Shown here piece after piece: positions 1-64,000 of a stretch of 64,000 nucleotides of DNA. Under the pieces are notes generated by a model that saw only the letters and a program-made list of their open reading frames with translations, was not told the DNA's origin and did not search any database. The DNA comes from Prevotella sp. Its GTDB lineage: Bacteria; Bacteroidota; Bacteroidia; Bacteroidales; Bacteroidaceae. The stretch is from contig JAFZIZ010000001.1 of NCBI GenBank assembly GCA_017554145.1, positions 62,001 through 126,000 of the forward strand, given 5' to 3'. A program made the position numbers and the translations under genes. Within the stretch, counting starts at the first letter, position 1, and each line of letters begins with the position of its first letter.

Positions 1-492
1 GACTCTTGGGCGATAGACCAGATGTTCCCCATCGTACCTTTGCAGCGATTGGACGAGCGTCCCACGCGTAATGCGACGCTACAGGATATCACCTGCGACT
101 CGGACGGAAAGATTGCCAACTTCGTGACCAATCGTAACAACTCGCATTCACTGCCTGTGCATCCGCTGAAGAAGAACGAGCCTTATTACCTCGGCGTCTT
201 CCTCGTAGGAGCCTATCAGGAAATATTGGGTGATATGCATAACCTCTTTGGTGATACGACAGCTGTTCATATCTCCGTAAAGGACAAGGGTTATCATATC
301 GACCAGATTATCGATGGTGAGACAGTGGCTGAGGTATTGGAATATGTACAATATGCACCCAAGAAACTCGTTCGCCAACTGGAAATATGGGTAGCTAAGA
401 GTGTGAAACAAGGAAAGATCTCCCTTGAAGAGGGTAAAGAGTTCCTCTCGAACTATCGCTCAGGACTCTACGGATATACGTATCTGGAGTAA
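1..492 (+). CDS. speA: Biosynthetic arginine decarboxylase, C-terminal part (5' end outside window)
   Basis: The frame is open from base 1, so this is the last 163 residues of a longer protein. The stretch beginning DSWAIDQMFPIVPLQRL and the following RPTRNATLQDITCDSDGK match the C-terminal region of the PLP-dependent biosynthetic arginine decarboxylase (fold type III), which converts arginine to agmatine for polyamine synthesis. The conserved CDSDGK segment lies near the active site contributed across the dimer in this family. The ATG at 22 is internal and not a start. The family is about 630 residues long, so roughly three quarters is missing upstream. The gene is followed, across a short gap of TAAA-type repeats, by a lipoprotein gene and argB, so arginine use and synthesis genes sit together, although co-transcription cannot be shown. 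Confidence 0.9.
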   Translation, partial: DSWAIDQMFPIVPLQRLDERPTRNATLQDITCDSDGKIANFVTNRNNSHSLPVHPLKKNEPYYLGVFLVGAYQEILGDMHNLFGDTTAVHISVKDKGYHIDQIIDGETVAEVLEYVQYAPKKLVRQLEIWVAKSVKQGKISLEEGKEFLSNYRSGLYGYTYLE

Positions 493-499
493 GATAGGT

Positions 500-534
500 T
501 AAGGGTTAAAGATTAAACATTAAATATTAAAAAC
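500..534. repeat. Heptanucleotide array, five units, intergenic
   Basis: Five consecutive 7-mers of the form TAARNNT (TAAGGGT, TAAAGAT, TAAACAT, TAAATAT, TAAAAAC) fill most of the gap between speA and the next gene and end one base before its ATG region. The period is exactly 7 bp. Confidence 0.8.
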
Positions 535-535
535 T

Positions 536-1450
536 ATGATCAATATTAAAAACCTTCATCGCGTATCGCGAGTCATCATCTTGATGACAGTTGTCTTGGT
601 AGGCATGAGTTCCTGCAAGACACAACAAACCCTGACGTATGGGGATGCTGTTGACTGGACCAAAGCACGTTATGGTAAACTCATCAATAAGTATATCAAG
701 GATGCGGGCAACAAACTCGATCCTGACGAGATGCGCCTGCTGTTCACACCCATCGGCTATGATGGAGGTTCCAATACCGTCTATTATCGTGATGCAGAGC
801 GCCTATTGGTGGATACCGTCTATTCCGTCATGCTGCAGAAAGCTGTGGCAGAGGGCAAGACCAGTATTGTTATCTTCACAGGTCCTTCTGCCAGTGGAAA
901 GAGTACGGCTGCCAAGACGATGGACTTTACGAATACAGGTCTGGTGTATGACGCTGCCTTCAACACTTATAAGAAACTCGCCACTGCCATCAAGAAAGCA
1001 GAGAGAGCCGGTATGAAAGACGTGAAGGTGATTGCCGTCTACAATACCGTCCGCAACTGTTTCAAGAACTCAGTAGACAGAGGTAAGACCAGCAAGCGTT
1101 TCATCCATATCCCTTATATGATAGAGTCGTTTGGTAATAATGTCAACAAGATGCAGCAGTTGAAGGATAACTTCCCTGAGGTGGAGTTTATCTGTTTTGA
1201 CAAAAGCGACAATGTGAATGCCAAGCGTGTCAGTCTGGACGAGGCTTGCAAATGGAACTTCAATGTCAGTCAGGACGACATCCAATACCTCTTTAATATT
1301 ATGCTCGATGAGATCAATAAGGGCGACCTCACACCACATCAGTTGACCTATGTAGCAGGTGACGTCTTATCTATTGAGGGACTGTCGGATTCCAATAAGG
1401 CACTCGCCAAAGAGATTGACAGAAGAATCAAAGCATTGTCAAAAGAATGA
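536..1450 (+). CDS. Predicted lipoprotein with zeta-toxin-like P-loop kinase domain
   Basis: This is a 304-residue protein. The N-terminus has a hydrophobic segment (about residues 12-24) ending in the lipobox VGMSSC, giving a predicted acylated Cys27. A clear Walker A motif, GPSASGKST, lies at about residues 116-124. It is followed by a region (about 135-190) that resembles zeta-toxin/AAA kinases: a helix with many lysines and the segment VIAVYNTVRNCFKNSVDR, like the substrate-binding strand and helix of that family. Zeta kinases phosphorylate UDP-N-acetylglucosamine or related substrates, normally in the cytoplasm. An exported lipidated version would be odd because ATP is not expected outside the membrane. 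No antitoxin gene is adjacent. The stop codon overlaps the argB start (ATGA), implying translational coupling. The substrate is unknown. It could be a housekeeping envelope protein rather than a toxin. Confidence 0.7.
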   Translation: MINIKNLHRVSRVIILMTVVLVGMSSCKTQQTLTYGDAVDWTKARYGKLINKYIKDAGNKLDPDEMRLLFTPIGYDGGSNTVYYRDAERLLVDTVYSVMLQKAVAEGKTSIVIFTGPSASGKSTAAKTMDFTNTGLVYDAAFNTYKKLATAIKKAERAGMKDVKVIAVYNTVRNCFKNSVDRGKTSKRFIHIPYMIESFGNNVNKMQQLKDNFPEVEFICFDKSDNVNAKRVSLDEACKWNFNVSQDDIQYLFNIMLDEINKGDLTPHQLTYVAGDVLSIEGLSDSNKALAKEIDRRIKALSKE

Positions 1451-2220
1451 AAGAGAAACTGACCATAGTAAAGGTAGGCGGGGCTGTCGTCGAAGACGAA
1501 CAGCAACTCTCTCAGTTACTGAAGGACTTCAGTGCCATCGAAGGATGTAAAGTGCTCGTTCATGGTGGAGGTCGTAAGGCTACGAAGATGGCAGAACGTC
1601 TAGGGATAGAGACCCAGATGGTCAATGGTCGCCGTATCACGGATGCTGCTATGTTGGAGGTGGTCACGATGGTCTATGGAGGGCTGGTGAACAAGAATTT
1701 AGTGGCACAACTGCAGGCAAACGGTGTCAACGCCCTCGGACTTACTGGTGCCGATGCCAATGCGATTATCTCACACAAGCGTCCTTTGAAAGATGGTGTT
1801 GACTATGGGTTTGTAGGTGATGTCGATGCAGGTAACGGTGAGATGCTCAGTAAACTGATAGAGGCTGGCATCACCCCTGTAATGGCTCCATTGACACACG
1901 ACGGCAAGGGACAGATTCTCAATACCAATGCCGATACTATTGCCAGTGAGACAGCCAAAGCCCTCGCAGCTATCTACGACGTGACACTCATCTTCTCGTT
2001 TGAGAAGAAAGGTGTGCTTCGTAACCCTGACGACGATGACAGCGTGATACCTGTCATTACCCATGAAGATTTTGAGAGATATAAGGCAGACGGTACTATC
2101 TCTGGTGGTATGCTGCCCAAGATAGAGAATGCCCTGAATGCCGTAGAGGCTGGTGTCTCACGTGTCATCATCACCCTCGCTACGGCTATTGACGGTCAGC
2201 ATGGAACGGTGATACAATGA
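1447..2220 (+). CDS. argB: Acetylglutamate kinase
   Basis: This 257-residue protein of the amino-acid kinase family phosphorylates N-acetyl-L-glutamate in the second step of arginine synthesis. The N-terminal phosphate-binding KVGGAVV (about residues 6-12), the glycine-rich loop LVHGGGRKATKMAERLG (about 37-53), the substrate segment GLTGADAN and the nucleotide-site region NTNADT and SGGMLPKIENAL near the C-terminus are all present in the expected order. Length is normal for the family. The start overlaps the previous stop and the ECF sigma gene start overlaps this stop, so three genes are linked by ATGA overlaps. The product is cytoplasmic and may be feedback-inhibited by arginine, but the sequence alone does not settle that. 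Confidence 0.93.
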   Translation: MKEKLTIVKVGGAVVEDEQQLSQLLKDFSAIEGCKVLVHGGGRKATKMAERLGIETQMVNGRRITDAAMLEVVTMVYGGLVNKNLVAQLQANGVNALGLTGADANAIISHKRPLKDGVDYGFVGDVDAGNGEMLSKLIEAGITPVMAPLTHDGKGQILNTNADTIASETAKALAAIYDVTLIFSFEKKGVLRNPDDDDSVIPVITHEDFERYKADGTISGGMLPKIENALNAVEAGVSRVIITLATAIDGQHGTVIQ

Positions 2221-2717
2221 TCAATTTCCACCACGATATCCTTCCTCTGAAAGACAGACTTTTCAGACTTGCCCTCCGCATCACACTCAATCCAGCGGAG
2301 GCAGAGGACGTGGTACAGGAAACGATGATGAAAGTATGGAGCCGTCGGAACAACTGGGACGCCATCGATAATATCGAGACCTTCTGTCTGACCATCTGTA
2401 GAAACCTTGCCCTTGACAAGACTCGTCACATGGGCAATCACACCCTTTCGCTGGATTTGGAAACGGAGCCCACAGACCAGAGCCACCATTCAAATCCGGA
2501 GGAACAGACCATGCAACGTGATCGCATACGACTGGTAAGACGACTTATCGACCAGTTGCCAGAGAAACAACGCAGTTGCATGCAACTAAGAGATATCGAA
2601 GGGAAGAGTTATAAGGAGATTGCCGACATCATGGGAATCAGTGAAGAACAGGTGAAAGTCAATATATTCCGAGCGCGACAAACCATTCGTGAACAGTTCA
2701 AAAAAGCAGATTCCTGA
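2217..2717 (+). CDS. ECF-type RNA polymerase sigma-70 factor
   Basis: This 166-residue protein has the two-domain layout of extracytoplasmic-function sigma factors. Region 2 spans about residues 10-75, with the core-binding motif AEDVVQETMMKVW. Region 4 spans about 105-160, with LPEKQRSCMQLRDIEGKSY and the helix-turn-helix EIADIMGISEEQVKVNIFRARQ that would read the -35 element of its target promoters. It starts inside the argB stop codon (ATGA overlap). The next gene, 81 bp downstream, encodes a small single-pass membrane protein that is a natural candidate for its anti-sigma partner. The regulon is not evident, and no obviously autoregulated promoter could be picked out. Confidence 0.92.
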   Translation: MINFHHDILPLKDRLFRLALRITLNPAEAEDVVQETMMKVWSRRNNWDAIDNIETFCLTICRNLALDKTRHMGNHTLSLDLETEPTDQSHHSNPEEQTMQRDRIRLVRRLIDQLPEKQRSCMQLRDIEGKSYKEIADIMGISEEQVKVNIFRARQTIREQFKKADS

Positions 2718-2798
2718 AAATTTTTCATTTTTCCTGTAACTTTTCTTCTTGTCATTCGTCTTATAATATAGAGGACCAAAAATCCCTCAAGTGAAATA

Positions 2799-3287
2799 AT
2801 GGATTATAAGTACATCGAACAACTCTTGGAACGCTACTGGGCAGCAGAGACCTCTCTCGAAGAAGAAGGTATCCTGCGTGCTTTCTTCAGTCAGAAGGAT
2901 ATCCCTGCTGAGCTGGAGCAGTATCGCGACCTCTTTGTCTATGAGCTGACAGAGAAGGAGAACGAGACGTTGGGAGATGACTTTGACGAGCGCATCCTGG
3001 CTATGATAGAAGAGGAGCCACGTACTGTCAAGGCACGCGAGATTCCTTTCAAGAAGCGTCTCATGCCGCTCTTCAAGGCTGCCGCCGTCGTTGCCATTAT
3101 CCTCACCATAGGTGGTGCACTACAGCGTCCTTGGGATGCTAGTTGGAACGATCCGCACGTAGAATATGCGAACTCCTACAATCTCTCTGTAGATTCTGCG
3201 GATGTCACCCCTATCCAGGCAGAAAATGTCACTGACATGCCTGCCGACAGCGCAAAGACAATACCTGTCGATGTGGCTAAGGACTAA
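2799..3287 (+). CDS. Single-pass membrane protein, probable partner of the upstream sigma factor
   Basis: This 162-residue protein has an acidic, mainly helical N-terminal half (about residues 1-85), one hydrophobic segment (about 93-108, FKAAAVVAIILTIGGAL) and a short C-terminal tail rich in Asp, Val and Pro. It has no signal peptide, so the N-terminal half is expected in the cytoplasm. That layout, a cytoplasmic helical domain before one membrane span and directly after an ECF sigma gene, is typical of anti-sigma factors. I see no zinc-binding HxxxCxxC motif and cannot assign it to a family, so the role is inferred from position only. The 81-bp gap before it is AT-rich and contains TATAAT-like sequence but no clear TAnnTTTG box. 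The gap after it (3288-3434) holds one hairpin. Confidence 0.6.
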   Translation: MDYKYIEQLLERYWAAETSLEEEGILRAFFSQKDIPAELEQYRDLFVYELTEKENETLGDDFDERILAMIEEEPRTVKAREIPFKKRLMPLFKAAAVVAIILTIGGALQRPWDASWNDPHVEYANSYNLSVDSADVTPIQAENVTDMPADSAKTIPVDVAKD

Positions 3288-3392
3288 AGGAATTTTCTAT
3301 GCTTTCTCTATATTAATATCATGTTTAGTTAAAACAATCATGAAACTGTGAAGTTTCTGTTCTCTCAAATTTTTCATAACATACTAACGAAA

Positions 3393-3428
3393 GACGGGCT
3401 GTTTGTCAGAATTGACAGGTAGCCCGTC
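3393..3428. terminator. Hairpin between convergent genes
   Basis: The arms GACGGGCT (3393-3400) and AGCCCGTC (3421-3428) are perfectly complementary, with a smaller TGTC/GACA pair inside. On the minus strand the stem is followed by TTTCGTT and lies just past the stop of the CPBP gene. It therefore probably ends minus-strand transcription and may also stop plus-strand transcription. Confidence 0.6.
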
Positions 3429-3434
3429 GATAAT

Positions 3435-4241
3435 TTATGCGGCTCGCTTCATCCAGAGATGGAGTTGATAAAGCGCTGGAAGGAGGATGAGCAGGGAGAA
3501 GAAGACAGCGAGATAGACATGGAGTTCAGAGCCCTTGAAGAGGTCGATGAGTTTCATGTCTTGGTCTGGATAGGCGTGATAGAGGATATAGGCCACACTA
3601 TTGTTTGCCCAATGGTAGGCCATTCCTGGCAGGATACTACCTGTACGCCAATACATCCAACCCAACAACAATCCTGCGATAAAGGCATAAGGCATTTGGG
3701 CAGGATTCATGTGGACAAGAGCAAAGAAGAGGGCGGAAATGATGATAGCGGGAAACGCATGGCTGTTGGCTATTGGCTGTTGGCCATTGGTTTTATTCCA
3801 TCCCAATAAACTACGAAGGATAGCTCCACGAAAGACAATTTCTTCTGCAAGAGGTGCCAACAGACCGATGGCAAGATACCCCCAATAGTCGCCTAACAAC
3901 ATCTCCTGCTGGTCTTCTATCCAGTTAGGCAGCTCTGGCATATTCTCCTGTAACCAGGTCATAGGAATAATCATTCCCAGTGCCGCAATCACAGCCCACA
4001 CTAATACGAACCACTGTTTGGTAGCCATCCAACGAGGAGATACCTCTGCCCATCTTGCACCAAGGAATACGGCAATCACCATCACACTAAACACGACCAT
4101 AGAAACGACGAGTTCTATGACTGTGATATCCGTACTTCCTAATACCTGTTGCCATATCAAATGAACCAGAACACCAGCAACTCCCTGTATGGCTAGAAAT
4201 ACCAACGCATATACAAATGCACTTATAATCGGTTTCTTCAT
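3435..4241 (-). CDS. CPBP family intramembrane glutamic endopeptidase
   Basis: This 268-residue polytopic membrane protein belongs to the CPBP (type II CAAX prenyl endopeptidase-like, ABI) family. The conserved motif 1, EEIVFRG, is at about residues 133-139 (catalytic Glu pair plus Arg). The second conserved histidine is in FFALVHMNP (His177) and the third motif is YHWANN (His210 and Asn). About seven hydrophobic segments are visible. The substrate is unknown. The start overlaps the ribF stop by 4 bp, so both are translated from one mRNA with ribF first. Residues about 150-160 (WNKTNGQQPIANSHAF), between motif 1 and the next helix, are encoded by a 7-bp-period repeat and look like a lineage-specific insertion. 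Confidence 0.88.
   Translation of the reverse strand: MKKPIISAFVYALVFLAIQGVAGVLVHLIWQQVLGSTDITVIELVVSMVVFSVMVIAVFLGARWAEVSPRWMATKQWFVLVWAVIAALGMIIPMTWLQENMPELPNWIEDQQEMLLGDYWGYLAIGLLAPLAEEIVFRGAILRSLLGWNKTNGQQPIANSHAFPAIIISALFFALVHMNPAQMPYAFIAGLLLGWMYWRTGSILPGMAYHWANNSVAYILYHAYPDQDMKLIDLFKGSELHVYLAVFFSLLILLPALYQLHLWMKRAA
3759..3793. repeat. Heptanucleotide array inside the CPBP protease gene
   Basis: Five 7-mers: ATGGCTG, TTGGCTA, TTGGCTG, TTGGCCA, TTGGTTT. They lie in frame inside the coding sequence and encode a polar loop between two conserved motifs. Confidence 0.85.
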
Positions 4242-5179
4242 ATCTTTAACTCTTCAGTTCTTTTTTTGTCTTCGTCTAATTGTGCCTTTAACTCTTCCAG
4301 ATTGTCAAAGTGACGCTCATCACGCAGTCGCTCAATGAAACTCACCTGTATCTCCTGTCCATAGAGATCGCCCTCATAATCGAGGATATGTACCTCCAAG
4401 GTCTGAGCATGTACTCCAAAAGTTGGACGAGTGCCGATGTTCATCATGCCTGTTAGCTGTTGGCTGTTAGCCATTAGCAATTGGCATCTTACGGCATAGA
4501 CACCGGGGGCGGGGATGAGTTTACGAGAATCGCTGGGTAACAGGTTGGCAGTAGGATAACCTAACTCCGTACCGATATGTTCTCCTTTCACCACCTTCCC
4601 CTTCATACTATATGGATAACTCAGACACAGGGCAGCATCTTTGACTTTGCCTTCTGTCAATAGTCTTCGAATGACAGAAGAACTGATGTGAGAAGTAAGA
4701 GATAAGAGGTTAGAAGTAAGAGGAGGGAGACTTTCCACTTCGATTCCAATCTTTTTGCCATAGCGGACATCGTCTTCAAAAGTGTCTTGGCGATTGTGTC
4801 CGAAACGATTGTCATAACCCATCAGCAGTACTTTGACGCCCAACTGCTCCTTCATCATCACCATAAAGTCATGAGCCGACAGAACAGACATCTCTGGTGT
4901 GAAATGCAACACCTTCACATAGTCGATACCTGTTTCTGCAAGCAGTCGCATACGCTCATCGTTCGTCGTCAGTAACAGAGGCTTCCAGTCTGTCTGTACC
5001 ATCTCACGAGGATGACAGTCAAAGGTGATGACCATTGACTTCAAACCCTGCTGTTTCGCATAGTCGCAAACATGACTCAACACAAAACGATGCCCCTTAT
5101 GTACTCCATCAAACATTCCGATGGTGGCTACACAAGGATTTGTGACCTGCTGATTGTCTTTTAATAACAACGTCTCCAT
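4238..5179 (-). CDS. ribF: Bifunctional riboflavin kinase / FAD synthetase
   Basis: The 313-residue protein makes FMN and then FAD from riboflavin. The N-terminal nucleotidyltransferase domain carries ATIGMFDGVHKGH near residues 18-30 and a second conserved stretch, GYDNRFGHNR. The C-terminal flavokinase domain has GKVVKGEHIGTELGYPTAN followed by PGVYAV. I start the gene at the ATG giving METLLLKDN. The open frame runs 24 codons further to a GTG, but that region holds a TAnnTTTG-type box and does not resemble the family. Two 7-bp-period arrays sit inside the gene: one at 4685-4726 between the domains (LPPLTSNLLSLTSH) and one at 4454-4488 in the flavokinase domain (LLMANSQQLTG). Both fall in loops away from the motifs. 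The CPBP gene follows with a 4-bp overlap. Confidence 0.93.
   Translation of the reverse strand: METLLLKDNQQVTNPCVATIGMFDGVHKGHRFVLSHVCDYAKQQGLKSMVITFDCHPREMVQTDWKPLLLTTNDERMRLLAETGIDYVKVLHFTPEMSVLSAHDFMVMMKEQLGVKVLLMGYDNRFGHNRQDTFEDDVRYGKKIGIEVESLPPLTSNLLSLTSHISSSVIRRLLTEGKVKDAALCLSYPYSMKGKVVKGEHIGTELGYPTANLLPSDSRKLIPAPGVYAVRCQLLMANSQQLTGMMNIGTRPTFGVHAQTLEVHILDYEGDLYGQEIQVSFIERLRDERHFDNLEELKAQLDEDKKRTEELKI
4454..4488. repeat. Heptanucleotide array inside ribF (flavokinase domain)
   Basis: Five 7-mers: TTAGCTG, TTGGCTG, TTAGCCA, TTAGCAA, TTGGCAT. The pattern resembles the array at 3759 but is not identical. Confidence 0.85.
4685..4726. repeat. Heptanucleotide array inside ribF (interdomain)
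   Basis: Six 7-mers: GATGTGA, GAAGTAA, GAGATAA, GAGGTTA, GAAGTAA, GAGGAGG. On the coding strand they give a Leu/Ser/Thr-rich segment with a 7-residue periodicity (LTSNLLS then LTSHISS). Confidence 0.85.
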
Positions 5180-5188
5180 AAGCGGAGG

Positions 5189-5196
5189 CAAAATTA
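5189..5196 (-). promoter_or_regulatory. -7 box for ribF
   Basis: On the minus strand TAATTTTG fits the Bacteroidetes -7 consensus TAnnTTTG and lies about 9 bp before the chosen ribF start, leaving a very short leader. No convincing -33 element was seen. Confidence 0.5.
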
Positions 5197-5215
5197 CAAA
5201 AAAATATCTGAATTG

Positions 5216-5246
5216 TTGCAGGTTTGAAGAAAAAGCATTACCTTTG
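5216..5246 (+). promoter_or_regulatory. Promoter of tRNA-CAT
   Basis: TTG at 5216-5218, a 20-bp spacer, then TACCTTTG at 5239-5246. This matches the -33/-7 pattern of the Bacteroidetes primary sigma factor and lies about 20 bp before the tRNA. Confidence 0.75.
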
Positions 5247-5267
5247 CACACTGAAAAGTGAATAATC

Positions 5268-5341
5268 GGACTTGTAGCTCAGTTGGTTAGAGCAACAGAC
5301 TCATAATCTGGAGGTCACAGGTTCAAGCCCTGTCTGGTCCA
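5268..5341 (+). tRNA. tRNA with CAT anticodon (Met, elongator; Ile2 not excluded)
   Basis: The 74-nt cloverleaf starts GGACTTGTAGCTCAG and has the D-arm AGCTCAG-TTGGTTA-GAGC. The anticodon loop is CTCATAA (anticodon CAT) and the T-arm is CACAGGTTCAAGCCCTGT. The acceptor stem GGACTTG pairs with CTGGTCC with one T-T mismatch. The discriminator base is A and no CCA is encoded. CAT anticodons serve initiator Met, elongator Met and lysidine-modified Ile2. The paired first acceptor base pair (G1-C72) argues against the initiator. I cannot separate elongator Met from Ile2 by eye. Confidence 0.9.
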
Positions 5342-5348
5342 CTTCACG

Positions 5349-5390
5349 AGACAAGTATCAACAGAATAATGTAGATACTTGTCTTTTTTT
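5349..5390 (+). terminator. Rho-independent terminator after tRNA
   Basis: A perfect 11-bp stem, AGACAAGTATC (5349-5359) with GATACTTGTCT (5374-5384), is followed by seven T residues. Confidence 0.92.
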
Positions 5391-5498
5391 CTATGAAATC
5401 GGTAATTTTACCGCCCTTTTTCTGCACAAGAATGTACAATTCGTCCCTTTTTATAAAAAATTAACATAAAGAAAAGGAGTATTTTTGTCTTTTTCGTT

Positions 5499-5506
5499 TA
5501 TCTTTG
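5499..5506 (+). promoter_or_regulatory. -7 box upstream of the first LruC-like gene
   Basis: TATCTTTG matches TAnnTTTG. It would give a leader of roughly 45 nt before the ATG at 5555. A TTTG at 5484 is too close to be the partner. Confidence 0.6.
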
Positions 5507-5554
5507 CAAACGTATTAGCTACTTACAATAATAAATTATATAATTTAAATCTTT

Positions 5555-8062
5555 ATGAACAAGAAGTATTTGATGAAAGGCCTAACCGCATTGGCTCTTC
5601 TTGCAACTGTCACCAGTTGTGTGAAAGACGTTGATGGTGTTACTCCCGCTGAGCAGGACGAAATGGCCAAAGAGAATGCTGAGCTTCAACTCGGCTTGCA
5701 GATTCCAGAAGGACAAACCTGGAATATGTCGACACAAGTTACGGCTAACGTAAGTGTCAACCAGAAGGCTGGTGAGACTTATCGCGTAACTGTTTACTCT
5801 AACAATCCGCTTGCTGATGGCAAGGGTATCTTCCTGTCAAGAGGAACTATCAATAATGGTGGTACTTTCACTGGTAAGTTTACTTGTGGTGCTGGTGTCA
5901 AGAGTCTGTATGTTGGTTTGACTGACTCAAAGGGTTACACGGTCTACAAGCAGGCTGCAGTAGAGAATGGCAGACTGGATCTCACTTTTGGAAATGTTGG
6001 TAATGGTTCACGTTCTATGAGAGCCGCCTACCAAGTAGGTGATGATGCTTATGATTTCTTTGATGTTCCAACTCAAGATGAACTTAATGCAGCATTCCCT
6101 TCTATTCCTACTACCAATGTTGCCAGCAATGACGTTTTGAATGATCATAACGCATTGGTTGCCCTTGTATACGAAAATGGTGTAGCTCGCCAACCATTAA
6201 CTAACTTTATCATCACCAGTGCTGGTGAGCATACTATTGGTGGTGGCCTCCAAAACACACATTGGGTATCTGTTCAAGGTCATCCAGAAGGTGGTTATCA
6301 GGAGCCAGATCCCGTTAACATTTTTGTTAATGTTGGTGAGAATGAGACAGTAACCTTTAAACGTCAAGGAAACTTCCAGTTTAACCTCTATATCATTAGT
6401 GGTCAGGTAGAGTTGTCAAGTGATTTCGGAGAGATGGGAACGACATTCTCTGTGGCTCAAGGGGCTACTCTGATTGATAATCGTAGTACTTTCTCTAACA
6501 ACTTTGGTGTTAAGTTGTTCAACAGAGGTACTTTCAGAACAGGAGGTGCATACTCAATTGGCAACAATGCATTTGTTTACAACCAAGGTAAGTTCTATGT
6601 AAATGGTGCTTTGGACTACATTGCAGGCTCTATGCGTCATCCTCGCTTCTACAATGTTGGTGATGGCGTAGAACTGACTGCTGATTCATTCACCCTTAAC
6701 TCTAATGGTGGGTTCATCAGTGATGGTACTGTCAATATCACAGGTGCCACAACAGTTACACAAGCTGGTATTGAGTGGGTGAACAATGGTAAATACACCA
6801 CTGGTTCTCTGAAATTCAGCGCTCATAACAGTACTTTCTATAACTACTGTCAGTTGAACGTAACTGGTACTACCACCTTTACGGACGGTAAATTCAACAT
6901 GATGACCGGCAGTTATGTAAAGATGCAGCATGGTATCTTCAACAATTTTGATGTTACCATGTATAACAACTCTACTGTTTATGTTACAGACGGAACAAAG
7001 TGGGGTCGTCAGGGTAATGGAACCTTCCAGGGCTTCAGAACTGCAACTGACGATGCTACTGCTTATGTTGTTCTTGGCGGTGATCAGCAATATGTTCCTT
7101 CTCACATTGATGGAGCCTTCCAGCTTCAGGGTGCTGGTTTGACTGCCGCTATCTCGAACATGAAGTTCTATGATACTTTTGACGAGGCTGGCGTACATTC
7201 AACATGGGAGAGTGTTAATTATTCAGACGAAGTTACTGCTGAAGATCTTGTTGGCAGAAGCGACGGCAGAATCACATGGAAGATTATCGATGCTCAGGTA
7301 ACTGACATTGCTGGAGCATCTATCGTTGAACCAGAGGAGGGCGAGTGCTCTGCTACTTGGGAAGAGGAAGAATATCCTGTTTACGATGAGCCTCAGGTTT
7401 ACTCTTACGCATTTGAGGACCAGATCTATAATGGTGACTACGATATGAATGATATCGTGCTGAAGGTTACCTTCCCATCAACCAAGAACAAGAAGGGCGA
7501 AGTTATTGCCATCGACTCTACGAAGTTGCAGATTACCATGGTTGCTGCTGGTGCTACCTTCAATATCAAAGCATATGTAGGTGAGACTCCACTCTTCGAC
7601 GGACAGGAGATTCACGATGCCTTTGGTGTTAATAAGGGCGTCATGGTCAATACTGGCAATGGAAGGGCTCAGTCAGCTGCTCCTGTTGTAGATGTCATCG
7701 ACATTCCTGCAGGTATCATTGACAGTGAGGGCAATGCCGACTTCACTCAACTGGATGTATGGATTCATGTCAATGAAGATGTAGCAGAAGGCGAGAATTC
7801 TTCTAATCAGAAGATTTACTACCTCACTGACAAGGAGAAGCCAACTCCTTACGCTATCATGGTTCCAGAAGACTGGAGATGGCCATTGGAGCGCATCTGT
7901 GTCACAGAAGCATATCCTGGCAAGGCGACTGCGGTTGAGAATGTCTATGACATAGAGTTCTCGTTCGCTAAGTGGGCAGAGACTCCAGACGCTGATCGTA
8001 CAGAAGCCATGAGGTCTTGGTTCAAGTATCCTGTTATTGGTAAGACCATGACGAACGAATAA
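5555..8062 (+). CDS. LruC-domain lipoprotein with beta-rich middle region
   Basis: This 835-residue protein has a lipoprotein signal with lipobox ATVTSC (Cys22). Residues about 45-150 form a small beta-rich domain. Residues about 200-560 are rich in Gly, Asn, Thr and short aromatic beta strands (repeated patterns like FYNxGxF and NNGGT), suggesting a beta-solenoid. The C-terminal part carries YAFEDQIYNGDYDMNDIVLK (about 615-637). This is the Asp/Asn-rich signature of the LruC family, named after a Leptospira outer-membrane lipoprotein and often paired with DUF4842 in Bacteroidetes. The D-x-D-x-N-D spacing could bind calcium. It is the first of three genes with this motif; the next is convergent. 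Function is unknown; a surface or matrix role is inferred from lipidation and fold. Confidence 0.8.
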   Translation: MNKKYLMKGLTALALLATVTSCVKDVDGVTPAEQDEMAKENAELQLGLQIPEGQTWNMSTQVTANVSVNQKAGETYRVTVYSNNPLADGKGIFLSRGTINNGGTFTGKFTCGAGVKSLYVGLTDSKGYTVYKQAAVENGRLDLTFGNVGNGSRSMRAAYQVGDDAYDFFDVPTQDELNAAFPSIPTTNVASNDVLNDHNALVALVYENGVARQPLTNFIITSAGEHTIGGGLQNTHWVSVQGHPEGGYQEPDPVNIFVNVGENETVTFKRQGNFQFNLYIISGQVELSSDFGEMGTTFSVAQGATLIDNRSTFSNNFGVKLFNRGTFRTGGAYSIGNNAFVYNQGKFYVNGALDYIAGSMRHPRFYNVGDGVELTADSFTLNSNGGFISDGTVNITGATTVTQAGIEWVNNGKYTTGSLKFSAHNSTFYNYCQLNVTGTTTFTDGKFNMMTGSYVKMQHGIFNNFDVTMYNNSTVYVTDGTKWGRQGNGTFQGFRTATDDATAYVVLGGDQQYVPSHIDGAFQLQGAGLTAAISNMKFYDTFDEAGVHSTWESVNYSDEVTAEDLVGRSDGRITWKIIDAQVTDIAGASIVEPEEGECSATWEEEEYPVYDEPQVYSYAFEDQIYNGDYDMNDIVLKVTFPSTKNKKGEVIAIDSTKLQITMVAAGATFNIKAYVGETPLFDGQEIHDAFGVNKGVMVNTGNGRAQSAAPVVDVIDIPAGIIDSEGNADFTQLDVWIHVNEDVAEGENSSNQKIYYLTDKEKPTPYAIMVPEDWRWPLERICVTEAYPGKATAVENVYDIEFSFAKWAETPDADRTEAMRSWFKYPVIGKTMTNE

Positions 8063-8099
8063 AATAGACATCAAATACTTATAATATTCTATTAATAAT

Positions 8100-8134
8100 G
8101 CGGGGCATCTATGTGATATAGACGCCCCGCTTTC
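8100..8134 (+). terminator. Rho-independent terminator after first LruC-like gene
   Basis: The arms GCGGGGC (8100-8106) and GCCCCGC (8124-8130) extend past one mismatch with TCTA/TAGA, followed by TTTCT. It lies between convergent genes and may also serve the minus-strand gene ending at 8164. Confidence 0.8.
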
Positions 8135-8163
8135 TATTTGACTTCGTCGAGAAAAAGCAATAC

Positions 8164-9453
8164 TTAATAAACAGCGCCTGCAGCAGGATAAAGATACCAA
8201 TCTTGGGCGTTGTTATGATTGAGTATCCATTCTCCAAAAGAATGTCCTTTCTCTTGATAGGCTCCAGAAATGATGTTTTTCTTATACTCTCCAATGGTAG
8301 TACCCTCTAATGGATAACGGAACTTAGCATAAGGAATGGCAAGTGCCCAACTGAAACCGTTGTTATAACTCTGAGAAGCCCCATTATAATACGGATATAG
8401 CACTTCTGCAAGTTTATAAGGATAAGTATGCACTTCCCAGTAATTCTCACCAGAAGTTCCATACTGTACTACGATAAACGGGTCAAGATCGTTCAGGGAG
8501 AAGGAACGAGCAACAAACTCATCGCTAAACTTAAGATAGTATGTGACTGTAACAGCAGGTTGAATGGCTCCTTGATTCGTCGAAGACGGATTAGCAATCG
8601 TATTGAAGTAACGACGATATACACTACCATCCTCTGCAAGTTTATACATAGCAAGATGGGCATCGTCAAAAAGATTGATGACAACTTCATTTGTCAGACT
8701 CTTGCCGATATCCTGCCATTCATCTTTTGAAATGAATTTACGCTCCCTTTCAGGGTAGCGGAGGAATGTGGCTCCCTCTTCTTTAGAAATGATATCCTTG
8801 TATTGATCATACGAATATCCCACCAAACGGATGGCTGCACCAATCTGAGTCAGGAAACCCACAGCATCCAATGACACATGAAGGGCAACGGTGGTTTTGT
8901 CGTCCAGAATCTCCTTTGTCACACTCATTACCACATCATTGTAATCCCAACTCTCACTGGGATTAGGATAGTCTGCTACAAAGCAATAGAAGATTTTCTG
9001 AGGAATCACAGCCTTAGCAGTGCCTGTCGGAACATTCGAATCGATCTCTATCGTCCCCTGTGAAGGTGTTGCCTTCGTCATTCGAAGATACTTTCCATTC
9101 TTATCCAATACGGCAACATAAATAGTTTTTTGAGCCTCAGGAGTAATATAGTAAACCTGTCGGCTTATATTCGAGGTAGTAGGAGCCTCAGCAAACACTT
9201 CTACATTAGAGGTGGTGAAGGGGTCATTAGAAAGCACCTGCAGCATAGCAGCATCAGCCACTTTACCCTTCACAAAGCTCGTACAAGTTTTTATCAGGTT
9301 CCACTTATGTCCATTCTCAATAGAGTCCACAGGGAAATAGCCTTTCAACTCATCCTCATAGCCATAATATTTAAAATTGTCTCTTACACAAGCTGTCACG
9401 ACACTGGCTGCTATGATAACAACCAAAGATGTTCTAAATAAATTCCTTTTCAT
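8164..9453 (-). CDS. LruC-like lipoprotein, second copy
   Basis: This 429-residue predicted lipoprotein has the hydrophobic signal ending VVTAC (Cys22). It shares the overall plan of the neighbouring genes without the long beta-rich insert. An N-terminal region of about 45 residues with KWNL is followed by a beta domain and then the signature ESWDYNDVVMSV at about residues 167-178, equivalent to GDYDMNDIVLKV in the first gene. Downstream is the motif GAAIRLVGYSYDQYKD, and the C-terminus has FSWALAIPYAKFRYPLEGT, paralleling the AIMVPEDWRWPLE segment in the first gene. It faces the opposite way to its two relatives, so it has its own promoter in the 244-bp gap before 9698. Export to the cell surface is likely. 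No enzymatic motif was seen. Confidence 0.75.
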   Translation of the reverse strand: MKRNLFRTSLVVIIAASVVTACVRDNFKYYGYEDELKGYFPVDSIENGHKWNLIKTCTSFVKGKVADAAMLQVLSNDPFTTSNVEVFAEAPTTSNISRQVYYITPEAQKTIYVAVLDKNGKYLRMTKATPSQGTIEIDSNVPTGTAKAVIPQKIFYCFVADYPNPSESWDYNDVVMSVTKEILDDKTTVALHVSLDAVGFLTQIGAAIRLVGYSYDQYKDIISKEEGATFLRYPERERKFISKDEWQDIGKSLTNEVVINLFDDAHLAMYKLAEDGSVYRRYFNTIANPSSTNQGAIQPAVTVTYYLKFSDEFVARSFSLNDLDPFIVVQYGTSGENYWEVHTYPYKLAEVLYPYYNGASQSYNNGFSWALAIPYAKFRYPLEGTTIGEYKKNIISGAYQEKGHSFGEWILNHNNAQDWYLYPAAGAVY

Positions 9454-9599
9454 GATGATAACTTATTTTGGGGTGTAAAATTACAAAAAAGGATGAAACT
9501 TTGTCTCTTTTCATGGACAAATACCTGATAAATGCAAACGATTTCTCTATATTTATATTTTATTAACAGTTTTGTTTCACCTTATATTAATAATTAGTG

Positions 9600-9607
9600 T
9601 AATTTTG
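9600..9607 (+). promoter_or_regulatory. -7 box for the third LruC-like gene
   Basis: TAATTTTG fits TAnnTTTG and would give a leader of about 85 nt. The rest of the divergent gap 9454-9697 is very AT-rich. A weaker TAATTTTA on the minus strand at 9476-9483 could serve the opposite gene. Confidence 0.5.
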
Positions 9608-9697
9608 CACCGTCTAAAAAAACAGAAAGTTTTGTTTTAAATCGAAAGAAAAATAGATAATAATATAATCAATTAAATCATTTTAATTCAAAAAACG

Positions 9698-11008
9698 ATG
9701 AAAAAGTATTTTTTGATGGGTTTTGTTGCCCTTGCTTTCACTGCTTGTGTAAGCGACAAAGAAGTAACACCTCAGACTAAGGAGCAGAAGTATGCCGCTG
9801 CTTTTGAGAATTTTGTAGGTGGACAAGTGAATGAAAATGTAAACTGGGGCTTCAACGACCAGCAGATTGCTACGTTTGATGCTGATGGCAAGTTCACTGG
9901 TATGCGTGGTGTTAATGCCAATGGTAATGAGTGGGGTATTTATGTAGACGTTCCTCAGCCTCTTACAGAAGCTCAAAAGAAGGTTGTAACAGACTGGTTT
10001 AAAGCAAACAAAAATCCTGAAGGTATTGCTGTTAACTGGAGTGATTTCTTCGTACAGCAGGTATATGAAGGTGAATGGGGTACAAATATGAACTACCTGT
10101 ATTGCGGTAGTGACACAGATCACACCTTCAATTTCAATGCAGGTAATGCTGGTGTATACGACCCCGTTTGCTATGGTTTGAATTCTAGCGATATCAACGA
10201 TCGTATCTATGGTAAGGATCAGATTGAGTTCATGGTAAACAGCAGCACTGAATACTTCGGCTTCCACAACTCTTTTGATTCTAACTTCTATAAAGATAAC
10301 TATGTTATCATTCCTGGTGACATCATCGATGAGAGCGTTGCTGGTATGTTCTTCGTTGGCTTCGATTTCGAGGCACATGGTGAGGATGCCAATACTCAAC
10401 AGGTAGAACGTGACTACTACTTCGATAACTGGATTGTAAAGATTACCCCAGGTATGTATAAGAATCGTGAGCGTGTAATGGCAGAGGATCTGATTGACAG
10501 CGATCTTGACAAGGTTGACATCAGTGACTGGGACTTCAACGATGCTGTATTCGATGTTGCATTCCTCAGACAAACAGATGTAAATGATAATTATCAGGAG
10601 CATGATTATGCTATTATCACCCTTTGGGCTGCTGGTGGTACTAAATCTCTGACCGTTGCCGGTAAGGAAGTACACGAGTTGTTTGGTCAGCCTGTTTCAA
10701 AGATGATCAACACTAATGCTGCAAATGGTGTAGACGGTCTTCCTCAGGTTATCTTCCGTATTGACTATGGTAGAGCAAACTATAATAAGACATTCAATGC
10801 TAATGATATCCCTGTAAAGGTTGAAGGCATCGAACTCGAAGCAAAAAAGGGTAAGGCTACTCAGAAGTTTGAGGTTCCCAAGGACACTCGCTGGATGAAG
10901 GAGCGCAAGATCATCACTGGCACTTATACTCAGTTCAAGGCATATGTATTGGATAACAGTCCTCTGGATTGGTATGCAACAGTGGAGAACACAGAGAACC
11001 TGTATTAA
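9698..11008 (+). CDS. LruC-like lipoprotein, third copy
   Basis: This 436-residue predicted lipoprotein has lipobox AFTAC (Cys17). The segment VNENVNWGFNDQQ follows the signal, then an Asn/Gly-rich beta region. The signature is VDISDWDFNDAVFDVAF at about residues 271-287, matching the D-W-D-x-N-D pattern of the two genes before it, and the C-terminus has TRWMKERKIITGTY. Four strong Asp/Asn clusters suggest metal binding, probably calcium, but this is inference. It is followed by a strong terminator, so it forms a single-gene transcript. Together with the genes at 5555 and 8164 it makes a paralogous trio, diverged enough that they are unlikely to be recent duplicates. Confidence 0.75.
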   Translation: MKKYFLMGFVALAFTACVSDKEVTPQTKEQKYAAAFENFVGGQVNENVNWGFNDQQIATFDADGKFTGMRGVNANGNEWGIYVDVPQPLTEAQKKVVTDWFKANKNPEGIAVNWSDFFVQQVYEGEWGTNMNYLYCGSDTDHTFNFNAGNAGVYDPVCYGLNSSDINDRIYGKDQIEFMVNSSTEYFGFHNSFDSNFYKDNYVIIPGDIIDESVAGMFFVGFDFEAHGEDANTQQVERDYYFDNWIVKITPGMYKNRERVMAEDLIDSDLDKVDISDWDFNDAVFDVAFLRQTDVNDNYQEHDYAIITLWAAGGTKSLTVAGKEVHELFGQPVSKMINTNAANGVDGLPQVIFRIDYGRANYNKTFNANDIPVKVEGIELEAKKGKATQKFEVPKDTRWMKERKIITGTYTQFKAYVLDNSPLDWYATVENTENLY

Positions 11009-11046
11009 TTTGACCCATCAAATACAATCATAAACTACTTTTTTGA

Positions 11047-11079
11047 AGAGTGCCTGCGTGATGTAGGCACTCTTTTTTT
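11047..11079 (+). terminator. Rho-independent terminator after third LruC-like gene
   Basis: A perfect 9-bp stem, AGAGTGCCT (11047-11055) with AGGCACTCT (11065-11073), runs into a seven-T tract. Confidence 0.92.
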
Positions 11080-11089
11080 ATGCATAAAA

Positions 11090-11121
11090 TTTGGAAATTC
11101 ATCCGAATTGCACTACCTTTG
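11090..11121 (+). promoter_or_regulatory. Distal promoter of tandem pair (repeat family A)
   Basis: TTTG at 11090-11093, exactly 20 bp, then TACCTTTG at 11114-11121: a full -33/-7 match. The sequence just after it, ACTTCGTCGAAGGTA, is a near inverted repeat and recurs in altered form after the equivalent box at 26589. Confidence 0.75.
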
Positions 11122-11164
11122 ACTTCGTCGAAGGTAGGCTGCACCTCAGAAAAATCCAAATAAA

Positions 11165-11196
11165 TTTGGTTTTTCATTCGGTTTGCACTACCTTTG
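11165..11196 (+). promoter_or_regulatory. Proximal promoter of tandem pair (repeat family A)
   Basis: TTTG at 11165-11168, exactly 20 bp, then TACCTTTG at 11189-11196. The last base of the -7 box is only 4 bp from the ATG at 11201, so a transcript from here would be leaderless or nearly so. The region is an imperfect copy of the promoter 75 bp upstream and resembles the one before murF. Confidence 0.8.
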
Positions 11197-11200
11197 CAAT

Positions 11201-12433
11201 ATGGTACTGAATTATATTTGGGTCGCTTTTTTCCTACTTGCATTTGTTATTGCAGTAGTGAAATTGATATTTATGGGAGACATGGAAGTCTTCCCTGCGA
11301 TGATGGACTCCACGTTCTCATCATCGAAAACCGCGTTTGAGATTTCATTAGGACTGACAGGCGTACTGTCGCTTTGGTTAGGTGTGATGAAAATCGGAGA
11401 GAAAGGTGGGGTAGTCAACGTATTGGCTCGTATCTTGTCACCTGTATTCTCCAAACTCTTTCCGGACATTCCTAAGGGACACCCCGTAACAGGTTCTATC
11501 TTTATGAATATCGCAGCTAATATGCTGGGACTCGACAATGCAGCAACGCCATTGGGACTGAAAGCAATGGAACAGATGCAAGAACTGAATCCCAAGAAGG
11601 ATACGGCTTGGAATCCGATGATAATGTTCCTTGTGTTGAACACTTCAGGACTGACACTTATCCCTATCAGTATCATGGTATATCGCGTTCAGTTGGGTTC
11701 TGCACAACCTACGGATATCTTTATGCCCATCCTACTCGCCACATTCTTCTCGACGCTGGTAGGTATCATCGTTACTTCGCTCTATCAACATATCAACCTT
11801 CTCAATAAAACTATGTTGTTGACATTAGGAGGAGCCTGTTTAGTGGTGGCTGGTATTATCTGGGGCTTTGCACAGATGGACAGTGTAACGATGAACAAGG
11901 TAAGTACCACCGTAGCCAACATCCTGTTGATGACGATTATCGTGAGTTTCATAGCGGCAGGAGTGAGAAAGAAGATCAATGTTTATGATGCTTTTATCGA
12001 AGGCGCAAAAGACGGCTTTAACACCGCTATCCGCATCATTCCTTATCTCGTTGCCATCCTTGTGGGTATTGGTGTCTTCCGTGCCTCTGGTGCTATGGAT
12101 ATGTTAATTGGTGGGATGCGCTGGTGTGTGGAAATAACAGGAATGAATGCCCAGTGGGTAGATGCGATGCCTACGGCACTGATGAAACCCCTGTCAGGCT
12201 CTGGTGCAAGAGGTATGATGGTGGATGCGATGACAACGTATGGAGCCGACTCGTTTGTAGGTCGCCTATCGTGTGTCTTCCAAGGCTCTACAGACACTAC
12301 TTTCTATATTCTTGCTGTCTATTTCGGCTCTGTGGGTATTGCCAAGACACGCCATGCTGTTGCCTGTGGCTTAATTGCTGATTTAGCAGGCGTTATAGCA
12401 GCGATAGCAATCTGTTACTTATTCTTTGGGTAA
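11201..12433 (+). CDS. Fused spore-maturation-like (SpmA-SpmB) membrane protein, Gate domains
   Basis: This 410-residue polytopic membrane protein is equivalent to the Bacillus proteins SpmA and SpmB joined in one chain. Each half carries a nucleoside-recognition/Gate domain (about residues 40-150 and 260-400). The first half includes NIAANMLGLDNAATPLGLKA, typical of SpmA. The second includes the RIIPYLVAILVGIGVFRASG segment and LSCVFQGSTDTTFYILAVYF, typical of SpmB. The organism does not sporulate; in Bacteroidetes the fused form is common and its substrate is unknown. I chose the ATG at 11201 (MVLNYIWV) because the longer reading would start before the proximal -7 box. The flippase gene follows after 2 bp, so the two are probably co-translated. 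Confidence 0.85.
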   Translation: MVLNYIWVAFFLLAFVIAVVKLIFMGDMEVFPAMMDSTFSSSKTAFEISLGLTGVLSLWLGVMKIGEKGGVVNVLARILSPVFSKLFPDIPKGHPVTGSIFMNIAANMLGLDNAATPLGLKAMEQMQELNPKKDTAWNPMIMFLVLNTSGLTLIPISIMVYRVQLGSAQPTDIFMPILLATFFSTLVGIIVTSLYQHINLLNKTMLLTLGGACLVVAGIIWGFAQMDSVTMNKVSTTVANILLMTIIVSFIAAGVRKKINVYDAFIEGAKDGFNTAIRIIPYLVAILVGIGVFRASGAMDMLIGGMRWCVEITGMNAQWVDAMPTALMKPLSGSGARGMMVDAMTTYGADSFVGRLSCVFQGSTDTTFYILAVYFGSVGIAKTRHAVACGLIADLAGVIAAIAICYLFFG

Positions 12434-12435
12434 AT

Positions 12436-13881
12436 ATGGGAAAGCTAACAAATATCTTCAAGGATACAGCCATCTACGGATTATCGAGCATCATAGGTCG
12501 TTTCCTGAACTATTTGCTCGTACCACTCTATACGGCAAAGATGTCTGCTGCCAGTGGAGGTTATGGCATCATCACCAATGTGTATGCCTATACTGCCTTA
12601 ATTATGGTGCTGCTGACCTTTGGCATGGAAACCACTTATTTCCGCTTTACTAATAAGGAGCACGAAGACTCTATGACGGTCTATAGCACCACGCTGATTA
12701 CAGTAGGTACGTTGGCCTTGGGCTTCGTGGCACTTCTCTTCTTATTTATCACTCCCTTAAGTCAGTTCATGGGCTATGGCGATCATCCTTCTTATGTATG
12801 GGTAATGGGTGTCACTGTTGCCATTGATGCTTTCCTCTGCATCCCCTTTGCCTATCTGCGTCAACAGAAGAAGGCATTGAAGTTTGCTACCCTTAAACTA
12901 TTGAATATCGCAGTCAGCATCCTGTTGAACGTGATTTATTTCGCATGGATGGATGGTAAGGAAGTGGGCTATGCTTTCTATATCAATCTGGCATGCTCTA
13001 CGATGCTGGGATTCTGTCTCATCAAGGAACTCACAGGTTTCCGCTATGCTTTCAACAAGGCACTGCTGCGTCGCATGCTTAGTTATAGTTGGCCTATCCT
13101 CGTATTGGGTATTGCAGGTATTCTCAATCAGACTGCCGATAAGATGCTGTTCCCCTATATATATGAAGGTACCGACAAATTAGAGCAATTAGGCATCTAT
13201 GGCGCCTGTTCGAAAATCGCTATGATTATGGCGATGATTACACAAGCCTTCCGTTTTGCCTATGAGCCCATTGTCTTTGCAGGTGTCAAGGACAAAGACC
13301 AGCACGAGATGTATGCCAAGGCGATGAAATACTTCATCATTTTCACGTTGTTGGCATTCTTGATAGTGGTGGGCTATATGGACATCCTGAAATACATTAT
13401 CCGCAATCAGGACTATTGGGTAGGTCTGAAGGTGGTACCTATCGTGATGGCTGCAGAGATTATGATGGGAATCTACTTTAACCTGTCGTTCTGGTATAAA
13501 GTTATCGATAAAACTATTTGGGGAGCCATCTTCTCTGGTATTGGTTGCGCAGTGCTGTTGATCGTTAACGTCATCTTCGTACCACGTTATGGTTATATGG
13601 CATGTGCCTGGGGAGGATTTGCCGGTTATGGTGTAGCGATGCTCATCTCTTATTTCGTAGGGCAGAAATACTATCCCATCAACTATCCGTTGAGAGACAT
13701 CATCCTGTATGTGTTACTCTCTATCGGTATGTTCTGTCTGATGCGTGCCACCAATGAATGGCCTCTCTTGCCATCATTGTTGTTCAATACGCTGCTTATC
13801 ATCTTCTTCGTGGCATATATTGTCTGGAAAGACCTGCCGCTTAGTAAACTCCCTATCATTGGAAACAAATTCAAAAAATAA
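12436..13881 (+). CDS. Polysaccharide/lipid-linked oligosaccharide flippase (Wzx-like, MOP superfamily)
   Basis: This 481-residue integral membrane protein has about 12-14 hydrophobic segments and the N-terminal pattern IFKDTAIYGLSSIIGRFLNY followed by LVPLYT, typical of polysaccharide biosynthesis/export proteins of the MOP superfamily. Such proteins move undecaprenyl-linked sugars across the inner membrane. There are no glycosyltransferase genes around, so the actual cargo cannot be inferred. It begins 2 bp after the SpmAB-like gene and ends 6 bp before the S46 peptidase gene, suggesting a three-gene transcript from the tandem promoters near 11.1 kb. No terminator is visible until 16012. 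Confidence 0.85.
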   Translation: MGKLTNIFKDTAIYGLSSIIGRFLNYLLVPLYTAKMSAASGGYGIITNVYAYTALIMVLLTFGMETTYFRFTNKEHEDSMTVYSTTLITVGTLALGFVALLFLFITPLSQFMGYGDHPSYVWVMGVTVAIDAFLCIPFAYLRQQKKALKFATLKLLNIAVSILLNVIYFAWMDGKEVGYAFYINLACSTMLGFCLIKELTGFRYAFNKALLRRMLSYSWPILVLGIAGILNQTADKMLFPYIYEGTDKLEQLGIYGACSKIAMIMAMITQAFRFAYEPIVFAGVKDKDQHEMYAKAMKYFIIFTLLAFLIVVGYMDILKYIIRNQDYWVGLKVVPIVMAAEIMMGIYFNLSFWYKVIDKTIWGAIFSGIGCAVLLIVNVIFVPRYGYMACAWGGFAGYGVAMLISYFVGQKYYPINYPLRDIILYVLLSIGMFCLMRATNEWPLLPSLLFNTLLIIFFVAYIVWKDLPLSKLPIIGNKFKK

Positions 13882-13887
13882 TATGAT

Positions 13888-16005
13888 ATGAAAAAGATTC
13901 TATTATCATTGATGTGTCTCTGTTCCCTCGTGGCAAAAGCCGACGAAGGTATGTGGACACTCTACAATCTACCTCCTGCTATCTATGAGCAGATGAAGCA
14001 GTATGGTTTTGAGTTGTCATTGGAGCAACTCTATCAGAGTGATAACGCTGTCAAGAATGCTGTAGTCAACTTTGGTGGATTCTGCACGGGTGTTGTAGTA
14101 TCGCCTGATGGACTGGTATTTACCAACCACCACTGTGGCTTCGATGCGATCCGTAGTCATTCTACTGTTGAGCACGACTACATGCTGAATGGTTTTATTG
14201 CTAATAGTTATGGGGAAGAATTGCCCAACGAAGACCTCTTCGTGAGTTTTATGGTGGAACAGAAAGATGTAACAGACCAGTTGAAGGAACTAGGACTCGA
14301 CAAACTGTCTTTAGAAGAAGTCGGATATTTCGTAGATTCCATTCAGAACGTATGGCAGAAAGAGATACATCAGCAGGACTCAACCTTGCGTGTGGAAATA
14401 TTGCCGTTCTATGAGGGTAACAAGTATTATATGACCACCTATCGTGATTTCAACGATGTCCGTCTGGTATTCTCTGTTCCCAAGTCGATGGGTAAGTTTG
14501 GTGGCGAGACCGACAACTGGATGTGGCCTCGTCAGACCTGTGATTACAGTGTGTTCCGTATCTATGCAGACCCCAAGACCAATGGTCCTGCGGAATACTC
14601 CAAGGACAATGTTCCCTATCATCCAACCTCATGGGCAAAAGTATCGATGGATGGATATAAGCCTGGCGACTTTGCGATGATATTAGGTTATCCTGGCAGT
14701 ACGAGCCGCTATCTTAGCAGTTATGGTATTCAGGAGCGTCGCGATGCCATGAATGCTCCTCGTGTACAGGTTCGCGAAGTGAAGCAAGAAGTAATGTTAC
14801 GCCACATGCGGGCTTCTGAGGCAGTGCGTATTATGTATGAGTCAAAGTATGCCCATTCCAGCAACTACTGGAAGAACTCGATAGGTATGAACAAGTGTAT
14901 TGACAGTATCGGACTCATTCAGCAGAAACGGCAGTTTGAGGAGAAGATACGACAGTGGCAAGATACGACAGGGTATCTGAAAGGTGAACTCGACTTCGAC
15001 AAATTGGCTGATCTATACCAGAAGCGTATGAAGTTGACACGCCTGCGCACCTTATTCACAGAAACCTTCTTAACCTTTGATGACGAAATAACGAAACGCG
15101 CCTGGCGCAGTAATTGGGGGATGAAAGTTCAAGGACCAGAGGATAAGCCTAACAAGCAGTATTACACATTCGACGATAACAGCAAAGAATGGGATAAAGC
15201 TACTGATTGCGAACTGCTGGCAGCACTCATCAAGAACTATCGCCAACAAGTCATTGACCAACAATATTTGCCTGACTTCTATCAGACTATCGACCAACAG
15301 TTCCATGGTGATTATGCTACTTACGTCAATGCATTATATAAGAAGTCGGTACTGATGAAAAGCAGCAAGCCTATCTATTTCAACAAAAAGAGTTACAACA
15401 AGGATTTAGGCGTTAAGTATGGTATCTCTATCAGTGAAATCTTGGCTCAACTAAATGCTGACCGCAGGCAGTTGAGTATCGACATTGCCAAGCAGGAACA
15501 ACTGCTTTGTGCTGCCGTATTACGTATGGAAGAGGATATGCCCAACTATTCAGATGCTAACTTCACCATGCGTATGACTTACGGACAGATTGGTGAGTAC
15601 ACGCTTGGTGGTCGTCCTTCTGGCTATTATACCACAGCGCGCAGTCTCTGGGAGAAGATGCAGAAGGCGGATGAGAACTTCGAGTATTTCGCTGAGCCCA
15701 TCATGCACGAATTATTGTCAGCAAAGGACTTCGGTCCTTATACTGATAAATTGACTGGTACACTGCAACTCTGTTTCCTGTCTAACAATGATATCACGGG
15801 TGGTAACTCTGGTTCACCTATCTTCAATGGAAAGGGAGAATTGTTAGGACTTGCCTTCGATGGTAACTGGGACAGTCTTTCCAGTGACATCTTCTTTGAT
15901 AGTAAACTGGCACGTACCATCAATGTCGATGTTCGTTTCATGCTCTATATGATGGACCGTTGGGGACATGCCGATCGCCTATTGAAAGAACTGGGTGTCA
16001 AATAA
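13888..16005 (+). CDS. S46 family dipeptidyl-peptidase, DPP7-type predicted
   Basis: This 705-residue serine peptidase of family S46 is exported by an N-terminal signal peptide (about residues 1-18, ending AKA). It removes dipeptides from the N-terminus of peptides in the periplasm. The catalytic His lies in VFTNHHCGFDAI (His81 or His82), the Asp region is in NWMWPRQTCDYSVFRIY, and the nucleophile is Ser641 in ITGGNSGSPIFN. Eighteen residues after the Ser is Gly659 (AFDGNW). As I recall for Porphyromonas gingivalis, DPP7 has Gly and DPP11 has Arg at the matching S1-pocket position. On that basis this enzyme should prefer hydrophobic rather than acidic P1 residues. It closes a probable three-gene transcript and is followed by a strong hairpin. 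Confidence 0.93.
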   Translation: MKKILLSLMCLCSLVAKADEGMWTLYNLPPAIYEQMKQYGFELSLEQLYQSDNAVKNAVVNFGGFCTGVVVSPDGLVFTNHHCGFDAIRSHSTVEHDYMLNGFIANSYGEELPNEDLFVSFMVEQKDVTDQLKELGLDKLSLEEVGYFVDSIQNVWQKEIHQQDSTLRVEILPFYEGNKYYMTTYRDFNDVRLVFSVPKSMGKFGGETDNWMWPRQTCDYSVFRIYADPKTNGPAEYSKDNVPYHPTSWAKVSMDGYKPGDFAMILGYPGSTSRYLSSYGIQERRDAMNAPRVQVREVKQEVMLRHMRASEAVRIMYESKYAHSSNYWKNSIGMNKCIDSIGLIQQKRQFEEKIRQWQDTTGYLKGELDFDKLADLYQKRMKLTRLRTLFTETFLTFDDEITKRAWRSNWGMKVQGPEDKPNKQYYTFDDNSKEWDKATDCELLAALIKNYRQQVIDQQYLPDFYQTIDQQFHGDYATYVNALYKKSVLMKSSKPIYFNKKSYNKDLGVKYGISISEILAQLNADRRQLSIDIAKQEQLLCAAVLRMEEDMPNYSDANFTMRMTYGQIGEYTLGGRPSGYYTTARSLWEKMQKADENFEYFAEPIMHELLSAKDFGPYTDKLTGTLQLCFLSNNDITGGNSGSPIFNGKGELLGLAFDGNWDSLSSDIFFDSKLARTINVDVRFMLYMMDRWGHADRLLKELGVK

Positions 16006-16011
16006 AGAAAG

Positions 16012-16034
16012 AGGGTGAGCGAAATGCTCACCCT
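16012..16034. terminator. Bidirectional terminator
   Basis: A perfect 9-bp stem, AGGGTGAGC (16012-16020) with GCTCACCCT (16026-16034), lies between convergent genes. T-rich sequence follows on both strands. Confidence 0.88.
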
Positions 16035-16037
16035 TAT

Positions 16038-17921
16038 TTATTTCTTCTTTCTGGGTTTACGGATAGCCCACCCCTCTTCACTGAAATCAGGAATATCCCC
16101 CTTCAACTTCATCTTCTCTGGATGAAGGAACTGCATCCATTCGTCCTTAGAATATGTCTTTTTGTTGGCGGGCTCTTTAGTCGCTTTGGGTTTTCTGGCA
16201 TCTCTGGAAGGTCTAGGATATCTAGACGTTCTAGATTCTTTAGATACTCTAGTGTCTTTGGAGGGTTTAGGTTCATCAGCATCGTTGCAACGTACCTCAC
16301 GACCTTTATAACGCTGTCCGTTGATGTATTTCATTACGCGCTGGGCATCTTCCTCGGGTATATCAAAATAAGATTGGGTATTTAACAGGTCAATATGTCC
16401 TACATCTACATGACCACGCACATTCTTATTTAAGAATTGCATCAGTTCGCCAGGATAGAAACCGTCTTTCTTGCCTAAGTTAATAAACAGACGACGATAG
16501 CCTGCCTCTGCTTGACGAGGGCCATTACCTCTCTTATCGCCTATTCTGCCTCTACCATCTTCCCTCTTACCTCTTCCGTCTTCCTTCCTACTTTTTACTT
16601 CAGAAATCTCTGGGGCATCAGCATAATAAGCTAAGAACTTACCAAACTCCATGGATACGATCTTCTTGATGAGGTCCTCTTTGTCGACATACTCGAAATA
16701 ACGATTGATATCCGTCATAAACGGAGCAATCTGCTCTTCGTCCACATCTGCCTTCACAATCTGATCCATCACCTTGTAGAGTTGTTTCTTGCAAATCTCC
16801 TCGGCAGAGGGGATCTTTCCCTCTTCGAAAGCCTTGCCAATCTCTTTCTCGATGTTACGGATTTTATGTTTCTCACGTGAGTGAACGATACTCAGTGATG
16901 TTCCTTTCTTGCCGGCACGACCTGTACGGCCACTGCGATGGGTATAGTTCTCAATATCGTCAGGTAGTCCGTAGTTGATGACGTGGGTGAGGTCGTCAAC
17001 ATCCAAACCACGTGCTGCTACATCCGTGGCTACCAACAACTGAACGGTATGCTGACGGAATTTCTGCATCGTCAGGTCGCGTTGCTGTTGTGAGAGGTCA
17101 CCATGTAGGCTCTCTGCGTTATATCCGTCCTTAATCAGTTTATCTGCTACCTCTTGTGTCTCTATCTTCGTGCGACAGAAGATGATGGCGAAGATACGAG
17201 GATAGAAGTCTACCAACCTTTTTAGAGCAAGGTATTTATCCTTGGCGTTCACCATATAATAAATATGGTTCACATGCTCAGCACCCTCATTACGTGAACC
17301 AACGACAATCTCCTTGTAGTCATGTAAATAACCTTTGGCAATACGTTCAATCTCACGACTCATCGTCGCAGAGAACAACAGGGTGTTACGTTCTGTTGGC
17401 ACACCTTCCAAGATAGCATCGATACTCTCCGAGAAACCCATGTTCAACATCTCGTCAGCCTCGTCAAGCACGACATTATAGACATCATCCAACTTCGCTA
17501 CGCCACGCTTCATCAGATCAATCAGTCGACCAGGTGTAGCAACGATAATCTGTACGCCCTTACGTAGCGAACGGATTTGCTGTTCGATAGATGCACCTCC
17601 ATAGACCGCCTCAATATGAATGCCGTCCATGTATTTCGAGAAATCACGTAAGTCGTCAGTAATCTGCAAACACAGTTCACGGGTGGGACTCAAAATCAGC
17701 GCCTGCGTCTCCTTGCGCGACGAATCGATGCGCTGCAATACTGGGATACCGAATGCAGCCGTCTTACCCGTTCCCGTCTGGGCAAGGGCAATGACGTCAT
17801 TCTGATTACCAAGCAAATAAGGGATAACTTCCTCCTGTACGGGCATGGGTTGTGTGAAACCCAATTCCTCAATGGCGTGACGAATCTCTTCGCAAACGCC
17901 TAACTCTTCAAATGTCTTCAA
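16038..17921 (-). CDS. DEAD-box ATP-dependent RNA helicase (DeaD/CsdA-like)
   Basis: This 627-residue protein has the full DEAD-box set: Q motif GFTQPMPVQ (about 21-29), Walker A AQTGTGKT (47-54), PTREL, DEAD in VVLDEADEML, SAT in LFSATMSREIERIA, and motif VI HRSGRTGRAG. A C-terminal DbpA-like RNA-binding domain follows (YRRLFINLGKKDGFYPGELM and later VGHIDLL). Such enzymes remodel RNA in ribosome assembly and cold adaptation. Two linkers are unusual. The one before the RNA-binding domain is Arg/Lys/Asp/Gly-rich and encoded by an 11-unit 7-bp array (16526-16602). The tail is a run of Xaa-Xaa-Arg/Lys triplets encoded by a 9-bp CTAG array (16177-16275). Its promoter belongs to repeat family B, shared with the SufT-like gene. 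Confidence 0.93.
   Translation of the reverse strand: MKTFEELGVCEEIRHAIEELGFTQPMPVQEEVIPYLLGNQNDVIALAQTGTGKTAAFGIPVLQRIDSSRKETQALILSPTRELCLQITDDLRDFSKYMDGIHIEAVYGGASIEQQIRSLRKGVQIIVATPGRLIDLMKRGVAKLDDVYNVVLDEADEMLNMGFSESIDAILEGVPTERNTLLFSATMSREIERIAKGYLHDYKEIVVGSRNEGAEHVNHIYYMVNAKDKYLALKRLVDFYPRIFAIIFCRTKIETQEVADKLIKDGYNAESLHGDLSQQQRDLTMQKFRQHTVQLLVATDVAARGLDVDDLTHVINYGLPDDIENYTHRSGRTGRAGKKGTSLSIVHSREKHKIRNIEKEIGKAFEEGKIPSAEEICKKQLYKVMDQIVKADVDEEQIAPFMTDINRYFEYVDKEDLIKKIVSMEFGKFLAYYADAPEISEVKSRKEDGRGKREDGRGRIGDKRGNGPRQAEAGYRRLFINLGKKDGFYPGELMQFLNKNVRGHVDVGHIDLLNTQSYFDIPEEDAQRVMKYINGQRYKGREVRCNDADEPKPSKDTRVSKESRTSRYPRPSRDARKPKATKEPANKKTYSKDEWMQFLHPEKMKLKGDIPDFSEEGWAIRKPRKKK
16177..16275. repeat. 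9-bp CTAG-type array in helicase C-terminal tail
   Basis: CTAG or a one- or two-base variant (TTAG, CTGG, TTGG) recurs every 9 bp at 16177, 16186, 16195, 16204, 16213, 16222, 16231, 16240, 16249, 16258 and 16267. The intervening 5-mers vary. Being a multiple of three, it encodes tripeptides such as VSK, ESR, TSR, YPR, PSR. Confidence 0.88.
16526..16602. repeat. Long heptanucleotide array in helicase linker
   Basis: Eleven 7-mers in register, including TACCTCT, TGCCTCT, ACCATCT, TCCCTCT, TACCTCT, TCCGTCT. They encode 7-residue repeats such as KEDGRGK and REDGRGR before the RNA-binding domain. Confidence 0.85.
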
Positions 17922-17946
17922 ACCTATTTAATTACTAATTCGGGTG

Positions 17947-18006
17947 CAAAGGTACTGCAAATTTTCGAGTAAACGGATAAAATAAGAATGTATTTTCATT
18001 TTTGAA
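17947..18006 (-). promoter_or_regulatory. Promoter-bearing repeat, family B copy 1
   Basis: Read on the minus strand, about 60 bp ending in TACCTTTGCACCCG match the region before the SufT-like gene (20166-20224) with only about seven to eight differences. The -7 box TACCTTTG is at 17954-17947. It drives the helicase gene. Confidence 0.7.
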
Positions 18007-18017
18007 CCTATAAATTA

Positions 18018-18076
18018 TTCCCACGTTGGGAACAAAATATTCCCATGTTGGGAATGAAACGTTCCCACGTTGGGAA
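18018..18076. repeat. Three 15-bp palindromes at 22-bp spacing
   Basis: TTCCCACGTTGGGAA (18018-18032), TTCCCATGTTGGGAA (18040-18054) and TTCCCACGTTGGGAA (18062-18076) each have perfect 6-bp arms around a 3-nt centre. They lie in the divergent promoter region between the helicase and the P-type ATPase. The 22-bp spacing is two helical turns, which would place all three on one DNA face, as in an operator array. Confidence 0.85.
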
Positions 18077-18108
18077 AAATTTGCAACTGGGTTGCAGAAA
18101 TCTCTCCT

Positions 18109-18116
18109 TACCTTTG
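18109..18116 (+). promoter_or_regulatory. -7 box for the P-type ATPase
   Basis: TACCTTTG lies 29 bp before the ATG and 33 bp after the last palindrome. No -33 element at the usual 19-21 bp distance is evident, compatible with activator or repressor control. Confidence 0.6.
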
Positions 18117-18144
18117 CAGCGTGAAATAGAAAAAAAGGAAAGAT

Positions 18145-20121
18145 ATGGCACATGAACATCATCACGAACAAGAGTGTTGCAACCATGAACATGAGCATCA
18201 TCATGAGCATGGACTGAAGAAACAACTGACACTCATCATCCTGACTGCCATCCTGCTGGTGGCAGCGGTCATTATAGAGAAAACCTGTAGTCTCGCCACA
18301 TGGCAACTGCTACTCGTCTATCTCGTACCTTATTTATTAATAGGTCACGAGACACTGATGGAAGCGGCAGAAGGTATCATGCACGGCGAGGCTTTCAACG
18401 AGCATTTCCTAATGTCGGTGGCTACCATCGGTGCCCTCTGTATCGGTTTCCTTCCTGGTGCCGAGACAGAGTTTCCTGAGGCAGTCTTCGTCATGCTGTT
18501 CTTTCAAGTGGGTGAACTCTTCGAGGGTTATGCCGAGGGGAAGAGTCGTGAGAGTATTGCCCATCTGATGGATATCAGACCAGATGTAGCGCATCTTGAG
18601 TTAAGAGGTAAGAAAGAAGAAGTAAGAGATGCAAGTCCTGAAGAGGTAGAAATTGGTTCTGTCATTGTCATTCGTCCTGGTGAGAAAGTGCCGTTGGACG
18701 GTGTTGTCATTGAAGGAGCCTCATCGCTCAACACCATTGCACTGACGGGTGAGTCGATGCCTCGTGAACTGACTATTGGTGACGAGGTGATATCCGGGTG
18801 CGTCAATCTCTCGGGTGTTATTAAGGTACGTACGACGAAGAGTTTTGGGGAAAGCACTGTCTCAAAGATTATCGAACTGGTGGAACACGCCAGTGAGCAT
18901 AAGTCACAGAGTGAGACGTTCATCACCCGTTTTGCACGTATCTACACCCCTATTGTGGTATTTGCCGCCATCGCCCTTGCCGTCATCCCGCCTCTTTGCG
19001 CTCATTTCTCACTCCTCATTCCTCATTCCTCATTTGGCGAAGCCTTCCCCACATGGATTTACCGTGCCCTGATGTTCTTAGTAGTCTCTTGTCCTTGTGC
19101 CCTCGTTATCAGTGTACCTCTCACCTTCTTCGGAGGTATCGGTGGTGCCTCAAGGAAGGGAATACTCATCAAGGGAGCGAACTATATGGATGTGTTGGCC
19201 AAGGTGGATACCGTTGTGTTCGACAAGACGGGAACGCTCACCCATGGACAGTTTGCAGTGGAAGCCGTTCATCCCGACACTTGTGACGAACACCAGTTGC
19301 TACACTTGGCAGCCCATGTGGAACACTACTCTACCCATCCCATCGGGGCAGCCCTTCGTGACGCCTTCCCCGATGAAGCGACAGACGGTTGTCAACTCTC
19401 TGACGTAGAGGAAATCGCAGGACAGGGCATCAAAGCGAAAGTGGAAGGAAGAGAAGTATGCGTCGGCAATACGAAGTTGATGGATGCCATTGGTGCCAAA
19501 TGGCATGACTGCCATCATGTAGGCACCATCATCCATGTCGCCATCGACGGCGAATACGCAGGACATATCGTCATCAACGATAAGATCAAAGAAGACAGTG
19601 CAGAGGCTATCACACAACTGAAGGCTTTAGGTGTCCGTAAGACGGTGATGCTGACAGGTGACCGTAAGGAAGTAGGTGCCCATGTTGCCCAAACGCTTGG
19701 TATCGACGAGTATCATGCAGAACTGTTGCCTGCGGATAAAGTTGCATTCTTTGAGAGTGGAGAACGGAGAGTGGAGAACGGAGAGTCTGCAACCGCTTTC
19801 GTTGGCGACGGTATCAACGATGCCCCCGTTTTGGCTCGTGCTGATGTAGGTATTGCGATGGGAGGATTAGGCAGTGATGCTGCTATCGAGGCTGCTGACG
19901 TGGTATTGATGGACGACCATCCCTCGAAGATTGCTCTTGCCATCCGTATCGCACGCCGTACCCTTGCTATCGCCAAACAGAACGTCTGGTTTGCCATTGG
20001 TGTCAAGGTCGCTGTCCTCTTATTGGCTGCTGTGGGTATTGCCACCATGTGGCTTGCCGTCTTTGCCGATGTCGGCGTTACCGTCCTTGCCGTACTCAAT
20101 GCCATGAGGGCGCTAAAATAA
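18145..20121 (+). CDS. Heavy-metal P-type ATPase (Zn/Cd/Pb exporter type)
   Basis: This 658-residue P1B ATPase pumps soft or transition metals out of the cytoplasm. The N-terminus (residues about 1-25) is very rich in His with one CC pair (MAHEHHHEQECCNHEHEHHH) and replaces the usual HMA metal-binding domain. The membrane metal site is SCPCALV. Phosphorylation is at DKTGTLTHG, followed by the HP motif THPIG and the hinge VGDGINDAPVLARADVGIAMG. CPC plus a His-rich tail points to Zn2+/Cd2+ rather than Cu+. Three 7-bp arrays are embedded: 18600 in the actuator domain region, 19001 in the loop before the CPC helix, and 19752 just before the GDGIND hinge. An array of palindromes lies upstream. Confidence 0.93.
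   Translation: MAHEHHHEQECCNHEHEHHHEHGLKKQLTLIILTAILLVAAVIIEKTCSLATWQLLLVYLVPYLLIGHETLMEAAEGIMHGEAFNEHFLMSVATIGALCIGFLPGAETEFPEAVFVMLFFQVGELFEGYAEGKSRESIAHLMDIRPDVAHLELRGKKEEVRDASPEEVEIGSVIVIRPGEKVPLDGVVIEGASSLNTIALTGESMPRELTIGDEVISGCVNLSGVIKVRTTKSFGESTVSKIIELVEHASEHKSQSETFITRFARIYTPIVVFAAIALAVIPPLCAHFSLLIPHSSFGEAFPTWIYRALMFLVVSCPCALVISVPLTFFGGIGGASRKGILIKGANYMDVLAKVDTVVFDKTGTLTHGQFAVEAVHPDTCDEHQLLHLAAHVEHYSTHPIGAALRDAFPDEATDGCQLSDVEEIAGQGIKAKVEGREVCVGNTKLMDAIGAKWHDCHHVGTIIHVAIDGEYAGHIVINDKIKEDSAEAITQLKALGVRKTVMLTGDRKEVGAHVAQTLGIDEYHAELLPADKVAFFESGERRVENGESATAFVGDGINDAPVLARADVGIAMGGLGSDAAIEAADVVLMDDHPSKIALAIRIARRTLAIAKQNVWFAIGVKVAVLLLAAVGIATMWLAVFADVGVTVLAVLNAMRALK
18600..18634. repeat. Heptanucleotide array in P-type ATPase (weak)
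   Basis: GTTAAGA, GGTAAGA, AAGAAGA, AGTAAGA, GATGCAA. The units are degenerate but stay in 7-bp register, encoding LRGKKEEVRDA. Confidence 0.55.
19001..19035. repeat. Heptanucleotide array in P-type ATPase extracytoplasmic loop
   Basis: CTCATTT, CTCACTC, CTCATTC, CTCATTC, CTCATTT. It encodes AHFSLLIPHSSF between two membrane segments just ahead of the CPC helix. Confidence 0.88.
19752..19786. repeat. Heptanucleotide array in P-type ATPase P-domain
   Basis: TGAGAGT, GGAGAAC, GGAGAGT, GGAGAAC, GGAGAGT. It encodes FESGERRVENGES directly before TAFVGDGIND. Confidence 0.9.
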
Positions 20122-20165
20122 TACTCAAAATGGTATTTCTCTCGATTTGGATAAATTTCTCACGC

Positions 20166-20224
20166 TCAAAAATGAAAATACATTCTCATTTTGTTCGCTT
20201 ACTCGAAATTTTGCACTATCTTTG
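20166..20224 (+). promoter_or_regulatory. Promoter-bearing repeat, family B copy 2
   Basis: About 60 bp closely matching the minus-strand copy at 17947-18006, ending in the -7 box TATCTTTG (20217-20224). It lies 21 bp before the SufT-like ATG. Bases 20122-20165 hold nothing else recognisable. Confidence 0.7.
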
Positions 20225-20245
20225 CCCGCAAATAGCGTACAAAGT

Positions 20246-20566
20246 ATGACACAAGAAGAGAAAACGCAACTGGAAGAACGTATCGTGGATGTGTTGAAAA
20301 CCGTCTACGACCCTGAGATACCTGTCAATATCTACGACCTCGGCATGATCTATAAGATAGACGTACAGGAGGACAGTAGCGTAGAACTTGACATGACTTT
20401 TACGGCGCCCAACTGTCCTGCCGCCGACTTCATCTTAGAAGATGTACGTACGAAGGTGGAAAGTGTGGAAGGCATCACCTCGGCTAACGTCAATCTCGTC
20501 TTCGAGCCTGCTTGGGATCAGTCGATGATGAGTGAAGAAGCAAGAGTCGAACTAGGATTCGACTGA
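20246..20566 (+). CDS. MIP18/DUF59 family protein, SufT-like iron-sulfur assembly factor
   Basis: This 106-residue protein is made of one DUF59 (MIP18) domain: VLKTVYDPEIPVNIYDLGMI near residues 14-33, then the conserved MTFTAPNCPAADFI with the family cysteine at about residue 57, and VNLVFEPAWDQSMMSEEAR at the C-terminus. Proteins of this kind help mature Fe-S proteins. No suf cluster is next to it here. I start at ATG 20246 because it sits a sensible distance after the -7 box; the longer reading to 20147 would cross the promoter repeat. A 7-bp array overlaps the stop codon and leads straight into lpxH, so the two genes are probably one transcript. Confidence 0.88.
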   Translation: MTQEEKTQLEERIVDVLKTVYDPEIPVNIYDLGMIYKIDVQEDSSVELDMTFTAPNCPAADFILEDVRTKVESVEGITSANVNLVFEPAWDQSMMSEEARVELGFD

Positions 20567-20599
20567 TGTAAGAGGTTTGATGTAAGATGTAAGAAGTTA
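20565..20599. repeat. Heptanucleotide array spanning the sufT-like/lpxH junction
   Basis: GATGTAA, GAGGTTT, GATGTAA, GATGTAA, GAAGTTA. The array begins in the stop codon of one gene and ends on the first base of the next gene's ATG. Confidence 0.9.
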
Positions 20600-21363
20600 T
20601 GAAGAATATATATTTCCTTTCCGATGCCCATCTGGGTTCCCTTGCCATTCCGCATCAAAGGATGCAGGAACGTCGATTGGTGCGCTTCCTCGACAGCATC
20701 AAAGAGAAGGCGGCTGCCGTCTATCTGTTGGGCGATATGTTCGACTTCTGGTATGAATACAAATACGTCGTACCTAAAGGCTTCACCCGTTTCTTAGGCA
20801 AGTTATCGGAACTGACGGACATGGGTGTAGAGGTTCATTTCTTCACAGGTAATCACGACATCTGGGCATACGAGTATCTGCAGAAGGAATGTGGCGTCAT
20901 CCTGCATAAGAAACCTGAGACCACAGAGATCTACGGAAAAGAGTTCTTCCTGGCTCATGGCGATGGTATGGGTGACCCTAACAAGTCGTTTAAGTTCATC
21001 CGTATCGTATTCCATAACAAAGTATGCCAATGCCTGTTCTCTGCCCTTCATCCCCGTTGGGGACAGAGTTTCGGATATACTTGGGCAAAGCATAGTTATA
21101 TCAAGCACAAAGAGAGTGATGAGCCCGTCTATATGGGCGAAGACAAAGAACATCTGGTGCTCTTTGCCAAAGAGTATATCGAAGACCATCCGAATATCGA
21201 TTACTTCATCTTCGGACACCGCCATATTGAACTGGACATCAAACTGGCACGTCATACCCGCCTGATGATCTTAGGCGACTGGATCAGTCAGTTCACCTAT
21301 GCCGTCTTCGATGGTGAACACATGTTCTTGGAAGAATACGTAGAAGGAGAGAGTCAGCCGTAG
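20599..21363 (+). CDS. lpxH: UDP-2,3-diacylglucosamine diphosphatase
   Basis: This 254-residue calcineurin-like metallophosphoesterase hydrolyses UDP-2,3-diacylglucosamine to lipid X in lipid A synthesis at the inner membrane. The metal ligands are in order: DAH (Asp9, His11), GD in LLGDMFDFW (Asp46), GNHD (Asn85, His86), HGD (His120) and GHRH (His207, His209). The FDFWYEYK segment is typical of LpxH-type rather than generic phosphoesterases. Its length is close to the family norm. The 3' end overlaps the 3' end of the convergent kdgK gene by 10 bp, with no room for a hairpin terminator between them. Confidence 0.9.
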   Translation: MKNIYFLSDAHLGSLAIPHQRMQERRLVRFLDSIKEKAAAVYLLGDMFDFWYEYKYVVPKGFTRFLGKLSELTDMGVEVHFFTGNHDIWAYEYLQKECGVILHKKPETTEIYGKEFFLAHGDGMGDPNKSFKFIRIVFHNKVCQCLFSALHPRWGQSFGYTWAKHSYIKHKESDEPVYMGEDKEHLVLFAKEYIEDHPNIDYFIFGHRHIELDIKLARHTRLMILGDWISQFTYAVFDGEHMFLEEYVEGESQP

Positions 21364-22367
21364 AGGACATCCATGATCTCCTCGTGCGTCGACAGGTTGA
21401 AGTCTCCTGGTATGGTATTCTTCAAGGCTGCAGCCGTCAACGAGTAATTCAACTGTTTCTGTTTATCGTCAGGGAATATCCTTCTTGCATGAAGGTATGC
21501 CCCCATAAACGCATCACCCACTCCCACAGGATCCACTACATCAGGAATATCCACGACAGGTGCCTGTAGCAACTCGCCCTCACTCCATAACAGTGCTGTT
21601 AAGGTGTGATGGTTAGAGTCAACGATGTTACGCATGCCCATCAGCCAATGGCGCAGACGGGGATAGTGTGCATGCAACTCATCGAACCACTCCCGATACT
21701 CGTCCATCTGCATCTGGAATGTTGAATCGGTAGCCGTAAAAGGTGGCTGAGGATGCTGACTCACAAACTCAAACTCGATGGCATCGCCAAACATCATATC
21801 ACAACGAGACAACATTCTGCTGAGTGTCTCTCGTGGGTCGGCACCATAGCGCCACAGGTTCTTACGATAGTTGATATCAAACGAGATAGTGATACCCATC
21901 TCTTCTGCGATATCCAATGCCTCGAAAGTGGCGTCAGCAGCCTGTTGAGAGATGGCTGCCGTGATACCGGAAACCTGAAAGATATCCGCATCACGTAGTA
22001 TCTCACGCCAAGGAATCATACCAGGCTTCAGGTCATAATAAGCAGAATTATTACGGTCGTATATCACCTTGGCAGCACGCATACCGGCAGCAGGCTCGAA
22101 ATAGTAAGTGCCGATACGCTGTCCACCATACAGCACATGACTCGTATCGACACCCAGTTGTGCCAGACACATCGCGCCAGCATGTCCTACAGGGGTATCA
22201 GGCAAACGAGTGATGTAGGTCACATCCTCGCCTAACGTAGCCAGTGACACGGCTACGTTTGCCTCACTGCCACCATATTTACTAGTGAACATATCCCCCT
22301 GCACCAGTCGCAGGCGGTCTGGTTTTGAGAACCTGAGAAGCAGTTCTCCAAATGTTACAATCTTCAT
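21354..22367 (-). CDS. kdgK: PfkB-family sugar kinase, probable 2-dehydro-3-deoxygluconokinase
   Basis: This 337-residue ribokinase-fold protein begins MKIVTFGELLLRFS. It has the N-terminal PfkB signature region (KYGGSEANVAVSLATLG, about residues 30-46) and the C-terminal anion-hole/catalytic segment DPVGVGDAF with catalytic Asp285. The usual GAGDAF is GVGDAF here, a mild change seen in KDG kinases. Closeness to KdgK is judged from the N-terminus and the GISFDINYR-like segment (ITISFDINYRKNLW). It would phosphorylate 2-keto-3-deoxygluconate from pectin or alginate breakdown. It overlaps the ackA stop by 4 bp and is last in the folP-cdaA-pta-ackA-kdgK run. Another PfkB substrate, such as fructose, is possible. 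Confidence 0.75.
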   Translation of the reverse strand: MKIVTFGELLLRFSKPDRLRLVQGDMFTSKYGGSEANVAVSLATLGEDVTYITRLPDTPVGHAGAMCLAQLGVDTSHVLYGGQRIGTYYFEPAAGMRAAKVIYDRNNSAYYDLKPGMIPWREILRDADIFQVSGITAAISQQAADATFEALDIAEEMGITISFDINYRKNLWRYGADPRETLSRMLSRCDMMFGDAIEFEFVSQHPQPPFTATDSTFQMQMDEYREWFDELHAHYPRLRHWLMGMRNIVDSNHHTLTALLWSEGELLQAPVVDIPDVVDPVGVGDAFMGAYLHARRIFPDDKQKQLNYSLTAAALKNTIPGDFNLSTHEEIMDVLYG

Positions 22368-23557
22368 TTCAGCAGATTCATCGTATCAGTAGCAATCATC
22401 AGTTCCTCATCCGTAGGAATGACCACCACTTTCACTTTCGAGTCGTCGGCAGAGATGACTGCCTCCTTACCCCGTACTTGGTTCTTCTCGGGATCGATTT
22501 TCACACCAACGAACTCCAGATCCTTGCAGACACCTTCGCGCATACCAATCTGGTTCTCGCCTACACCTGCAGTAAAGACGATGACATCGACACCACCCAT
22601 CGCAAAAGCATAGGAACCGATATATTTCTTGATGTAGTAATTATACATCTCCATAGCAAGGATAGCACGGGGATTACCTGCCTTCTGGGCAGCTTCCACC
22701 TCACGCATATCAGAGGATACGCCTGAGATGCCCAGTACACCACTCTTCTTGTTGAGCAGGTCACTCATCTCATCGGCTGTCAGATTGAGTTTCTTCTGGA
22801 TAAAGGTCACTGCACCACCGTCGATATCACCAGCACGGGTTCCCATCATCAAACCCTCAAGGGGGGTCAGACCCATAGAGGTATCCACACACTTACCGTA
22901 CTTCACAGCAGCAATAGAACCACCATTACCAATATGACAGGTGATGACCTTCACGTCCTCGGGATTCAAGCCTAAGAACTCACAGGCACGAGCACTGACA
23001 TAACGGTGAGAGGTACCATGGAAACCATAACGGCGAATAGCGTACTTCTCATAGAGTTCATAGGGGATGGCATACATATAAGCATACTGAGGCATGGTCT
23101 GGTGGAAGGCAGTATCAAAGACGCCCACCTGTGGCAGTCCAGGCATCAACTCCTTCACCGCATTCACTCCCTTCAGGTTGGCAGGATTGTGCAGAGGAGC
23201 CAAGTCGGAACACTCCTCAAAAGTCTTCAACACCTCATCCGTCAGAATCACTGACTTGTTGAATTTCTCACCGCCATGCACCATACGATGACCTACGGCA
23301 TCAATCTCGTCAAGACTCTTGATGACACCAATCTCAGGGTCGGTCAGCAGAGAGAAAATAAACTTCACGCCTTCCGTATGCTCAGGGATGTCATGCATGA
23401 TCTGCTTCTTTTCACCATTTGCGAGTTTCACCTTCACAAAGGCACCATCCATACCTACACGCTCAGCACCTCCACTGGTCATCACACTCTTATCGTCCAT
23501 ATTGTACAGGGCGTACTTGATAGACGAAGAACCACAGTTTAATACTAATATTTTCAT
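22364..23557 (-). CDS. ackA: Acetate kinase
   Basis: This 397-residue ASKHA-fold enzyme converts acetyl phosphate and ADP to acetate and ATP in the cytoplasm. It has the N-terminal LVLNCGSSSIKYALY (Asn and Ser of the phosphate site), GHRMVHGG with the catalytic Arg, DTAFHQTMP, the RYGFHGTSH segment, HIGNGGS and FTAGVGENQ. All motifs are intact and the length is standard. It is 27 bp downstream of pta, together giving the main acetate-forming ATP pathway. The gap is filled by a 7-bp array. Confidence 0.96.
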   Translation of the reverse strand: MKILVLNCGSSSIKYALYNMDDKSVMTSGGAERVGMDGAFVKVKLANGEKKQIMHDIPEHTEGVKFIFSLLTDPEIGVIKSLDEIDAVGHRMVHGGEKFNKSVILTDEVLKTFEECSDLAPLHNPANLKGVNAVKELMPGLPQVGVFDTAFHQTMPQYAYMYAIPYELYEKYAIRRYGFHGTSHRYVSARACEFLGLNPEDVKVITCHIGNGGSIAAVKYGKCVDTSMGLTPLEGLMMGTRAGDIDGGAVTFIQKKLNLTADEMSDLLNKKSGVLGISGVSSDMREVEAAQKAGNPRAILAMEMYNYYIKKYIGSYAFAMGGVDVIVFTAGVGENQIGMREGVCKDLEFVGVKIDPEKNQVRGKEAVISADDSKVKVVVIPTDEELMIATDTMNLLK

Positions 23558-23560
23558 TAT

Positions 23561-23588
23561 AATCTTTAACCTTTAAACTTTAACCTAT
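23561..23588. repeat. Heptanucleotide array between pta and ackA
   Basis: AATCTTT, AACCTTT, AAACTTT, AACCTAT. It covers the whole gap and the pta stop codon. Confidence 0.8.
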
Positions 23589-24595
23589 TTCTTGGCATCC
23601 ATCGCCTGACAAGCCGTGATGGCAATCATATAATAAATATCATCCACAGAACAACCACGAGAGAGGTCGTTAACGGGACGGGCAATACCCTGAAGGACAG
23701 GACCAATAGCGATGGCATCACCCAAACGCTGTACCATCTTATAACCGATATTACCTACCTCCAGATTGGGGAATACGAGTACGTTTGCCTTACCAGCGAT
23801 GTCGCTGCCTGGAGCCTTCTTCGCACCTACGCTGGGAACGAGAGCAGCATCAGCCTGTAACTCACCGTCAATCTTCAATGAGGGATCCATCTCCTTCGCC
23901 AGACGAGTCGCCTCAATCACCTTGTCGCATACCTCATGCTTGGCACTTCCCTTCGTCGAGAAACTCAACATAGCCACACGAGGCTCTGCGAAACCTGCTA
24001 CAGCCTTAGCCATCTGAGCCGTGCAAACAGCAATCTGAGAGAGCTGATTAGCATCGGGCATCGGGGTTACAGCAACGTCTGCAACGACGAGAACACCATC
24101 CTCACCATACTGCTTCTGCTTAGAGATGAGCAACAGACCACCACTGACGCAAGTAATACCAGGCTGGCATTTGATAATCTGCAAAGCAGGACGCAGGGTA
24201 TCGCCTGTCGTAGAGAGGGCACCGGAAATCTGTCCATCAGCACCTTCCGTCTTGATAATCATACAACCCAAATACAAGGGGTTCTTGATGAGTTTACGGG
24301 CTTCCTCGATAGTCATACCCTTCGACTTACGGATCTCTGCCAACTTCTCTGCCAGTTCCTCACTCTTCTCATAGTTCTCAGGGTCGATCAATGTTGCCTT
24401 ATCAATGTTTGTCAGTCCCTTTTCTTCTGCCAATGCCTTCACCTTCTCGGGGTTACCAATCAGGATAATCTCTGCAAGACCGTCTGCCAAGGCACGGTCG
24501 GCTGCACAAAGTGTACGCTCCTCTTCTGCTTCTGGAAGCACAATACGCTGTTTGTTTGATTGAGCACGCGCTACAATCTGATTTAATAAATCCAT
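23585..24595 (-). CDS. pta: Phosphate acetyltransferase
   Basis: This 336-residue enzyme converts acetyl-CoA and phosphate to acetyl phosphate and CoA. It is the short form with only the PTA/PTB catalytic domain and no N-terminal P-loop/DRTGG region. Recognisable segments are RIVLPEAEEERTL near the N-terminus, GGLLLISKQKQYGEDG, AQMAKAVAGFAEPRVAMLSF, DGELQADAALVPSV and VLVFPNLEVGNIGYKMVQRL, with IARPVNDLSRGCSVDDI at the end. The coordinated position before ackA is classic. The upstream cdaA gene ends 26 bp away with only AT-rich sequence between, so read-through is plausible. Confidence 0.95.
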   Translation of the reverse strand: MDLLNQIVARAQSNKQRIVLPEAEEERTLCAADRALADGLAEIILIGNPEKVKALAEEKGLTNIDKATLIDPENYEKSEELAEKLAEIRKSKGMTIEEARKLIKNPLYLGCMIIKTEGADGQISGALSTTGDTLRPALQIIKCQPGITCVSGGLLLISKQKQYGEDGVLVVADVAVTPMPDANQLSQIAVCTAQMAKAVAGFAEPRVAMLSFSTKGSAKHEVCDKVIEATRLAKEMDPSLKIDGELQADAALVPSVGAKKAPGSDIAGKANVLVFPNLEVGNIGYKMVQRLGDAIAIGPVLQGIARPVNDLSRGCSVDDIYYMIAITACQAMDAKK

Positions 24596-24621
24596 AATAC
24601 TATATTTTAATTAATTATATT

Positions 24622-25398
24622 TTATATCATTTCTTGGGTCAGGATGCTCTCCAACTTCTCTGCAGAGAGTCGTAGTTGTAATTCCGACTTGAAGGCAACA
24701 CTAATGCCTCCCGTCTCTTCACTGACTACAATGGCAATACAGTCGCACTCTTGAGCGATACCAAGAGCGGCACGATGGCGTAATCCAAGTTCTTTCGGGA
24801 TATCCAGATCATGGCTAACGGGCAAGATACATCCTGCAGACTTGATACGTCCGTTGGCAATGACCATCGCACCGTCGTGTAACGGTGAGTTCTTGAAGAA
24901 GATATTCTCTATCAATTGCTGGCTGATATTGGCATCAATACGTTCACCCGTTCCTGAAATATCGTCCAACGGCATACTCCGCTCCATGACAATCAAAGCA
25001 CCTACTTTTCGCTTGCTCATATTCAGACATGCCATTACGATAGGCATGATAATCTGTTTCAGGCTCTCTTGATCACGTTTCTTATCCCTTCCTGAGAAGA
25101 AACGTTTGAAAAAACGGACCCGTTCATGGGCACCTATATTATACAAGAACTTTCGGATATCATCTTGGAAGAGGATAATCAAGGCGAGCACACCCACGCT
25201 CACCAACTTGTCCATGATAGAACCAAGCAGACGCATCTCCAATACTTGCGATACCACCAACCACAGCACCACAAACACCATGATGCCCATGAACACGTTC
25301 AGAGAGCGTGACTCCTTCATCAGTCTGTAGATGTAATACAACATCAAAGCGACGAGGGCCACATCAATAATATCCTTGATTCCTATTTCAATAAACAT
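24622..25398 (-). CDS. cdaA: Diadenylate cyclase, CdaA type
   Basis: This 258-residue membrane-bound enzyme makes cyclic di-AMP from two ATP. Three hydrophobic segments lie at about residues 10-25, 36-52 and 63-78, followed by a cytoplasmic DisA_N (DAC) domain. The catalytic DGA motif is at 175-177 (SPLHDGAMVI) and the RHR motif at 207-209 (GLRHRAALG). The ending GGISVAFKSELQLRL is typical. In Bacteroidetes cdaA usually follows folP, as here with a 20-bp gap. There is no CdaR-like regulator next to it. c-di-AMP controls turgor, potassium and wall homeostasis in other bacteria. Confidence 0.93.
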   Translation of the reverse strand: MFIEIGIKDIIDVALVALMLYYIYRLMKESRSLNVFMGIMVFVVLWLVVSQVLEMRLLGSIMDKLVSVGVLALIILFQDDIRKFLYNIGAHERVRFFKRFFSGRDKKRDQESLKQIIMPIVMACLNMSKRKVGALIVMERSMPLDDISGTGERIDANISQQLIENIFFKNSPLHDGAMVIANGRIKSAGCILPVSHDLDIPKELGLRHRAALGIAQECDCIAIVVSEETGGISVAFKSELQLRLSAEKLESILTQEMI

Positions 25399-25418
25399 CT
25401 TGTCAATTTATCATTTAA

Positions 25419-26231
25419 TCATTTCCGATTGATTGTTTGCTGCGCTTTTGTCGCAGCCACAATCTTCACACACTCCACGGCTTCCTTCACGTCATGCACA
25501 CGCAGGATATCCGCACCCTTCATCAACGAGAGGGTATTCAATACTGTCGTACCGTTTAACGCCTCCGAAGGAGTAATCCCTAGTAACCTATGTATCATCG
25601 ACTTTCGCGAGATACCTATCAATATCGGCAACTCCATCATCCTCAATTGCTCCACCTCGTTCATCACCTCATAGTTCTGTTGCAGTGTCTTTCCGAAGCC
25701 GAAGCCAGGATCGAGAATGATATCCTTCTGTCCGTAGGAACGCAGTTCGTCCACCTCACGGGCGAAATGCAACAGCATCTCTTGGATAGTTGGTTGCACG
25801 GACATCAGGATATAAGGTACGCCCAAACGTGCCACCATGCGGAACATCTTCGTGTCTGCCCCTTCCGAGACGTCGTTGATGATGTCCACACCATATTCTT
25901 CCACTACCATACGCGCCACATCAGGGCGAAACGTATCAACACTGACAATGGCATCAGGTGCTTCCTTACGGATGATATTCAAGGCAAAGCGCAGGCGTTC
26001 TGCTTCTTCCTGTTCATCAACAGGTTCACTGTCAGGACGCGTAGAACAACCACCCACATCGATGATAGAACCACCTTCCTGCAGTATCTGTTGGACACGT
26101 AGGGCAATATCTTCCTCTGTCTGCTTCCGACTGTCCGCATAGAACGAATCGGGCGTCACGTTCAGGATACCCATCACCTGAGGAGTCCCCAAATGAAGCA
26201 ATCGTCCGTTGCAATTGAGTGTATATTCCAT
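25419..26231 (-). CDS. folP: Dihydropteroate synthase
   Basis: This 270-residue TIM-barrel enzyme joins p-aminobenzoate to dihydropterin pyrophosphate in folate synthesis. It has PQVMGILNVTPDSFYADSR with the family Asn-Val-Thr-Pro-Asp, IIDVGGCSTRPDSEPV, IVSVDTFRPDVA, INDVSEG, ILDPGFGFGKTLQQNYEV and the C-terminal DILRVHDVKEAVE. All motifs that contact pterin and pABA appear intact. The start is set at the ATG giving MEYTLNCNG. The upstream extension (to 26252) would begin inside the -7 box. It heads the five-gene minus-strand run. Confidence 0.95.
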   Translation of the reverse strand: MEYTLNCNGRLLHLGTPQVMGILNVTPDSFYADSRKQTEEDIALRVQQILQEGGSIIDVGGCSTRPDSEPVDEQEEAERLRFALNIIRKEAPDAIVSVDTFRPDVARMVVEEYGVDIINDVSEGADTKMFRMVARLGVPYILMSVQPTIQEMLLHFAREVDELRSYGQKDIILDPGFGFGKTLQQNYEVMNEVEQLRMMELPILIGISRKSMIHRLLGITPSEALNGTTVLNTLSLMKGADILRVHDVKEAVECVKIVAATKAQQTINRK

Positions 26232-26241
26232 AATTTTGTCG

Positions 26242-26249
26242 CAAAGATA
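26242..26249 (-). promoter_or_regulatory. -7 box for folP
   Basis: On the minus strand, TATCTTTG ends 10 bp before the chosen folP ATG, implying a leader of only about five nucleotides. From here to about 26410 I see nothing recognisable. Confidence 0.65.
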
Positions 26250-26413
26250 CAAAAAGTCGAGCGCATAACAAAGAAACCTCGTTTCTTTTTTTGCTGAGAC
26301 GGAGTAACTTCGTGATTTTTATCACAAAGTGACGAAAAAAGCTTGTAAAGAACAACGGATTTGGGAGAATTAATGTATTTCCCTAGAAAAAGTTTTAGTT
26401 ACGTTATATAATC

Positions 26414-26476
26414 TATGTTTCTGCACCGAGAACTTATGTTTCTGCACCGAGAACTTATGTTTCCGCACCGAGAACT
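26414..26476. repeat. Three tandem 21-bp repeats, intergenic
   Basis: Units at 26414-26434, 26435-26455 and 26456-26476 are identical except for one T-to-C change in the third. The core is GTTTCTGCACCGAGAACT. They sit in the roughly 460-bp gap between folP and murF. Confidence 0.92.
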
Positions 26477-26556
26477 TATATACCACGCCTGAAAACATAA
26501 AATAATAAACATGGCAAAATCTTATAAAGTTAAGAAAAGTCGAGCGTCTCAGAAAA

Positions 26557-26584
26557 AAACTCTAAACTCTAAACTCTAAACTTT
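26557..26584. repeat. Heptanucleotide array upstream of murF
   Basis: AAACTCT three times, then AAACTTT. It is the most regular of the 7-bp arrays. Confidence 0.9.
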
Positions 26585-26588
26585 TTTA

Positions 26589-26596
26589 TACCTTTG
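26589..26596 (+). promoter_or_regulatory. Distal -7 box of murF (repeat family A)
   Basis: TACCTTTG is followed by ACTAACGTCGAAAGTA, the counterpart of the sequence after the distal box at 11114. It lies 74 bp before the proximal box; the equivalent distance at 11.1 kb is 75 bp. Confidence 0.5.
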
Positions 26597-26638
26597 ACTA
26601 ACGTCGAAAGTACTACCGTTCGAAAATGCTCAAATAAA

Positions 26639-26670
26639 TTTGGCATTTTACTCACTTATTCGTACCTTTG
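26639..26670 (+). promoter_or_regulatory. Proximal promoter of murF (repeat family A)
   Basis: TTTG at 26639-26642, exactly 20 bp, then TACCTTTG at 26663-26670. It is preceded by CAAATAAATTTGG, the same as before the proximal promoter at 11165. The leader would be about 16 nt. Confidence 0.85.
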
Positions 26671-26691
26671 TGCCATAAAACTATAAAAAAG

Positions 26692-28068
26692 ATGGATATT
26701 AAGAAACTCTATAAACTTTACCAACAGCATCCGTATATCACGACAGACTCGAGGGACTGCCCTAAAGGCAGCATCTTTCTCGCTCTGAAGGGTGAGTCGT
26801 TCAATGGCAACCAATTTGCCATGCAAGCCTTAGAGAAAGGATGCGCCTATGCTATTGTGGATGAAGCCCCCTCCAACCTCCCCCAACAGGGGACGGCTTT
26901 TGCTGACCGGGTTATTGTTGTGAAAGATGCATTGCAGACCTTCAAGGACCTCGCCCGTGAGCATCGCAGGCAGTTTGATATCCCTGTAGTTGGTATTACA
27001 GGTACGAACGGTAAGACGACGACGAAGGAACTCATCCGTGCCGTCCTTGCAGAATGTTACAATGTGATGGCTACGGAAGGTAATTTCAACAATGATGTGG
27101 GAGTACCCAAGACGCTGTTCCGTTTAACAAAAGAACACGACATTGCCGTCGTAGAGATGGGTGCCTCGCATCCTGGCGACATCAGGACACTGGTAGAGAC
27201 AGCAGAGCCGACTAGTGGACTTATCACGAATGTGGGTCGCGCCCACCTGTTGGGCTTCGGTTCTTTTGAAGGTGTCTGCAAGACGAAGGGCGAACTGTAT
27301 GATTACCTCATCAGTCATGATTGTCCTCTCTTCGTCAATCGCGACAATGAGCATCTCATGCAAATGATATCCAATCACCAATCACCAATCAACAATCACC
27401 AATCACCCGACATCTACTACTACGGTCAAAGCGACTCAAAAGACATCCTGATACATGGTGAAGTCGTCAGTTGTGCACCGTTCCTGAAGTTCCGCTGGCG
27501 TGAGCAAGACGATGATGCCGGCTATACAAGTGAATGGATGGAAGTACAGACGCATCTCATCGGAGCCTATAACCTTGATAACATACTGGCTGCCATTACC
27601 CTGGGTTACGTCAATAACGTTCCCTTCGAACAGATCAACCATGCTATCGCCAATTATGTCCCGTCTAACAACCGTTCTCAGATGACTGTGACGGAGCATA
27701 ACCACCTCGTCGTAGATGCCTATAACGCCAATCCGACGAGTATGAAGGCTGCCATTGATAACTTCAAACTGATGGAGGTTTCACCCAAAATGGCGATTAT
27801 CGGTAAGATGGGAGAGTTGGGGGATGTCGAACAGGAAGAACATCAGAAGGTGGTGGATATGCTTGCCAATGCCCATTTCGACAAAGTATGGCTCGTCGGT
27901 GACGAATTTAGCAACTGTCAACTGTCAATTGCCAACTGTCAACTCTTCCATGATGTCGAAGAAGTTAAAAAAGCGCTAACCGCTAACCACCAACCGCTAA
28001 CCGGATATTATATCCTTATCAAAGGCTCGAACAGTAACAAACTCTTCCAATTGCCAGAACTGTTATGA
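26692..28068 (+). CDS. murF: UDP-N-acetylmuramoyl-tripeptide--D-alanyl-D-alanine ligase
   Basis: This 458-residue Mur ligase adds D-Ala-D-Ala to the peptidoglycan precursor in the cytoplasm. The N-terminal domain has TDSRDCPKGSIFLALKGE for UDP-substrate binding. The ATP-binding P-loop is GITGTNGKTTTKEL, followed by TEGNFNNDVGVPKTL and EMGASHPGDI. The C-terminal domain has DAYNANPTSMKAAIDNF and IGKMGELG. The start is the ATG giving MDIKKLYKL; the longer reading begins at the -7 box. Three 7-bp arrays are built into the gene: at 27371 (SNHQSPINNHQSPDI), 27912 (SNCQLSIANCQLF) and 27974 (KALTANHQPLTG). All are in surface-type loops of the central and C-terminal domains. A lipoprotein gene follows with a 4-bp overlap. 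Confidence 0.95.
   Translation: MDIKKLYKLYQQHPYITTDSRDCPKGSIFLALKGESFNGNQFAMQALEKGCAYAIVDEAPSNLPQQGTAFADRVIVVKDALQTFKDLAREHRRQFDIPVVGITGTNGKTTTKELIRAVLAECYNVMATEGNFNNDVGVPKTLFRLTKEHDIAVVEMGASHPGDIRTLVETAEPTSGLITNVGRAHLLGFGSFEGVCKTKGELYDYLISHDCPLFVNRDNEHLMQMISNHQSPINNHQSPDIYYYGQSDSKDILIHGEVVSCAPFLKFRWREQDDDAGYTSEWMEVQTHLIGAYNLDNILAAITLGYVNNVPFEQINHAIANYVPSNNRSQMTVTEHNHLVVDAYNANPTSMKAAIDNFKLMEVSPKMAIIGKMGELGDVEQEEHQKVVDMLANAHFDKVWLVGDEFSNCQLSIANCQLFHDVEEVKKALTANHQPLTGYYILIKGSNSNKLFQLPELL
27371..27405. repeat. Heptanucleotide array 1 in murF
   Basis: CCAATCA, CCAATCA, CCAATCA, ACAATCA, CCAATCA. It encodes a 7-residue repeat (NHQSPIN, NHQSPDI). Confidence 0.93.
27912..27946. repeat. Heptanucleotide array 2 in murF
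   Basis: CAACTGT, CAACTGT, CAATTGC, CAACTGT, CAACTCT. It encodes NCQLSIA then NCQLFHD. Confidence 0.92.
27974..28001. repeat. Heptanucleotide array 3 in murF
   Basis: CGCTAAC, CGCTAAC, CACCAAC, CGCTAAC. It is only 28 bp after array 2 and encodes LTANHQPLTG. Confidence 0.88.
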
Positions 28069-28931
28069 CGCGAAGACTGTTCCTGATCACAACTGCCGTT
28101 CTGATGCTTGCCTGTCAAGACAAGCCATCACCATTATCAGAGGGTAATGCTGTCTATTACTGGCGTACAGACTTACGGCTTGACTCTACGGAGCGTGCTT
28201 TTCTGAAACAGTATGATATCCACACTATCTATTGTCGCTACTACGATGTGGTGATGAACGACTCGTTAGGTCCCATGCCTAATGCCACCCTCAGGTTCAG
28301 TGACACGTTGCCCGATGATATCGAACTCATCCCTACCGTTTTTATCGTAGAGAACTGTATGCACCAAAAGCATGAGGGCTTTGCCAAAAAACTCGTCGAC
28401 CGTATCGTACAGATGAACGAGACCAACGACATCAAAGACGTAAAGGAGATACAGATAGACTGCGACTATACCGATCGGAGCAAGACGATATACTATCAGT
28501 TCTTAGAGGAAGTAAGGAAAGAGGCGAAGGCTCATGGCATGCGTCTCTCTACTACCATCCGCCTGCATCAACTCTCTATGAGAGTACCGCCTGTCGATTA
28601 TGGCGTGCTGATGCTCTATAATACGGGGCATCCCATGAAGTTCATGGAGCGCAATCCTATCCTCGACATCCGTGACGTAGCACCTTATCTGCGTTATCTC
28701 GAAGACTATGACCTGCCCCTTGCGGCAGCCTACCCCGTCTTCCTCTGGCAACGCACCATACAGGGAGTGAACATCGAACATGTTGCCACGGCGGAAGAGA
28801 TACTCAAGGTGAAGAATGCGGTGGAGAAGGAACGTGAGGAACTGAAACGCCTCATCCTCACCTATGACTTAGAGACAGAAAATATTAACAGATATAAACC
28901 AGAAACCTATGAAAAGATTTATCATCATTAG
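28065..28931 (+). CDS. Predicted lipoprotein of unknown function
   Basis: This 288-residue protein has a short signal ending in VLMLAC (Cys17). The mature part starts with a segment containing AVYYWRTDLRLDSTERAFL, then alternating strands and helices with IHTIYCRYYDVV, LIPTVFIVENC, IQIDCDYTDR and RLSTTIRLHQL. The pattern of beta strand plus helix units and a central acidic IDCD suggests a TIM-barrel, perhaps a degenerate glycosidase-like fold. I cannot name the family with confidence; DUF3142-type proteins are a possible match. It overlaps murF by 4 bp and the next gene by 23 bp, so it is translated with both. The role is unknown. Confidence 0.7.
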   Translation: MTRRLFLITTAVLMLACQDKPSPLSEGNAVYYWRTDLRLDSTERAFLKQYDIHTIYCRYYDVVMNDSLGPMPNATLRFSDTLPDDIELIPTVFIVENCMHQKHEGFAKKLVDRIVQMNETNDIKDVKEIQIDCDYTDRSKTIYYQFLEEVRKEAKAHGMRLSTTIRLHQLSMRVPPVDYGVLMLYNTGHPMKFMERNPILDIRDVAPYLRYLEDYDLPLAAAYPVFLWQRTIQGVNIEHVATAEEILKVKNAVEKEREELKRLILTYDLETENINRYKPETYEKIYHH

Positions 28932-30921
28932 TCTGCTTGCCGTCATGAGCCTACCCATGCTCGCCTGCGGCTGGTATGGAACAGACAACATCTATCTGTT
29001 CCGTATGTACGACGCCGACGAATTCAGTCAGCGCGTCGACAAGATTACGCTCGACAACTGGAAAGCCTATCTTGGAACTGATCAAGAGTATTACTGGTTC
29101 AATGCCGATGAGATTATCAAGGCTGCCCAGCAAAAGAACGATGCCCTGATGGTCAGTTACGTCAAGAACCTGCAGCGTTACCTTGATGTCTGTTCCAGTG
29201 TCAGGGACGACTCATGGAAGTATCCTTCCAAGGAAGAGCTTGCCAGGCGCAACAAGATACTGCGCGAGGTACAGGCGTATGCACTCAGCAAGGTGAAGAC
29301 GAAACTACGTTCCCAGCATGCGCTGCTTTACATGCGCTGTAATATGGTGCTCGGACTGAACCACGACAATGTTTCCTTCTGGGAGCAAACTGCCAGTAAG
29401 TTTATCGAGACGGTATATAAAGACATGATGAAGAATATCTATGCCGGTGCTCTGTATAAGACAGGTAAGGATGCCGAGGCAGGAGAACTGTTTGCGGAGA
29501 TGGGCGACTACAACAGTCTGATGACCCAGTTCTACAAGCGCCGCTCTTTTGAAGCGATTAAAAAGGAATACCTGCGCGACCCGAATGCCGGTGTACTGCC
29601 CTTCCTCTTACAAGACTTCGTAAATAATTCACAGGAAGCCATTGACCAGGATCTTGAAGGAAAACTCTTCGTCCGCGATATCAAACAGGACGAGGCTATG
29701 CAAATGGCTCAGTTTGCAGGACAGGTAGTGAGAGAGGGAAAGACCAAGAACCCTGCCATGTGGAAGGCTGCCCAGGCATGGATCGAATACCTCTTCGGAC
29801 AGAAGAAACAGGGCTATGACGACATCCAGCAGGCAATGAATTTGGACGGCACCGAGTGGGCAAAGACCAGTGCGCGCGTCATCCACTTCTACATCAAGTC
29901 GGATGTGGCTCCGCTGAACAATGCTTTCGATAAGTGGTTGACCAGCGAACTACAATGGATCAATGGTGGCGAGAAGCCTTATGAGGGCTTCAAAGGTGGA
30001 GCACTGACACGTACCATCAACCAACAACTTGTCGACAAGTACGACAAAGCAGGACGTGACTTCACGACCAACGCCCTGCTTAACGTCACTAATAACTATG
30101 CCTACGACACCCGCATCAACTCGATGAAGGTCGAACGTCTGGAGGAATTCTTTACTTATACGAAGTCACCTTCCGACAACGAACTGGACGAGTATCTGAA
30201 AGGACAGATGAAGATTAGTCCTACGCAGATGTATGAGCTGATTGGTACCAAGCACATACGTGTCTGCCAGTGGGAACAAGCCATTAACTGGTTGCAACAA
30301 GTTCCTGTATCTTACATGGCTGATCAGACGCAGGTGATCTATGCCGTTAACCGTAAATGGTCGGTAGAACCTTGGATTACCCGCCAGTGGCTGAAAGACG
30401 ATGTCAATTACAGTACTGAGAAGGATAAACTGAAGTCCAACTACAAACTCGACTTCGCCAAGGAGATGATTGCCATGGAGAAAGAGGCTGCCCTGCTGAA
30501 GGGAGATGCACAGTGTCAGAAATACTACGACCTCGCCATCCGTTATGCACAGGCATCCTATTCGGGTGACTGCTGGTATCTGACCCGCTACGGCAAGAGT
30601 TGTACAGACTCCGTGGAAGTCAACGAGGCAAACTTCCCACAGATTGCCCAGCAACTGCTCCAGAAAGCCAGCAAGACCAAGAACAAGGAGTTGAAGGAGA
30701 AAGCACTCTTCGGCTGCTGTTACTACTACCTCAACCCCACCCCTTGGTATTCGTTTGAATGGAATAGTGAGAGCAGTTCCTACGATTTCATCATACATCC
30801 TGAGACCGCCCAATACAAGGCTTTGGAAGAACTTGATAAGTTTGAGAAGGCGAATGGCAACCAGCCGAGTAAGTTCGTTTCCAACTGTGATGTCTATAAG
30901 ACGTTCTTGGCAAGACGTTAG
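28909..30921 (+). CDS. Large exported helical-repeat protein of unknown function
   Basis: This 670-residue protein has an N-terminal signal (about residues 1-20, MKRFIIISLLAVMSLPMLACG) whose LACG could be a lipobox (Cys20). The body is almost wholly helical with TPR-like spacing: alternating aromatic and Ala-rich helices such as YAGALYKTGKDAEAGELFAEMG and YDDIQQAMNLDGTEWAK. The N-terminal CGWYGTDNIYLFRMYD is distinctive. I recognise no catalytic motif. It overlaps the preceding lipoprotein gene by 23 bp, so the two proteins may work together in the envelope. No terminator is evident before the tRNA-Pro promoter. Confidence 0.7.
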   Translation: MKRFIIISLLAVMSLPMLACGWYGTDNIYLFRMYDADEFSQRVDKITLDNWKAYLGTDQEYYWFNADEIIKAAQQKNDALMVSYVKNLQRYLDVCSSVRDDSWKYPSKEELARRNKILREVQAYALSKVKTKLRSQHALLYMRCNMVLGLNHDNVSFWEQTASKFIETVYKDMMKNIYAGALYKTGKDAEAGELFAEMGDYNSLMTQFYKRRSFEAIKKEYLRDPNAGVLPFLLQDFVNNSQEAIDQDLEGKLFVRDIKQDEAMQMAQFAGQVVREGKTKNPAMWKAAQAWIEYLFGQKKQGYDDIQQAMNLDGTEWAKTSARVIHFYIKSDVAPLNNAFDKWLTSELQWINGGEKPYEGFKGGALTRTINQQLVDKYDKAGRDFTTNALLNVTNNYAYDTRINSMKVERLEEFFTYTKSPSDNELDEYLKGQMKISPTQMYELIGTKHIRVCQWEQAINWLQQVPVSYMADQTQVIYAVNRKWSVEPWITRQWLKDDVNYSTEKDKLKSNYKLDFAKEMIAMEKEAALLKGDAQCQKYYDLAIRYAQASYSGDCWYLTRYGKSCTDSVEVNEANFPQIAQQLLQKASKTKNKELKEKALFGCCYYYLNPTPWYSFEWNSESSSYDFIIHPETAQYKALEELDKFEKANGNQPSKFVSNCDVYKTFLARR

Positions 30922-30943
30922 TTCACACGAAATGTTAAAAAAG

Positions 30944-30978
30944 GAAATTTCTCTTTCCTCATTTCACATTTCTCATTT
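30944..30978. repeat. Heptanucleotide array before tRNA-Pro
   Basis: GAAATTT, CTCTTTC, CTCATTT, CACATTT, CTCATTT. It ends 8 bp before the tRNA -7 box and resembles the array at 19001. Confidence 0.75.
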
Positions 30979-30986
30979 TAATATAC

Positions 30987-30994
30987 TACCTTTG
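30987..30994 (+). promoter_or_regulatory. -7 box for tRNA-Pro
   Basis: TACCTTTG lies 31 bp before the tRNA. No good -33 element was seen. Confidence 0.65.
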
Positions 30995-31020
30995 CAGTCG
31001 ATTTTTCGGAATCGACTGCA
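30993..31020 (+). repeat. 11-bp perfect inverted repeat in tRNA-Pro leader
   Basis: TGCAGTCGATT (30993-31003) is the exact reverse complement of AATCGACTGCA (31010-31020) with a 6-nt loop. It straddles the likely transcription start and ends 5 bp before the tRNA. No T-tract follows, so it is not a terminator. Confidence 0.85.
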
Positions 31021-31025
31021 ATAAT

Positions 31026-31098
31026 CGGGATGTAGCGCAGTTGGTAGCGCACTACGTTCGGGACGTAGGGGTCGGGCGTTCGAGTCGCCTCATCCCGA
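31026..31098 (+). tRNA. tRNA-Pro (CGG)
   Basis: The 73-nt cloverleaf has acceptor CGGGATG pairing with CATCCCG, D-arm GCGCAG-TTGGTA-GCGC, and anticodon stem CTACG/CGTAG around TTCGGGA, giving anticodon CGG. The T-arm GGGCGTTCGAGTCGCCT has an imperfect pair at its base. The discriminator is A and no CCA is encoded. C1 and the CGG anticodon are typical of tRNA-Pro. Confidence 0.95.
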
Positions 31099-31111
31099 CA
31101 ATGTAGAAGAA

Positions 31112-31137
31112 AGGAACCCAATCGGGCTCCTTTTTTT
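31112..31137 (+). terminator. Rho-independent terminator after tRNA-Pro
   Basis: AGGAACCC (31112-31119) pairs with GGGCTCCT (31124-31131) with one mismatch, followed by a T-tract to 31137. Confidence 0.88.
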
Positions 31138-31169
31138 GATTTTTAAATGGACTATTTCGGAAATATTTG

Positions 31170-31177
31170 TATCTTTG
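31170..31177 (+). promoter_or_regulatory. -7 box for pfkA
   Basis: TATCTTTG followed by CAGTCGA, the same string found after the tRNA-Pro -7 box. The leader would be about 25 nt. Confidence 0.65.
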
Positions 31178-31207
31178 CAGTCGAAAGGCAATTAAATAAT
31201 TAAGACT

Positions 31208-32185
31208 ATGAGCAAGATTAAGACTATCGGTATTCTGACATCGGGCGGCGATGCCCCTGGTATGAATGCGGCTATTCGCGCCGTGACACGCGCAGGCATC
31301 TATAATGGTTTTAACATCAAGGGTATTTATCGTGGTTACGAAGGCCTAATCAATGACGAGGTGAAGGACTTTACCACTGAGGATGTCAGCGGCATCGTCA
31401 CTCGTGGCGGCACTATCCTAAAAACTGCTCGAAGCAAGGAGTTTATGACGCCAGAGGGTAAACAAAAGGCTTATGAGACCTGCCAAAAGGAAAGCATTGA
31501 CGCTCTCGTGGTCATTGGTGGTAACGGCTCACTGACTGGTGCTCGTGACTTTGGTATGGAGTTCGATTTCCCCTGTATCGGACTGCCTGGCACCATTGAT
31601 AACGACCTCTACGGTACTGACAATACGATAGGCTACGATACGACCATGAACACTATCATGGAGTGTGTGGACCGTATCCGTGACACAGCGAACTCACACG
31701 AGCGCATTTTCTTCGTCGAGGTGATGGGTCGCGACGCAGGCTTCTTGGCACAAAACTGTGCTATTGCTTGTGGCGCTGAGGCTGCCATCGTTCCTGAGGA
31801 GACTACCGATGTAGACCAGTTGGCACAGTTCATGGGACGTGGCATTCGCAAGTCAAAGAAATCATGCATCGTCATCGTCTCAGAAAGTCCCAAATGCGGT
31901 GCCCTTTATTATGCCGATCGCGTAAAGCATGAGTTCCCAGAGTTCGATGTACGTGTATCAATCCTTGGTCATCTACAGCGTGGTGGTTCCCCTTCTGCCC
32001 GTGACCGCATTCTTGCTTCCATTACTGGCGTCGGTGCCATTGAAGCCATCAAGCAAGGACAGCGCAATATTATGGTAGGCGTAAGAAACAATGAGGTGGT
32101 ATATGTACCCTTCTCTGAGTGCATTCGTACCGACAAACGTTTTGACAAGCGCCTTATCAAGGTTCTTGATGAATTGAGTATTTAA
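31208..32185 (+). CDS. pfkA: ATP-dependent 6-phosphofructokinase
   Basis: This 325-residue enzyme phosphorylates fructose 6-phosphate to the 1,6-bisphosphate in glycolysis. It has [19 protein letters not shown] (ATP site), GGNGS, PGTIDND with the catalytic Asp of the TIDND motif, [16 protein letters not shown], the substrate motif [13 protein letters not shown] and [18 protein letters not shown] rather than the GGDGS-type sequence suggests ATP rather than pyrophosphate use: PPi enzymes have Asp at the second of these positions. That reading is by recall of the family rule. It is a single-gene transcript between its own promoter and a strong terminator. Confidence 0.95.
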
Positions 32186-32206
32186 ACATTAATACTTGAC
32201 CGCATT

Positions 32207-32247
32207 AAAAAACGACAGGTACAAAAATGAAACCTGTCGTTTTTTTT
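32207..32247 (+). terminator. Rho-independent terminator after pfkA
   Basis: AACGACAGGT (32211-32220) pairs perfectly with ACCTGTCGTT (32232-32241), flanked by A-tract and T-tract, so it can work on both strands. Bases 32248-32381 hold no feature I can support. Confidence 0.92.
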
Positions 32248-32381
32248 ATCATTACCTCGGAGAAATATCTATTTTAGATTTCTGAGGGCAAAGATAGGTA
32301 AAAGACGTGAACATGCATTCCCAAATTCACAATTCTTTGTCTCATTTTCACAAAATCTGTTGTTTGCAGGAGAAAAGGTAA

Positions 32382-33296
32382 CTAAAATGTCACATAAGGT
32401 TCAAGACGGAGTATGTCTTTCTCATTGAAATCAGGAGAAAGGCTAAGATCCTTTAGACTTTGTATCTTACCATGCAAACGCCGATAGTCTGTAATAGCTT
32501 TTGCCTGATAGTAGTTGATATAAGGATGATGACGCAATTGCTGAAGGGTGAGTTTATTTAGGTTAAGTTTCTCTGGATTCGGCTGCTCTATCACGAAGTA
32601 TTTCTTGGACGACTTCGGAAAATTATCGATTTCATCGAGTTGATTTACACTGACATAACCTCCTAACCACTGTCCGTAACGGATAATCTCCTTGGCGTAA
32701 TAGGAACCGATGCCTGGAACCTTTCGGAGCATCGTCGTATCTGCCACATTCAGCACGATATGTTCACCCTCAGAGATTTTGACAGGATAATGACGCGTAG
32801 TATCCTGGACTTCATTCCTCATTCTTTGACCAAGGTCAAAGCGACAAAGTCGATTACCTAATTTCTCATTACTAATTCCTTGTTCTGTGAACAAGGTTGC
32901 CGCAGGTAAATAGTCGGCGGATATATGGATATAGGGTTCCAATCTGCGGTATTCTTTCACCGTCAGTCCATACAAACGGGCAAAGTCTTCTTTCTTGCGA
33001 TAGATGCCGCCCTTTGCCCGATATTTATATATATTCCTTACCTGCCAAGGTTGCAAACCCAAGCGCAACAACTCGGTGGAATCGGCCGTATTAGGATCGA
33101 AAGGGAAGGTCTCTGCCTGCCGTGCCTCCGTCACGGCATAGGGCTTACTAGATCTAGTATCGCTAGAATAACTAGAATTTCTAGATTCGCTAGTATCTTT
33201 AGTTTCTTCAGGATGTCCTAGGAAAAAGACACCTGTCAATGCAAGGAATCCAACAATAAGGGCAGCAATCAGAACACGACGGTCATTACGGTTCAT
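32382..33296 (-). CDS. Helix-hairpin-helix protein, ComEA-related, membrane anchored
   Basis: This 304-residue protein has one membrane span near residues 8-26 (VLIAALIVGFLALTGVFFLG). A low-complexity Ser/Thr-rich linker follows (about 27-55: tripeptides ESR, NSS, YSS, DTR, SSK). After that come three or four helix-hairpin-helix units: FDPNTADSTELLRLGL, VADTTMLRKVPGIGSYYAKEII, LNLNKLTLQQLRHHPYINYYQAKAI. The HhH units resemble ComEA-type DNA-binding domains, so a role in DNA uptake or binding outside the inner membrane is possible but unproven. The start is set at MNRNDRRVL, which overlaps the upstream transporter stop by 4 bp. The linker is encoded by a 9-bp CTAG array, and a partial 7-bp array lies at 32858. 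Confidence 0.82.
   Translation of the reverse strand: MNRNDRRVLIAALIVGFLALTGVFFLGHPEETKDTSESRNSSYSSDTRSSKPYAVTEARQAETFPFDPNTADSTELLRLGLQPWQVRNIYKYRAKGGIYRKKEDFARLYGLTVKEYRRLEPYIHISADYLPAATLFTEQGISNEKLGNRLCRFDLGQRMRNEVQDTTRHYPVKISEGEHIVLNVADTTMLRKVPGIGSYYAKEIIRYGQWLGGYVSVNQLDEIDNFPKSSKKYFVIEQPNPEKLNLNKLTLQQLRHHPYINYYQAKAITDYRRLHGKIQSLKDLSLSPDFNEKDILRLEPYVTF
32858..32885. repeat. Heptanucleotide array in the HhH protein gene
   Basis: CTAATTT, CTCATTA, CTAATTC, CTTGTTC. A shorter pair (TTCATTC, CTCATTC) lies at 32811-32824. Both encode loops between HhH units. Confidence 0.65.
33148..33211. repeat. 9-bp CTAG-type array in the HhH protein linker
   Basis: CTAG at 33154, 33163, 33172, 33181 and 33190, then TTAG at 33199 and TCAG at 33208: exact 9-bp spacing. 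A further CTAG lies out of register at 33148. It encodes Ser/Thr-rich tripeptides after the membrane span. Confidence 0.9.
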
Positions 33297-34648
33297 ATCA
33301 CACCTAATTGATGCAAGAAAACAAGGATAATACAGATAGGACAAACGAAACGGACAGCAAAAAGATAGATGCTGAATAATCGTCCTTTAAGCATTCCATC
33401 ATTAGTAAACTCATCCTTCACAATCTGCCTGGGAACATACCAACCCACAAAAAGACAGGTAAGCATCGCTCCTGTCGGCAAGAGGAAGTTCGCCGTCAGA
33501 TCATCGCAGAAGTCCATCAAAGACTTGCCCAACAACTGTAAATCGGTATAAGCACCCACAGACAGGGCACAGAATACACAGATGATACCTGCAATAAAAG
33601 TGATAACCCATGCGGACTTCCAACGCGGTAAGGATAGTTCCTCTGTAAAGAAAGCCGTACCTATCTCATGCATGGAAATGGTAGAGGTAAGTGCCGCGAA
33701 GACCAACAAGGCATAGAACATGATGCTGACCACATAGCCCACCATCGGCATCGAGGCAAATGCCTGTGTGAAGACATTCGGTAAAGTGATAAAAATCAAC
33801 GAGGGACCACTGTCGGGATTTACCCCTACCGAGAAGGCAGCAGGGAAAATCATCAATCCTGCGAGTATCGCTATCAGCGTATCCACCAACGCTATCTGTC
33901 CTGCAGATTGCAGCAAGTTGGTATCTTTCGAGAAATAACTGGCATAGGTACACAGGCAAGCCGTTCCTAACGATAAAGAGAAGAACGCTTGTCCAAGTGC
34001 TTCTAACATCACACTGCCCGACAATTTCGAGAAGTCGGGATGCAATAGGAACTTAACACCTTCTATAGAACCTGGTAGCAAACAAGAGGCAACTACCAGA
34101 ATGAGTAACAAGATGAGAAGAACGGGCATCAGCAACTTTGAGGCGCGTTCAATACCATTCCGTACACCGCGTATCACTACAAGATGAGTTATCAAGATAA
34201 AGCCAGCACCCCATAAGACAGGTCTCAGTGGATCACTGGAGAAAGTCACGAAATAGTTCTTCACTGCCTCAGCATCACCATTGACCTGTCCGACTATCGA
34301 AGCACACAGATATTCCAAGCACCAACCAGCCACGACAGCATAGAAACCTAAGATGATGGTAGAGGTAAGTATTCCCAAATAACCTACCAACTTCCAAGGG
34401 CGACCTTCCGCCAATGCATCATACGACCGTGCTGCATTTGCCTGTCCATGACGACCGACAATAAACTCACTGACCATCCCAGGGATACCCAACACGAGAA
34501 TACATGCAATATATATCAATATAAAGGCAGCGCCGCCATTCTCTCCTACTGTATAGGGAAAACGCCATACGTTACCCAAACCGACAGCAGAGCCTGCCGT
34601 AGCAAGCACTATACCTATCTTACTTCCGAAATTACCTCTGTCCTTCAT
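33293..34648 (-). CDS. Sodium-dependent neurotransmitter-symporter family transporter (second of tandem pair)
   Basis: This 451-residue protein with about 11-12 membrane segments is of the SNF/NSS (LeuT-fold) family. TM1 has the broken-helix signature GSAVGLGNVWRFPY (about residues 19-32) that contains the sodium and substrate site. The segment GVNPDSGPSLIFITLPNVF (TM6 region) is the second unwound helix. It probably imports an amino acid or similar amine with Na+. It overlaps its upstream paralogue by 4 bp, and the HhH gene overlaps it by 4 bp, so all three form one translation-coupled set. The substrate cannot be deduced. Confidence 0.93.
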   Translation of the reverse strand: MKDRGNFGSKIGIVLATAGSAVGLGNVWRFPYTVGENGGAAFILIYIACILVLGIPGMVSEFIVGRHGQANAARSYDALAEGRPWKLVGYLGILTSTIILGFYAVVAGWCLEYLCASIVGQVNGDAEAVKNYFVTFSSDPLRPVLWGAGFILITHLVVIRGVRNGIERASKLLMPVLLILLLILVVASCLLPGSIEGVKFLLHPDFSKLSGSVMLEALGQAFFSLSLGTACLCTYASYFSKDTNLLQSAGQIALVDTLIAILAGLMIFPAAFSVGVNPDSGPSLIFITLPNVFTQAFASMPMVGYVVSIMFYALLVFAALTSTISMHEIGTAFFTEELSLPRWKSAWVITFIAGIICVFCALSVGAYTDLQLLGKSLMDFCDDLTANFLLPTGAMLTCLFVGWYVPRQIVKDEFTNDGMLKGRLFSIYLFAVRFVCPICIILVFLHQLGVI

Positions 34649-36015
34649 TTCAATAATCCGAATTGATGTAAGAAAATCAATAAGATCGCCAACGGACAGA
34701 TATACTTCACCAAGAAGAGGAAGACATGGAACATGCGGACATAGCCAATGCTCCTTAAAGTACCCCCATTCGTAAACTCATTTCTCACTATCTGATGCGG
34801 CACAAACCAACCAATGAAAATACAAGTCAGGAAACCGACTATCGGCAGGAATATCTGTCCCGTGATGAAATCAAACCAATCGAACAACGACTTACCAAAA
34901 ATCACCATTCCATCAACAGCACCCAACGATAACGAACAGAACGTTCCGATGATGGCAGTTAAAATCGTCACAATCAGCGCTGCCTTCTTACGACTGACGG
35001 TCATCTCCTCATGGATGAATGCCGTGCTTACCTCGTGCAACGACATTAAAGAAGTCAGGGCAGCAAGCGATAACAGAACGAAAAACAGCAACGAGATACA
35101 ATAGCCTAACACTGGTATTGAGCCAAATGCCTGTTGAAACACATTCGGCAACGTGATAAATATCAGTGAAGGACCACTATCAGGATTCACGCCTACCGAG
35201 AAAGCAGCAGGGAAGATCATCAGTCCTGCGAGTATTGCCACCATACAGTCGATGATAGCTATCTGTGATGCTGACCTTGTCAGGTTTGTCTCTTTGGCGA
35301 AATAACTGGCATAGGTACACAGACAACCCATCGCGATACTCAATGAATAGAAACTCTGTCCCAAGGCACCAAGGAACACATCGCCTGTGAACTTCGACAT
35401 GTCGGGCTTAAACAAGAACTCAATACCCTTGTCGGCATTCGGCAACATACAGGAAGCCCCCACAATAATCAATAACAGGATAAACAGTGTTGGCATCAGC
35501 AACTTCGAAGCACGCTCAATACCGTCACGTACGCCATGCGCTATAATTAAATAGGTAACACCTAATATAATGATTGTCCATAACACAGGTTTCACAGGAT
35601 CAGTGGATAACTCCGTGAAATAGGTCTTAAAATATTCTGGGTCACCTTGTAGATGTCCTATCAATGAAGCCCAGATATATTGCAAGCACCAACCACTGAC
35701 CACCGCATAATAACCCGTAATCAGAAAACCCGTCAGTACACCCATATAGCCAATCAATGCCCAAGGTGTTCCACCAGCCAACCTACGATAGGCGCGCGCC
35801 GTATTCGCCTGTCCATGACGACCAACAATAAATTCACTAATCATGCAAGGGATACCCAGCAGGACCACACATATCACATAGATCATGATAAAGACGGCAC
35901 CACCGTTCTCTCCCGTCATATAGGGGAAACGCCATACATTACCTAAGCCGACTGCAGAGCCTGCCGTAGCAAGAATGACGCCTAACTTACTGCCAAAATT
36001 CGCTCTATCACCCAT
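34645..36015 (-). CDS. Sodium-dependent neurotransmitter-symporter family transporter (first of tandem pair)
   Basis: This 456-residue LeuT-fold transporter is close in sequence to the following gene along its full length: both have GSAVGLGNVWRFPY, ENGGAAF/ENGGAVF, SEFIVGRHGQAN and GVNPDSGPSLIFITLPNVF. The pair clearly arose by tandem duplication. Differences concentrate in the loops and in TM8-TM12, so they may have different substrates or work together. It is first in a minus-strand operon with a -7 box at 36036. Confidence 0.93.
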   Translation of the reverse strand: MGDRANFGSKLGVILATAGSAVGLGNVWRFPYMTGENGGAVFIMIYVICVVLLGIPCMISEFIVGRHGQANTARAYRRLAGGTPWALIGYMGVLTGFLITGYYAVVSGWCLQYIWASLIGHLQGDPEYFKTYFTELSTDPVKPVLWTIIILGVTYLIIAHGVRDGIERASKLLMPTLFILLLIIVGASCMLPNADKGIEFLFKPDMSKFTGDVFLGALGQSFYSLSIAMGCLCTYASYFAKETNLTRSASQIAIIDCMVAILAGLMIFPAAFSVGVNPDSGPSLIFITLPNVFQQAFGSIPVLGYCISLLFFVLLSLAALTSLMSLHEVSTAFIHEEMTVSRKKAALIVTILTAIIGTFCSLSLGAVDGMVIFGKSLFDWFDFITGQIFLPIVGFLTCIFIGWFVPHQIVRNEFTNGGTLRSIGYVRMFHVFLFLVKYICPLAILLIFLHQFGLLK

Positions 36016-36035
36016 ATTAGTTAAGTTTCCGCTTG

Positions 36036-36043
36036 CAAAAGTA
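36036..36043 (-). promoter_or_regulatory. -7 box for the transporter operon
   Basis: On the minus strand, TACTTTTG fits TAnnTTTG and lies about 20 bp before the ATG at 36015. Confidence 0.55.
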
Positions 36044-36049
36044 TAAATT

Positions 36050-36070
36050 AATTAAGAATTAAGAATTAAG
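36050..36070. repeat. Heptanucleotide array between divergent promoters
   Basis: AATTAAG three times between the transporter and VanZ-like gene promoters. Confidence 0.8.
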
Positions 36071-36079
36071 AAAAATGTG

Positions 36080-36087
36080 TATTTTTG
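36080..36087 (+). promoter_or_regulatory. -7 box for the VanZ-like gene
   Basis: TATTTTTG, 20 bp before the ATG at 36108. Confidence 0.55.
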
Positions 36088-36107
36088 CACGCAAATAATT
36101 AATAAAA

Positions 36108-36527
36108 ATGCAGAAACTCTTTCAATTTGTCAGAAAATATCCCTTCTCCACCATCTGTATCATCGTGATCTGGATGCTATCGTTCCTCCCCTTTTTCCCA
36201 GAGACACCACTCGATGATATTCAGTTTATCGACAAATGGACCCACTTCATCATGTATGGCGGTACCTGTACGGTCATCTGGTGGGAATATCTTCGTAAGC
36301 ATACTATATTAAACAAACAGAAACTTTTCCTGTTCGCATGGCTTGCCCCCATCGTCATGAGTGGTGTTATCGAACTTTTACAGGAATACTGTACGACCAC
36401 CCGTAGTGGGGAATGGCTCGATTTCGCCTCCAATTCCACGGGTGTAACCGTTGCCGTTGTGATAGGACTTTTAATCTACTTCGTCAAATCGCTCAATAAA
36501 GACCCTCGTCACGATACCCTTAGCTGA
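36108..36527 (+). CDS. VanZ-like small membrane protein
   Basis: This 139-residue protein has four hydrophobic segments (about residues 13-30, 45-62, 72-90 and 108-128). It has the VanZ-family pattern: a conserved DKWTHFIMYGG after the second segment and GVIELLQEY followed by RSGEWLDFASNSTGVTVAVVIG. VanZ-like proteins are widespread and their biochemical role is not established. Its 3' end overlaps the 3' end of the thioredoxin-like gene on the other strand by 57 bp, an unusually long convergent overlap. The shared region encodes the ends of both proteins. Confidence 0.88.
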   Translation: MQKLFQFVRKYPFSTICIIVIWMLSFLPFFPETPLDDIQFIDKWTHFIMYGGTCTVIWWEYLRKHTILNKQKLFLFAWLAPIVMSGVIELLQEYCTTTRSGEWLDFASNSTGVTVAVVIGLLIYFVKSLNKDPRHDTLS

Positions 36528-36959
36528 TACAAAGTAGATACGTGGAATGATAGATGAGGCAAAGAGTTCATAGATACGCCGGTCGCTCTGTGCCGAATAA
36601 GGTATCTGCAAACCGTTGTCTTTCCAATAGGCAGCCACAGTATCTTCGCCTTCCGCCCGACTGATGGCAACCATCTGGAAACCTTTATCATTTTTATGCT
36701 TCAGATAGTATTGATTCAATTTTGGTAAGTCCCGCTGACAGTCAGGACACGTTGTATTGAAAAAAACGATAACTGTTTCACCCGTTAGTTGAGCTGTAGA
36801 GAAAGTGCTAATGATACCATCAGTCACTACGTCAACGGTAAATGACGGAACGCGATCGCCCGCATTCACACGTTCCGTCACTTCGTTATCATCCTCGATA
36901 CTGCTACAGCCCATCATCAATAGACCCAGCAGAATCAATGCAACATACTTGTTCATCAT
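36471..36959 (-). CDS. Thioredoxin-like (TlpA/redoxin) lipoprotein
   Basis: This 162-residue protein has a lipobox LLMMGC (Cys18) and then a thioredoxin fold. The active site is CPDC at 71-74 in VIVFFNTTCPDCQRDLPKL, and the cis-Pro is in SSIIPRIYFVS near residue 138. It resembles TlpA/ResA-like envelope oxidoreductases that reduce or rearrange disulfides, or peroxiredoxin-like AhpC/TSA proteins. The CPDC pair favours the former. It starts inside the stop of the 3143-residue secreted protein (4-bp overlap) and is the last gene of the fimbrial operon, so it may help fold the cysteine-containing giant protein. That link is inference. Confidence 0.85.
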   Translation of the reverse strand: MMNKYVALILLGLLMMGCSSIEDDNEVTERVNAGDRVPSFTVDVVTDGIISTFSTAQLTGETVIVFFNTTCPDCQRDLPKLNQYYLKHKNDKGFQMVAISRAEGEDTVAAYWKDNGLQIPYSAQSDRRIYELFASSIIPRIYFVSAKGIVTRVFIERFDEVD

Positions 36960-39900
36960 TTCGTCATCACTTTCTGAGTCTTGCGATCGTTGTCAGTCTG
37001 TGCGTCGATGATATAGACACCTGCACTTTGCAGACTGAAATGATGTTCCGCAGTCTGAGGATTAGCACTATAAACTAATCGACCTGCCGTATCAAAGCAG
37101 CGTACACTGCTAATCGGTTCCTGAGTAGAGGCAATCACCGTGATTTCCTTGCCTTTTGCGAAGATCTGCAAGTGAGTCTCTTCGGCAGCCTCACGCAAAT
37201 TCAAGCCCTTGACGATATAATAACGGTTCTGTGTCTGTCCACTCACCGTCATCTGTGCACCGGATTCTAACGGGGTGAGTGTCTGCTCCACTGCATCGTA
37301 GATAGCAATGGAATCACCTAATGTCTCTACGCCACGGAAGGTCAGCGTACAGGAAGCGTCGCTGGCAGACTCCACACCGAGTGGCAGACAGCGGAAATCA
37401 TGAATACTGTTGATAGTCGTTGCCAATCGTCCACAGAGGGTATATACCGTCGGTATATTCTGCAAATCGGAATTGATGAACGCCTCCGTATCCTCCGAAG
37501 GCAGGAAGTCGTTATTAGCTTCTTTGCGTTGCATCACCAGAGCACTGCTCCGCTGGTCACCACGTTGGGCAGTGATGACCAATCCCATGATGCCAGCCCC
37601 TTCGTCATCAGCACGTTTGCTTGCTCTCAATGAATACTGCTTATCAGTCTCTGAGGTCTGCACGTAATTATAGACAGTTACTACTTCCGTGATATCCTCA
37701 ATCACATAGTTACCATCTCCATCAGTCTTAGGAACCGTTACATCAACAACTGTTCCGTCATCAGCCGTTTGTTGTATTGTTTCCATCACCTGTTTCGTTC
37801 CAACAACAATCTCATAGTCAGTACCTTCATCCTGCTCACCATAGCGGCTCTGCGCCTGCATATCTTTGTTGAAGGTAATAGTGGTGGCTTCTCCTGCTGT
37901 AGTAGCCTCCACGAAGAATCCCTGTCCGGGAGCGACCACGGCATTGGCGGTTGTAAAGTTACCACTTGACTGAGTAATCCAATCACCAGATGCAGCCTTC
38001 TGCACCAAGTGCTGACCATCAGCCGTGAGCAACCAGTACTTCTTCTCCAGACCTGTGTTCACCTCAAAGAACTGATCCATATTCATGCCACAGGGGAATG
38101 GATTTTCTACCAGATAGTAACCCATATTGGAGATACCGGCAGACACATCCTCAGTAAATGGCCGAAGTGTCATTGGTAGATACCCCTCACCCACCTTCGT
38201 CGGCACACGAGTGTATGTACGTCTGTCACCATATTTATAACTACTTGCCTCTTTCTCTTGCTTTCGTGTAGATTCCGGCAACAGGCTATCTGTCTTCAGA
38301 CGACCGCGGTTCAGGGCACGTTTCAAGTCTTCTTGCACTTCTGTCAGATCCGTATCTGTTCCATTCTTATCCTTGCCTATAGTCCAGTACTTGTATGAAA
38401 CATCTTCCTTGGGCAGTCGGACGATGGCAGGCTTGGCATTGCTTCCACCCTTTAAGTTATTTAGTACCATCACGGAGAAGCCACCCTTGGTATAGTCAAC
38501 GGTAGCATCATTATAGGTATTACTCCAGATACCCTTCATTGCCACATTGACCTTCTTGCCATCCATGGGCTTATAGCCTAAACGCGCTAAATATGCATCA
38601 GCATCGTCACTATTCCAAGTCGTTTCGTTCCATCCGCCCTGTTGTGTGGAGCCAGGCAAGGCACCTTCCTCCAATTGCAAGTCATCAGGATTGTCCTCAG
38701 TGTCATAATCAGAACCCACCTCATAAAGTACTGCCTTCGCCTTGTCCCAACTACGTTGGAAGAAAGCAGGACTATAACGATCGTAACCAGTACCAAATGT
38801 CACATCTTCATAATAGGTGGTTTGCTGCTGAGCCGTACCCGTCGGTGCATACCACTCTCCTGCGATGGTACCTTGCAGCGGTGAGCCGAGCAGATACCAA
38901 CGGTCCATATTGAGTTGATACTCTACCCACGCATTATTGTAGTTCAACAGGTGGGCATTCCTCAACTCAGTAGCAGGTTGGAAGGCTATCTCATCACAAC
39001 TGTTCACCTGATACATCTCTGCCAACAAATCACCTTCACGACCTTTGTCTGGCGCAACTGGATAGGTTTCCGTCCAGATGTCATACTTTCTCGCCTGCAA
39101 ATCGAACTTCAAGATAGACGTTGCAGTAGCCTCAGCATTCTGACCGTCCCAATTATCCTCATCGCGCAGATTGGGGAACGGAGAAGCAGATAGTGCATCC
39201 TTTCCACTTTGGGTGTCGAGGGCATCATAGAGCACAGGCGCATTACCCCACTCATCACTCTTCAACAGCACATGCGTACAATAGAGCGGTGCGAAGCCCT
39301 TGCGGAACACACGGTCTTTGTCTGTGCGATAGTTCTCTGCATTAGCTTTATATTCATAGAGCGGTGACGTTTCTGGCAAACTTGTAGTAACATACAATTC
39401 ATTATTGTTCATACCTGTCGTACTGGTGGTATTACCATCAGCACGTCGCCAGTTCTGATCGTTATTCCAATCGGTGTTACCTGCAGCGCCCGTCCACACC
39501 TCATAGTCTGGTACAATCTTCAGATTGACAAGCAGTGTACCATCGCAGGTATTCTCACCTGGGGATTCCTTGAAAGGCAGGCTGAGCGTATAGTTATAGC
39601 CTTCTCGTACTTCGAATTTTTCTTTCTCAGCATCAGTAGTACCATACTCTATAAAGTATATACACAGACGGTTGTTGTCTTTTTGGGCAGCCGTATTAGC
39701 ACCTCCACTAGTATTAATGGCAGTCAGTTGGACGATCTTTCCAAAGATTGGCAACTCCCCATCGGTATTCATCTTCTTGGAAATCTCCTTGTCCCATACT
39801 GGATCGTCAGTGGAAGCCAGATAGATGTTATAGTCGTCGGACTTCTGGATGTCGGTAGAACCCGTAGATTGTACTATGGCATCGCGGATGGGAAGCCATA

Positions 39901-42900
39901 GGAAGTGGAGGGTGGAAGTTGCTGAAGCAGGATTGGTTGGCGGCACTTCTGCCACTGTACCATGTTGCACATTCTTAAACTGTTGCTTCTTTGCCAGCCG
40001 GATACTCAATATCGGGTTACTATCAGCAGGATAGGAGTATGATTCGAATCCATTCTCACCTGGTACGAAGCCACACTTCAATGTCGGTGCCTTCTCACCC
40101 ACCTTGATACGCAGTCCTTGCGGCTCGTCGCAGAAGTATGACACATATTCATTCGCTGCAGGGTTCAGGGCCTGATCAAAAGCCGCATCATGGATGGGGC
40201 AGGCTACGAGGTAGAAGTAGGGATCTTCATCCGATGCCTTCTCAGCAGGGATGCTGATGGACTTCTGGTGCAGCACCAACTGACCCTTATCCACCAATTC
40301 CTGCAGATAAACAACCATTGCCTTCGTTAGATTTGGCGTCTTTGTCAGATTTTGTATAATACCGTCCAGATTCGTGGCATCTTTGTAATAAGCACGTAAG
40401 GTGGACAAAGCTACGTCAAGCTTGACAGTCTCCGTCACACCGTCAACAGTAATAGCTTTTTGCTGACTGTGATAGTTATCCAGTGTAGCCAATGTTGGTG
40501 GAACCACAGGAGTAGCCTTCGGTTTACCTGGGTCACCCAGCCACCAGTCGAAGTTCAAACCTGTCATGGGTATCAGTCTTCCATTCACATCATAGCCCTT
40601 TAGGTTAGTGAGCAACGTCGGTATCTTTCCCTCGCAGACCACCAGATCCTCTGTAGCCTCCGATGCCTCCATGCTCAGAAGTTGGTACGGTGGATCTAAC
40701 TGGAACACACTGGCCTTACTACAATCCGAGCAGATGTTGAAGGTAGAATACGCTTCACTGAAAGAAGTAATCATGTCATTAGAAGGAACGATATAATAGT
40801 CTGTATTCGTCTTCCACGGTAATTCTGGGAAATTGCCATTCATAATCAGGAAAGGTTCTCCTTCAGAATCTGTATATCGATAAGTGGCAGAAGTCTTGTT
40901 CACAGCTTTATAGAACGAATATTGCGGCATCAACTCCGATTCAAAGTTGGTGTCCCATTTGAAATACAACACGCCAGAGCCTTTGTTTACACCACTATTG
41001 TCTGATTTCCAAATCGTCTCTGTCTCCTCATCTTTTCTCAGCAACGCTGCATTAAAAGCGGCTTGATAGTCGGCATCGCTTCCTGCTATAGTATAAGTTC
41101 CATCAGCAATTTTCTCTGCTAATTCTTCTAAGGAGTAACTTAAACTTTTACGTTGTTTCAATGTTCTAAGGAATACATCTTTTTCCAAGAACACAAATCC
41201 CAGATAAGTAGTCCCTGAACTAATATTGGCAGAACTCTTCAGCTTATTGTAATCCACTTTAAGTTTCAGCAAGCTCATCTCTGTCACAACATTCCCATTC
41301 CCATCCCTTTTGACGCAGAGCGGAGTATTCATTTCCGAATCAACTTCTGGCACGTATGCATATACCTCAACGTTATCAAGCATGAAGTCACCACCGTTAG
41401 AGCTCACGCAGTTGTTGTTCACTTCCAGCCAGTATCGTTCATACTTACGATCAGTGGAGAACTCGAAGTAGAACTGCTGCCACACCACATGAGTGGCACC
41501 GTTTCCACTACCGTCAACACCTGCTCCATTTTCTGCAACTACATCAGTATCACCTTGACCCACATTTCCATAACCATTGTCCAACTCATAGATCTGTCCC
41601 GGACAGAAACGGTAGATAGTGTTGGTCGTACCATCGGCATCCTCTCCCTTCACCGTCAAGGTAATACTGCCAGGGCAACGGTCGTCGTTCTGTATCTTAT
41701 TAGAGCCGGAAATCCAGCCAGAACACATCAACTTATCACTAGCACAGAACTCACCTTCGAACTCCATGGCACAAATATCACCCGGCTGCTCTGAAGCATC
41801 AATATACATAAAGGCTTTCTGCATACCATCATCGGCAGGAAGTTTATACCCGTATGTGTCATCGTCGGCAGGCAAGACAATCTTGTCATTGCCCCAAGTT
41901 GTTTTCTTTCCTGTCACAAGAGCGTATGAGCCCCAGTTACAGTCGTCGCCGTCGAAAGCGTAGTTCGTATGGCCAAAGGTCAGGGGTACAGGGCTGGAGT
42001 ATTCGGTCTTACCAGTATATTCTTGGCCTAATGTAATGGTACCGCCAGCTGCAGCATCCCCGCCATTGTGTCTTGTTTTGCCATCAGTGGACGGACAGTC
42101 TTCCGTAGTTGGATAGTGATACGTTGCATCGACTTCACTTCCTGAAATCTTCATTTTTTTAGGGAAGTCGAATGTGACCTTGGCAATAGGTTTTCCAGCC
42201 TTTACCCTTAGTTTGTTGGGATCACGGTCGGTGTTTTTCACTTGATTCACACCATTCGCATATGAGGTACCGTTATTCAGCCTCGTCCACGGACGGGTTG
42301 CCATATTCGCATCAAAGTAGATGGTGTATTGGGCTATTTGGTATTTTGTTCCGTTATTATTCAAATAGACTCTGATATAGGCGGGATTATTAGGACCACA
42401 ATTCTCAACAATGCCAGTCTCCGGATACCTGAATACGATAAAGCGGCTGTTGCCATACTCATGCTTGACGCTAGGCGACAACAGATCATAATAGTAGAAG
42501 CACTGATAATTATTTTCGTTAGTATCGTCGTCTCCATAACCTCTCAGCCCAGACTCACCAAGATTGGCGTTGTAGCCACCTCTTCTGATTCCCGTATTGC
42601 CAGGAACAATCTCCACCTCTATCTTGCCGCTCGTATTGTCGTTGACAGCCGACACCAGGTGTTGGTCCAAGTATTCATTGAGTGCCTCGTCGCTCAGACC
42701 TAACGATGCCAAATAGCTCTCATCGATTAATCGGGGGTCGTCATATACCCAGTAGTCAGAGAACACATGGCGAATAGGGAGGAACTCTCCGCGATAGCCC
42801 ACCTTCTTGAATTTGGTGTAGGGCACCTGTGTTCTGCCGAAGTGGAAATCTTTCTTCTCCAACCACTTGCCACTACTTTCAGTGCAGGCGGTTAGCTTCT

Positions 42901-45900
42901 TTGCCATTTCCTTGGCATCATTCATATAGAAGAGATAGCGCATGGTGAGCGAAGGCTCCTTCAAGTCGCCATCCAAATGGTCAGACGTATTCAGATATTC
43001 TAAATCACTGTAGCGCGACACGTCAACACCCACCGTAAAGCTTTCACCATCGGAGTTGGTGAAGTTGAAACGACGCTGTTCGTTGCGTGCCATACCGCCA
43101 TTAGGAATGGCTATATATGTTCCATTATCGTATGTCCTCCAGTCAAGTTTCTGGCCGGTCACCATACCATTATTATAGAGGAAGTACTGCACATCACCGT
43201 CATCGCGGGTATCCAAGCTAACATGAGCCTTCAACTTGGTAAGGTCCATCTGGGTGTCGTCCTCGTCAAAGTGGTAGAACCTCTGGAAGTAGATATGGTC
43301 ATTGTTTTTATTCAGCACTGTGGGGAATTCAATCACCCTCGAACTACCCTTCTTCACATAGTGGGTTATCTCAAAGTAATTCGTATTCTGTATATAACCG
43401 TCAAGGAGATAGGGCTGTTTGGTATTCTTATTTTCAGTTTCCCTCCAGTCCGAATCTATATCTCTTGACAGACCTTGCTTTCTAAGTCCCTCCTGGTCAG
43501 TTATTACCTGATCATCAGCATACGTTCTTAGGTAAGACTCCTTGTGCCTTACATAGTAGTTGACACGAATCTCCTTGTCAACGTTTTTAGTGGGAATATA
43601 CCATTTCGGCGAGAAGTCCGTCCAAAACTTATTATTGGGACTAATTTCTGCTTTTGGAGCACCATCATAAGCCTCTCCGTTCGGGTCATTCGGTTCTGTC
43701 ATCACGCCATTACTTGCAAGGTATCTACCTGTATCAGGATTCTTCAGTCGGAATTGTTTGTAATTATCCACCTGCTCCAACTGCCATAAACTGGGGGAAC
43801 CTTCAGAACTGGGTATGCCACCACCAGTTTCATTATTCACCATTGTCCCAGAATAGAAATAAACCTCAGCAATAGAAATAGGACTGCGCTCTCCTTCCCA
43901 GTTGAATATCGTAAAATCAACGATAGAAGAAACAGGATTCTCGTCAGTAGGACTAAGCCTTAAATCCATCTCATAATACAGACTGCCTTCTGGAATCCTT
44001 TCATAAGATTGTGCACTATTTTGACCATTAACAACACCATTGATATTCCAATTGCCAGTTACTGGCTCGGCAAATCTGATGACAATTTTTCCATAGCCAG
44101 ATGGTACAGCAAGATTTTCGAACCTGAAACACCTTTGATAATCTTCCGTTGGGGTATAACTTGCACCTATGATGTTATGACTCTCATCCTCTAACTTAAC
44201 AGAACGAGTCATTCCTTCGGTCATATTCTCTAAATAAATGGCTTGTTTATTCTCAGTTAAACCATAGGCTGTTACCAATAACCTTACCTGGAAGAACTCG
44301 TCCTTTTGGGAAACAGGGACTTCTACTGGGTAGAAACCAGCGTACCAGTCACCTGTATGATCTTCACCCCAAAGCATAGCCTGCCAGCCATCACCTTCGG
44401 CATGATGCAGATGTTGACCTGTTGTCTTCGTCAGTGTGATGTTACTGATAGTACCACCAGGACTACCCCAATTCGTCTTGATAGCATTCAAATGAGCGTA
44501 AGAAACTGAAGGATAATATTCCACTTCAACCCTCGGATTCCTGATATAGCCACTACCTGCTGTTAAGTTGTAAACAAGAATAGTCTTTATCTTATTGGAA
44601 GGGGCAGAGGTAAAGGCATCTGTTATATCAAAGGACAACTCTTCTTCACCATCTTGACTGGCTAATTTCTGCGTGCTTCCCAGTGTTGTGATAGAACGGT
44701 CGGCATTGTTCCATGTCAACTGATTCGACCACGTTGAGCTGTTATAACCCACGCCATATTCCATTTGGCGACCATTCGTAGAGATTTTCTTGAAGTCACC
44801 TTTTAACGTAACCTTAGTAATGGTTCCGCTGATAGCGGAAGCATCCACTTGCAAATAAGCAATATTTGCATCATTTTCCCAATCAGGGTTATAGAGGTCA
44901 ACTCTATTACCTCCCGTAATCTTGTTATAGCCACAATAAACAGGATTCCCTGTGGAAATTTCTCCATAATAGGAATCGTGGTTACCGTTTGTGTAGCCAT
45001 TGATGTAGGTCGCCTTTACTGCTGCCGATCCCGTTGTAGAAGTATTAAGCTCCAGGTTTTTCAAATCCACCTCGGCAGTGCCGTCACTACCAATAGTAAC
45101 AAGTTTTTCAACCCAAGGACGCTCACTATAGCCCTGACGGCTCATCATTACACGCAACTGCATATTTTGCGTTCCGCTGATGATCATCTTCGAGTAGTTG
45201 TTCAGGTCAGCGTATGTAGTTTCACTCACATTTCCATCGCCAATTATCGTATAACCATTTGTTGCTTGATCAGCTGTTATTTGCTCACCGATATGGGAAT
45301 CCACGTAAGCCGCTCCTGTGCTTGTAGCGTTAGCATCATAGCCATTCCAGTAATTAAACATGCTGGCGGTCAGAGGTTCTGTCACTTGCGCTACATTCTG
45401 AACGCGCGTGTATCGATTGGCTGTAGGGGTTTCGAGCGTGTATTTACCCGATATATTGTCCTTCTCCCCTAAATTTAAGTAATAAAAACCGTCGTAAACA
45501 GGATTCAGGTACTCTTCTGTTCCATGCTTTTTGATAAAGAATTCGCCATCAGTACCAGTTTCCTCTAAAGCCCACAAACCATCCTGATGGTAGGCAGCGG
45601 CTGTAGGGAGCGTCCAAAGAGACTTGTCGCCCGGAATAATCGATCGCCTTGATGACACCGTTGACGATCTAAAATTCGACTCGCTCCGGTTGTCAGTGTC
45701 AGAATAGGTGAGGTAATGGCGGGTTGTTGAGGCTTGGGGATTATTATTATCTACTCCTTCCTGTCGGTAATATATGATATGGGCAGCATTGGGCTTTAAC
45801 TTGGCTAAACGTACAAAACCAATTTGATTATTGCTGCCAACACTAATTATTGGGCTCCACTCACCACCACCTGACCAACGACCTATTTGCTGGCCACCAG

Positions 45901-46387
45901 ACGTTAGCAGTTCATAAAAACCAGAGCGGTAGCTTCCTCGCGCCTTATATGTAAATACTGTTGCATTGGCCTCCGTGGCAGTGGTATAGAATCTATTATT
46001 AGAATAATAAGCATAATAGCCTCTTTTGCTTTTCAATTTGAATTTATACTTATTCTCTTCAGTATCATCTATTTTTATAAATGTCCACTGCCTGTTACTT
46101 GCAAAAGGCAAATAGTCCATCGCTTGCATTTGTACTCCTTCACCCAATTCACCTAAGAAAGACTGAATCAAATATGGGGAATAGGTCTCTTCTCTATAGA
46201 ACTGAATATAGTAATACTCGCCGTCGCCAACGACTGGAGTCATCGTCTCGAAAGCATCGGGCATGTCTGCCGTCAGTGATACAGGCTGCGCCTGTCCCGT
46301 TATGTTGATCAGTATCATGGCTCCGAACAGGAGGGCTGTGCGAAGAAGGAGTGTAGTATATCTGGAAATATGTTTCATCATGACCAT
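36956..46387 (-). CDS. Giant (3143-residue) secreted protein with T9SS-type C-terminal sorting domain
   Basis: The signal peptide spans about residues 4-33 (LLFGAMILINITGQAQ). The last about 75 residues, with ISSVRCFDTAGRLVYSANP and FSLQSAGVYIIDAQT, fit the type A C-terminal domain of type IX secretion substrates, so it is expected to cross the outer membrane and be attached or released there. The long middle is beta-rich with many aromatic and Asp/Asn residues. Near the N-terminus I see RICIN/fascin-like patches (YYAYYSNNRFY, EEYLNPVYDGFYYLN). Scattered Cys pairs occur, for example FNICSDCSKAS. No catalytic motif is obvious. Position after two fimbrillin-like genes suggests a fimbrial tip or adhesin, comparable to P. 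gingivalis Mfa5, which is also large and T9SS-dependent. It starts 3 bp after the upstream gene. Three in-frame starts lie within the first four codons. Confidence 0.8.
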   Translation of the reverse strand: MVMMKHISRYTTLLLRTALLFGAMILINITGQAQPVSLTADMPDAFETMTPVVGDGEYYYIQFYREETYSPYLIQSFLGELGEGVQMQAMDYLPFASNRQWTFIKIDDTEENKYKFKLKSKRGYYAYYSNNRFYTTATEANATVFTYKARGSYRSGFYELLTSGGQQIGRWSGGGEWSPIISVGSNNQIGFVRLAKLKPNAAHIIYYRQEGVDNNNPQASTTRHYLTYSDTDNRSESNFRSSTVSSRRSIIPGDKSLWTLPTAAAYHQDGLWALEETGTDGEFFIKKHGTEEYLNPVYDGFYYLNLGEKDNISGKYTLETPTANRYTRVQNVAQVTEPLTASMFNYWNGYDANATSTGAAYVDSHIGEQITADQATNGYTIIGDGNVSETTYADLNNYSKMIISGTQNMQLRVMMSRQGYSERPWVEKLVTIGSDGTAEVDLKNLELNTSTTGSAAVKATYINGYTNGNHDSYYGEISTGNPVYCGYNKITGGNRVDLYNPDWENDANIAYLQVDASAISGTITKVTLKGDFKKISTNGRQMEYGVGYNSSTWSNQLTWNNADRSITTLGSTQKLASQDGEEELSFDITDAFTSAPSNKIKTILVYNLTAGSGYIRNPRVEVEYYPSVSYAHLNAIKTNWGSPGGTISNITLTKTTGQHLHHAEGDGWQAMLWGEDHTGDWYAGFYPVEVPVSQKDEFFQVRLLVTAYGLTENKQAIYLENMTEGMTRSVKLEDESHNIIGASYTPTEDYQRCFRFENLAVPSGYGKIVIRFAEPVTGNWNINGVVNGQNSAQSYERIPEGSLYYEMDLRLSPTDENPVSSIVDFTIFNWEGERSPISIAEVYFYSGTMVNNETGGGIPSSEGSPSLWQLEQVDNYKQFRLKNPDTGRYLASNGVMTEPNDPNGEAYDGAPKAEISPNNKFWTDFSPKWYIPTKNVDKEIRVNYYVRHKESYLRTYADDQVITDQEGLRKQGLSRDIDSDWRETENKNTKQPYLLDGYIQNTNYFEITHYVKKGSSRVIEFPTVLNKNNDHIYFQRFYHFDEDDTQMDLTKLKAHVSLDTRDDGDVQYFLYNNGMVTGQKLDWRTYDNGTYIAIPNGGMARNEQRRFNFTNSDGESFTVGVDVSRYSDLEYLNTSDHLDGDLKEPSLTMRYLFYMNDAKEMAKKLTACTESSGKWLEKKDFHFGRTQVPYTKFKKVGYRGEFLPIRHVFSDYWVYDDPRLIDESYLASLGLSDEALNEYLDQHLVSAVNDNTSGKIEVEIVPGNTGIRRGGYNANLGESGLRGYGDDDTNENNYQCFYYYDLLSPSVKHEYGNSRFIVFRYPETGIVENCGPNNPAYIRVYLNNNGTKYQIAQYTIYFDANMATRPWTRLNNGTSYANGVNQVKNTDRDPNKLRVKAGKPIAKVTFDFPKKMKISGSEVDATYHYPTTEDCPSTDGKTRHNGGDAAAGGTITLGQEYTGKTEYSSPVPLTFGHTNYAFDGDDCNWGSYALVTGKKTTWGNDKIVLPADDDTYGYKLPADDGMQKAFMYIDASEQPGDICAMEFEGEFCASDKLMCSGWISGSNKIQNDDRCPGSITLTVKGEDADGTTNTIYRFCPGQIYELDNGYGNVGQGDTDVVAENGAGVDGSGNGATHVVWQQFYFEFSTDRKYERYWLEVNNNCVSSNGGDFMLDNVEVYAYVPEVDSEMNTPLCVKRDGNGNVVTEMSLLKLKVDYNKLKSSANISSGTTYLGFVFLEKDVFLRTLKQRKSLSYSLEELAEKIADGTYTIAGSDADYQAAFNAALLRKDEETETIWKSDNSGVNKGSGVLYFKWDTNFESELMPQYSFYKAVNKTSATYRYTDSEGEPFLIMNGNFPELPWKTNTDYYIVPSNDMITSFSEAYSTFNICSDCSKASVFQLDPPYQLLSMEASEATEDLVVCEGKIPTLLTNLKGYDVNGRLIPMTGLNFDWWLGDPGKPKATPVVPPTLATLDNYHSQQKAITVDGVTETVKLDVALSTLRAYYKDATNLDGIIQNLTKTPNLTKAMVVYLQELVDKGQLVLHQKSISIPAEKASDEDPYFYLVACPIHDAAFDQALNPAANEYVSYFCDEPQGLRIKVGEKAPTLKCGFVPGENGFESYSYPADSNPILSIRLAKKQQFKNVQHGTVAEVPPTNPASATSTLHFLWLPIRDAIVQSTGSTDIQKSDDYNIYLASTDDPVWDKEISKKMNTDGELPIFGKIVQLTAINTSGGANTAAQKDNNRLCIYFIEYGTTDAEKEKFEVREGYNYTLSLPFKESPGENTCDGTLLVNLKIVPDYEVWTGAAGNTDWNNDQNWRRADGNTTSTTGMNNNELYVTTSLPETSPLYEYKANAENYRTDKDRVFRKGFAPLYCTHVLLKSDEWGNAPVLYDALDTQSGKDALSASPFPNLRDEDNWDGQNAEATATSILKFDLQARKYDIWTETYPVAPDKGREGDLLAEMYQVNSCDEIAFQPATELRNAHLLNYNNAWVEYQLNMDRWYLLGSPLQGTIAGEWYAPTGTAQQQTTYYEDVTFGTGYDRYSPAFFQRSWDKAKAVLYEVGSDYDTEDNPDDLQLEEGALPGSTQQGGWNETTWNSDDADAYLARLGYKPMDGKKVNVAMKGIWSNTYNDATVDYTKGGFSVMVLNNLKGGSNAKPAIVRLPKEDVSYKYWTIGKDKNGTDTDLTEVQEDLKRALNRGRLKTDSLLPESTRKQEKEASSYKYGDRRTYTRVPTKVGEGYLPMTLRPFTEDVSAGISNMGYYLVENPFPCGMNMDQFFEVNTGLEKKYWLLTADGQHLVQKAASGDWITQSSGNFTTANAVVAPGQGFFVEATTAGEATTITFNKDMQAQSRYGEQDEGTDYEIVVGTKQVMETIQQTADDGTVVDVTVPKTDGDGNYVIEDITEVVTVYNYVQTSETDKQYSLRASKRADDEGAGIMGLVITAQRGDQRSSALVMQRKEANNDFLPSEDTEAFINSDLQNIPTVYTLCGRLATTINSIHDFRCLPLGVESASDASCTLTFRGVETLGDSIAIYDAVEQTLTPLESGAQMTVSGQTQNRYYIVKGLNLREAAEETHLQIFAKGKEITVIASTQEPISSVRCFDTAGRLVYSANPQTAEHHFSLQSAGVYIIDAQTDNDRKTQKVMTK

Positions 46388-46390
46388 ATA

Positions 46391-47896
46391 TTATTTTTGC
46401 AGAATGACGTTACACGAGAATGAATATGCATATTTACTCGGGGCTTTACCTAACTCCAAGTTGACGGTGAGTGTGGTCTTGTAGGTTTTTCCTGAAGTGA
46501 GGTTGTTGTTCAGTTCACCCGTGATGCACTTGCTGGCATCGTCGTAGGCAAAGGGTGTCTTGACGATTTTACCAGCACCAGAGACCTTCGTGCCGTCACT
46601 ATTCTTCCACGAGAGGGATTTGAATTCCACTTCTGTGTCGCTGAAGTCACGCCAATAGCCATCATGATCCTTCTCTGCAAAGGGCTGAAGGATGATATAG
46701 CCGCCCGTCGAGAAGGTGGCATTCAAAGCATCACTGCTCAACAATACGGCAGGATAGCCGGCAATGGGCACGAAGGGGATAGCCTCGATGCGAAACTGCC
46801 AACCTGTAAAGTGAATGGGAATCTTTATCCAGTCATTGCGGCAAATCACGTTGAAGCCTTCTTTAGACGGATCGGTACCCACGTATGGTGAAGTAAAGCC
46901 ATAACGGATCTCTTCAACATCACTCTCGCCACGCTTCACCTTAAAGCGCAAAGAGAGTTGGTTTTCCAGCGTGGTATAACTGGTATCCGTTTCATTGACA
47001 TAGACCGACAGGGTTCCTGTGCCGTTGGTACTGCCCTTGGCAGGAACCGTCACTGTTCTTTCAAGGTCTTCAAGATCAAGAATCCATGGAGCGATGTTCC
47101 CAGGGGTAACCATGCCTAAGGCACCATGCGCCCAGTTAGTCGTTGCTGACAGGTCAACAGTCTGTAATAAGAAAGAACCTGCTGTGCCCGTGCTGAGCGG
47201 ATCAATTTCCACGCCTAATACCTGTACCTGCTCGGAAGACTCATTCTCAAAGTCGAACTCCATCTTCGCCATCATTCGCCAAAGGATAAGTACTAGGTCC
47301 TTGTTAGACGTATCTTTCGTCGTGATCTGCCCCTTGGTGATGTTCACGGTGGCTGAGAGTTTTCCAGTCATCGGCATACCCGTCGTAGGCACTGACGTAC
47401 TATTATTAAATTTGATCGCTTTCGACTCAAAATTTTCAGGCAACGTGGTACCAATGGCAGAAACACCTCCTTCTCCAAAGGCATCTACCAACATTGCATC
47501 AGTAAAGTTCGCCAAGCAATAGATGGTGAGTGTATGGTTTCCCACCGTCATGAGATCTGACTTAATGGTTCCAGACGTGGGGAAATAATGATTGGTGGCA
47601 TCATGACTGCCTAATGATGCACCTGTGTTAGAGATCAGTTTCTGTACAATCGAAGTGCCTTCACATATCAGGATGACATAACTCTGGATGGCACGCTCCT
47701 CTTCTGAACCTTCAAGCCATGTGTCAGTGGTTGACACAGAGCGCATGGTCATAGCATCGGTGGTACCTATCGTGAATGACAACTTGCCATAGCCATCGGG
47801 AATATTCTCTTCACCATTGCTGGTATCATCCGAACAACTGATGACCATTAGTGCCATTGTCAGTATCAGAGTAATATGCTGGAATAATCGTTTCAT
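46391..47896 (-). CDS. Fimbrillin-like lipoprotein, probable accessory or tip subunit
   Basis: This 501-residue predicted lipoprotein (lipobox LMVISC, Cys21) has a mature N-terminus GYGKLSFTIGTTDAMTMR followed by a surface strand region, then AIQSYVILICEG. That is the layout of FimA/Mfa1-family subunits, where two transthyretin-like domains follow a cleavable N-terminal strand. The C-terminal KTTLTVNLELGKAPSKYAYS could supply the donor strand. It comes after another fimbrillin-like gene (20-bp gap) and directly before the giant gene (3-bp gap), so it may be a minor subunit between shaft and tip. Family assignment is from gross pattern and context. Confidence 0.68.
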   Translation of the reverse strand: MKRLFQHITLILTMALMVISCSDDTSNGEENIPDGYGKLSFTIGTTDAMTMRSVSTTDTWLEGSEEERAIQSYVILICEGTSIVQKLISNTGASLGSHDATNHYFPTSGTIKSDLMTVGNHTLTIYCLANFTDAMLVDAFGEGGVSAIGTTLPENFESKAIKFNNSTSVPTTGMPMTGKLSATVNITKGQITTKDTSNKDLVLILWRMMAKMEFDFENESSEQVQVLGVEIDPLSTGTAGSFLLQTVDLSATTNWAHGALGMVTPGNIAPWILDLEDLERTVTVPAKGSTNGTGTLSVYVNETDTSYTTLENQLSLRFKVKRGESDVEEIRYGFTSPYVGTDPSKEGFNVICRNDWIKIPIHFTGWQFRIEAIPFVPIAGYPAVLLSSDALNATFSTGGYIILQPFAEKDHDGYWRDFSDTEVEFKSLSWKNSDGTKVSGAGKIVKTPFAYDDASKCITGELNNNLTSGKTYKTTLTVNLELGKAPSKYAYSFSCNVILQK

Positions 47897-47916
47897 TGCC
47901 TTCCTGAGTATTTAAT

Positions 47917-49431
47917 TTATATATTGATGATAGGATGCTCCACATGTCGCCAGTCATGAACAGCCACCTTCAGCGACAGCCATCCACCGAGAGGACTTAT
48001 ACCTTCTATCGAAACACGATAGATATTGTTACGCACAATGCCGTATTTCATTGCCGTATCACCACCCATAGCATCAGTCGTGCCAAGCGGTATGGTATTG
48101 GGGTTGATGTCATAGGTCTCGGCATCGCCCTGATGGCTTAGGTAGCCTAAATAAACCATACGAGTGCCTGTACCTGTACCATTCTTATAATAGTAGCCGA
48201 TGATGGCGATACCCGTGGCATGATAGTAAAGCTTTGACGTAGGCAGGAGACAGTTCTCCATGGGATAGCATACCGCCACGTTCTCCTTATCAGCGATGGT
48301 CGAACTGACACTTGCCTTTCCGTGCATCGACTCAATGGAGTGATAATAGGGATTGGTAGTGGTATTCTCTAAGGTGGAAGCATTGATCAGGCTATAAACA
48401 CTCTCCAGCGAACTGGTCAGTCCCGGGGTTGACGCCTCGACTTTATCATCTGTATTAGGGTCGATGACGTAAGTCGTCGTTGTCTCATCGTCAAGGTAAC
48501 TGGTAGTAGTGGCATCCGTGATATCTGTCCTCAGTCGCTTCAGCAGGTATTCCCAACCGTAGGTGGCATGACCGTTTGTCAGGTTGAAGGGAACGATACC
48601 CGTTACCACAAACTTATCGGAGCAGTCCGTTACGTTATACTCATAACCTGAAATCGCATAACTCGTCTTATAACCGTTGGAGTTCTTCGACCAGAAATCG
48701 ATACGTGCAGCCATACGCTCAATGACTACAGGATAATCGGTTAAGTCGTAATACATATCTTCACCAGACGTATAGGTATCACCATCGAGATTTGTCACGG
48801 TGACAGAGCCGAAATTGATGGTATTATCCTGTTCTGAAGACATGACAAAATGGTTGCAGGCAGCGGCAGACATTGTGGGGTCGCCATTATAGATCGTACT
48901 AAGTGTCACGTCACGGAAATCACCGAGCGTACTGACACCCTCTGTCAGGGTATTTGCCACTTCAGGAGCATTGGCAATGACGATGGCGTGATAAGTTGCA
49001 GACAGGTCGAGGCTATGCTTGCCGATTGATTGCGGACCAGTCGTATAGTAATAAGCCTCTTCTGTTTTGGCAGAATAGGTCGTACCTTGATCGTCCCTGC
49101 CTTGCAGCGTCACAGGGAAGTAACGCACTAACTCGAGAATAGGATCAGATGATGAATAATTGATGCCTGTTGGATCCCTGTACAGGATGACAGTGATGCC
49201 CGAGATAGTGTTCTCACGCACAAAGCCTGCTTCACGTCCGTCACCATTCTCTCTACCGGTTGGTGTTGCCGCACGCATCCTGCTTTCACCGTTGCTGACA
49301 GAGATCGCAAAGTTGACATAGCAGTTACCGACATTCGGCATATCGGCACTGTTCTTGTCGTCACTGCAAGCAGAGAAGGTGACGGCAAAGGTCATTGCGA
49401 TGAATAGATGTAGCAACCTGCGAGGCATCAT
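47917..49431 (-). CDS. Mfa1/FimA-like fimbrillin lipoprotein, accessory subunit
   Basis: This 504-residue predicted lipoprotein has lipobox TFSAC (Cys22). It has the fimbrillin plan: NCYVNFAISVSNGESRMR with an Arg at the end of the first strand, where trypsin-like processing occurs in P. gingivalis fimbriae. ISGITVILYRDPTGIN follows, then YPVVIERMAARIDFW typical of the first domain. The C-terminal KYGIVRNNIYRVSIEGISPL and VAVHDWRHVEH is the hallmark ending of Mfa1-type subunits. It probably polymerises by donor-strand exchange at or near the fimbrial tip. An AT-rich 41-bp gap separates it from the Mfa2-like gene. Confidence 0.8.
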   Translation of the reverse strand: MMPRRLLHLFIAMTFAVTFSACSDDKNSADMPNVGNCYVNFAISVSNGESRMRAATPTGRENGDGREAGFVRENTISGITVILYRDPTGINYSSSDPILELVRYFPVTLQGRDDQGTTYSAKTEEAYYYTTGPQSIGKHSLDLSATYHAIVIANAPEVANTLTEGVSTLGDFRDVTLSTIYNGDPTMSAAACNHFVMSSEQDNTINFGSVTVTNLDGDTYTSGEDMYYDLTDYPVVIERMAARIDFWSKNSNGYKTSYAISGYEYNVTDCSDKFVVTGIVPFNLTNGHATYGWEYLLKRLRTDITDATTTSYLDDETTTTYVIDPNTDDKVEASTPGLTSSLESVYSLINASTLENTTTNPYYHSIESMHGKASVSSTIADKENVAVCYPMENCLLPTSKLYYHATGIAIIGYYYKNGTGTGTRMVYLGYLSHQGDAETYDINPNTIPLGTTDAMGGDTAMKYGIVRNNIYRVSIEGISPLGGWLSLKVAVHDWRHVEHPIINI

Positions 49432-49472
49432 ATTATTTATTATTAATAAGGTATATTACCTATATATATATA

Positions 49473-50552
49473 TTATTTGAGATTTACATTCTGTATACGT
49501 TTTGCCCACGAGAGAACGTTGATACGTACCTCGGCATACTGCCATACGTCATTCTTGATGAAGAAGTCCAGGTAGTAGTCGTAGGAGCGGTCAAGGTATT
49601 CCTGACGGGAGTAGGCATAGAGGTCATAGGCATTACGTCCCTGTGCCAAGAAGTCTGTCAGGTTAATTGCCGCTATCTCGTTGCCCGTATTCTTGTTGCG
49701 GATAATCAGCAGTGCATTCTTGTCTGCCTGCTCATACCATATCAGTCGGTTGAAGGTCAGTCCGGCATGTCCCGTAACGTCCGTCACCTTGCCATCCTTG
49801 TCCTTAACATCCGTGTTCCATTTATGGAAGGGGGTGTACACCAAGTCGTCGTCCTTCAGGAGGTCGTTGTTATAGCCGAGGATACCGTTATTGTCGACAA
49901 TGAAGTAGTCAAAGTCATTGGTATCCATGTCCGCCCTCTTGTCTTCATCGAGGTTATGCAGCGAGACGGTCAGCATCTTCGTATCGCGAACCATGGATAT
50001 CTTCGCAATGGACTTGCCATTGTTTTTCACTTCGATAGGCTGATTGCCTGTCATGCCGTGCCACAGGGTATCCATCGGAGCCACATTGCTCACCATTGGA
50101 TTGGCAGGCGGAACAGCCTCCTCACGATCGAGCGTCACCTTCAGTTTCTCGCAATTGTCACCTGTAGCCAGTTCCGTACGACGGTACTTCGGTCCAGATG
50201 TGGCGAGTGTCGCCTCATAGCTCTTCTGGTTAGCCAGTGCGATGAAGCGATACTTGCCATCTGGTAAGTCGAGAATCTGCATGGCATGAACGTACTCGCC
50301 GTCCAGCATCATACCCATGGAAGGAATGTCATTGCTTTCGTAACTGCGTACGAAGCGTCCATCACTGTCGAATACATACAGCGTTACGCCTCCGACGTGG
50401 TCGCCGAACATATCGGCACGCTGCAGGTTATAGTCGTACTTGAAGGTGACGAAGAGTCCACAGTTGGTCAGGTCCTCGTCCTCTTTCATCATCTCGCAAC
50501 TGGAAAGCATTGCGATTGATACAAGTGCTAAAAATAGATTTTTCAGTTTCAT
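49473..50552 (-). CDS. FimB/Mfa2-family fimbrial anchor lipoprotein
   Basis: This 359-residue predicted lipoprotein has lipobox AMLSSC (Cys19). The pattern LTNCGLFVTFKYDYN, then VGGVTLYVFDSDGRFV and DLPDGKYRFIALANQKS, is characteristic of FimB/Mfa2 proteins, which anchor fimbriae to the outer membrane and set their length. The ending YAEVRINVLSWAKRIQNVNLK closely resembles the end of the major subunit upstream (INILSWAKRTQSWTLK). It follows the major subunit gene across a hairpin that should lower its expression, fitting an anchor needed in few copies. Note that two genes in this operon share the same C-terminal signature. Confidence 0.85.
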   Translation of the reverse strand: MKLKNLFLALVSIAMLSSCEMMKEDEDLTNCGLFVTFKYDYNLQRADMFGDHVGGVTLYVFDSDGRFVRSYESNDIPSMGMMLDGEYVHAMQILDLPDGKYRFIALANQKSYEATLATSGPKYRRTELATGDNCEKLKVTLDREEAVPPANPMVSNVAPMDTLWHGMTGNQPIEVKNNGKSIAKISMVRDTKMLTVSLHNLDEDKRADMDTNDFDYFIVDNNGILGYNNDLLKDDDLVYTPFHKWNTDVKDKDGKVTDVTGHAGLTFNRLIWYEQADKNALLIIRNKNTGNEIAAINLTDFLAQGRNAYDLYAYSRQEYLDRSYDYYLDFFIKNDVWQYAEVRINVLSWAKRIQNVNLK

Positions 50553-50589
50553 ATTCTTTATTCGTCAGCGATGTTTTGTTTCTTTGTTT

Positions 50590-50624
50590 AAAAGAGCGAC
50601 CGCCCCGCCTTGAGGCGGTCACTC
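50590..50624 (-). terminator. Intra-operon terminator after the major fimbrial subunit
   Basis: On the minus strand, an 11-bp stem with one mismatch (arms 50614-50624 and 50594-50604; GAGTGACCGCC and GGCGGTCGCTC) is followed by TTTT. It lies between the Mfa1-like and Mfa2-like genes and probably lets only part of transcription continue. Confidence 0.8.
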
Positions 50625-50642
50625 CTATAGATGAGGTCGTTT

Positions 50643-52502
50643 TTACTTCAGTGTCCAGCTCTGTGTGCGTTTAGCCCAAGACAGGATGTTGATACGAGCC
50701 TTGATATAGAGCTCCTCCAAGTCGTCGTCCGGAGTTGTGTCACTGGGCAAGGTGGGAACGGTAGAGTTACCAATCTTCAGGATCTCACCGAGATTGATGT
50801 CGTACCAGTTGTTACGGACCATACCGTAGCGACCGAGATAGTTCGGGATTTGACGGTGGTCGGTAGCATCTGGATAGATGGCTGCAACATCTCCTGTAAC
50901 AGGCTTGTTGCCCTCCTTATACTCACTGGAGTTCCAGGGAGTCAGGAGATCGCCGAAGTGCTGTACACGGATTACATAATAAGTATCACCGTCCTTGAAC
51001 TTCTCAACTTTTGCAAGCTGTGTATTCAGCGTATTGATGATAGCAGCACCGCCAGGAACCTCATTTTTCACAGACACATCAGCAGTCTTATCTGGATCGT
51101 AAGCTTCCTTCTTAATGGTCACATCGCTGATTTCAATAACGCCAGCGTCTCCGTCTTTCAAGTCAGCAATATCAATACCTGCTAATGTCAGGGTTGCACC
51201 ACCACCATTGGTAGTCCAATAGGCAGAGAAAGCAGACTGGTCCAACAAGCTGGTTACCACCAAATCCCTTACGTTGTCAAATGAATAGAGGGTCTTGCGG
51301 TCTGCACCGATGGTGTAGAAGTCGGTGGCACTCAGGTTCACCTTCACAATAATACGGGTGGTGTTCTCGTGGGTCTGGTTTGCTACATCGAAGGTGTTCT
51401 CATGACAGTATTGGGGATTAGTCTCACCAACACCAGCCTGGAATGTTGGACTTGTCGACCTGTTCATCTTAGCAGCAGCAACAACGCTACTATATTGGGG
51501 ATCCTCTGCCCAGTAAGTACGGAACAGTTTGGAAGTGCCATAAAGCGCATCGACAGCGTTACCACCTACGAAACGATATTTATCCGTTGTGATTGCCTGC
51601 TTGCTCGTCAGGTTCCAGTCTAAGTCAGCAGGCACCTTGCGGACGATATAAGACTCTTTCTCCGTATTATCAAGTGTCCAACCTCCGAATGTTGCTGTTA
51701 CAGCATCTTCATCCTTTGTCTGAATACCATCATTGACGCTAATGGAATTCTTGACGGTCACCTTGGCAACACCACGCTCCACGTAGATGTCGGTAGCCGG
51801 AACTCCTGCTTCGGCGGCATCCTGTGTCTCGTAGATATACTCAGACTTGACAGGGGCAAGGATCTGGAGGGCAGGAGATGCAGTAGGATCGGCACTACCG
51901 CCCTGTTTCGTACTCAATACAGCATTCGTCATGAAGAATTTGTTGGATTCCTTCATGGAATTGCTGGTAGCTGTCTGCAGGGTTGCAATTTTAACAGTTC
52001 CAGAATAGTCATCATCAGAACCGTTAAGCTTTATCGTTGTAGAGGTACTGCCCTGCTCGATGATTCCCGTACCATTGAGGACGGCAAGGGCAAAGAGGTT
52101 GTTGGTAGGAGCATTGTCCAACTTGGCAACGTATTCCTTCACTGCCGTAACATGGTTAGGATTATCATCAGCATCCGGATCAGGCATCGTCTTTGTAGGA
52201 GTCATCACCTGCTTCAAAGTAGCAGAAGCCTCATTGTCTCCCTCAAAGATCAAAAACAGTACGGAATTGACAGCATACTCTTCTTCCAGACCGTCAGCCA
52301 AGTTTTCACTCTCATCCCAACCTTCTCCTGCCCTCATCGAGCTGACGACGGTGGTTGGCAGATTCAGGTTCACTTTAAAATAGCCCTTGTTTCCTACTGC
52401 TATAGGATTAGGACCCTCTCCTCCTGCAACATCCTTATCGGACGAACAGGCAGCAAATAGCATTCCTGCTATTGCCAGTGCTAAAAAACTAAGCTTTTTC
52501 AT
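50643..52502 (-). CDS. mfa1: Mfa1-family major fimbrial subunit
   Basis: This 619-residue predicted lipoprotein has lipobox GMLFAAC (Cys19). The mature start NKGYFKVNLNLPTTVVSSMR ends in Arg followed by AGEGWDES, like the processing site that frees the polymerising strand in P. gingivalis Mfa1. EYAVNSVLFLIFEGDNEAS and DIYVERGVAKVTVKNSI then mark the two domains. The C-terminus has RYGMVRNNWYDINLGEILK and ARINILSWAKRTQSW, a clear Mfa1 ending. It should be the main shaft protein, exported as a lipoprotein and assembled by donor-strand exchange on the cell surface. A strong hairpin follows. Confidence 0.9.
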   Translation of the reverse strand: MKKLSFLALAIAGMLFAACSSDKDVAGGEGPNPIAVGNKGYFKVNLNLPTTVVSSMRAGEGWDESENLADGLEEEYAVNSVLFLIFEGDNEASATLKQVMTPTKTMPDPDADDNPNHVTAVKEYVAKLDNAPTNNLFALAVLNGTGIIEQGSTSTTIKLNGSDDDYSGTVKIATLQTATSNSMKESNKFFMTNAVLSTKQGGSADPTASPALQILAPVKSEYIYETQDAAEAGVPATDIYVERGVAKVTVKNSISVNDGIQTKDEDAVTATFGGWTLDNTEKESYIVRKVPADLDWNLTSKQAITTDKYRFVGGNAVDALYGTSKLFRTYWAEDPQYSSVVAAAKMNRSTSPTFQAGVGETNPQYCHENTFDVANQTHENTTRIIVKVNLSATDFYTIGADRKTLYSFDNVRDLVVTSLLDQSAFSAYWTTNGGGATLTLAGIDIADLKDGDAGVIEISDVTIKKEAYDPDKTADVSVKNEVPGGAAIINTLNTQLAKVEKFKDGDTYYVIRVQHFGDLLTPWNSSEYKEGNKPVTGDVAAIYPDATDHRQIPNYLGRYGMVRNNWYDINLGEILKIGNSTVPTLPSDTTPDDDLEELYIKARINILSWAKRTQSWTLK

Positions 52503-52545
52503 AATGATAAGTTTTTTAAATGAATGAATTATGTTATTATTTCTC

Positions 52546-54015
52546 TTATTTTATTTCTTGCATTTGTTGTAGCGTCTTGCGATTTTCGCTCACATCCATA
52601 CCGCCAGCCTCGGCACGGCTAAGTGCTACCTCTGCCTCAGCCCAACGTTGCTGTTTCATGTAAAGAATGGCACGGGCGTTTTCTGCCTCAGCACTATCAC
52701 CTGCATGCTCCAGTAGCGTCTCCGCTTTCAACAGATCATTCTGACGGAGAGCGATATTAGCCAGGTTGATGGCTGCCACTGGACTCTCCGGATAGATATT
52801 AGCAGCGGTCTGCATCACGCGGTTATAATCCTCTGAATTAGGTTCGAAGGTATTAGCCACATCCCACAATTCACGCAGGGAGAGTTGATAGGGCTTGGTC
52901 TTATAGATCTCCTTAGCCTCTTCTAAAGTGAACTCCCGATACTGGAACGTAATCTCATAGTCGGAACGGCGCAGACGCGGATAGACATTCTTCAACAGAT
53001 ACTGATATTCCGCTGGATATTTCTGCTTAATCTTCTTCTCCTTTGGATCGGGCTGAAGGCTAAGATCATCTATGATACGGAGAATCTCCGCACGGTGGGG
53101 CAATGTTGCTGTCGACATCTGATCTACTGCCTCACGCAGTCCTATCCAGTTCTCTGGAGTTGCCTCTGCAGGAGCAAAGACTTCTGCAGGGAGTTGATAG
53201 GTATTGCGGACATAGTCAGTCAGTGACTTCGCACGGTTAGTGGCAAGCATCTTGTTATGCTCGTAAGGACTCTCCGGAGAAGCCCATCCGTGAATCTTGA
53301 TTTGTTTAATAGAGATATTTTTATCGGCGTTCATCACGTCGAGGGTATCAGTAATCTTACGCAACTCACGGTAGTTATCCATATAGTCAGGCTTCATCTC
53401 CCAGCGGTCGACTACGAAAGTGATGTAGGCTGTACCGTGCAAATTGCGAATCTTCTTCTCTGGGGCTGGTACCACGTTTACAAAATTAAATTCAAAGACT
53501 GGTGGTTCATGGAATAACGGACCTAAATAAGCCTGCTCTGATTTCAGCGTGTCGCCACAGCCACAGAGGTCACTCTCCAACCATACCTCGGCATCTTGAT
53601 GCCAAGGAGCCTTGGCGACAGCATCCATGTAACTGAAACGCTGGCGACCACCATCCTTGTCACGACGCACCGTCACGCAGTTGTCTGCATAAAGAGGGTC
53701 GATACCGTCACGCTCAAAGATGACATCCTGAACGCGTCCAGTTACCAACAACGATTTGAAACGATGCTTCTTGCTACCGTCTTTTGTACGGAGGATAGGA
53801 GTGAAAGCACGATAACGTGCAGACTTCACCTTCAAAGAATCAAGAATGAAATCCATATTGACTACCGTCTTATCGGCAGTTGACATCACCTGATAGTTTT
53901 CTATAGTTACCTGCGTTTGATGCTTTTGTTTTACATCAGTCAATTTGATGGGGACCTGTGCCATTACGGTAGCAACAGCGAAAAGGGATATGCTGAGTAA
54001 GATATTACGTTTCAT
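52546..54015 (-). CDS. DUF3868 / OmpA-like protein with C-terminal repeat region
   Basis: This 489-residue exported protein has a signal peptide of about 19 residues ending VMA. Residues about 20-215 form a DUF3868-like domain found next to Mfa/Fim operons. Residues about 235-330 are OmpA-C-like: IKQIKIHGWASPESPYEHNK and NRAKSLTDYV, the peptidoglycan-binding pattern. The C-terminal 120 residues are helical with TPR features (YPESPVAAINLANIALRQND, ALSRAEAGGMDVSENRKT). It probably fixes the assembly apparatus to the cell wall. Confidence 0.85.
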   Translation of the reverse strand: MKRNILLSISLFAVATVMAQVPIKLTDVKQKHQTQVTIENYQVMSTADKTVVNMDFILDSLKVKSARYRAFTPILRTKDGSKKHRFKSLLVTGRVQDVIFERDGIDPLYADNCVTVRRDKDGGRQRFSYMDAVAKAPWHQDAEVWLESDLCGCGDTLKSEQAYLGPLFHEPPVFEFNFVNVVPAPEKKIRNLHGTAYITFVVDRWEMKPDYMDNYRELRKITDTLDVMNADKNISIKQIKIHGWASPESPYEHNKMLATNRAKSLTDYVRNTYQLPAEVFAPAEATPENWIGLREAVDQMSTATLPHRAEILRIIDDLSLQPDPKEKKIKQKYPAEYQYLLKNVYPRLRRSDYEITFQYREFTLEEAKEIYKTKPYQLSLRELWDVANTFEPNSEDYNRVMQTAANIYPESPVAAINLANIALRQNDLLKAETLLEHAGDSAEAENARAILYMKQQRWAEAEVALSRAEAGGMDVSENRKTLQQMQEIK

Positions 54016-54048
54016 CTTTATGATTGTTTTTATTGATTGTTATTATTT

Positions 54049-54088
54049 CTAGATTATCTAGAGATTCTAGTTTTTCTAGACTTCCTAG
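54049..54088. repeat. 9-bp CTAG array between fimbrial genes
   Basis: CTAG at 54049, 54058, 54067, 54076 and 54085, exactly 9 bp apart, in the gap between the DUF3575 and OmpA-like genes. The DUF3575 stop codon (TAG on the minus strand) is within the CTAG at 54085. Confidence 0.92.
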
Positions 54089-54675
54089 AACATATAAAGG
54101 ATGGAGAGCACCGCCTTCGTCGGACCTATATAGGTGGTATGGCCGTCACTCGTCTGTCTGGCACACTCACCACATCCAAAGCCCTTATACTTAGCATAGA
54201 CGATACCCGCACCGACAGATGCCTCAAAGTTCCAATGACGGGAGAGCACCCACTGGTAACCATAAGTCACGCCACCACCGATATACCAACCCTCATAACG
54301 ATGGTCACGCAGCCCTTTATACATACCAAAAGGCAGCTTGACGTTGGCAGCGTTGAACTCACCACCTAACCCATGGATACCCACAAAGGAACCTTGGAAA
54401 CGATGACAAAACCAATAACGATACTCAGGAGCCAGCATCCAGTGTTTGAAAAACTTCTTACCATTGTCTGTATTAAACTCCCAAGGGTTCAATGCATAGT
54501 ATAACTGCATGGAGTGTTTCTTACCCATACCCAGTTCCACACCCACATTGGGAGTTGTCGTCGCATCATACAGAAGATTGGTCTTTACTGCCAATTGTTG
54601 GGCAGATGCCTTCTCAATGCCGCCTGCTGTACAAAGGAGCACAGCAAGCATCAATGCTTTCACTCTAAAGTTCAT
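54085..54675 (-). CDS. DUF3575 outer-membrane beta-barrel-like protein
   Basis: This 196-residue protein has a signal peptide of about 25 residues ending KASA. The mature region starts QQLAVKTNLLYDATTTPNVGVELGMG, typical of DUF3575, with alternating aromatic strands such as SMQLYYALNPWEF and YWFCHRFQGSFVGIHGLGGEF, suggesting an eight-strand barrel, and ending LSILYMF with a terminal Phe. It is the first gene of Mfa-type operons in many Bacteroidetes and may serve fimbrial export or assembly. I set the start at MNFRVKALM, which follows the promoter by about 65 nt; the longer frame to 54834 crosses the promoter. The stop is in a CTAG array. Confidence 0.88.
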   Translation of the reverse strand: MNFRVKALMLAVLLCTAGGIEKASAQQLAVKTNLLYDATTTPNVGVELGMGKKHSMQLYYALNPWEFNTDNGKKFFKHWMLAPEYRYWFCHRFQGSFVGIHGLGGEFNAANVKLPFGMYKGLRDHRYEGWYIGGGVTYGYQWVLSRHWNFEASVGAGIVYAKYKGFGCGECARQTSDGHTTYIGPTKAVLSILYMF

Positions 54676-54745
54676 TTTCTTTATCTGGTTAGTTCTAATA
54701 GACCTTATTGATGTTATTATTGACGTTTTGTCGTTAAACGGGCTA

Positions 54746-54776
54746 CAAATATAGACAAACTGATAAAAATAAACAA
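54746..54776 (-). promoter_or_regulatory. Promoter of the fimbrial operon
   Basis: On the minus strand, TTG (54776-54774), exactly 20 bp, then TATATTTG (54753-54746). The leader is about 65 nt to the DUF3575 start. It is the only consensus-like promoter I see for the whole operon. Confidence 0.75.
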
Positions 54777-54785
54777 TTTTTATCA
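54761..54785. repeat. 10-bp perfect inverted repeat over the -33 element
   Basis: TGATAAAAAT (54761-54770) and ATTTTTATCA (54776-54785) flank a 5-bp centre and overlap the -33 TTG. It is a likely operator; at this size it is not a recombination site. Confidence 0.8.
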
Positions 54786-54834
54786 TAAAGAACTGCCATT
54801 CCTTAACCATATTTAACGTTGTGTACGTTATCAC

Positions 54835-54868
54835 AACAAAAGAACGCCCCCATCAGAGGACGTTCTTT
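54835..54868 (-). terminator. Terminator of the giant repeat-protein gene
   Basis: On the minus strand, AAAGAACG (54868-54861) pairs with CGTTCTTT (54846-54839), extended by GC pairs, and is followed by TTTTGTTG. It lies 25 bp after the stop codon at 54893 and isolates the fimbrial operon. Confidence 0.8.
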
Positions 54869-54892
54869 AGTATGTTTTAAGACGATACTATT

Positions 54893-57800
54893 TTATTCTG
54901 TCTCTTTCCTTCCTATCACGACGTTGGCGTTACCCGTCACTGCCGCATTGTTACCACCACCATAGACATTACCTCGGATATCGGCACCGACGACTTTGAT
55001 GTAATAAAGAGTATCTTCTGCGGCAATAACAGATGTATCCGGCGATATTGGTTCTACCAACGTGTAAACGTAATTTCCAGCTGAACCTGAGCGAGTATAG
55101 TAGCCCGTCACATCAGTTTCTCCAGCAATGACACCAACTAATTGTTCATATTCACTAGTACCGATATTCACCGTCGTATTACCTATCACTTGCGCAGCAT
55201 TACCGCCACCGAAGACATTACCGATAACACCTATCTTACCTGTAGCATGAGGATAGAGCTTAACTGTTGTATTATCATCCAAAGACTTCGCATTGTCTCC
55301 ATCATAAACGAGTCCTCCGCCTGGAACCATTCCTACATTGATGTTGACCGTTGGATTACCCGTCACAGTGGCGCCCTCACCGAAGCCACCGCCATAGATG
55401 GTTCCGATACTGGTAAAGGAGCGTACGTTCACTCTCGGCGACGGATAATTTTGACCATAGCTATCGTAATCCAAATGATATGCAGCTTCATTACCACCGC
55501 CATAGAGCTCACCGATGACAATACCCGGCTTACCACAGGTAGGACACTCTTCGATATTCACTTCGACATAGCCTTCAATTTCGCCACTCGACTTGTTTCC
55601 ACCGAATACACGTTCGAACTTACCGCTGGTAATCGTCAGGCTGACATCGTTACCAACTCTTGCCTTCTTTGCACCGGCATAGATTTCACCAATCCAGTCC
55701 TCTGGCATACAACCTAAGACAATCTCGGCACCGCCTTCCATCTCAGCTTCTTGTCCACCACCATAGATTTCCTCAACAACCAGTTCCGTACAGCATCCTG
55801 GTTTGTTGGTCTTGTCAACAGTGGTCACAGAAGAACCATTACGGATATCGCCCTTCGTATTACTACCGCCAAAGATGTTTCTGACTGTTCCTGCCATCAT
55901 TTCAACAACAGCAATCTTGATCTTATCATCTACAATAGTTCCATTTACAACACCTATGCCGTATGGTGTTCCGTCTGTGCGGATACCGACATTAGCACCT
56001 GAATTATTGGTACCGGCACCGTAGCCACCACCGAACACATTATCTATAATATAGGTACCCTTGATCAATACATTCGTACCAGGTGTCGCAGCACCATAAC
56101 CGCCACCATAAACTTCCTTGATGCTGGTCAGGTCACAGCCTTCGATGATGACCTCAGTACTCTGTCTCGTATCGGAAGCAGCAGGCACATAGTCGGCAGC
56201 ATTACCACCGCCAAAGACTGCCTCCACATCGTAGGTCGTTCTTTCAGCTACAGGCGTGCTTGCATTCTTCGTACTATTAACCGTCTTGAAGACATGTACC
56301 TTAGCGTGTCCCTTCGGTGTACCGTTGATGTTATTACATCCATACACATTACCTGATACTGAGCAGCCGCCATTTGCAAGATAATATGTTTCTTCTGTGT
56401 CATCAATATCAGTAACCAAAGAACTATGGTCAGCCGCTACATAGTCAGCAGTCTCCAAACCATTCACGTTCACCTTCACATCGCCATAGACGATAGCCTC
56501 AACATTACTTGTTCCGCCATTCACGTCGCCAATCTTCTGACCCAGGGCACCACCATAAACGTCGTTAATGGATCCGCCAAGCAGATTGACAGTAGTGGTA
56601 TAGGTAGAAGTTGAACTGATGGCCTCTGAAGAAGTTCCGTAGTCTGTTGCATTACCTGTATTGGTATCAGCCAATGCACCACCACCATAGATATCTTTCT
56701 CCACGGTGCCGCCAATCATATTGACAACCACATTACCTAAGGTAGTACCTCTCTGACCGCCACCAAAGACAGAACCATTTACCCGACCACCACCAATCGT
56801 CACTTTGGGGTTGCTGGTTAAAGCCAGCGTCTTCAGGAACGAAAGATATTCGGCCTCATTAGCAAATTCTATACTTTCACCAGTACTGATCACATGTCCA
56901 GCATTATGAGCATAATCAGGCTCAACACCTTTACAGGCACCAAAGACGTATCCTACGCCACTTGCGCCAATCGTAGCATTGCCTTTGATAGCGACAGTAC
57001 AATTTCCACCGCTTAGCGGTTCTTTCGGTAGTGAATTGACGACTCTGAATCGTCCCACCGAAGCTATTTCACCACCGCCATAGACACTCTTTCCGACCTT
57101 GGCACTACCCTGAACGGTAACAGTAGCGTTACCACGTACCAAAGCGGAGTAACCATGTGTGGCGACACCGGCACCGGCACCGAATACATAGCCTTTGATA
57201 TCAGCAACGTCAGTTCCTGTATCAGGGCCTACCTTTACCACCGTATTGTATTCAACACGGCCTAACTGACCACCGCCATAGACGTTGCCATCTACTGTGC
57301 CCTCAATGATGTTGACATTCGTGCTGTGTACCATAGCAGGTTCACATTCGAAGGTGTTGGTAGAACCCTTGCCGGCTCCGAACACATGACCCTTCACAGA
57401 AGCACTACTACCATCGATAGTTACCAAGCAATGACCAGTGTTTGTGGGCCATGTATTTGTCTTACTGCCATTTTCTATTGTGGTGGTATATTTACCCACA
57501 TAACCTAACTCACCGCCACCATAGACATTACCATACATGGTACCACCTGTAATAGAAACACTGGTATTTCCTGCTACCAGGGCGAGACTGTTACCTGGAG
57601 CATCAAGGGCACCGCGGGCAGCACCAAAGACATTACCGACTCCAGCAGTACCATTGACACCAATCGTACCGCCACTAATGCTAATCGTGGTCTGACCACC
57701 GGTGACTGTTGTCGTCTCATTTTCAGTAGTTACCTTACCTACCGATCCCATAGCACCGGCACCATAGACGTTGCGAACTACCGTACCACCGTTGATGTAA

Positions 57801-60800
57801 ACCGTTGCATTGCCGTACACGATACCAGCCAACGGGTTGTAGAGCTGTCCGTTTCCATCATGTGTTTCCTGGGCATGATTTGAATAATACTTATCCGTAC
57901 CGCAACCGCCACCATAGACATTGCCACGATAAGGATATTCAGCACCACCCTTTGTGACCGATTGACCATTTTCGGTATAGGTAATAGCCTCACCTGAAGC
58001 TATACCGATGGTACCTTTATTGACGGTAACTACGGCATTGTTAAAGGTATGACCGTTCTCACCACTACCATAGACAGAACCCTTAATAGCGGGACCGCCA
58101 TTATTATCACCAATCGTGACATTTGCATTATATACCCAGGCCGTATGGTCATCACGCTTCTCCGGCGCATTGATATCACCTCGCGAAGAACCGAACACCA
58201 TACCATTCTCTTTACCGTTTATACCGATAGTACCGCCAGTGATAGTGACAGTGGCAACACCGGTACCAGAAGTCAGGAGGCTTTCAACTCCAGAGACCTT
58301 ATTAGTATGTGTTACCGGATCTTCTTTCATCACATATTTGAAATCTCCCACCGTACCATAGGCTCCGCCGCCATAGACATTATGGTATATAATGGGCGAA
58401 CCACTAATGGTCACATTGGAATTACCATAGACATGACCGCTACGTACGGTGTTGTTGCTACCGCTACCGCCACCATAGACGTTGCCCATCTTGGCTCCAC
58501 CAAAGCCGGACTTGCCAACAGTACCACCACTGATGATGACGTGGGTATCTCCAGTCAGACCAGTAGTCAGTGTCTCACCCAGACCTGCCGACTCGCCCAC
58601 AGCAGCCATTTCACCACCGCCATAGACACTCGCCAGCACCGCACCTGTTGTCATTTTCACCTTTGTTCCGCCTTTGACGCGTCCAGCAATATACTTTGGA
58701 TAAGAATCAGGTTTGCCCCCAGTGTGGGTAAGCGTTTCTTCGAGACTACCATAGCCGCCACCGAAGACGCTACCGAAGGTGTACTTTGTAGTGGTACCGT
58801 CTTTAATCTCAGTACCGATGGTACCGCCATTAATGATGACTTCAGTACCTACGTTGACATCTTCGTTTGCAGCGTTTTTGGTAGAATGGTATCCCACCAC
58901 CTGGCCCAGCTCGCCACCGCCATAAACACAGCTCTTTATCACGGCATCACCGCTGATGGTCAGCGTGGTGCTCTTGACGCAGCCCAGCTTCCACCAGTCA
59001 AGAGAAGAGATGGGGGTCGTGCCGTCTAATTGATACATACGTCCCATACCGCCGGCAAAGACGTTACCGCCCTTCGTATGTGTCAACTCGTTGTTGGCAT
59101 CATAGGTATATTCCTTATCGTTTCCGATGGTACCACCATTGATATTCATGATAATGCGTCCACGTCCTTTGTTGAAGAACGTTGCTGCAGGATCTGTGCT
59201 TGGGTTCGTGTAAGAACCGTCATACTCATCATCTGCACGCATCACGCCATAACCTGTCTCTGATGTCAGGTAGAGGCCATAGCCTACCGATGCCAGTCGT
59301 CCACCACCATAGACGGAACCAAGGATAGTACCTCCGTGAATGGTCAAATCGACGCTGCCGCCCACGTTACCTGCGGTCAGCGCATCACCACCGAATCCAC
59401 GTCCTCCACCAAAGATGTTACCATCATAATATGAGGTTCCCAAGGTACCGATAGTCGGTCCTGTCGTCTGACCTTCCGTTCCGATAGTCAGCTCTACGTT
59501 TCTCAGCACGTGACCATCCTCACCGCCACCATAGACAGAGCCGTAGATAGTACCGCCTTCGACTTTGACAACGGCATCCTGCACATTGGTGTCTTTGTTG
59601 AAGAATACACGCTGGTCGCCCTTACCTCCACCAAAGAGGTAACAGGAAACGGGATGAGCCAAAATCTGATCTAACGTACGTGGAACGCCAATCGTACCAG
59701 CTGTCATGGTGACATTGGCAACACCCAGCACATTGGTAGCCTCACAACCGCCATAGACACTGGTCAGGATATGACCGCCACTGATGGTGACGTTCGTGTT
59801 ACCTTTCACCATTCCTGCACTACTTAGGTATTTGCTGACTCCTGTTTCTGCGTCGAAGTAAGGTATGCTACCTGAGCCACCACCGAATACATTACCATAA
59901 TAAGTATGTCCGTCAGAAGCAATGCGTCTTCCACCTTCGGTAGATTCTCCACTACTGTATTTATCCAAATCTCCTGTTGCATTAGCATACGGGTCGTATG
60001 GTGCGTAAGGTGCTGCGAATGTCCAGCTGGCACATTCCAAGTCATAATATACAGCAGTAGCGCCTGAACCGGATTTTATTGGAGGAGTATTTGATCCGAA
60101 CAAACTACCACCTGTATAGTCTTCATAGCGTGTGGTAATCTCCTTGCCTTGGCCAATCTGACAATGATCTTGAATCTTTACATCCGTATCAAACTGTACA
60201 AGACCATTCTCACTACCACCATAGACGGAACCCTTGATAAAGGCATGTCCACCGATGGTCACATCGGTATTGCTGGCCAAGGCCAGTGTCTGAATGAATT
60301 GAATATAGGCTGCCTCATTTGCAAAGTATTCCCAATCACTTCCGATAATATGACCTTCGCTATCTTTAACGGAAATCATGCGTTTGGTTGTTCCTTGTAC
60401 AAAATCATAATCTCCTCCTGGCAGGATACCCTTACCGGCACCAAAGACGTATCCTGTGTCATCGGGGCCGTTTGCCGCTGTCATCTGCATGCTGTCAGGT
60501 CCGATTTCTGTATAGCCTCGGACGGTGACAATACAATTACCACTGGTATTGTTTGCCAATACGTATGGCTCATCTACTGCTACCCCATGTGCTGCAGCTT
60601 CTTGTTCATCTTTCGCGACCTTATATCTGGCCACGGAAGCAATCTCACCACCGCCATAAACACTCTTCAATACCTTGGCATTGCCCTGAACAGTGACAGT
60701 CGGGTTACCACGTACCAGCGCAGCATAGCCATGAGTCTCTTTACCCTTACCGCCACCGAACACGTTACCCATGATAACGGGGGCACTACTTGTAGATGTA

Positions 60801-63800
60801 ACTGTAGCATCGCCATCTCCGTTACCAATCGTCACCACCGTGTTCTTCTCGACTCGTCCAATCTTACCACCACCATAGACGTTACCGCGTATCGTACCGT
60901 TGTAGATGTTGATAGTCGTACCTCCATCTGGATTCTCTATACCATCACCATCAATACCAATCATGGCTTTCTCACAAGAGAAGGTGTCATCCTTACCCTT
61001 GCCACCACCGAATACATCACCAATGATATAGGCACCCAAGACATTCTGGTCTTCACTCATAGTATAGCCATTTGTCTTATCATAGCTTGTGTGCAATTGA
61101 ACCTTCGATGCCGTAACAATGTTAATCGTTGGATCACCAATAACGTCAGCTTCATTACCGCCGCCAAAGACATCACCGATGACACCCAGATTATTGGGGT
61201 TATCTGTAGAAGGAAGACTCAACGCCGTCAACCGATCATCATTAGCCATAAAGCTATGAACGTCGTCTGCATGGCTACCCTGAATCATGTTGATATTGAC
61301 TATCGGGTTACCATAGAGCGTAGCACCAGTACCATATCCTCCGCCAAATATCTGACCGATATACGTACAGGAAACGACGTTCAGCTCTGGCTGTGCATAA
61401 GGAGCTTTTGTATGGTCATTAGCCGTACCGTCACCAAAATAGAGAGCCGTATGAGTATCATCATTTGCTGACTCTATGCCTTTGTAGAGAGGCTTAGTAG
61501 TCCCCGGTATCGTTCCATCCTGATAGTATCCAAACTGTGAGTATGAAGCCATGTTACCGCCAAGATAAAGCTCGTCGATAGTGATAGGCGTTTCACATTC
61601 GCCCGTTTCCTCAATGTTCAGTTTGATATGTCCGAAGATGGCACCACCTTCGTTATTTCCACCAAACACCTTACCGAAGTTACCGCTGGTGATAGTCAGT
61701 TCTACATCACCCTTGACGTTAGCATTGTCAGCACCTGCGTAAAGAACAGGAGCCTTGTCACTGGGCTTACAACCCATCACCATAATCAAGTCACCGTTCA
61801 CATCGGCATTCTTACCAGCACCGACAATCTTTTCTACATCCAAAGTACAAGCACCGTCAGTATGATCTTCAGCGGATCCGACACCCATATCAATGGAAAC
61901 AGAACCAAAAACCGTACCCTTCTCGTTACTACCGCCGTATGCCTCGTGGATAAAACCACCAGTCAACAAGGTAGTTGCACTTCCTGGAATCGTATCATTA
62001 CCAATATTGGCACCAGGGTTGTCAATCCATTCTGTGCCATTGGTGTATGGATCTTTACCGTTACCACCACCGAACACTTCCTGTATTTCGTAAGCACCAC
62101 GTACGAGGACATCCGTCTCGGGTACCTCAGCCGCATTACCGCCACCATAGACATCTCGGATACTGACATCACAGGTCTCGATTCTGACATATGTTTTCTT
62201 GCCTGCTGCAGTATAGTCAGCCAAGTTACCACCGCCATAGACAGTAGCCACCTCATAGGTCGGAACTACATACCCTTCTTCAGTTTCATAAGTATCCGGG
62301 TGGCTTTCCTTGAGAGCTTTATTACTCGTTATTGCATCTGAAGTTGTTCTCGTGATATTACCTGGGACTGTCTTATAGACCGTCACCCTCACGTCGCCCT
62401 GTGGCGAACCCATCAGGTTGTTACAGCCAAACACACGGCCGCTCTTCACGATACCGACATGACCCGTGTCTGTATATTTAGTGACATGGAAAGCTGTCGC
62501 AGATGAATTTGCAGCACTACTACCCAGATTCACACTGATGTCACCATAGACCACAGCAGCAAGGTCGCTTGTCGCACTATTGAAGCCCGTCTTCTGTCCT
62601 AAGCCACCGCCATAGGCATCACCTTTGATAAGACCGCCCGTCAGGTTGACAGTAGTGGTGTAACGTGCATAATAATCGGTTTCTGCAACAGCTGTAGCAG
62701 TTGTGCTTGTGATTTCAGTATAATTATCTCCATCCTTTGTATAATAGCCTGTTACTGGAGATACATCTGTTGTGAGTCCATAAACCTTCACATATTCTAA
62801 CCGTTGATTGTTAACGGCATCCCAGTGTGAGGTATTCGTATTGGCAAGTGCGCCGCCACCATAGACGTCTTCGTTCACGGTACCGCCAGTCATATCAACC
62901 TTCACACGACCTAAGGCAACACCTCTCTGACCACCACCATAGACAGAGCCATGGACCGTAGCACTGCCACCGATAGTCACTTCGGTATTGCTAGTTAATG
63001 CCAGCGTCTTCAGGAAGTCAAGATATTCGGTCTCACTAGTAAATCCAGGGTGAGTACCATCCATCATCCAATGTTCAGTTGCCTGTTCATAATCTGGCGT
63101 AACTCCCTTGCAGGCACCAAAGACTTCACCTGAACCATCTGAGCCGACGACAGCACTGCCTTGGATAGTGACTTTACATGTGCCTCCGCTTAACGGTTCT
63201 CTCGGTAATGACTCACGGACATTAAATCTGCCCACCGAAGCAGTCTCGCCTCCACCATAGACGCTACCTTTAATTTTGGCAATGCCCTGAACAGTGACTG
63301 TCGTATTGCCACGCAACAGTGCAGAGTAGCCATGTGTCACTAAGCCTGCGCCGGCACCGAAGACGTCGCCTTTGATATCAGGCTTGTTTCCTTCTCCGGA
63401 ATCAGTTGATCCTCCAATCGTCACCGTCGCATTATTTTCCACGCGACCTACCTGACCACCGCCATAGACGGAACCTTTAATTGTACCATCAGTGATGCTG
63501 ACATTCGTTTTATACACCATGGCTTTCTCACACCAATAGGTGTCTTCCAGTCCCTTGCCAGCTCCGAACACATGACCTGTGGTAGACACGTTATCGGTTC
63601 CTATGATACCGCCATTGATGGTAACATTGCAAACGCCAGTGTTATTGTAAGTATAGTTAGGATAAGTCGCATCAGGATTATTCGTCCACATATAATTGTA
63701 GTTCGTGGTATTCTTGACGATGGTACCCACATCGCCTAACTCACCACCACCATAGACATTACCATATGCAGTGCCATTATTGACGATGACATTGGTGCTG

Positions 63801-64000
63801 TCTTTCACTTTTCCTGCTTCTGCAAAATAATCAAGACCTTTTCCACCGCCAAAGATGTTGCCATACGAGCCTGACGTACCAATCGTACCATTCTGAACCA
63901 TTACGGTCGTATTATGCTGTACAAATCCACTCTCGCTACCGCCATAGACAGAGCCCTTGACGGCAGCCGAGCCGTTGATGGTCACATAGGTATTGGTGAC
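54893..64000 (-). CDS. Giant repeat protein of V(Y/F)GGG units (N-terminus outside window)
   Basis: The frame is open to the window edge, so more than 3030 residues are seen and the start is missing; the GTG at 63985 lies inside a repeat. The protein consists of about 65 copies of a unit with the core G-x-V-(Y/F)-G-G-G followed by short strands such as NVTISGGTI. Two flavours alternate, GNVFGGGKG and GSVYGGGEIA. Strand length, Gly/Asn/Thr content and regularity fit a beta-solenoid fibre. Large blocks recur: about 2.4 kb at 61100-63780 and again at 55140-57560, with a partial third block at 60190-61020. There is no T9SS C-terminal domain; it ends NANVVIGRKETE. A terminator lies 25 bp after the stop. 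I know of no characterised family with this repeat; function unknown. Confidence 0.75.
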   Translation of the reverse strand, partial: VTNTYVTINGSAAVKGSVYGGSESGFVQHNTTVMVQNGTIGTSGSYGNIFGGGKGLDYFAEAGKVKDSTNVIVNNGTAYGNVYGGGELGDVGTIVKNTTNYNYMWTNNPDATYPNYTYNNTGVCNVTINGGIIGTDNVSTTGHVFGAGKGLEDTYWCEKAMVYKTNVSITDGTIKGSVYGGGQVGRVENNATVTIGGSTDSGEGNKPDIKGDVFGAGAGLVTHGYSALLRGNTTVTVQGIAKIKGSVYGGGETASVGRFNVRESLPREPLSGGTCKVTIQGSAVVGSDGSGEVFGACKGVTPDYEQATEHWMMDGTHPGFTSETEYLDFLKTLALTSNTEVTIGGSATVHGSVYGGGQRGVALGRVKVDMTGGTVNEDVYGGGALANTNTSHWDAVNNQRLEYVKVYGLTTDVSPVTGYYTKDGDNYTEITSTTATAVAETDYYARYTTTVNLTGGLIKGDAYGGGLGQKTGFNSATSDLAAVVYGDISVNLGSSAANSSATAFHVTKYTDTGHVGIVKSGRVFGCNNLMGSPQGDVRVTVYKTVPGNITRTTSDAITSNKALKESHPDTYETEEGYVVPTYEVATVYGGGNLADYTAAGKKTYVRIETCDVSIRDVYGGGNAAEVPETDVLVRGAYEIQEVFGGGNGKDPYTNGTEWIDNPGANIGNDTIPGSATTLLTGGFIHEAYGGSNEKGTVFGSVSIDMGVGSAEDHTDGACTLDVEKIVGAGKNADVNGDLIMVMGCKPSDKAPVLYAGADNANVKGDVELTITSGNFGKVFGGNNEGGAIFGHIKLNIEETGECETPITIDELYLGGNMASYSQFGYYQDGTIPGTTKPLYKGIESANDDTHTALYFGDGTANDHTKAPYAQPELNVVSCTYIGQIFGGGYGTGATLYGNPIVNINMIQGSHADDVHSFMANDDRLTALSLPSTDNPNNLGVIGDVFGGGNEADVIGDPTINIVTASKVQLHTSYDKTNGYTMSEDQNVLGAYIIGDVFGGGKGKDDTFSCEKAMIGIDGDGIENPDGGTTINIYNGTIRGNVYGGGKIGRVEKNTVVTIGNGDGDATVTSTSSAPVIMGNVFGGGKGKETHGYAALVRGNPTVTVQGNAKVLKSVYGGGEIASVARYKVAKDEQEAAAHGVAVDEPYVLANNTSGNCIVTVRGYTEIGPDSMQMTAANGPDDTGYVFGAGKGILPGGDYDFVQGTTKRMISVKDSEGHIIGSDWEYFANEAAYIQFIQTLALASNTDVTIGGHAFIKGSVYGGSENGLVQFDTDVKIQDHCQIGQGKEITTRYEDYTGGSLFGSNTPPIKSGSGATAVYYDLECASWTFAAPYAPYDPYANATGDLDKYSSGESTEGGRRIASDGHTYYGNVFGGGSGSIPYFDAETGVSKYLSSAGMVKGNTNVTISGGHILTSVYGGCEATNVLGVANVTMTAGTIGVPRTLDQILAHPVSCYLFGGGKGDQRVFFNKDTNVQDAVVKVEGGTIYGSVYGGGEDGHVLRNVELTIGTEGQTTGPTIGTLGTSYYDGNIFGGGRGFGGDALTAGNVGGSVDLTIHGGTILGSVYGGGRLASVGYGLYLTSETGYGVMRADDEYDGSYTNPSTDPAATFFNKGRGRIIMNINGGTIGNDKEYTYDANNELTHTKGGNVFAGGMGRMYQLDGTTPISSLDWWKLGCVKSTTLTISGDAVIKSCVYGGGELGQVVGYHSTKNAANEDVNVGTEVIINGGTIGTEIKDGTTTKYTFGSVFGGGYGSLEETLTHTGGKPDSYPKYIAGRVKGGTKVKMTTGAVLASVYGGGEMAAVGESAGLGETLTTGLTGDTHVIISGGTVGKSGFGGAKMGNVYGGGSGSNNTVRSGHVYGNSNVTISGSPIIYHNVYGGGAYGTVGDFKYVMKEDPVTHTNKVSGVESLLTSGTGVATVTITGGTIGINGKENGMVFGSSRGDINAPEKRDDHTAWVYNANVTIGDNNGGPAIKGSVYGSGENGHTFNNAVVTVNKGTIGIASGEAITYTENGQSVTKGGAEYPYRGNVYGGGCGTDKYYSNHAQETHDGNGQLYNPLAGIVYGNATVYINGGTVVRNVYGAGAMGSVGKVTTENETTTVTGGQTTISISGGTIGVNGTAGVGNVFGAARGALDAPGNSLALVAGNTSVSITGGTMYGNVYGGGELGYVGKYTTTIENGSKTNTWPTNTGHCLVTIDGSSASVKGHVFGAGKGSTNTFECEPAMVHSTNVNIIEGTVDGNVYGGGQLGRVEYNTVVKVGPDTGTDVADIKGYVFGAGAGVATHGYSALVRGNATVTVQGSAKVGKSVYGGGEIASVGRFRVVNSLPKEPLSGGNCTVAIKGNATIGASGVGYVFGACKGVEPDYAHNAGHVISTGESIEFANEAEYLSFLKTLALTSNPKVTIGGGRVNGSVFGGGQRGTTLGNVVVNMIGGTVEKDIYGGGALADTNTGNATDYGTSSEAISSTSTYTTTVNLLGGSINDVYGGALGQKIGDVNGGTSNVEAIVYGDVKVNVNGLETADYVAADHSSLVTDIDDTEETYYLANGGCSVSGNVYGCNNINGTPKGHAKVHVFKTVNSTKNASTPVAERTTYDVEAVFGGGNAADYVPAASDTRQSTEVIIEGCDLTSIKEVYGGGYGAATPGTNVLIKGTYIIDNVFGGGYGAGTNNSGANVGIRTDGTPYGIGVVNGTIVDDKIKIAVVEMMAGTVRNIFGGSNTKGDIRNGSSVTTVDKTNKPGCCTELVVEEIYGGGQEAEMEGGAEIVLGCMPEDWIGEIYAGAKKARVGNDVSLTITSGKFERVFGGNKSSGEIEGYVEVNIEECPTCGKPGIVIGELYGGGNEAAYHLDYDSYGQNYPSPRVNVRSFTSIGTIYGGGFGEGATVTGNPTVNINVGMVPGGGLVYDGDNAKSLDDNTTVKLYPHATGKIGVIGNVFGGGNAAQVIGNTTVNIGTSEYEQLVGVIAGETDVTGYYTRSGSAGNYVYTLVEPISPDTSVIAAEDTLYYIKVVGADIRGNVYGGGNNAAVTGNANVVIGRKETE
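55140..57560 (-). repeat. Large internal duplication, copy 2
   Basis: The order of landmarks matches copy 1: GHVFGAGKG, then EPAMVHSTNVNI, FGAGAGVATHGYSALVRGN, KSVYGGGEIASVGRF, FGACKGVEPDY, then CNNINGTPKG and AVFGGGNAADY, FGGSNTKG, VLGCMPEDW, FGGNKSSG and FGGGNAAQVIGNTTVNI. Coordinates are approximate. Confidence 0.75.
60190..61020 (-). repeat. Partial third copy of the duplicated block
   Basis: It carries FGGGKGKDDTFSCEKAMIG, FGGGKGKETHGYAALVRGN, KSVYGGGEIASVARYKVA, YVFGAGKGILPGG and IQTLALASNTDVTIGGHA, paralleling about 800 bp of the two full copies. Limits are approximate. Confidence 0.7.
61100..63780 (-). repeat. Large internal duplication, copy 1
   Basis: Landmarks in order: GHVFGAGKGLEDTYWCEKAM, FGAGAGLVTHGYSALLRGN, GSVYGGGETASVGRF, FGACKGVTPDY, CNNLMGSPQG, TVYGGGNLADY, YGGSNEKG, VMGCKPSDK, FGGNNEGG and FGGGNEADVIGDPTINI. 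Coordinates are approximate. Confidence 0.75.

Follow-up and report, generated by a model that had tools for sequence, protein, structure and literature searches.

What process would give a bacterial genome many short tandem arrays that share a repeat period of seven bases but not a repeat sequence? This question is raised by a 64-kb stretch of a Prevotella genome (the window, in what follows), in which a sequence-only reading had noticed about seventeen such arrays. Using a period scan, we found 15 period-7 arrays in the window at a score of at least 9, compared to a chance expectation of 0.35 (the mean of 20 third-order Markov copies of the window), while at the same score there were four arrays of period 6 (0.5 expected) and one of period 8 (0.6 expected). 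Tandem Repeats Finder also detects the period-7 arrays, and in having tandem 7-nt units above chance they resemble heptanucleotide long simple sequence repeats. The scan starts (497, 3760, 4450, 4685, 16551, 19001, 19753, 20579, 23560, 26557, 27371, 27912, 27971, 30948 and 36050) lie within ~25 bases of the positions in the sequence-only reading; thus the arrays are confirmed, although the scan counts 15 of them. That reading had assigned five units to ten arrays, and indeed 10 of the 15 measure 31-37 bp, or about five units. It had also called the period exact, which holds for the register but not for the copies: most arrays carry substitutions between copies, 14 of the 15 are short or not perfect throughout, and exact runs are found only at 26557 and 36050. 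The same reading had noticed none from 36.1 to 64 kb, and no period-7 array at a score of at least 9 lies beyond position 36,072 of the window. Fimbrial genes and two very large ORFs lie in this remainder, which has no array at that score.

The preference for period 7 extends throughout the genome. The source genome comprises 2.8 Mb in 38 contigs, and among named matches the nearest are Prevotella and Xylanibacter of the rumen and gut. In 1.16 Mb of it (the window plus 1.10 Mb), we found 177 period-7 arrays at a score of at least 11, compared to 10, 29 and 18 arrays of periods 6, 8 and 9, respectively; one Markov copy of this sample contained no period-7 array. The claim of a special period, which depended on period 7 outnumbering periods 6 and 8, thus withstood the comparison. 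We then considered named Prevotella and Xylanibacter loci, that is, the regions around ackA in the best 80 among the matches listed (1.41 Mb in total). These loci contain 259 period-7 arrays, compared to 10, 42 and 47 arrays of periods 6, 8 and 9, and at least one period-7 array is present in 69 of these 80 best matches. Cultured strains are among them: Prevotella communis E15-14 (L077, a complete genome) has six arrays in 21 kb, Xylanibacter brevis ATCC 19188 (L052) has five, and X. ruminicola D31d (L070) has three. Across 15 genomes, mostly represented by 19-40 kb each, densities per 100 kb include 30.0 (G008), 26.7 (G018), 21.7 (G007), 15.3 (the genome of the window), 7.6 (G035) and 1.0 (G024), and no arrays were found in the 20-40 kb examined from each of G002, G003, G005 and G011. 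Thus, the trait is patchy within the genus. From other families of the order we sampled 20 genomes, with a single piece per genome (361 kb in all), and found no arrays. The units are diverse, with 137 of 1172 possible unit classes among the 436 arrays of this genome and the named loci, and the arrays constitute one class of heptanucleotide short tandem repeat across much of the ruminal Prevotella/Xylanibacter group.

Whatever their unit, the arrays have a common size. The sequence-only reading had suggested looking for a shared array length. In 482 arrays from this genome, the named loci, G007 and G035, the median length is 32 bp with quartiles at 29 and 35 bp, and the 40 arrays longer than 42 bp are all imperfect. 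The limit is sharpest in exact runs, which we collected from the same sources and from pieces of twelve other genomes. There were 92 exact runs of at least 22 bp (70 after grouping by flanks); of the flank-grouped runs, 40 are at least 26 bp long, and 27 of these measure 29-34 bp. No exact period-7 run in this sample exceeds 34 bp, one base below five copies. The per-base rate at which exact runs stop is ~13% at 26-31 bp and more than half from 32 bp; by our own arithmetic, a constant stopping rate would leave no run above 34 bp with a probability of less than 1e-6. A second size peak like that of period 7 is absent for other periods, for which we note one period-8 run of 43 bp. Median lengths are similar in genes (33 bp) and at promoters (32 bp), with 79% of promoter arrays, 56% of arrays deep in genes and 42% of the rest falling within 29-35 bp.

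We examined where the 436 arrays lie, using ORFs predicted by a simple script, and found that 156 are located in the interior of predicted genes (60 bases or more from either end), a further 92 adjoin a TAnnTTTG box, and the remaining 188 are at other intergenic positions or at gene ends. In the window, a TGGCTGT-type array (3760..3790) lies in the gene of an Rce1-like CAAX protease (3435-4241, minus strand), a CTGTTAG-type array (4450..4486) and a degenerate GAAGTAA-type array (4685..4721) lie in ribF (riboflavin kinase/FAD synthetase, 4238-5251, minus strand), and a degenerate TCTTCCC-type array (16551..16600) lies in a DEAD-box helicase gene (16038-17921, minus strand). The gene of a heavy-metal P-type ATPase (18145-20121, plus strand) has two, a CTCATTC-type array (19001..19034), where the array-free orthologue in L082 is shorter by 36 bp, and an array of GAGAGTG and GAGAACG (19753..19784), where relatives have other inserts. 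Three more arrays are found on the plus strand in murF: CCAATCA (27371..27407), which encodes SNHQSPINNHQSP in a segment of variable length; CAACTGT (27912..27944), which encodes NCQLSIANCQL; and AACCGCT (27971..28003). In an alignment of MurF with 16 orthologues, all three occupy poorly conserved, length-variable segments, and the C-terminal loop at 27912..27944 has other arrays in L094, L048 and L074 but none in L082 and L064. Arrays in genes therefore do not encode conserved protein sequence, and the second objection foreseen by the sequence-only reading does not hold; they occupy variable protein loops, in frame.

These coding arrays appear to be under selection for translation. Among 180 arrays in predicted ORFs, 94 have a unit free of stops in the sense strand with a stop on the other strand, compared to 20 with the reverse arrangement, a strand bias that we count in favour of such selection; 40 have no stop on either strand, and 26 have stops on both. 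The 46 arrays whose sense unit contains a stop may be short or imperfect arrays, or may reflect wrong ORF calls. Relative to array-free orthologues, 485 of 654 comparisons (55 sites) show a length difference divisible by 3 and 111 of 654 one divisible by 7, with lengths modulo 7 flat; since array-free orthologues also vary in these loops, the first result is only suggestive and the second is weak.

Outside genes, the window contains an array of GGTTAAG, GGTTAAA, GATTAAA, CATTAAA and TATTAAA (497..531) between two ORFs (stop 492, ATG 536), a GATGTAA-type array (20565..20597) at the junction of an FeS-assembly gene and the next ORF (ATG 20599), a TAACCTT-type array (23560..23586) in the pta-ackA spacer, where relatives have other arrays or other repeats, and an exact intergenic AATTAAG array (36050..36072). 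Two others stand at apparent promoters: an exact intergenic AAACTCT array (26557..26582) upstream of murF is followed by tttttataccTTTG, a -7-like box, and a TTTCTCA-type array (30948..30978) lies directly upstream of TACCTTTGC in the promoter region of tRNA-Pro (31026-31099). Upstream of the same tRNA gene, TTTCTCA-type arrays precede TACCTTTGC in L078, L080 and L082 as well, and an AATTATC/AATTGTC-type array precedes it in L048. Such placement is common: a TAnnTTTG box adjoins 13 of 62 intergenic arrays in the genome of the window, compared to 186 of 3660 random intergenic windows (5.1%), and 66 of 137 in relatives, compared to 194 of 4768 (4.1%). We defined promoter sites as TA[CT][CAT]TTTGC outside gene interiors and array promoters as those with an array end within 12 bases, which gave 62 sites with an array and 414 without. 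A -33 TTG (20-25 bases upstream) is present in 3 of the 62 array promoters and in 185 of the 414 array-free sites (Fisher 5e-11, with orthologous promoters not independent). Since 3 of 62 is close to chance, active exclusion of the -33 element by arrays is unnecessary; since, in addition, orthologous promoters are counted repeatedly, the comparison shows arrays located where a -33 element would be, but does not show that they function as one. Because the -7 boxes persist while the arrays change, we argue that array promoters probably still work, and because promoter arrays sit exactly at the -33 position, more than tolerance may be at work there.

How arrays change was examined in 1127 orthologous pairs with arrays in both species (directed and non-independent comparisons). 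The unit differs by at least two of its seven bases in 853 of these pairs and by at most one base in 274, compared to 4.6% of random array pairs that match within one base. When flanks are at least 90% identical, the unit is the same or has one change in 40 of 58 cases. Array length is equal in 284 of the 1127 comparisons, and a unit can be replaced at identical length, as in L064/L082 (35 bp) and L048/L082 (32 bp). Other shared arrays differ by substitutions (L077/L088 and L037/L043/L094), and one pair with 95% flank identity (L093/L068) differs by three units, or 21 bp. Arrays that persist between related species keep the same internal mismatches, their units not being homogenised, which opposes concerted evolution by homogenisation. 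We also considered a local template as the source of units: array-free orthologous stretches contain the unit within one mismatch in 34 of 96 cases, compared to 24.8 for anagrams of the unit, with one of 300 shuffles as high. This is weak support, and decayed arrays could account for the excess. Sharing of units within a genome would not be expected if their origin were purely local, yet exact sharing is seen in 2.5% of 15,070 pairs within this genome, compared to 0.9% of 45,843 pairs with relatives; in the named loci the difference is weak (3.3% within, compared to 2.5%). Thus, the unit diversity described by the sequence-only reading stands, but full mutual independence of the units does not.

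We tentatively favour, at somewhat less than even odds, a burst of misaligned synthesis that makes whole arrays, which are kept where tolerated and later decay or are overwritten. An array would be born in one event, most likely during misaligned synthesis in repair or on the lagging strand: within a short patch, the growing 3' end would slip back repeatedly, by 7 nt each time, such that several copies would be gained at once and synthesis would end below five copies. The arrays do occupy sites that tolerate ~30 bp of foreign sequence, namely gene junctions, regions upstream of promoters and variable protein loops, and there such blocks would be kept. After birth an array would decay by point mutation, and at tolerant sites a later event could overwrite the old array, exchanging the unit at the same site with period and length retained. 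Next to -7 boxes, the array would replace the -33 element and probably serve as upstream promoter DNA. The argument for a burst comes from the coding arrays: growth of an array in murF or ribF by one unit at a time would cause frameshifts, so that coding arrays at least need a gain of several copies in one step, and the common size in genes and promoters suggests a one-step event elsewhere too. Together, this need in genes and the common size favour the burst. Against the simplest version of this idea, units trace only weakly to local sequence and recur within this genome more often than between genomes, some inverted array pairs and a short TTTGCTACCGC module hint at moving elements, and between strains no array was seen to arise. 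The earlier idea, that 7-bp units are made or tolerated by some process, is supported by the shared period, the many units and the spread of arrays through the genome and the genus, except that promoter arrays may exceed mere tolerance.

Against a burst must be weighed stepwise slippage at equilibrium, with units gained and lost singly, gains prevailing in short arrays and losses near five perfect copies; we give this perhaps one chance in four. Array lengths would then peak close to the limit and units would be replaced steadily. The idea agrees with a polymerase preference for 7-nt slippage proposed by Mrazek and colleagues (as relayed in the available parts of PMC4692102 and PMC4679880), with the restriction of the ceiling to exact runs (the 40 of 482 arrays above 42 bp being imperfect) and with a difference of one 7-bp unit between L037 (48 bp) and L094 (41 bp). 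However, arrays in essential genes cannot traverse single-unit frameshifts, only 2% of orthologous pairs with differing units differ in length by 7, 14 or 21 bp, and the mismatch patterns kept between related species are not those of homogenised units. If, instead, arrays were selected regulatory elements, read by period or DNA shape as upstream promoter elements with gene arrays as by-products, we would expect the adjoining -7-type boxes, the scarcity of -33 TTG and the greater length uniformity of promoter arrays noted above. This explanation appears unlikely to us, as only 7 of the 156 arrays deep in genes lie beside a -7-like box, the three -33 TTG among 62 are about what chance gives, and orthologous promoters in these counts are non-independent. 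An effect of chance, composition or assembly is very improbable: several of the genomes are metagenome assemblies, but Markov copies yield none to a few arrays, and cultured strains (L077, L052 and L070) contain them.

We consider unlikely, to the same degree as selected regulatory elements, the idea that arrays are the arms of small mobile or dispersed repeats (REP- or MITE-like) moved by a putative transposase. In its favour, inverted array pairs less than 1 kb apart match within one base in 23 of 155 cases, compared to 4.5% of random pairs (for direct pairs, 11 of 155 compared to 4.6%), an AAGAGTG- or AGTTTAG-type array precedes the majority of the 18 TTTGCTACCG sites, in several cases as a hairpin, and units are partly genome-specific. 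Indeed, a minority of arrays form hairpins or ~400-470 bp elements with inverted arrays at both ends, and one array type is joined to a short TTTGCTACCGC module; these hairpin, inverted-end and TTTGCTACCGC-linked arrays may move as elements. In contrast, most arrays lack a shared flank and have neither an inverted partner nor TTTGCTACCGC, and Y1 transposase was not found in two array-bearing genomes, G008 and G035. Evidence of block copying between sites is at best weak: there are 33 pairs of identical imperfect stretches of at least 22 bp at different sites, and the 31 without nearby duplicates compare to means of 21.5 for shuffled unit order (maximum 33 in 100 shuffles) and 20.4 for shuffled columns (maximum 34). 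Thus, the exclusion of one copied mobile element in the sequence-only reading is supported by unit diversity, with the inverted pairs and the TTTGCTACCGC module as qualifications.

No cause of the arrays emerges from the distribution of candidate enzymes in the 15 genomes. Reverse transcriptase (PF00078) was not found in 7 of the 15, including array-bearing G000, G004, G007, G008, G018 and G035; Y1 transposase (PF01797) is present in 10 and was not found in five, including array-bearing G008 and G035 (90% and 94% complete); and Y-family polymerase (PF00817) is present in 14 and was not found in the genome of the window (84% complete). As searched, each of the three is thus missing from at least one array-bearing genome, in assemblies that are incomplete. 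MutS was set aside as a cause, since MutS_V is found in all 15 genomes. Array-poor genomes more often have a third MutS_V protein (one-sided p of 0.06 across 15 genomes and 0.009 across 50), a post hoc comparison with statistics that ignore phylogeny. NCBIfam cut-offs do not class this protein as mismatch-repair MutS, and it was not retained.

Cyanobacteria carry heptanucleotide repeats (STRR), and this precedent, raised by the sequence-only reading, bears up: in 250 of the 366 kb of Trichormus variabilis plasmid A, we found nine period-7 arrays, compared to four of period 6 and one of period 8, with nine different units and lengths of 20-33 bp, or about four units. The units are diverse, as in Prevotella, at about a quarter of the density, although these are only nine arrays on one plasmid. 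As described in the available parts of Rehm et al. 2015 (PMC4692102), Xanthomonas and Nostoc have GGGAATC or GGGGA(T/C)T arrays with a four-unit preference linked to G-quadruplexes. Those arrays resemble the Prevotella ones in being genome-wide heptamers with a four-unit preference, variable at shared sites between related species and located between genes and partly inside them, but from the same parts of that paper they have one G-rich unit and up to 26 units, whereas the Prevotella units are diverse and mostly not G-rich. The preference for about four units is shared (median 32 bp, exact runs no longer than 34 bp), while the commonest Prevotella unit classes have no GGG on either strand; thus, quadruplexes cannot explain the size preference in Prevotella.

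The TAACTGA repeats of Beggiatoaceae, some cyanobacteria and five Bacteroidetes (MacGregor 2015, PMC4679880, in the parts available) are also short heptamer arrays, often near start codons, with a sporadic spread that includes Bacteroidetes. They have a fixed unit with related heptamers rarely repeated, two to six copies, long arrays elsewhere and a proposed translational role (same parts of that paper), whereas in Prevotella the unit is free, with the 137 classes given above in place of a single TAACTGA, and arrays are also found in conserved enzymes and at -7 boxes. The BrickBuilt MITE of Porphyromonas gingivalis (available part of PMC4596501) is likewise from the Bacteroidales and has tandem repeats tied to promoter activity and inverted ends; with a 23-nt unit, one family and 19 copies that are always intergenic, it is unlike the Prevotella arrays, which have 7-nt repeats of many units and are also genic. 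Mrazek et al. 2007 reportedly found seven to be the favoured unit length in many bacterial genomes and proposed slippage; as cited in the parts of PMC4692102 and PMC4679880 available, theirs is an abundance survey without a size ceiling, fixed-site turnover or -33 replacement. Our search of the open-access literature, with subscription journals mostly outside its scope, returned no account of such arrays in Prevotella. Heptanucleotide repeats as such are known from other bacteria. What looks new, within the literature searched, is a size limit that does not depend on sequence, units that turn over while their sites stay fixed, arrays in place of the -33 element, and arrays lying in frame in conserved enzymes.

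We also raise a bolder idea, which we regard as a long shot: that a heptad block of ~32 bp, of any suitable unit and ending 3-9 bp upstream of the -7 box, replaces the -33 element of the Bacteroidetes promoter, such that these promoters would be coded by period and their function would survive full replacement of the sequence, while a repair process of the same bacteria would keep making the blocks and would stop before the fifth copy. If array promoters do function without a -33 element, models of the Bacteroidetes promoter need an addition. The arrays also illustrate in-frame gain of loop sequence by conserved enzymes, and a size limit in arrays without G-tracts indicates that a four-unit preference elsewhere need not imply quadruplexes. 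Why seven is the favoured unit length of long repeats in bacteria has long been asked; hundreds of arrays whose sequence is free and whose size is sharply limited, with many sites to compare between orthologues, make the question testable in culturable rumen bacteria.

Among 79 named Prevotella and Xylanibacter relatives (ackA loci L032-L111), the pta-ackA spacer (window 23558-23584) is a hotspot occupied by unrelated inserts. We found that these inserts are arrays, hairpins, or elements of ~400-700 bp with inverted ends, and that the hairpin arms carry CCTCCC/GGGAGG or CCGTGTAATCCGTGCC. We also noted a recurring module, in which an AAGAGTG- or AGTTTAG-type array is followed by TTTGCTACCGC, at relatives' loci L038, L048, L075, L077, L096 and others, as well as in the genome studied here (L160). 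In some cases the module forms a hairpin with inverted arrays, and in L048 it lies within the P-type ATPase gene.

Repeats of other periods are also present. A 22-bp unit, AAAATATTCCCACGTTGGGAAC, occurs three times ahead of the window's P-type ATPase gene (18012-18076), and period 22 is elevated throughout this genome (28 arrays vs 0 in a randomised Markov copy). Some relatives (L082, L089, L087 and L102) bear arrays whose period is 8-10, as well as hairpins that have arms of this kind; periods 8 and 9 likewise exceed chance. Directly upstream of murF, a 21-bp unit is repeated 3.1 times with 97% identity (26414-26479), and its internal period is not 7.

The half of the window with a fimbrial gene set (46391-54834; FimA, Fimbrillin_C, Mfa2, DUF3868 and DUF3575 proteins) contains no heptad arrays. 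This set is flanked by two very large ORFs, of 3143 aa (36956-46387) and 3030 aa (54893-63985), neither of which had any Pfam match.

Loci L256 (1423-2889, minus strand) and L257 (183-1544, plus strand) encode a third MutS_V ATPase, whose sequence contains hydrophobic stretches as judged by eye. This protein is commoner in genomes with few or no heptad arrays in the pieces scanned, an association that is post hoc and whose statistics ignore phylogeny.

In the promoter region ahead of murF, some relatives carry the same array as exact reverse complements, AATTATG and CATAATT (sites at L066 7268, L106 7267, L043 2754 and L037 7243), lying between flanks that are inverted. These arrays reflect either inversion in place or separate origin.
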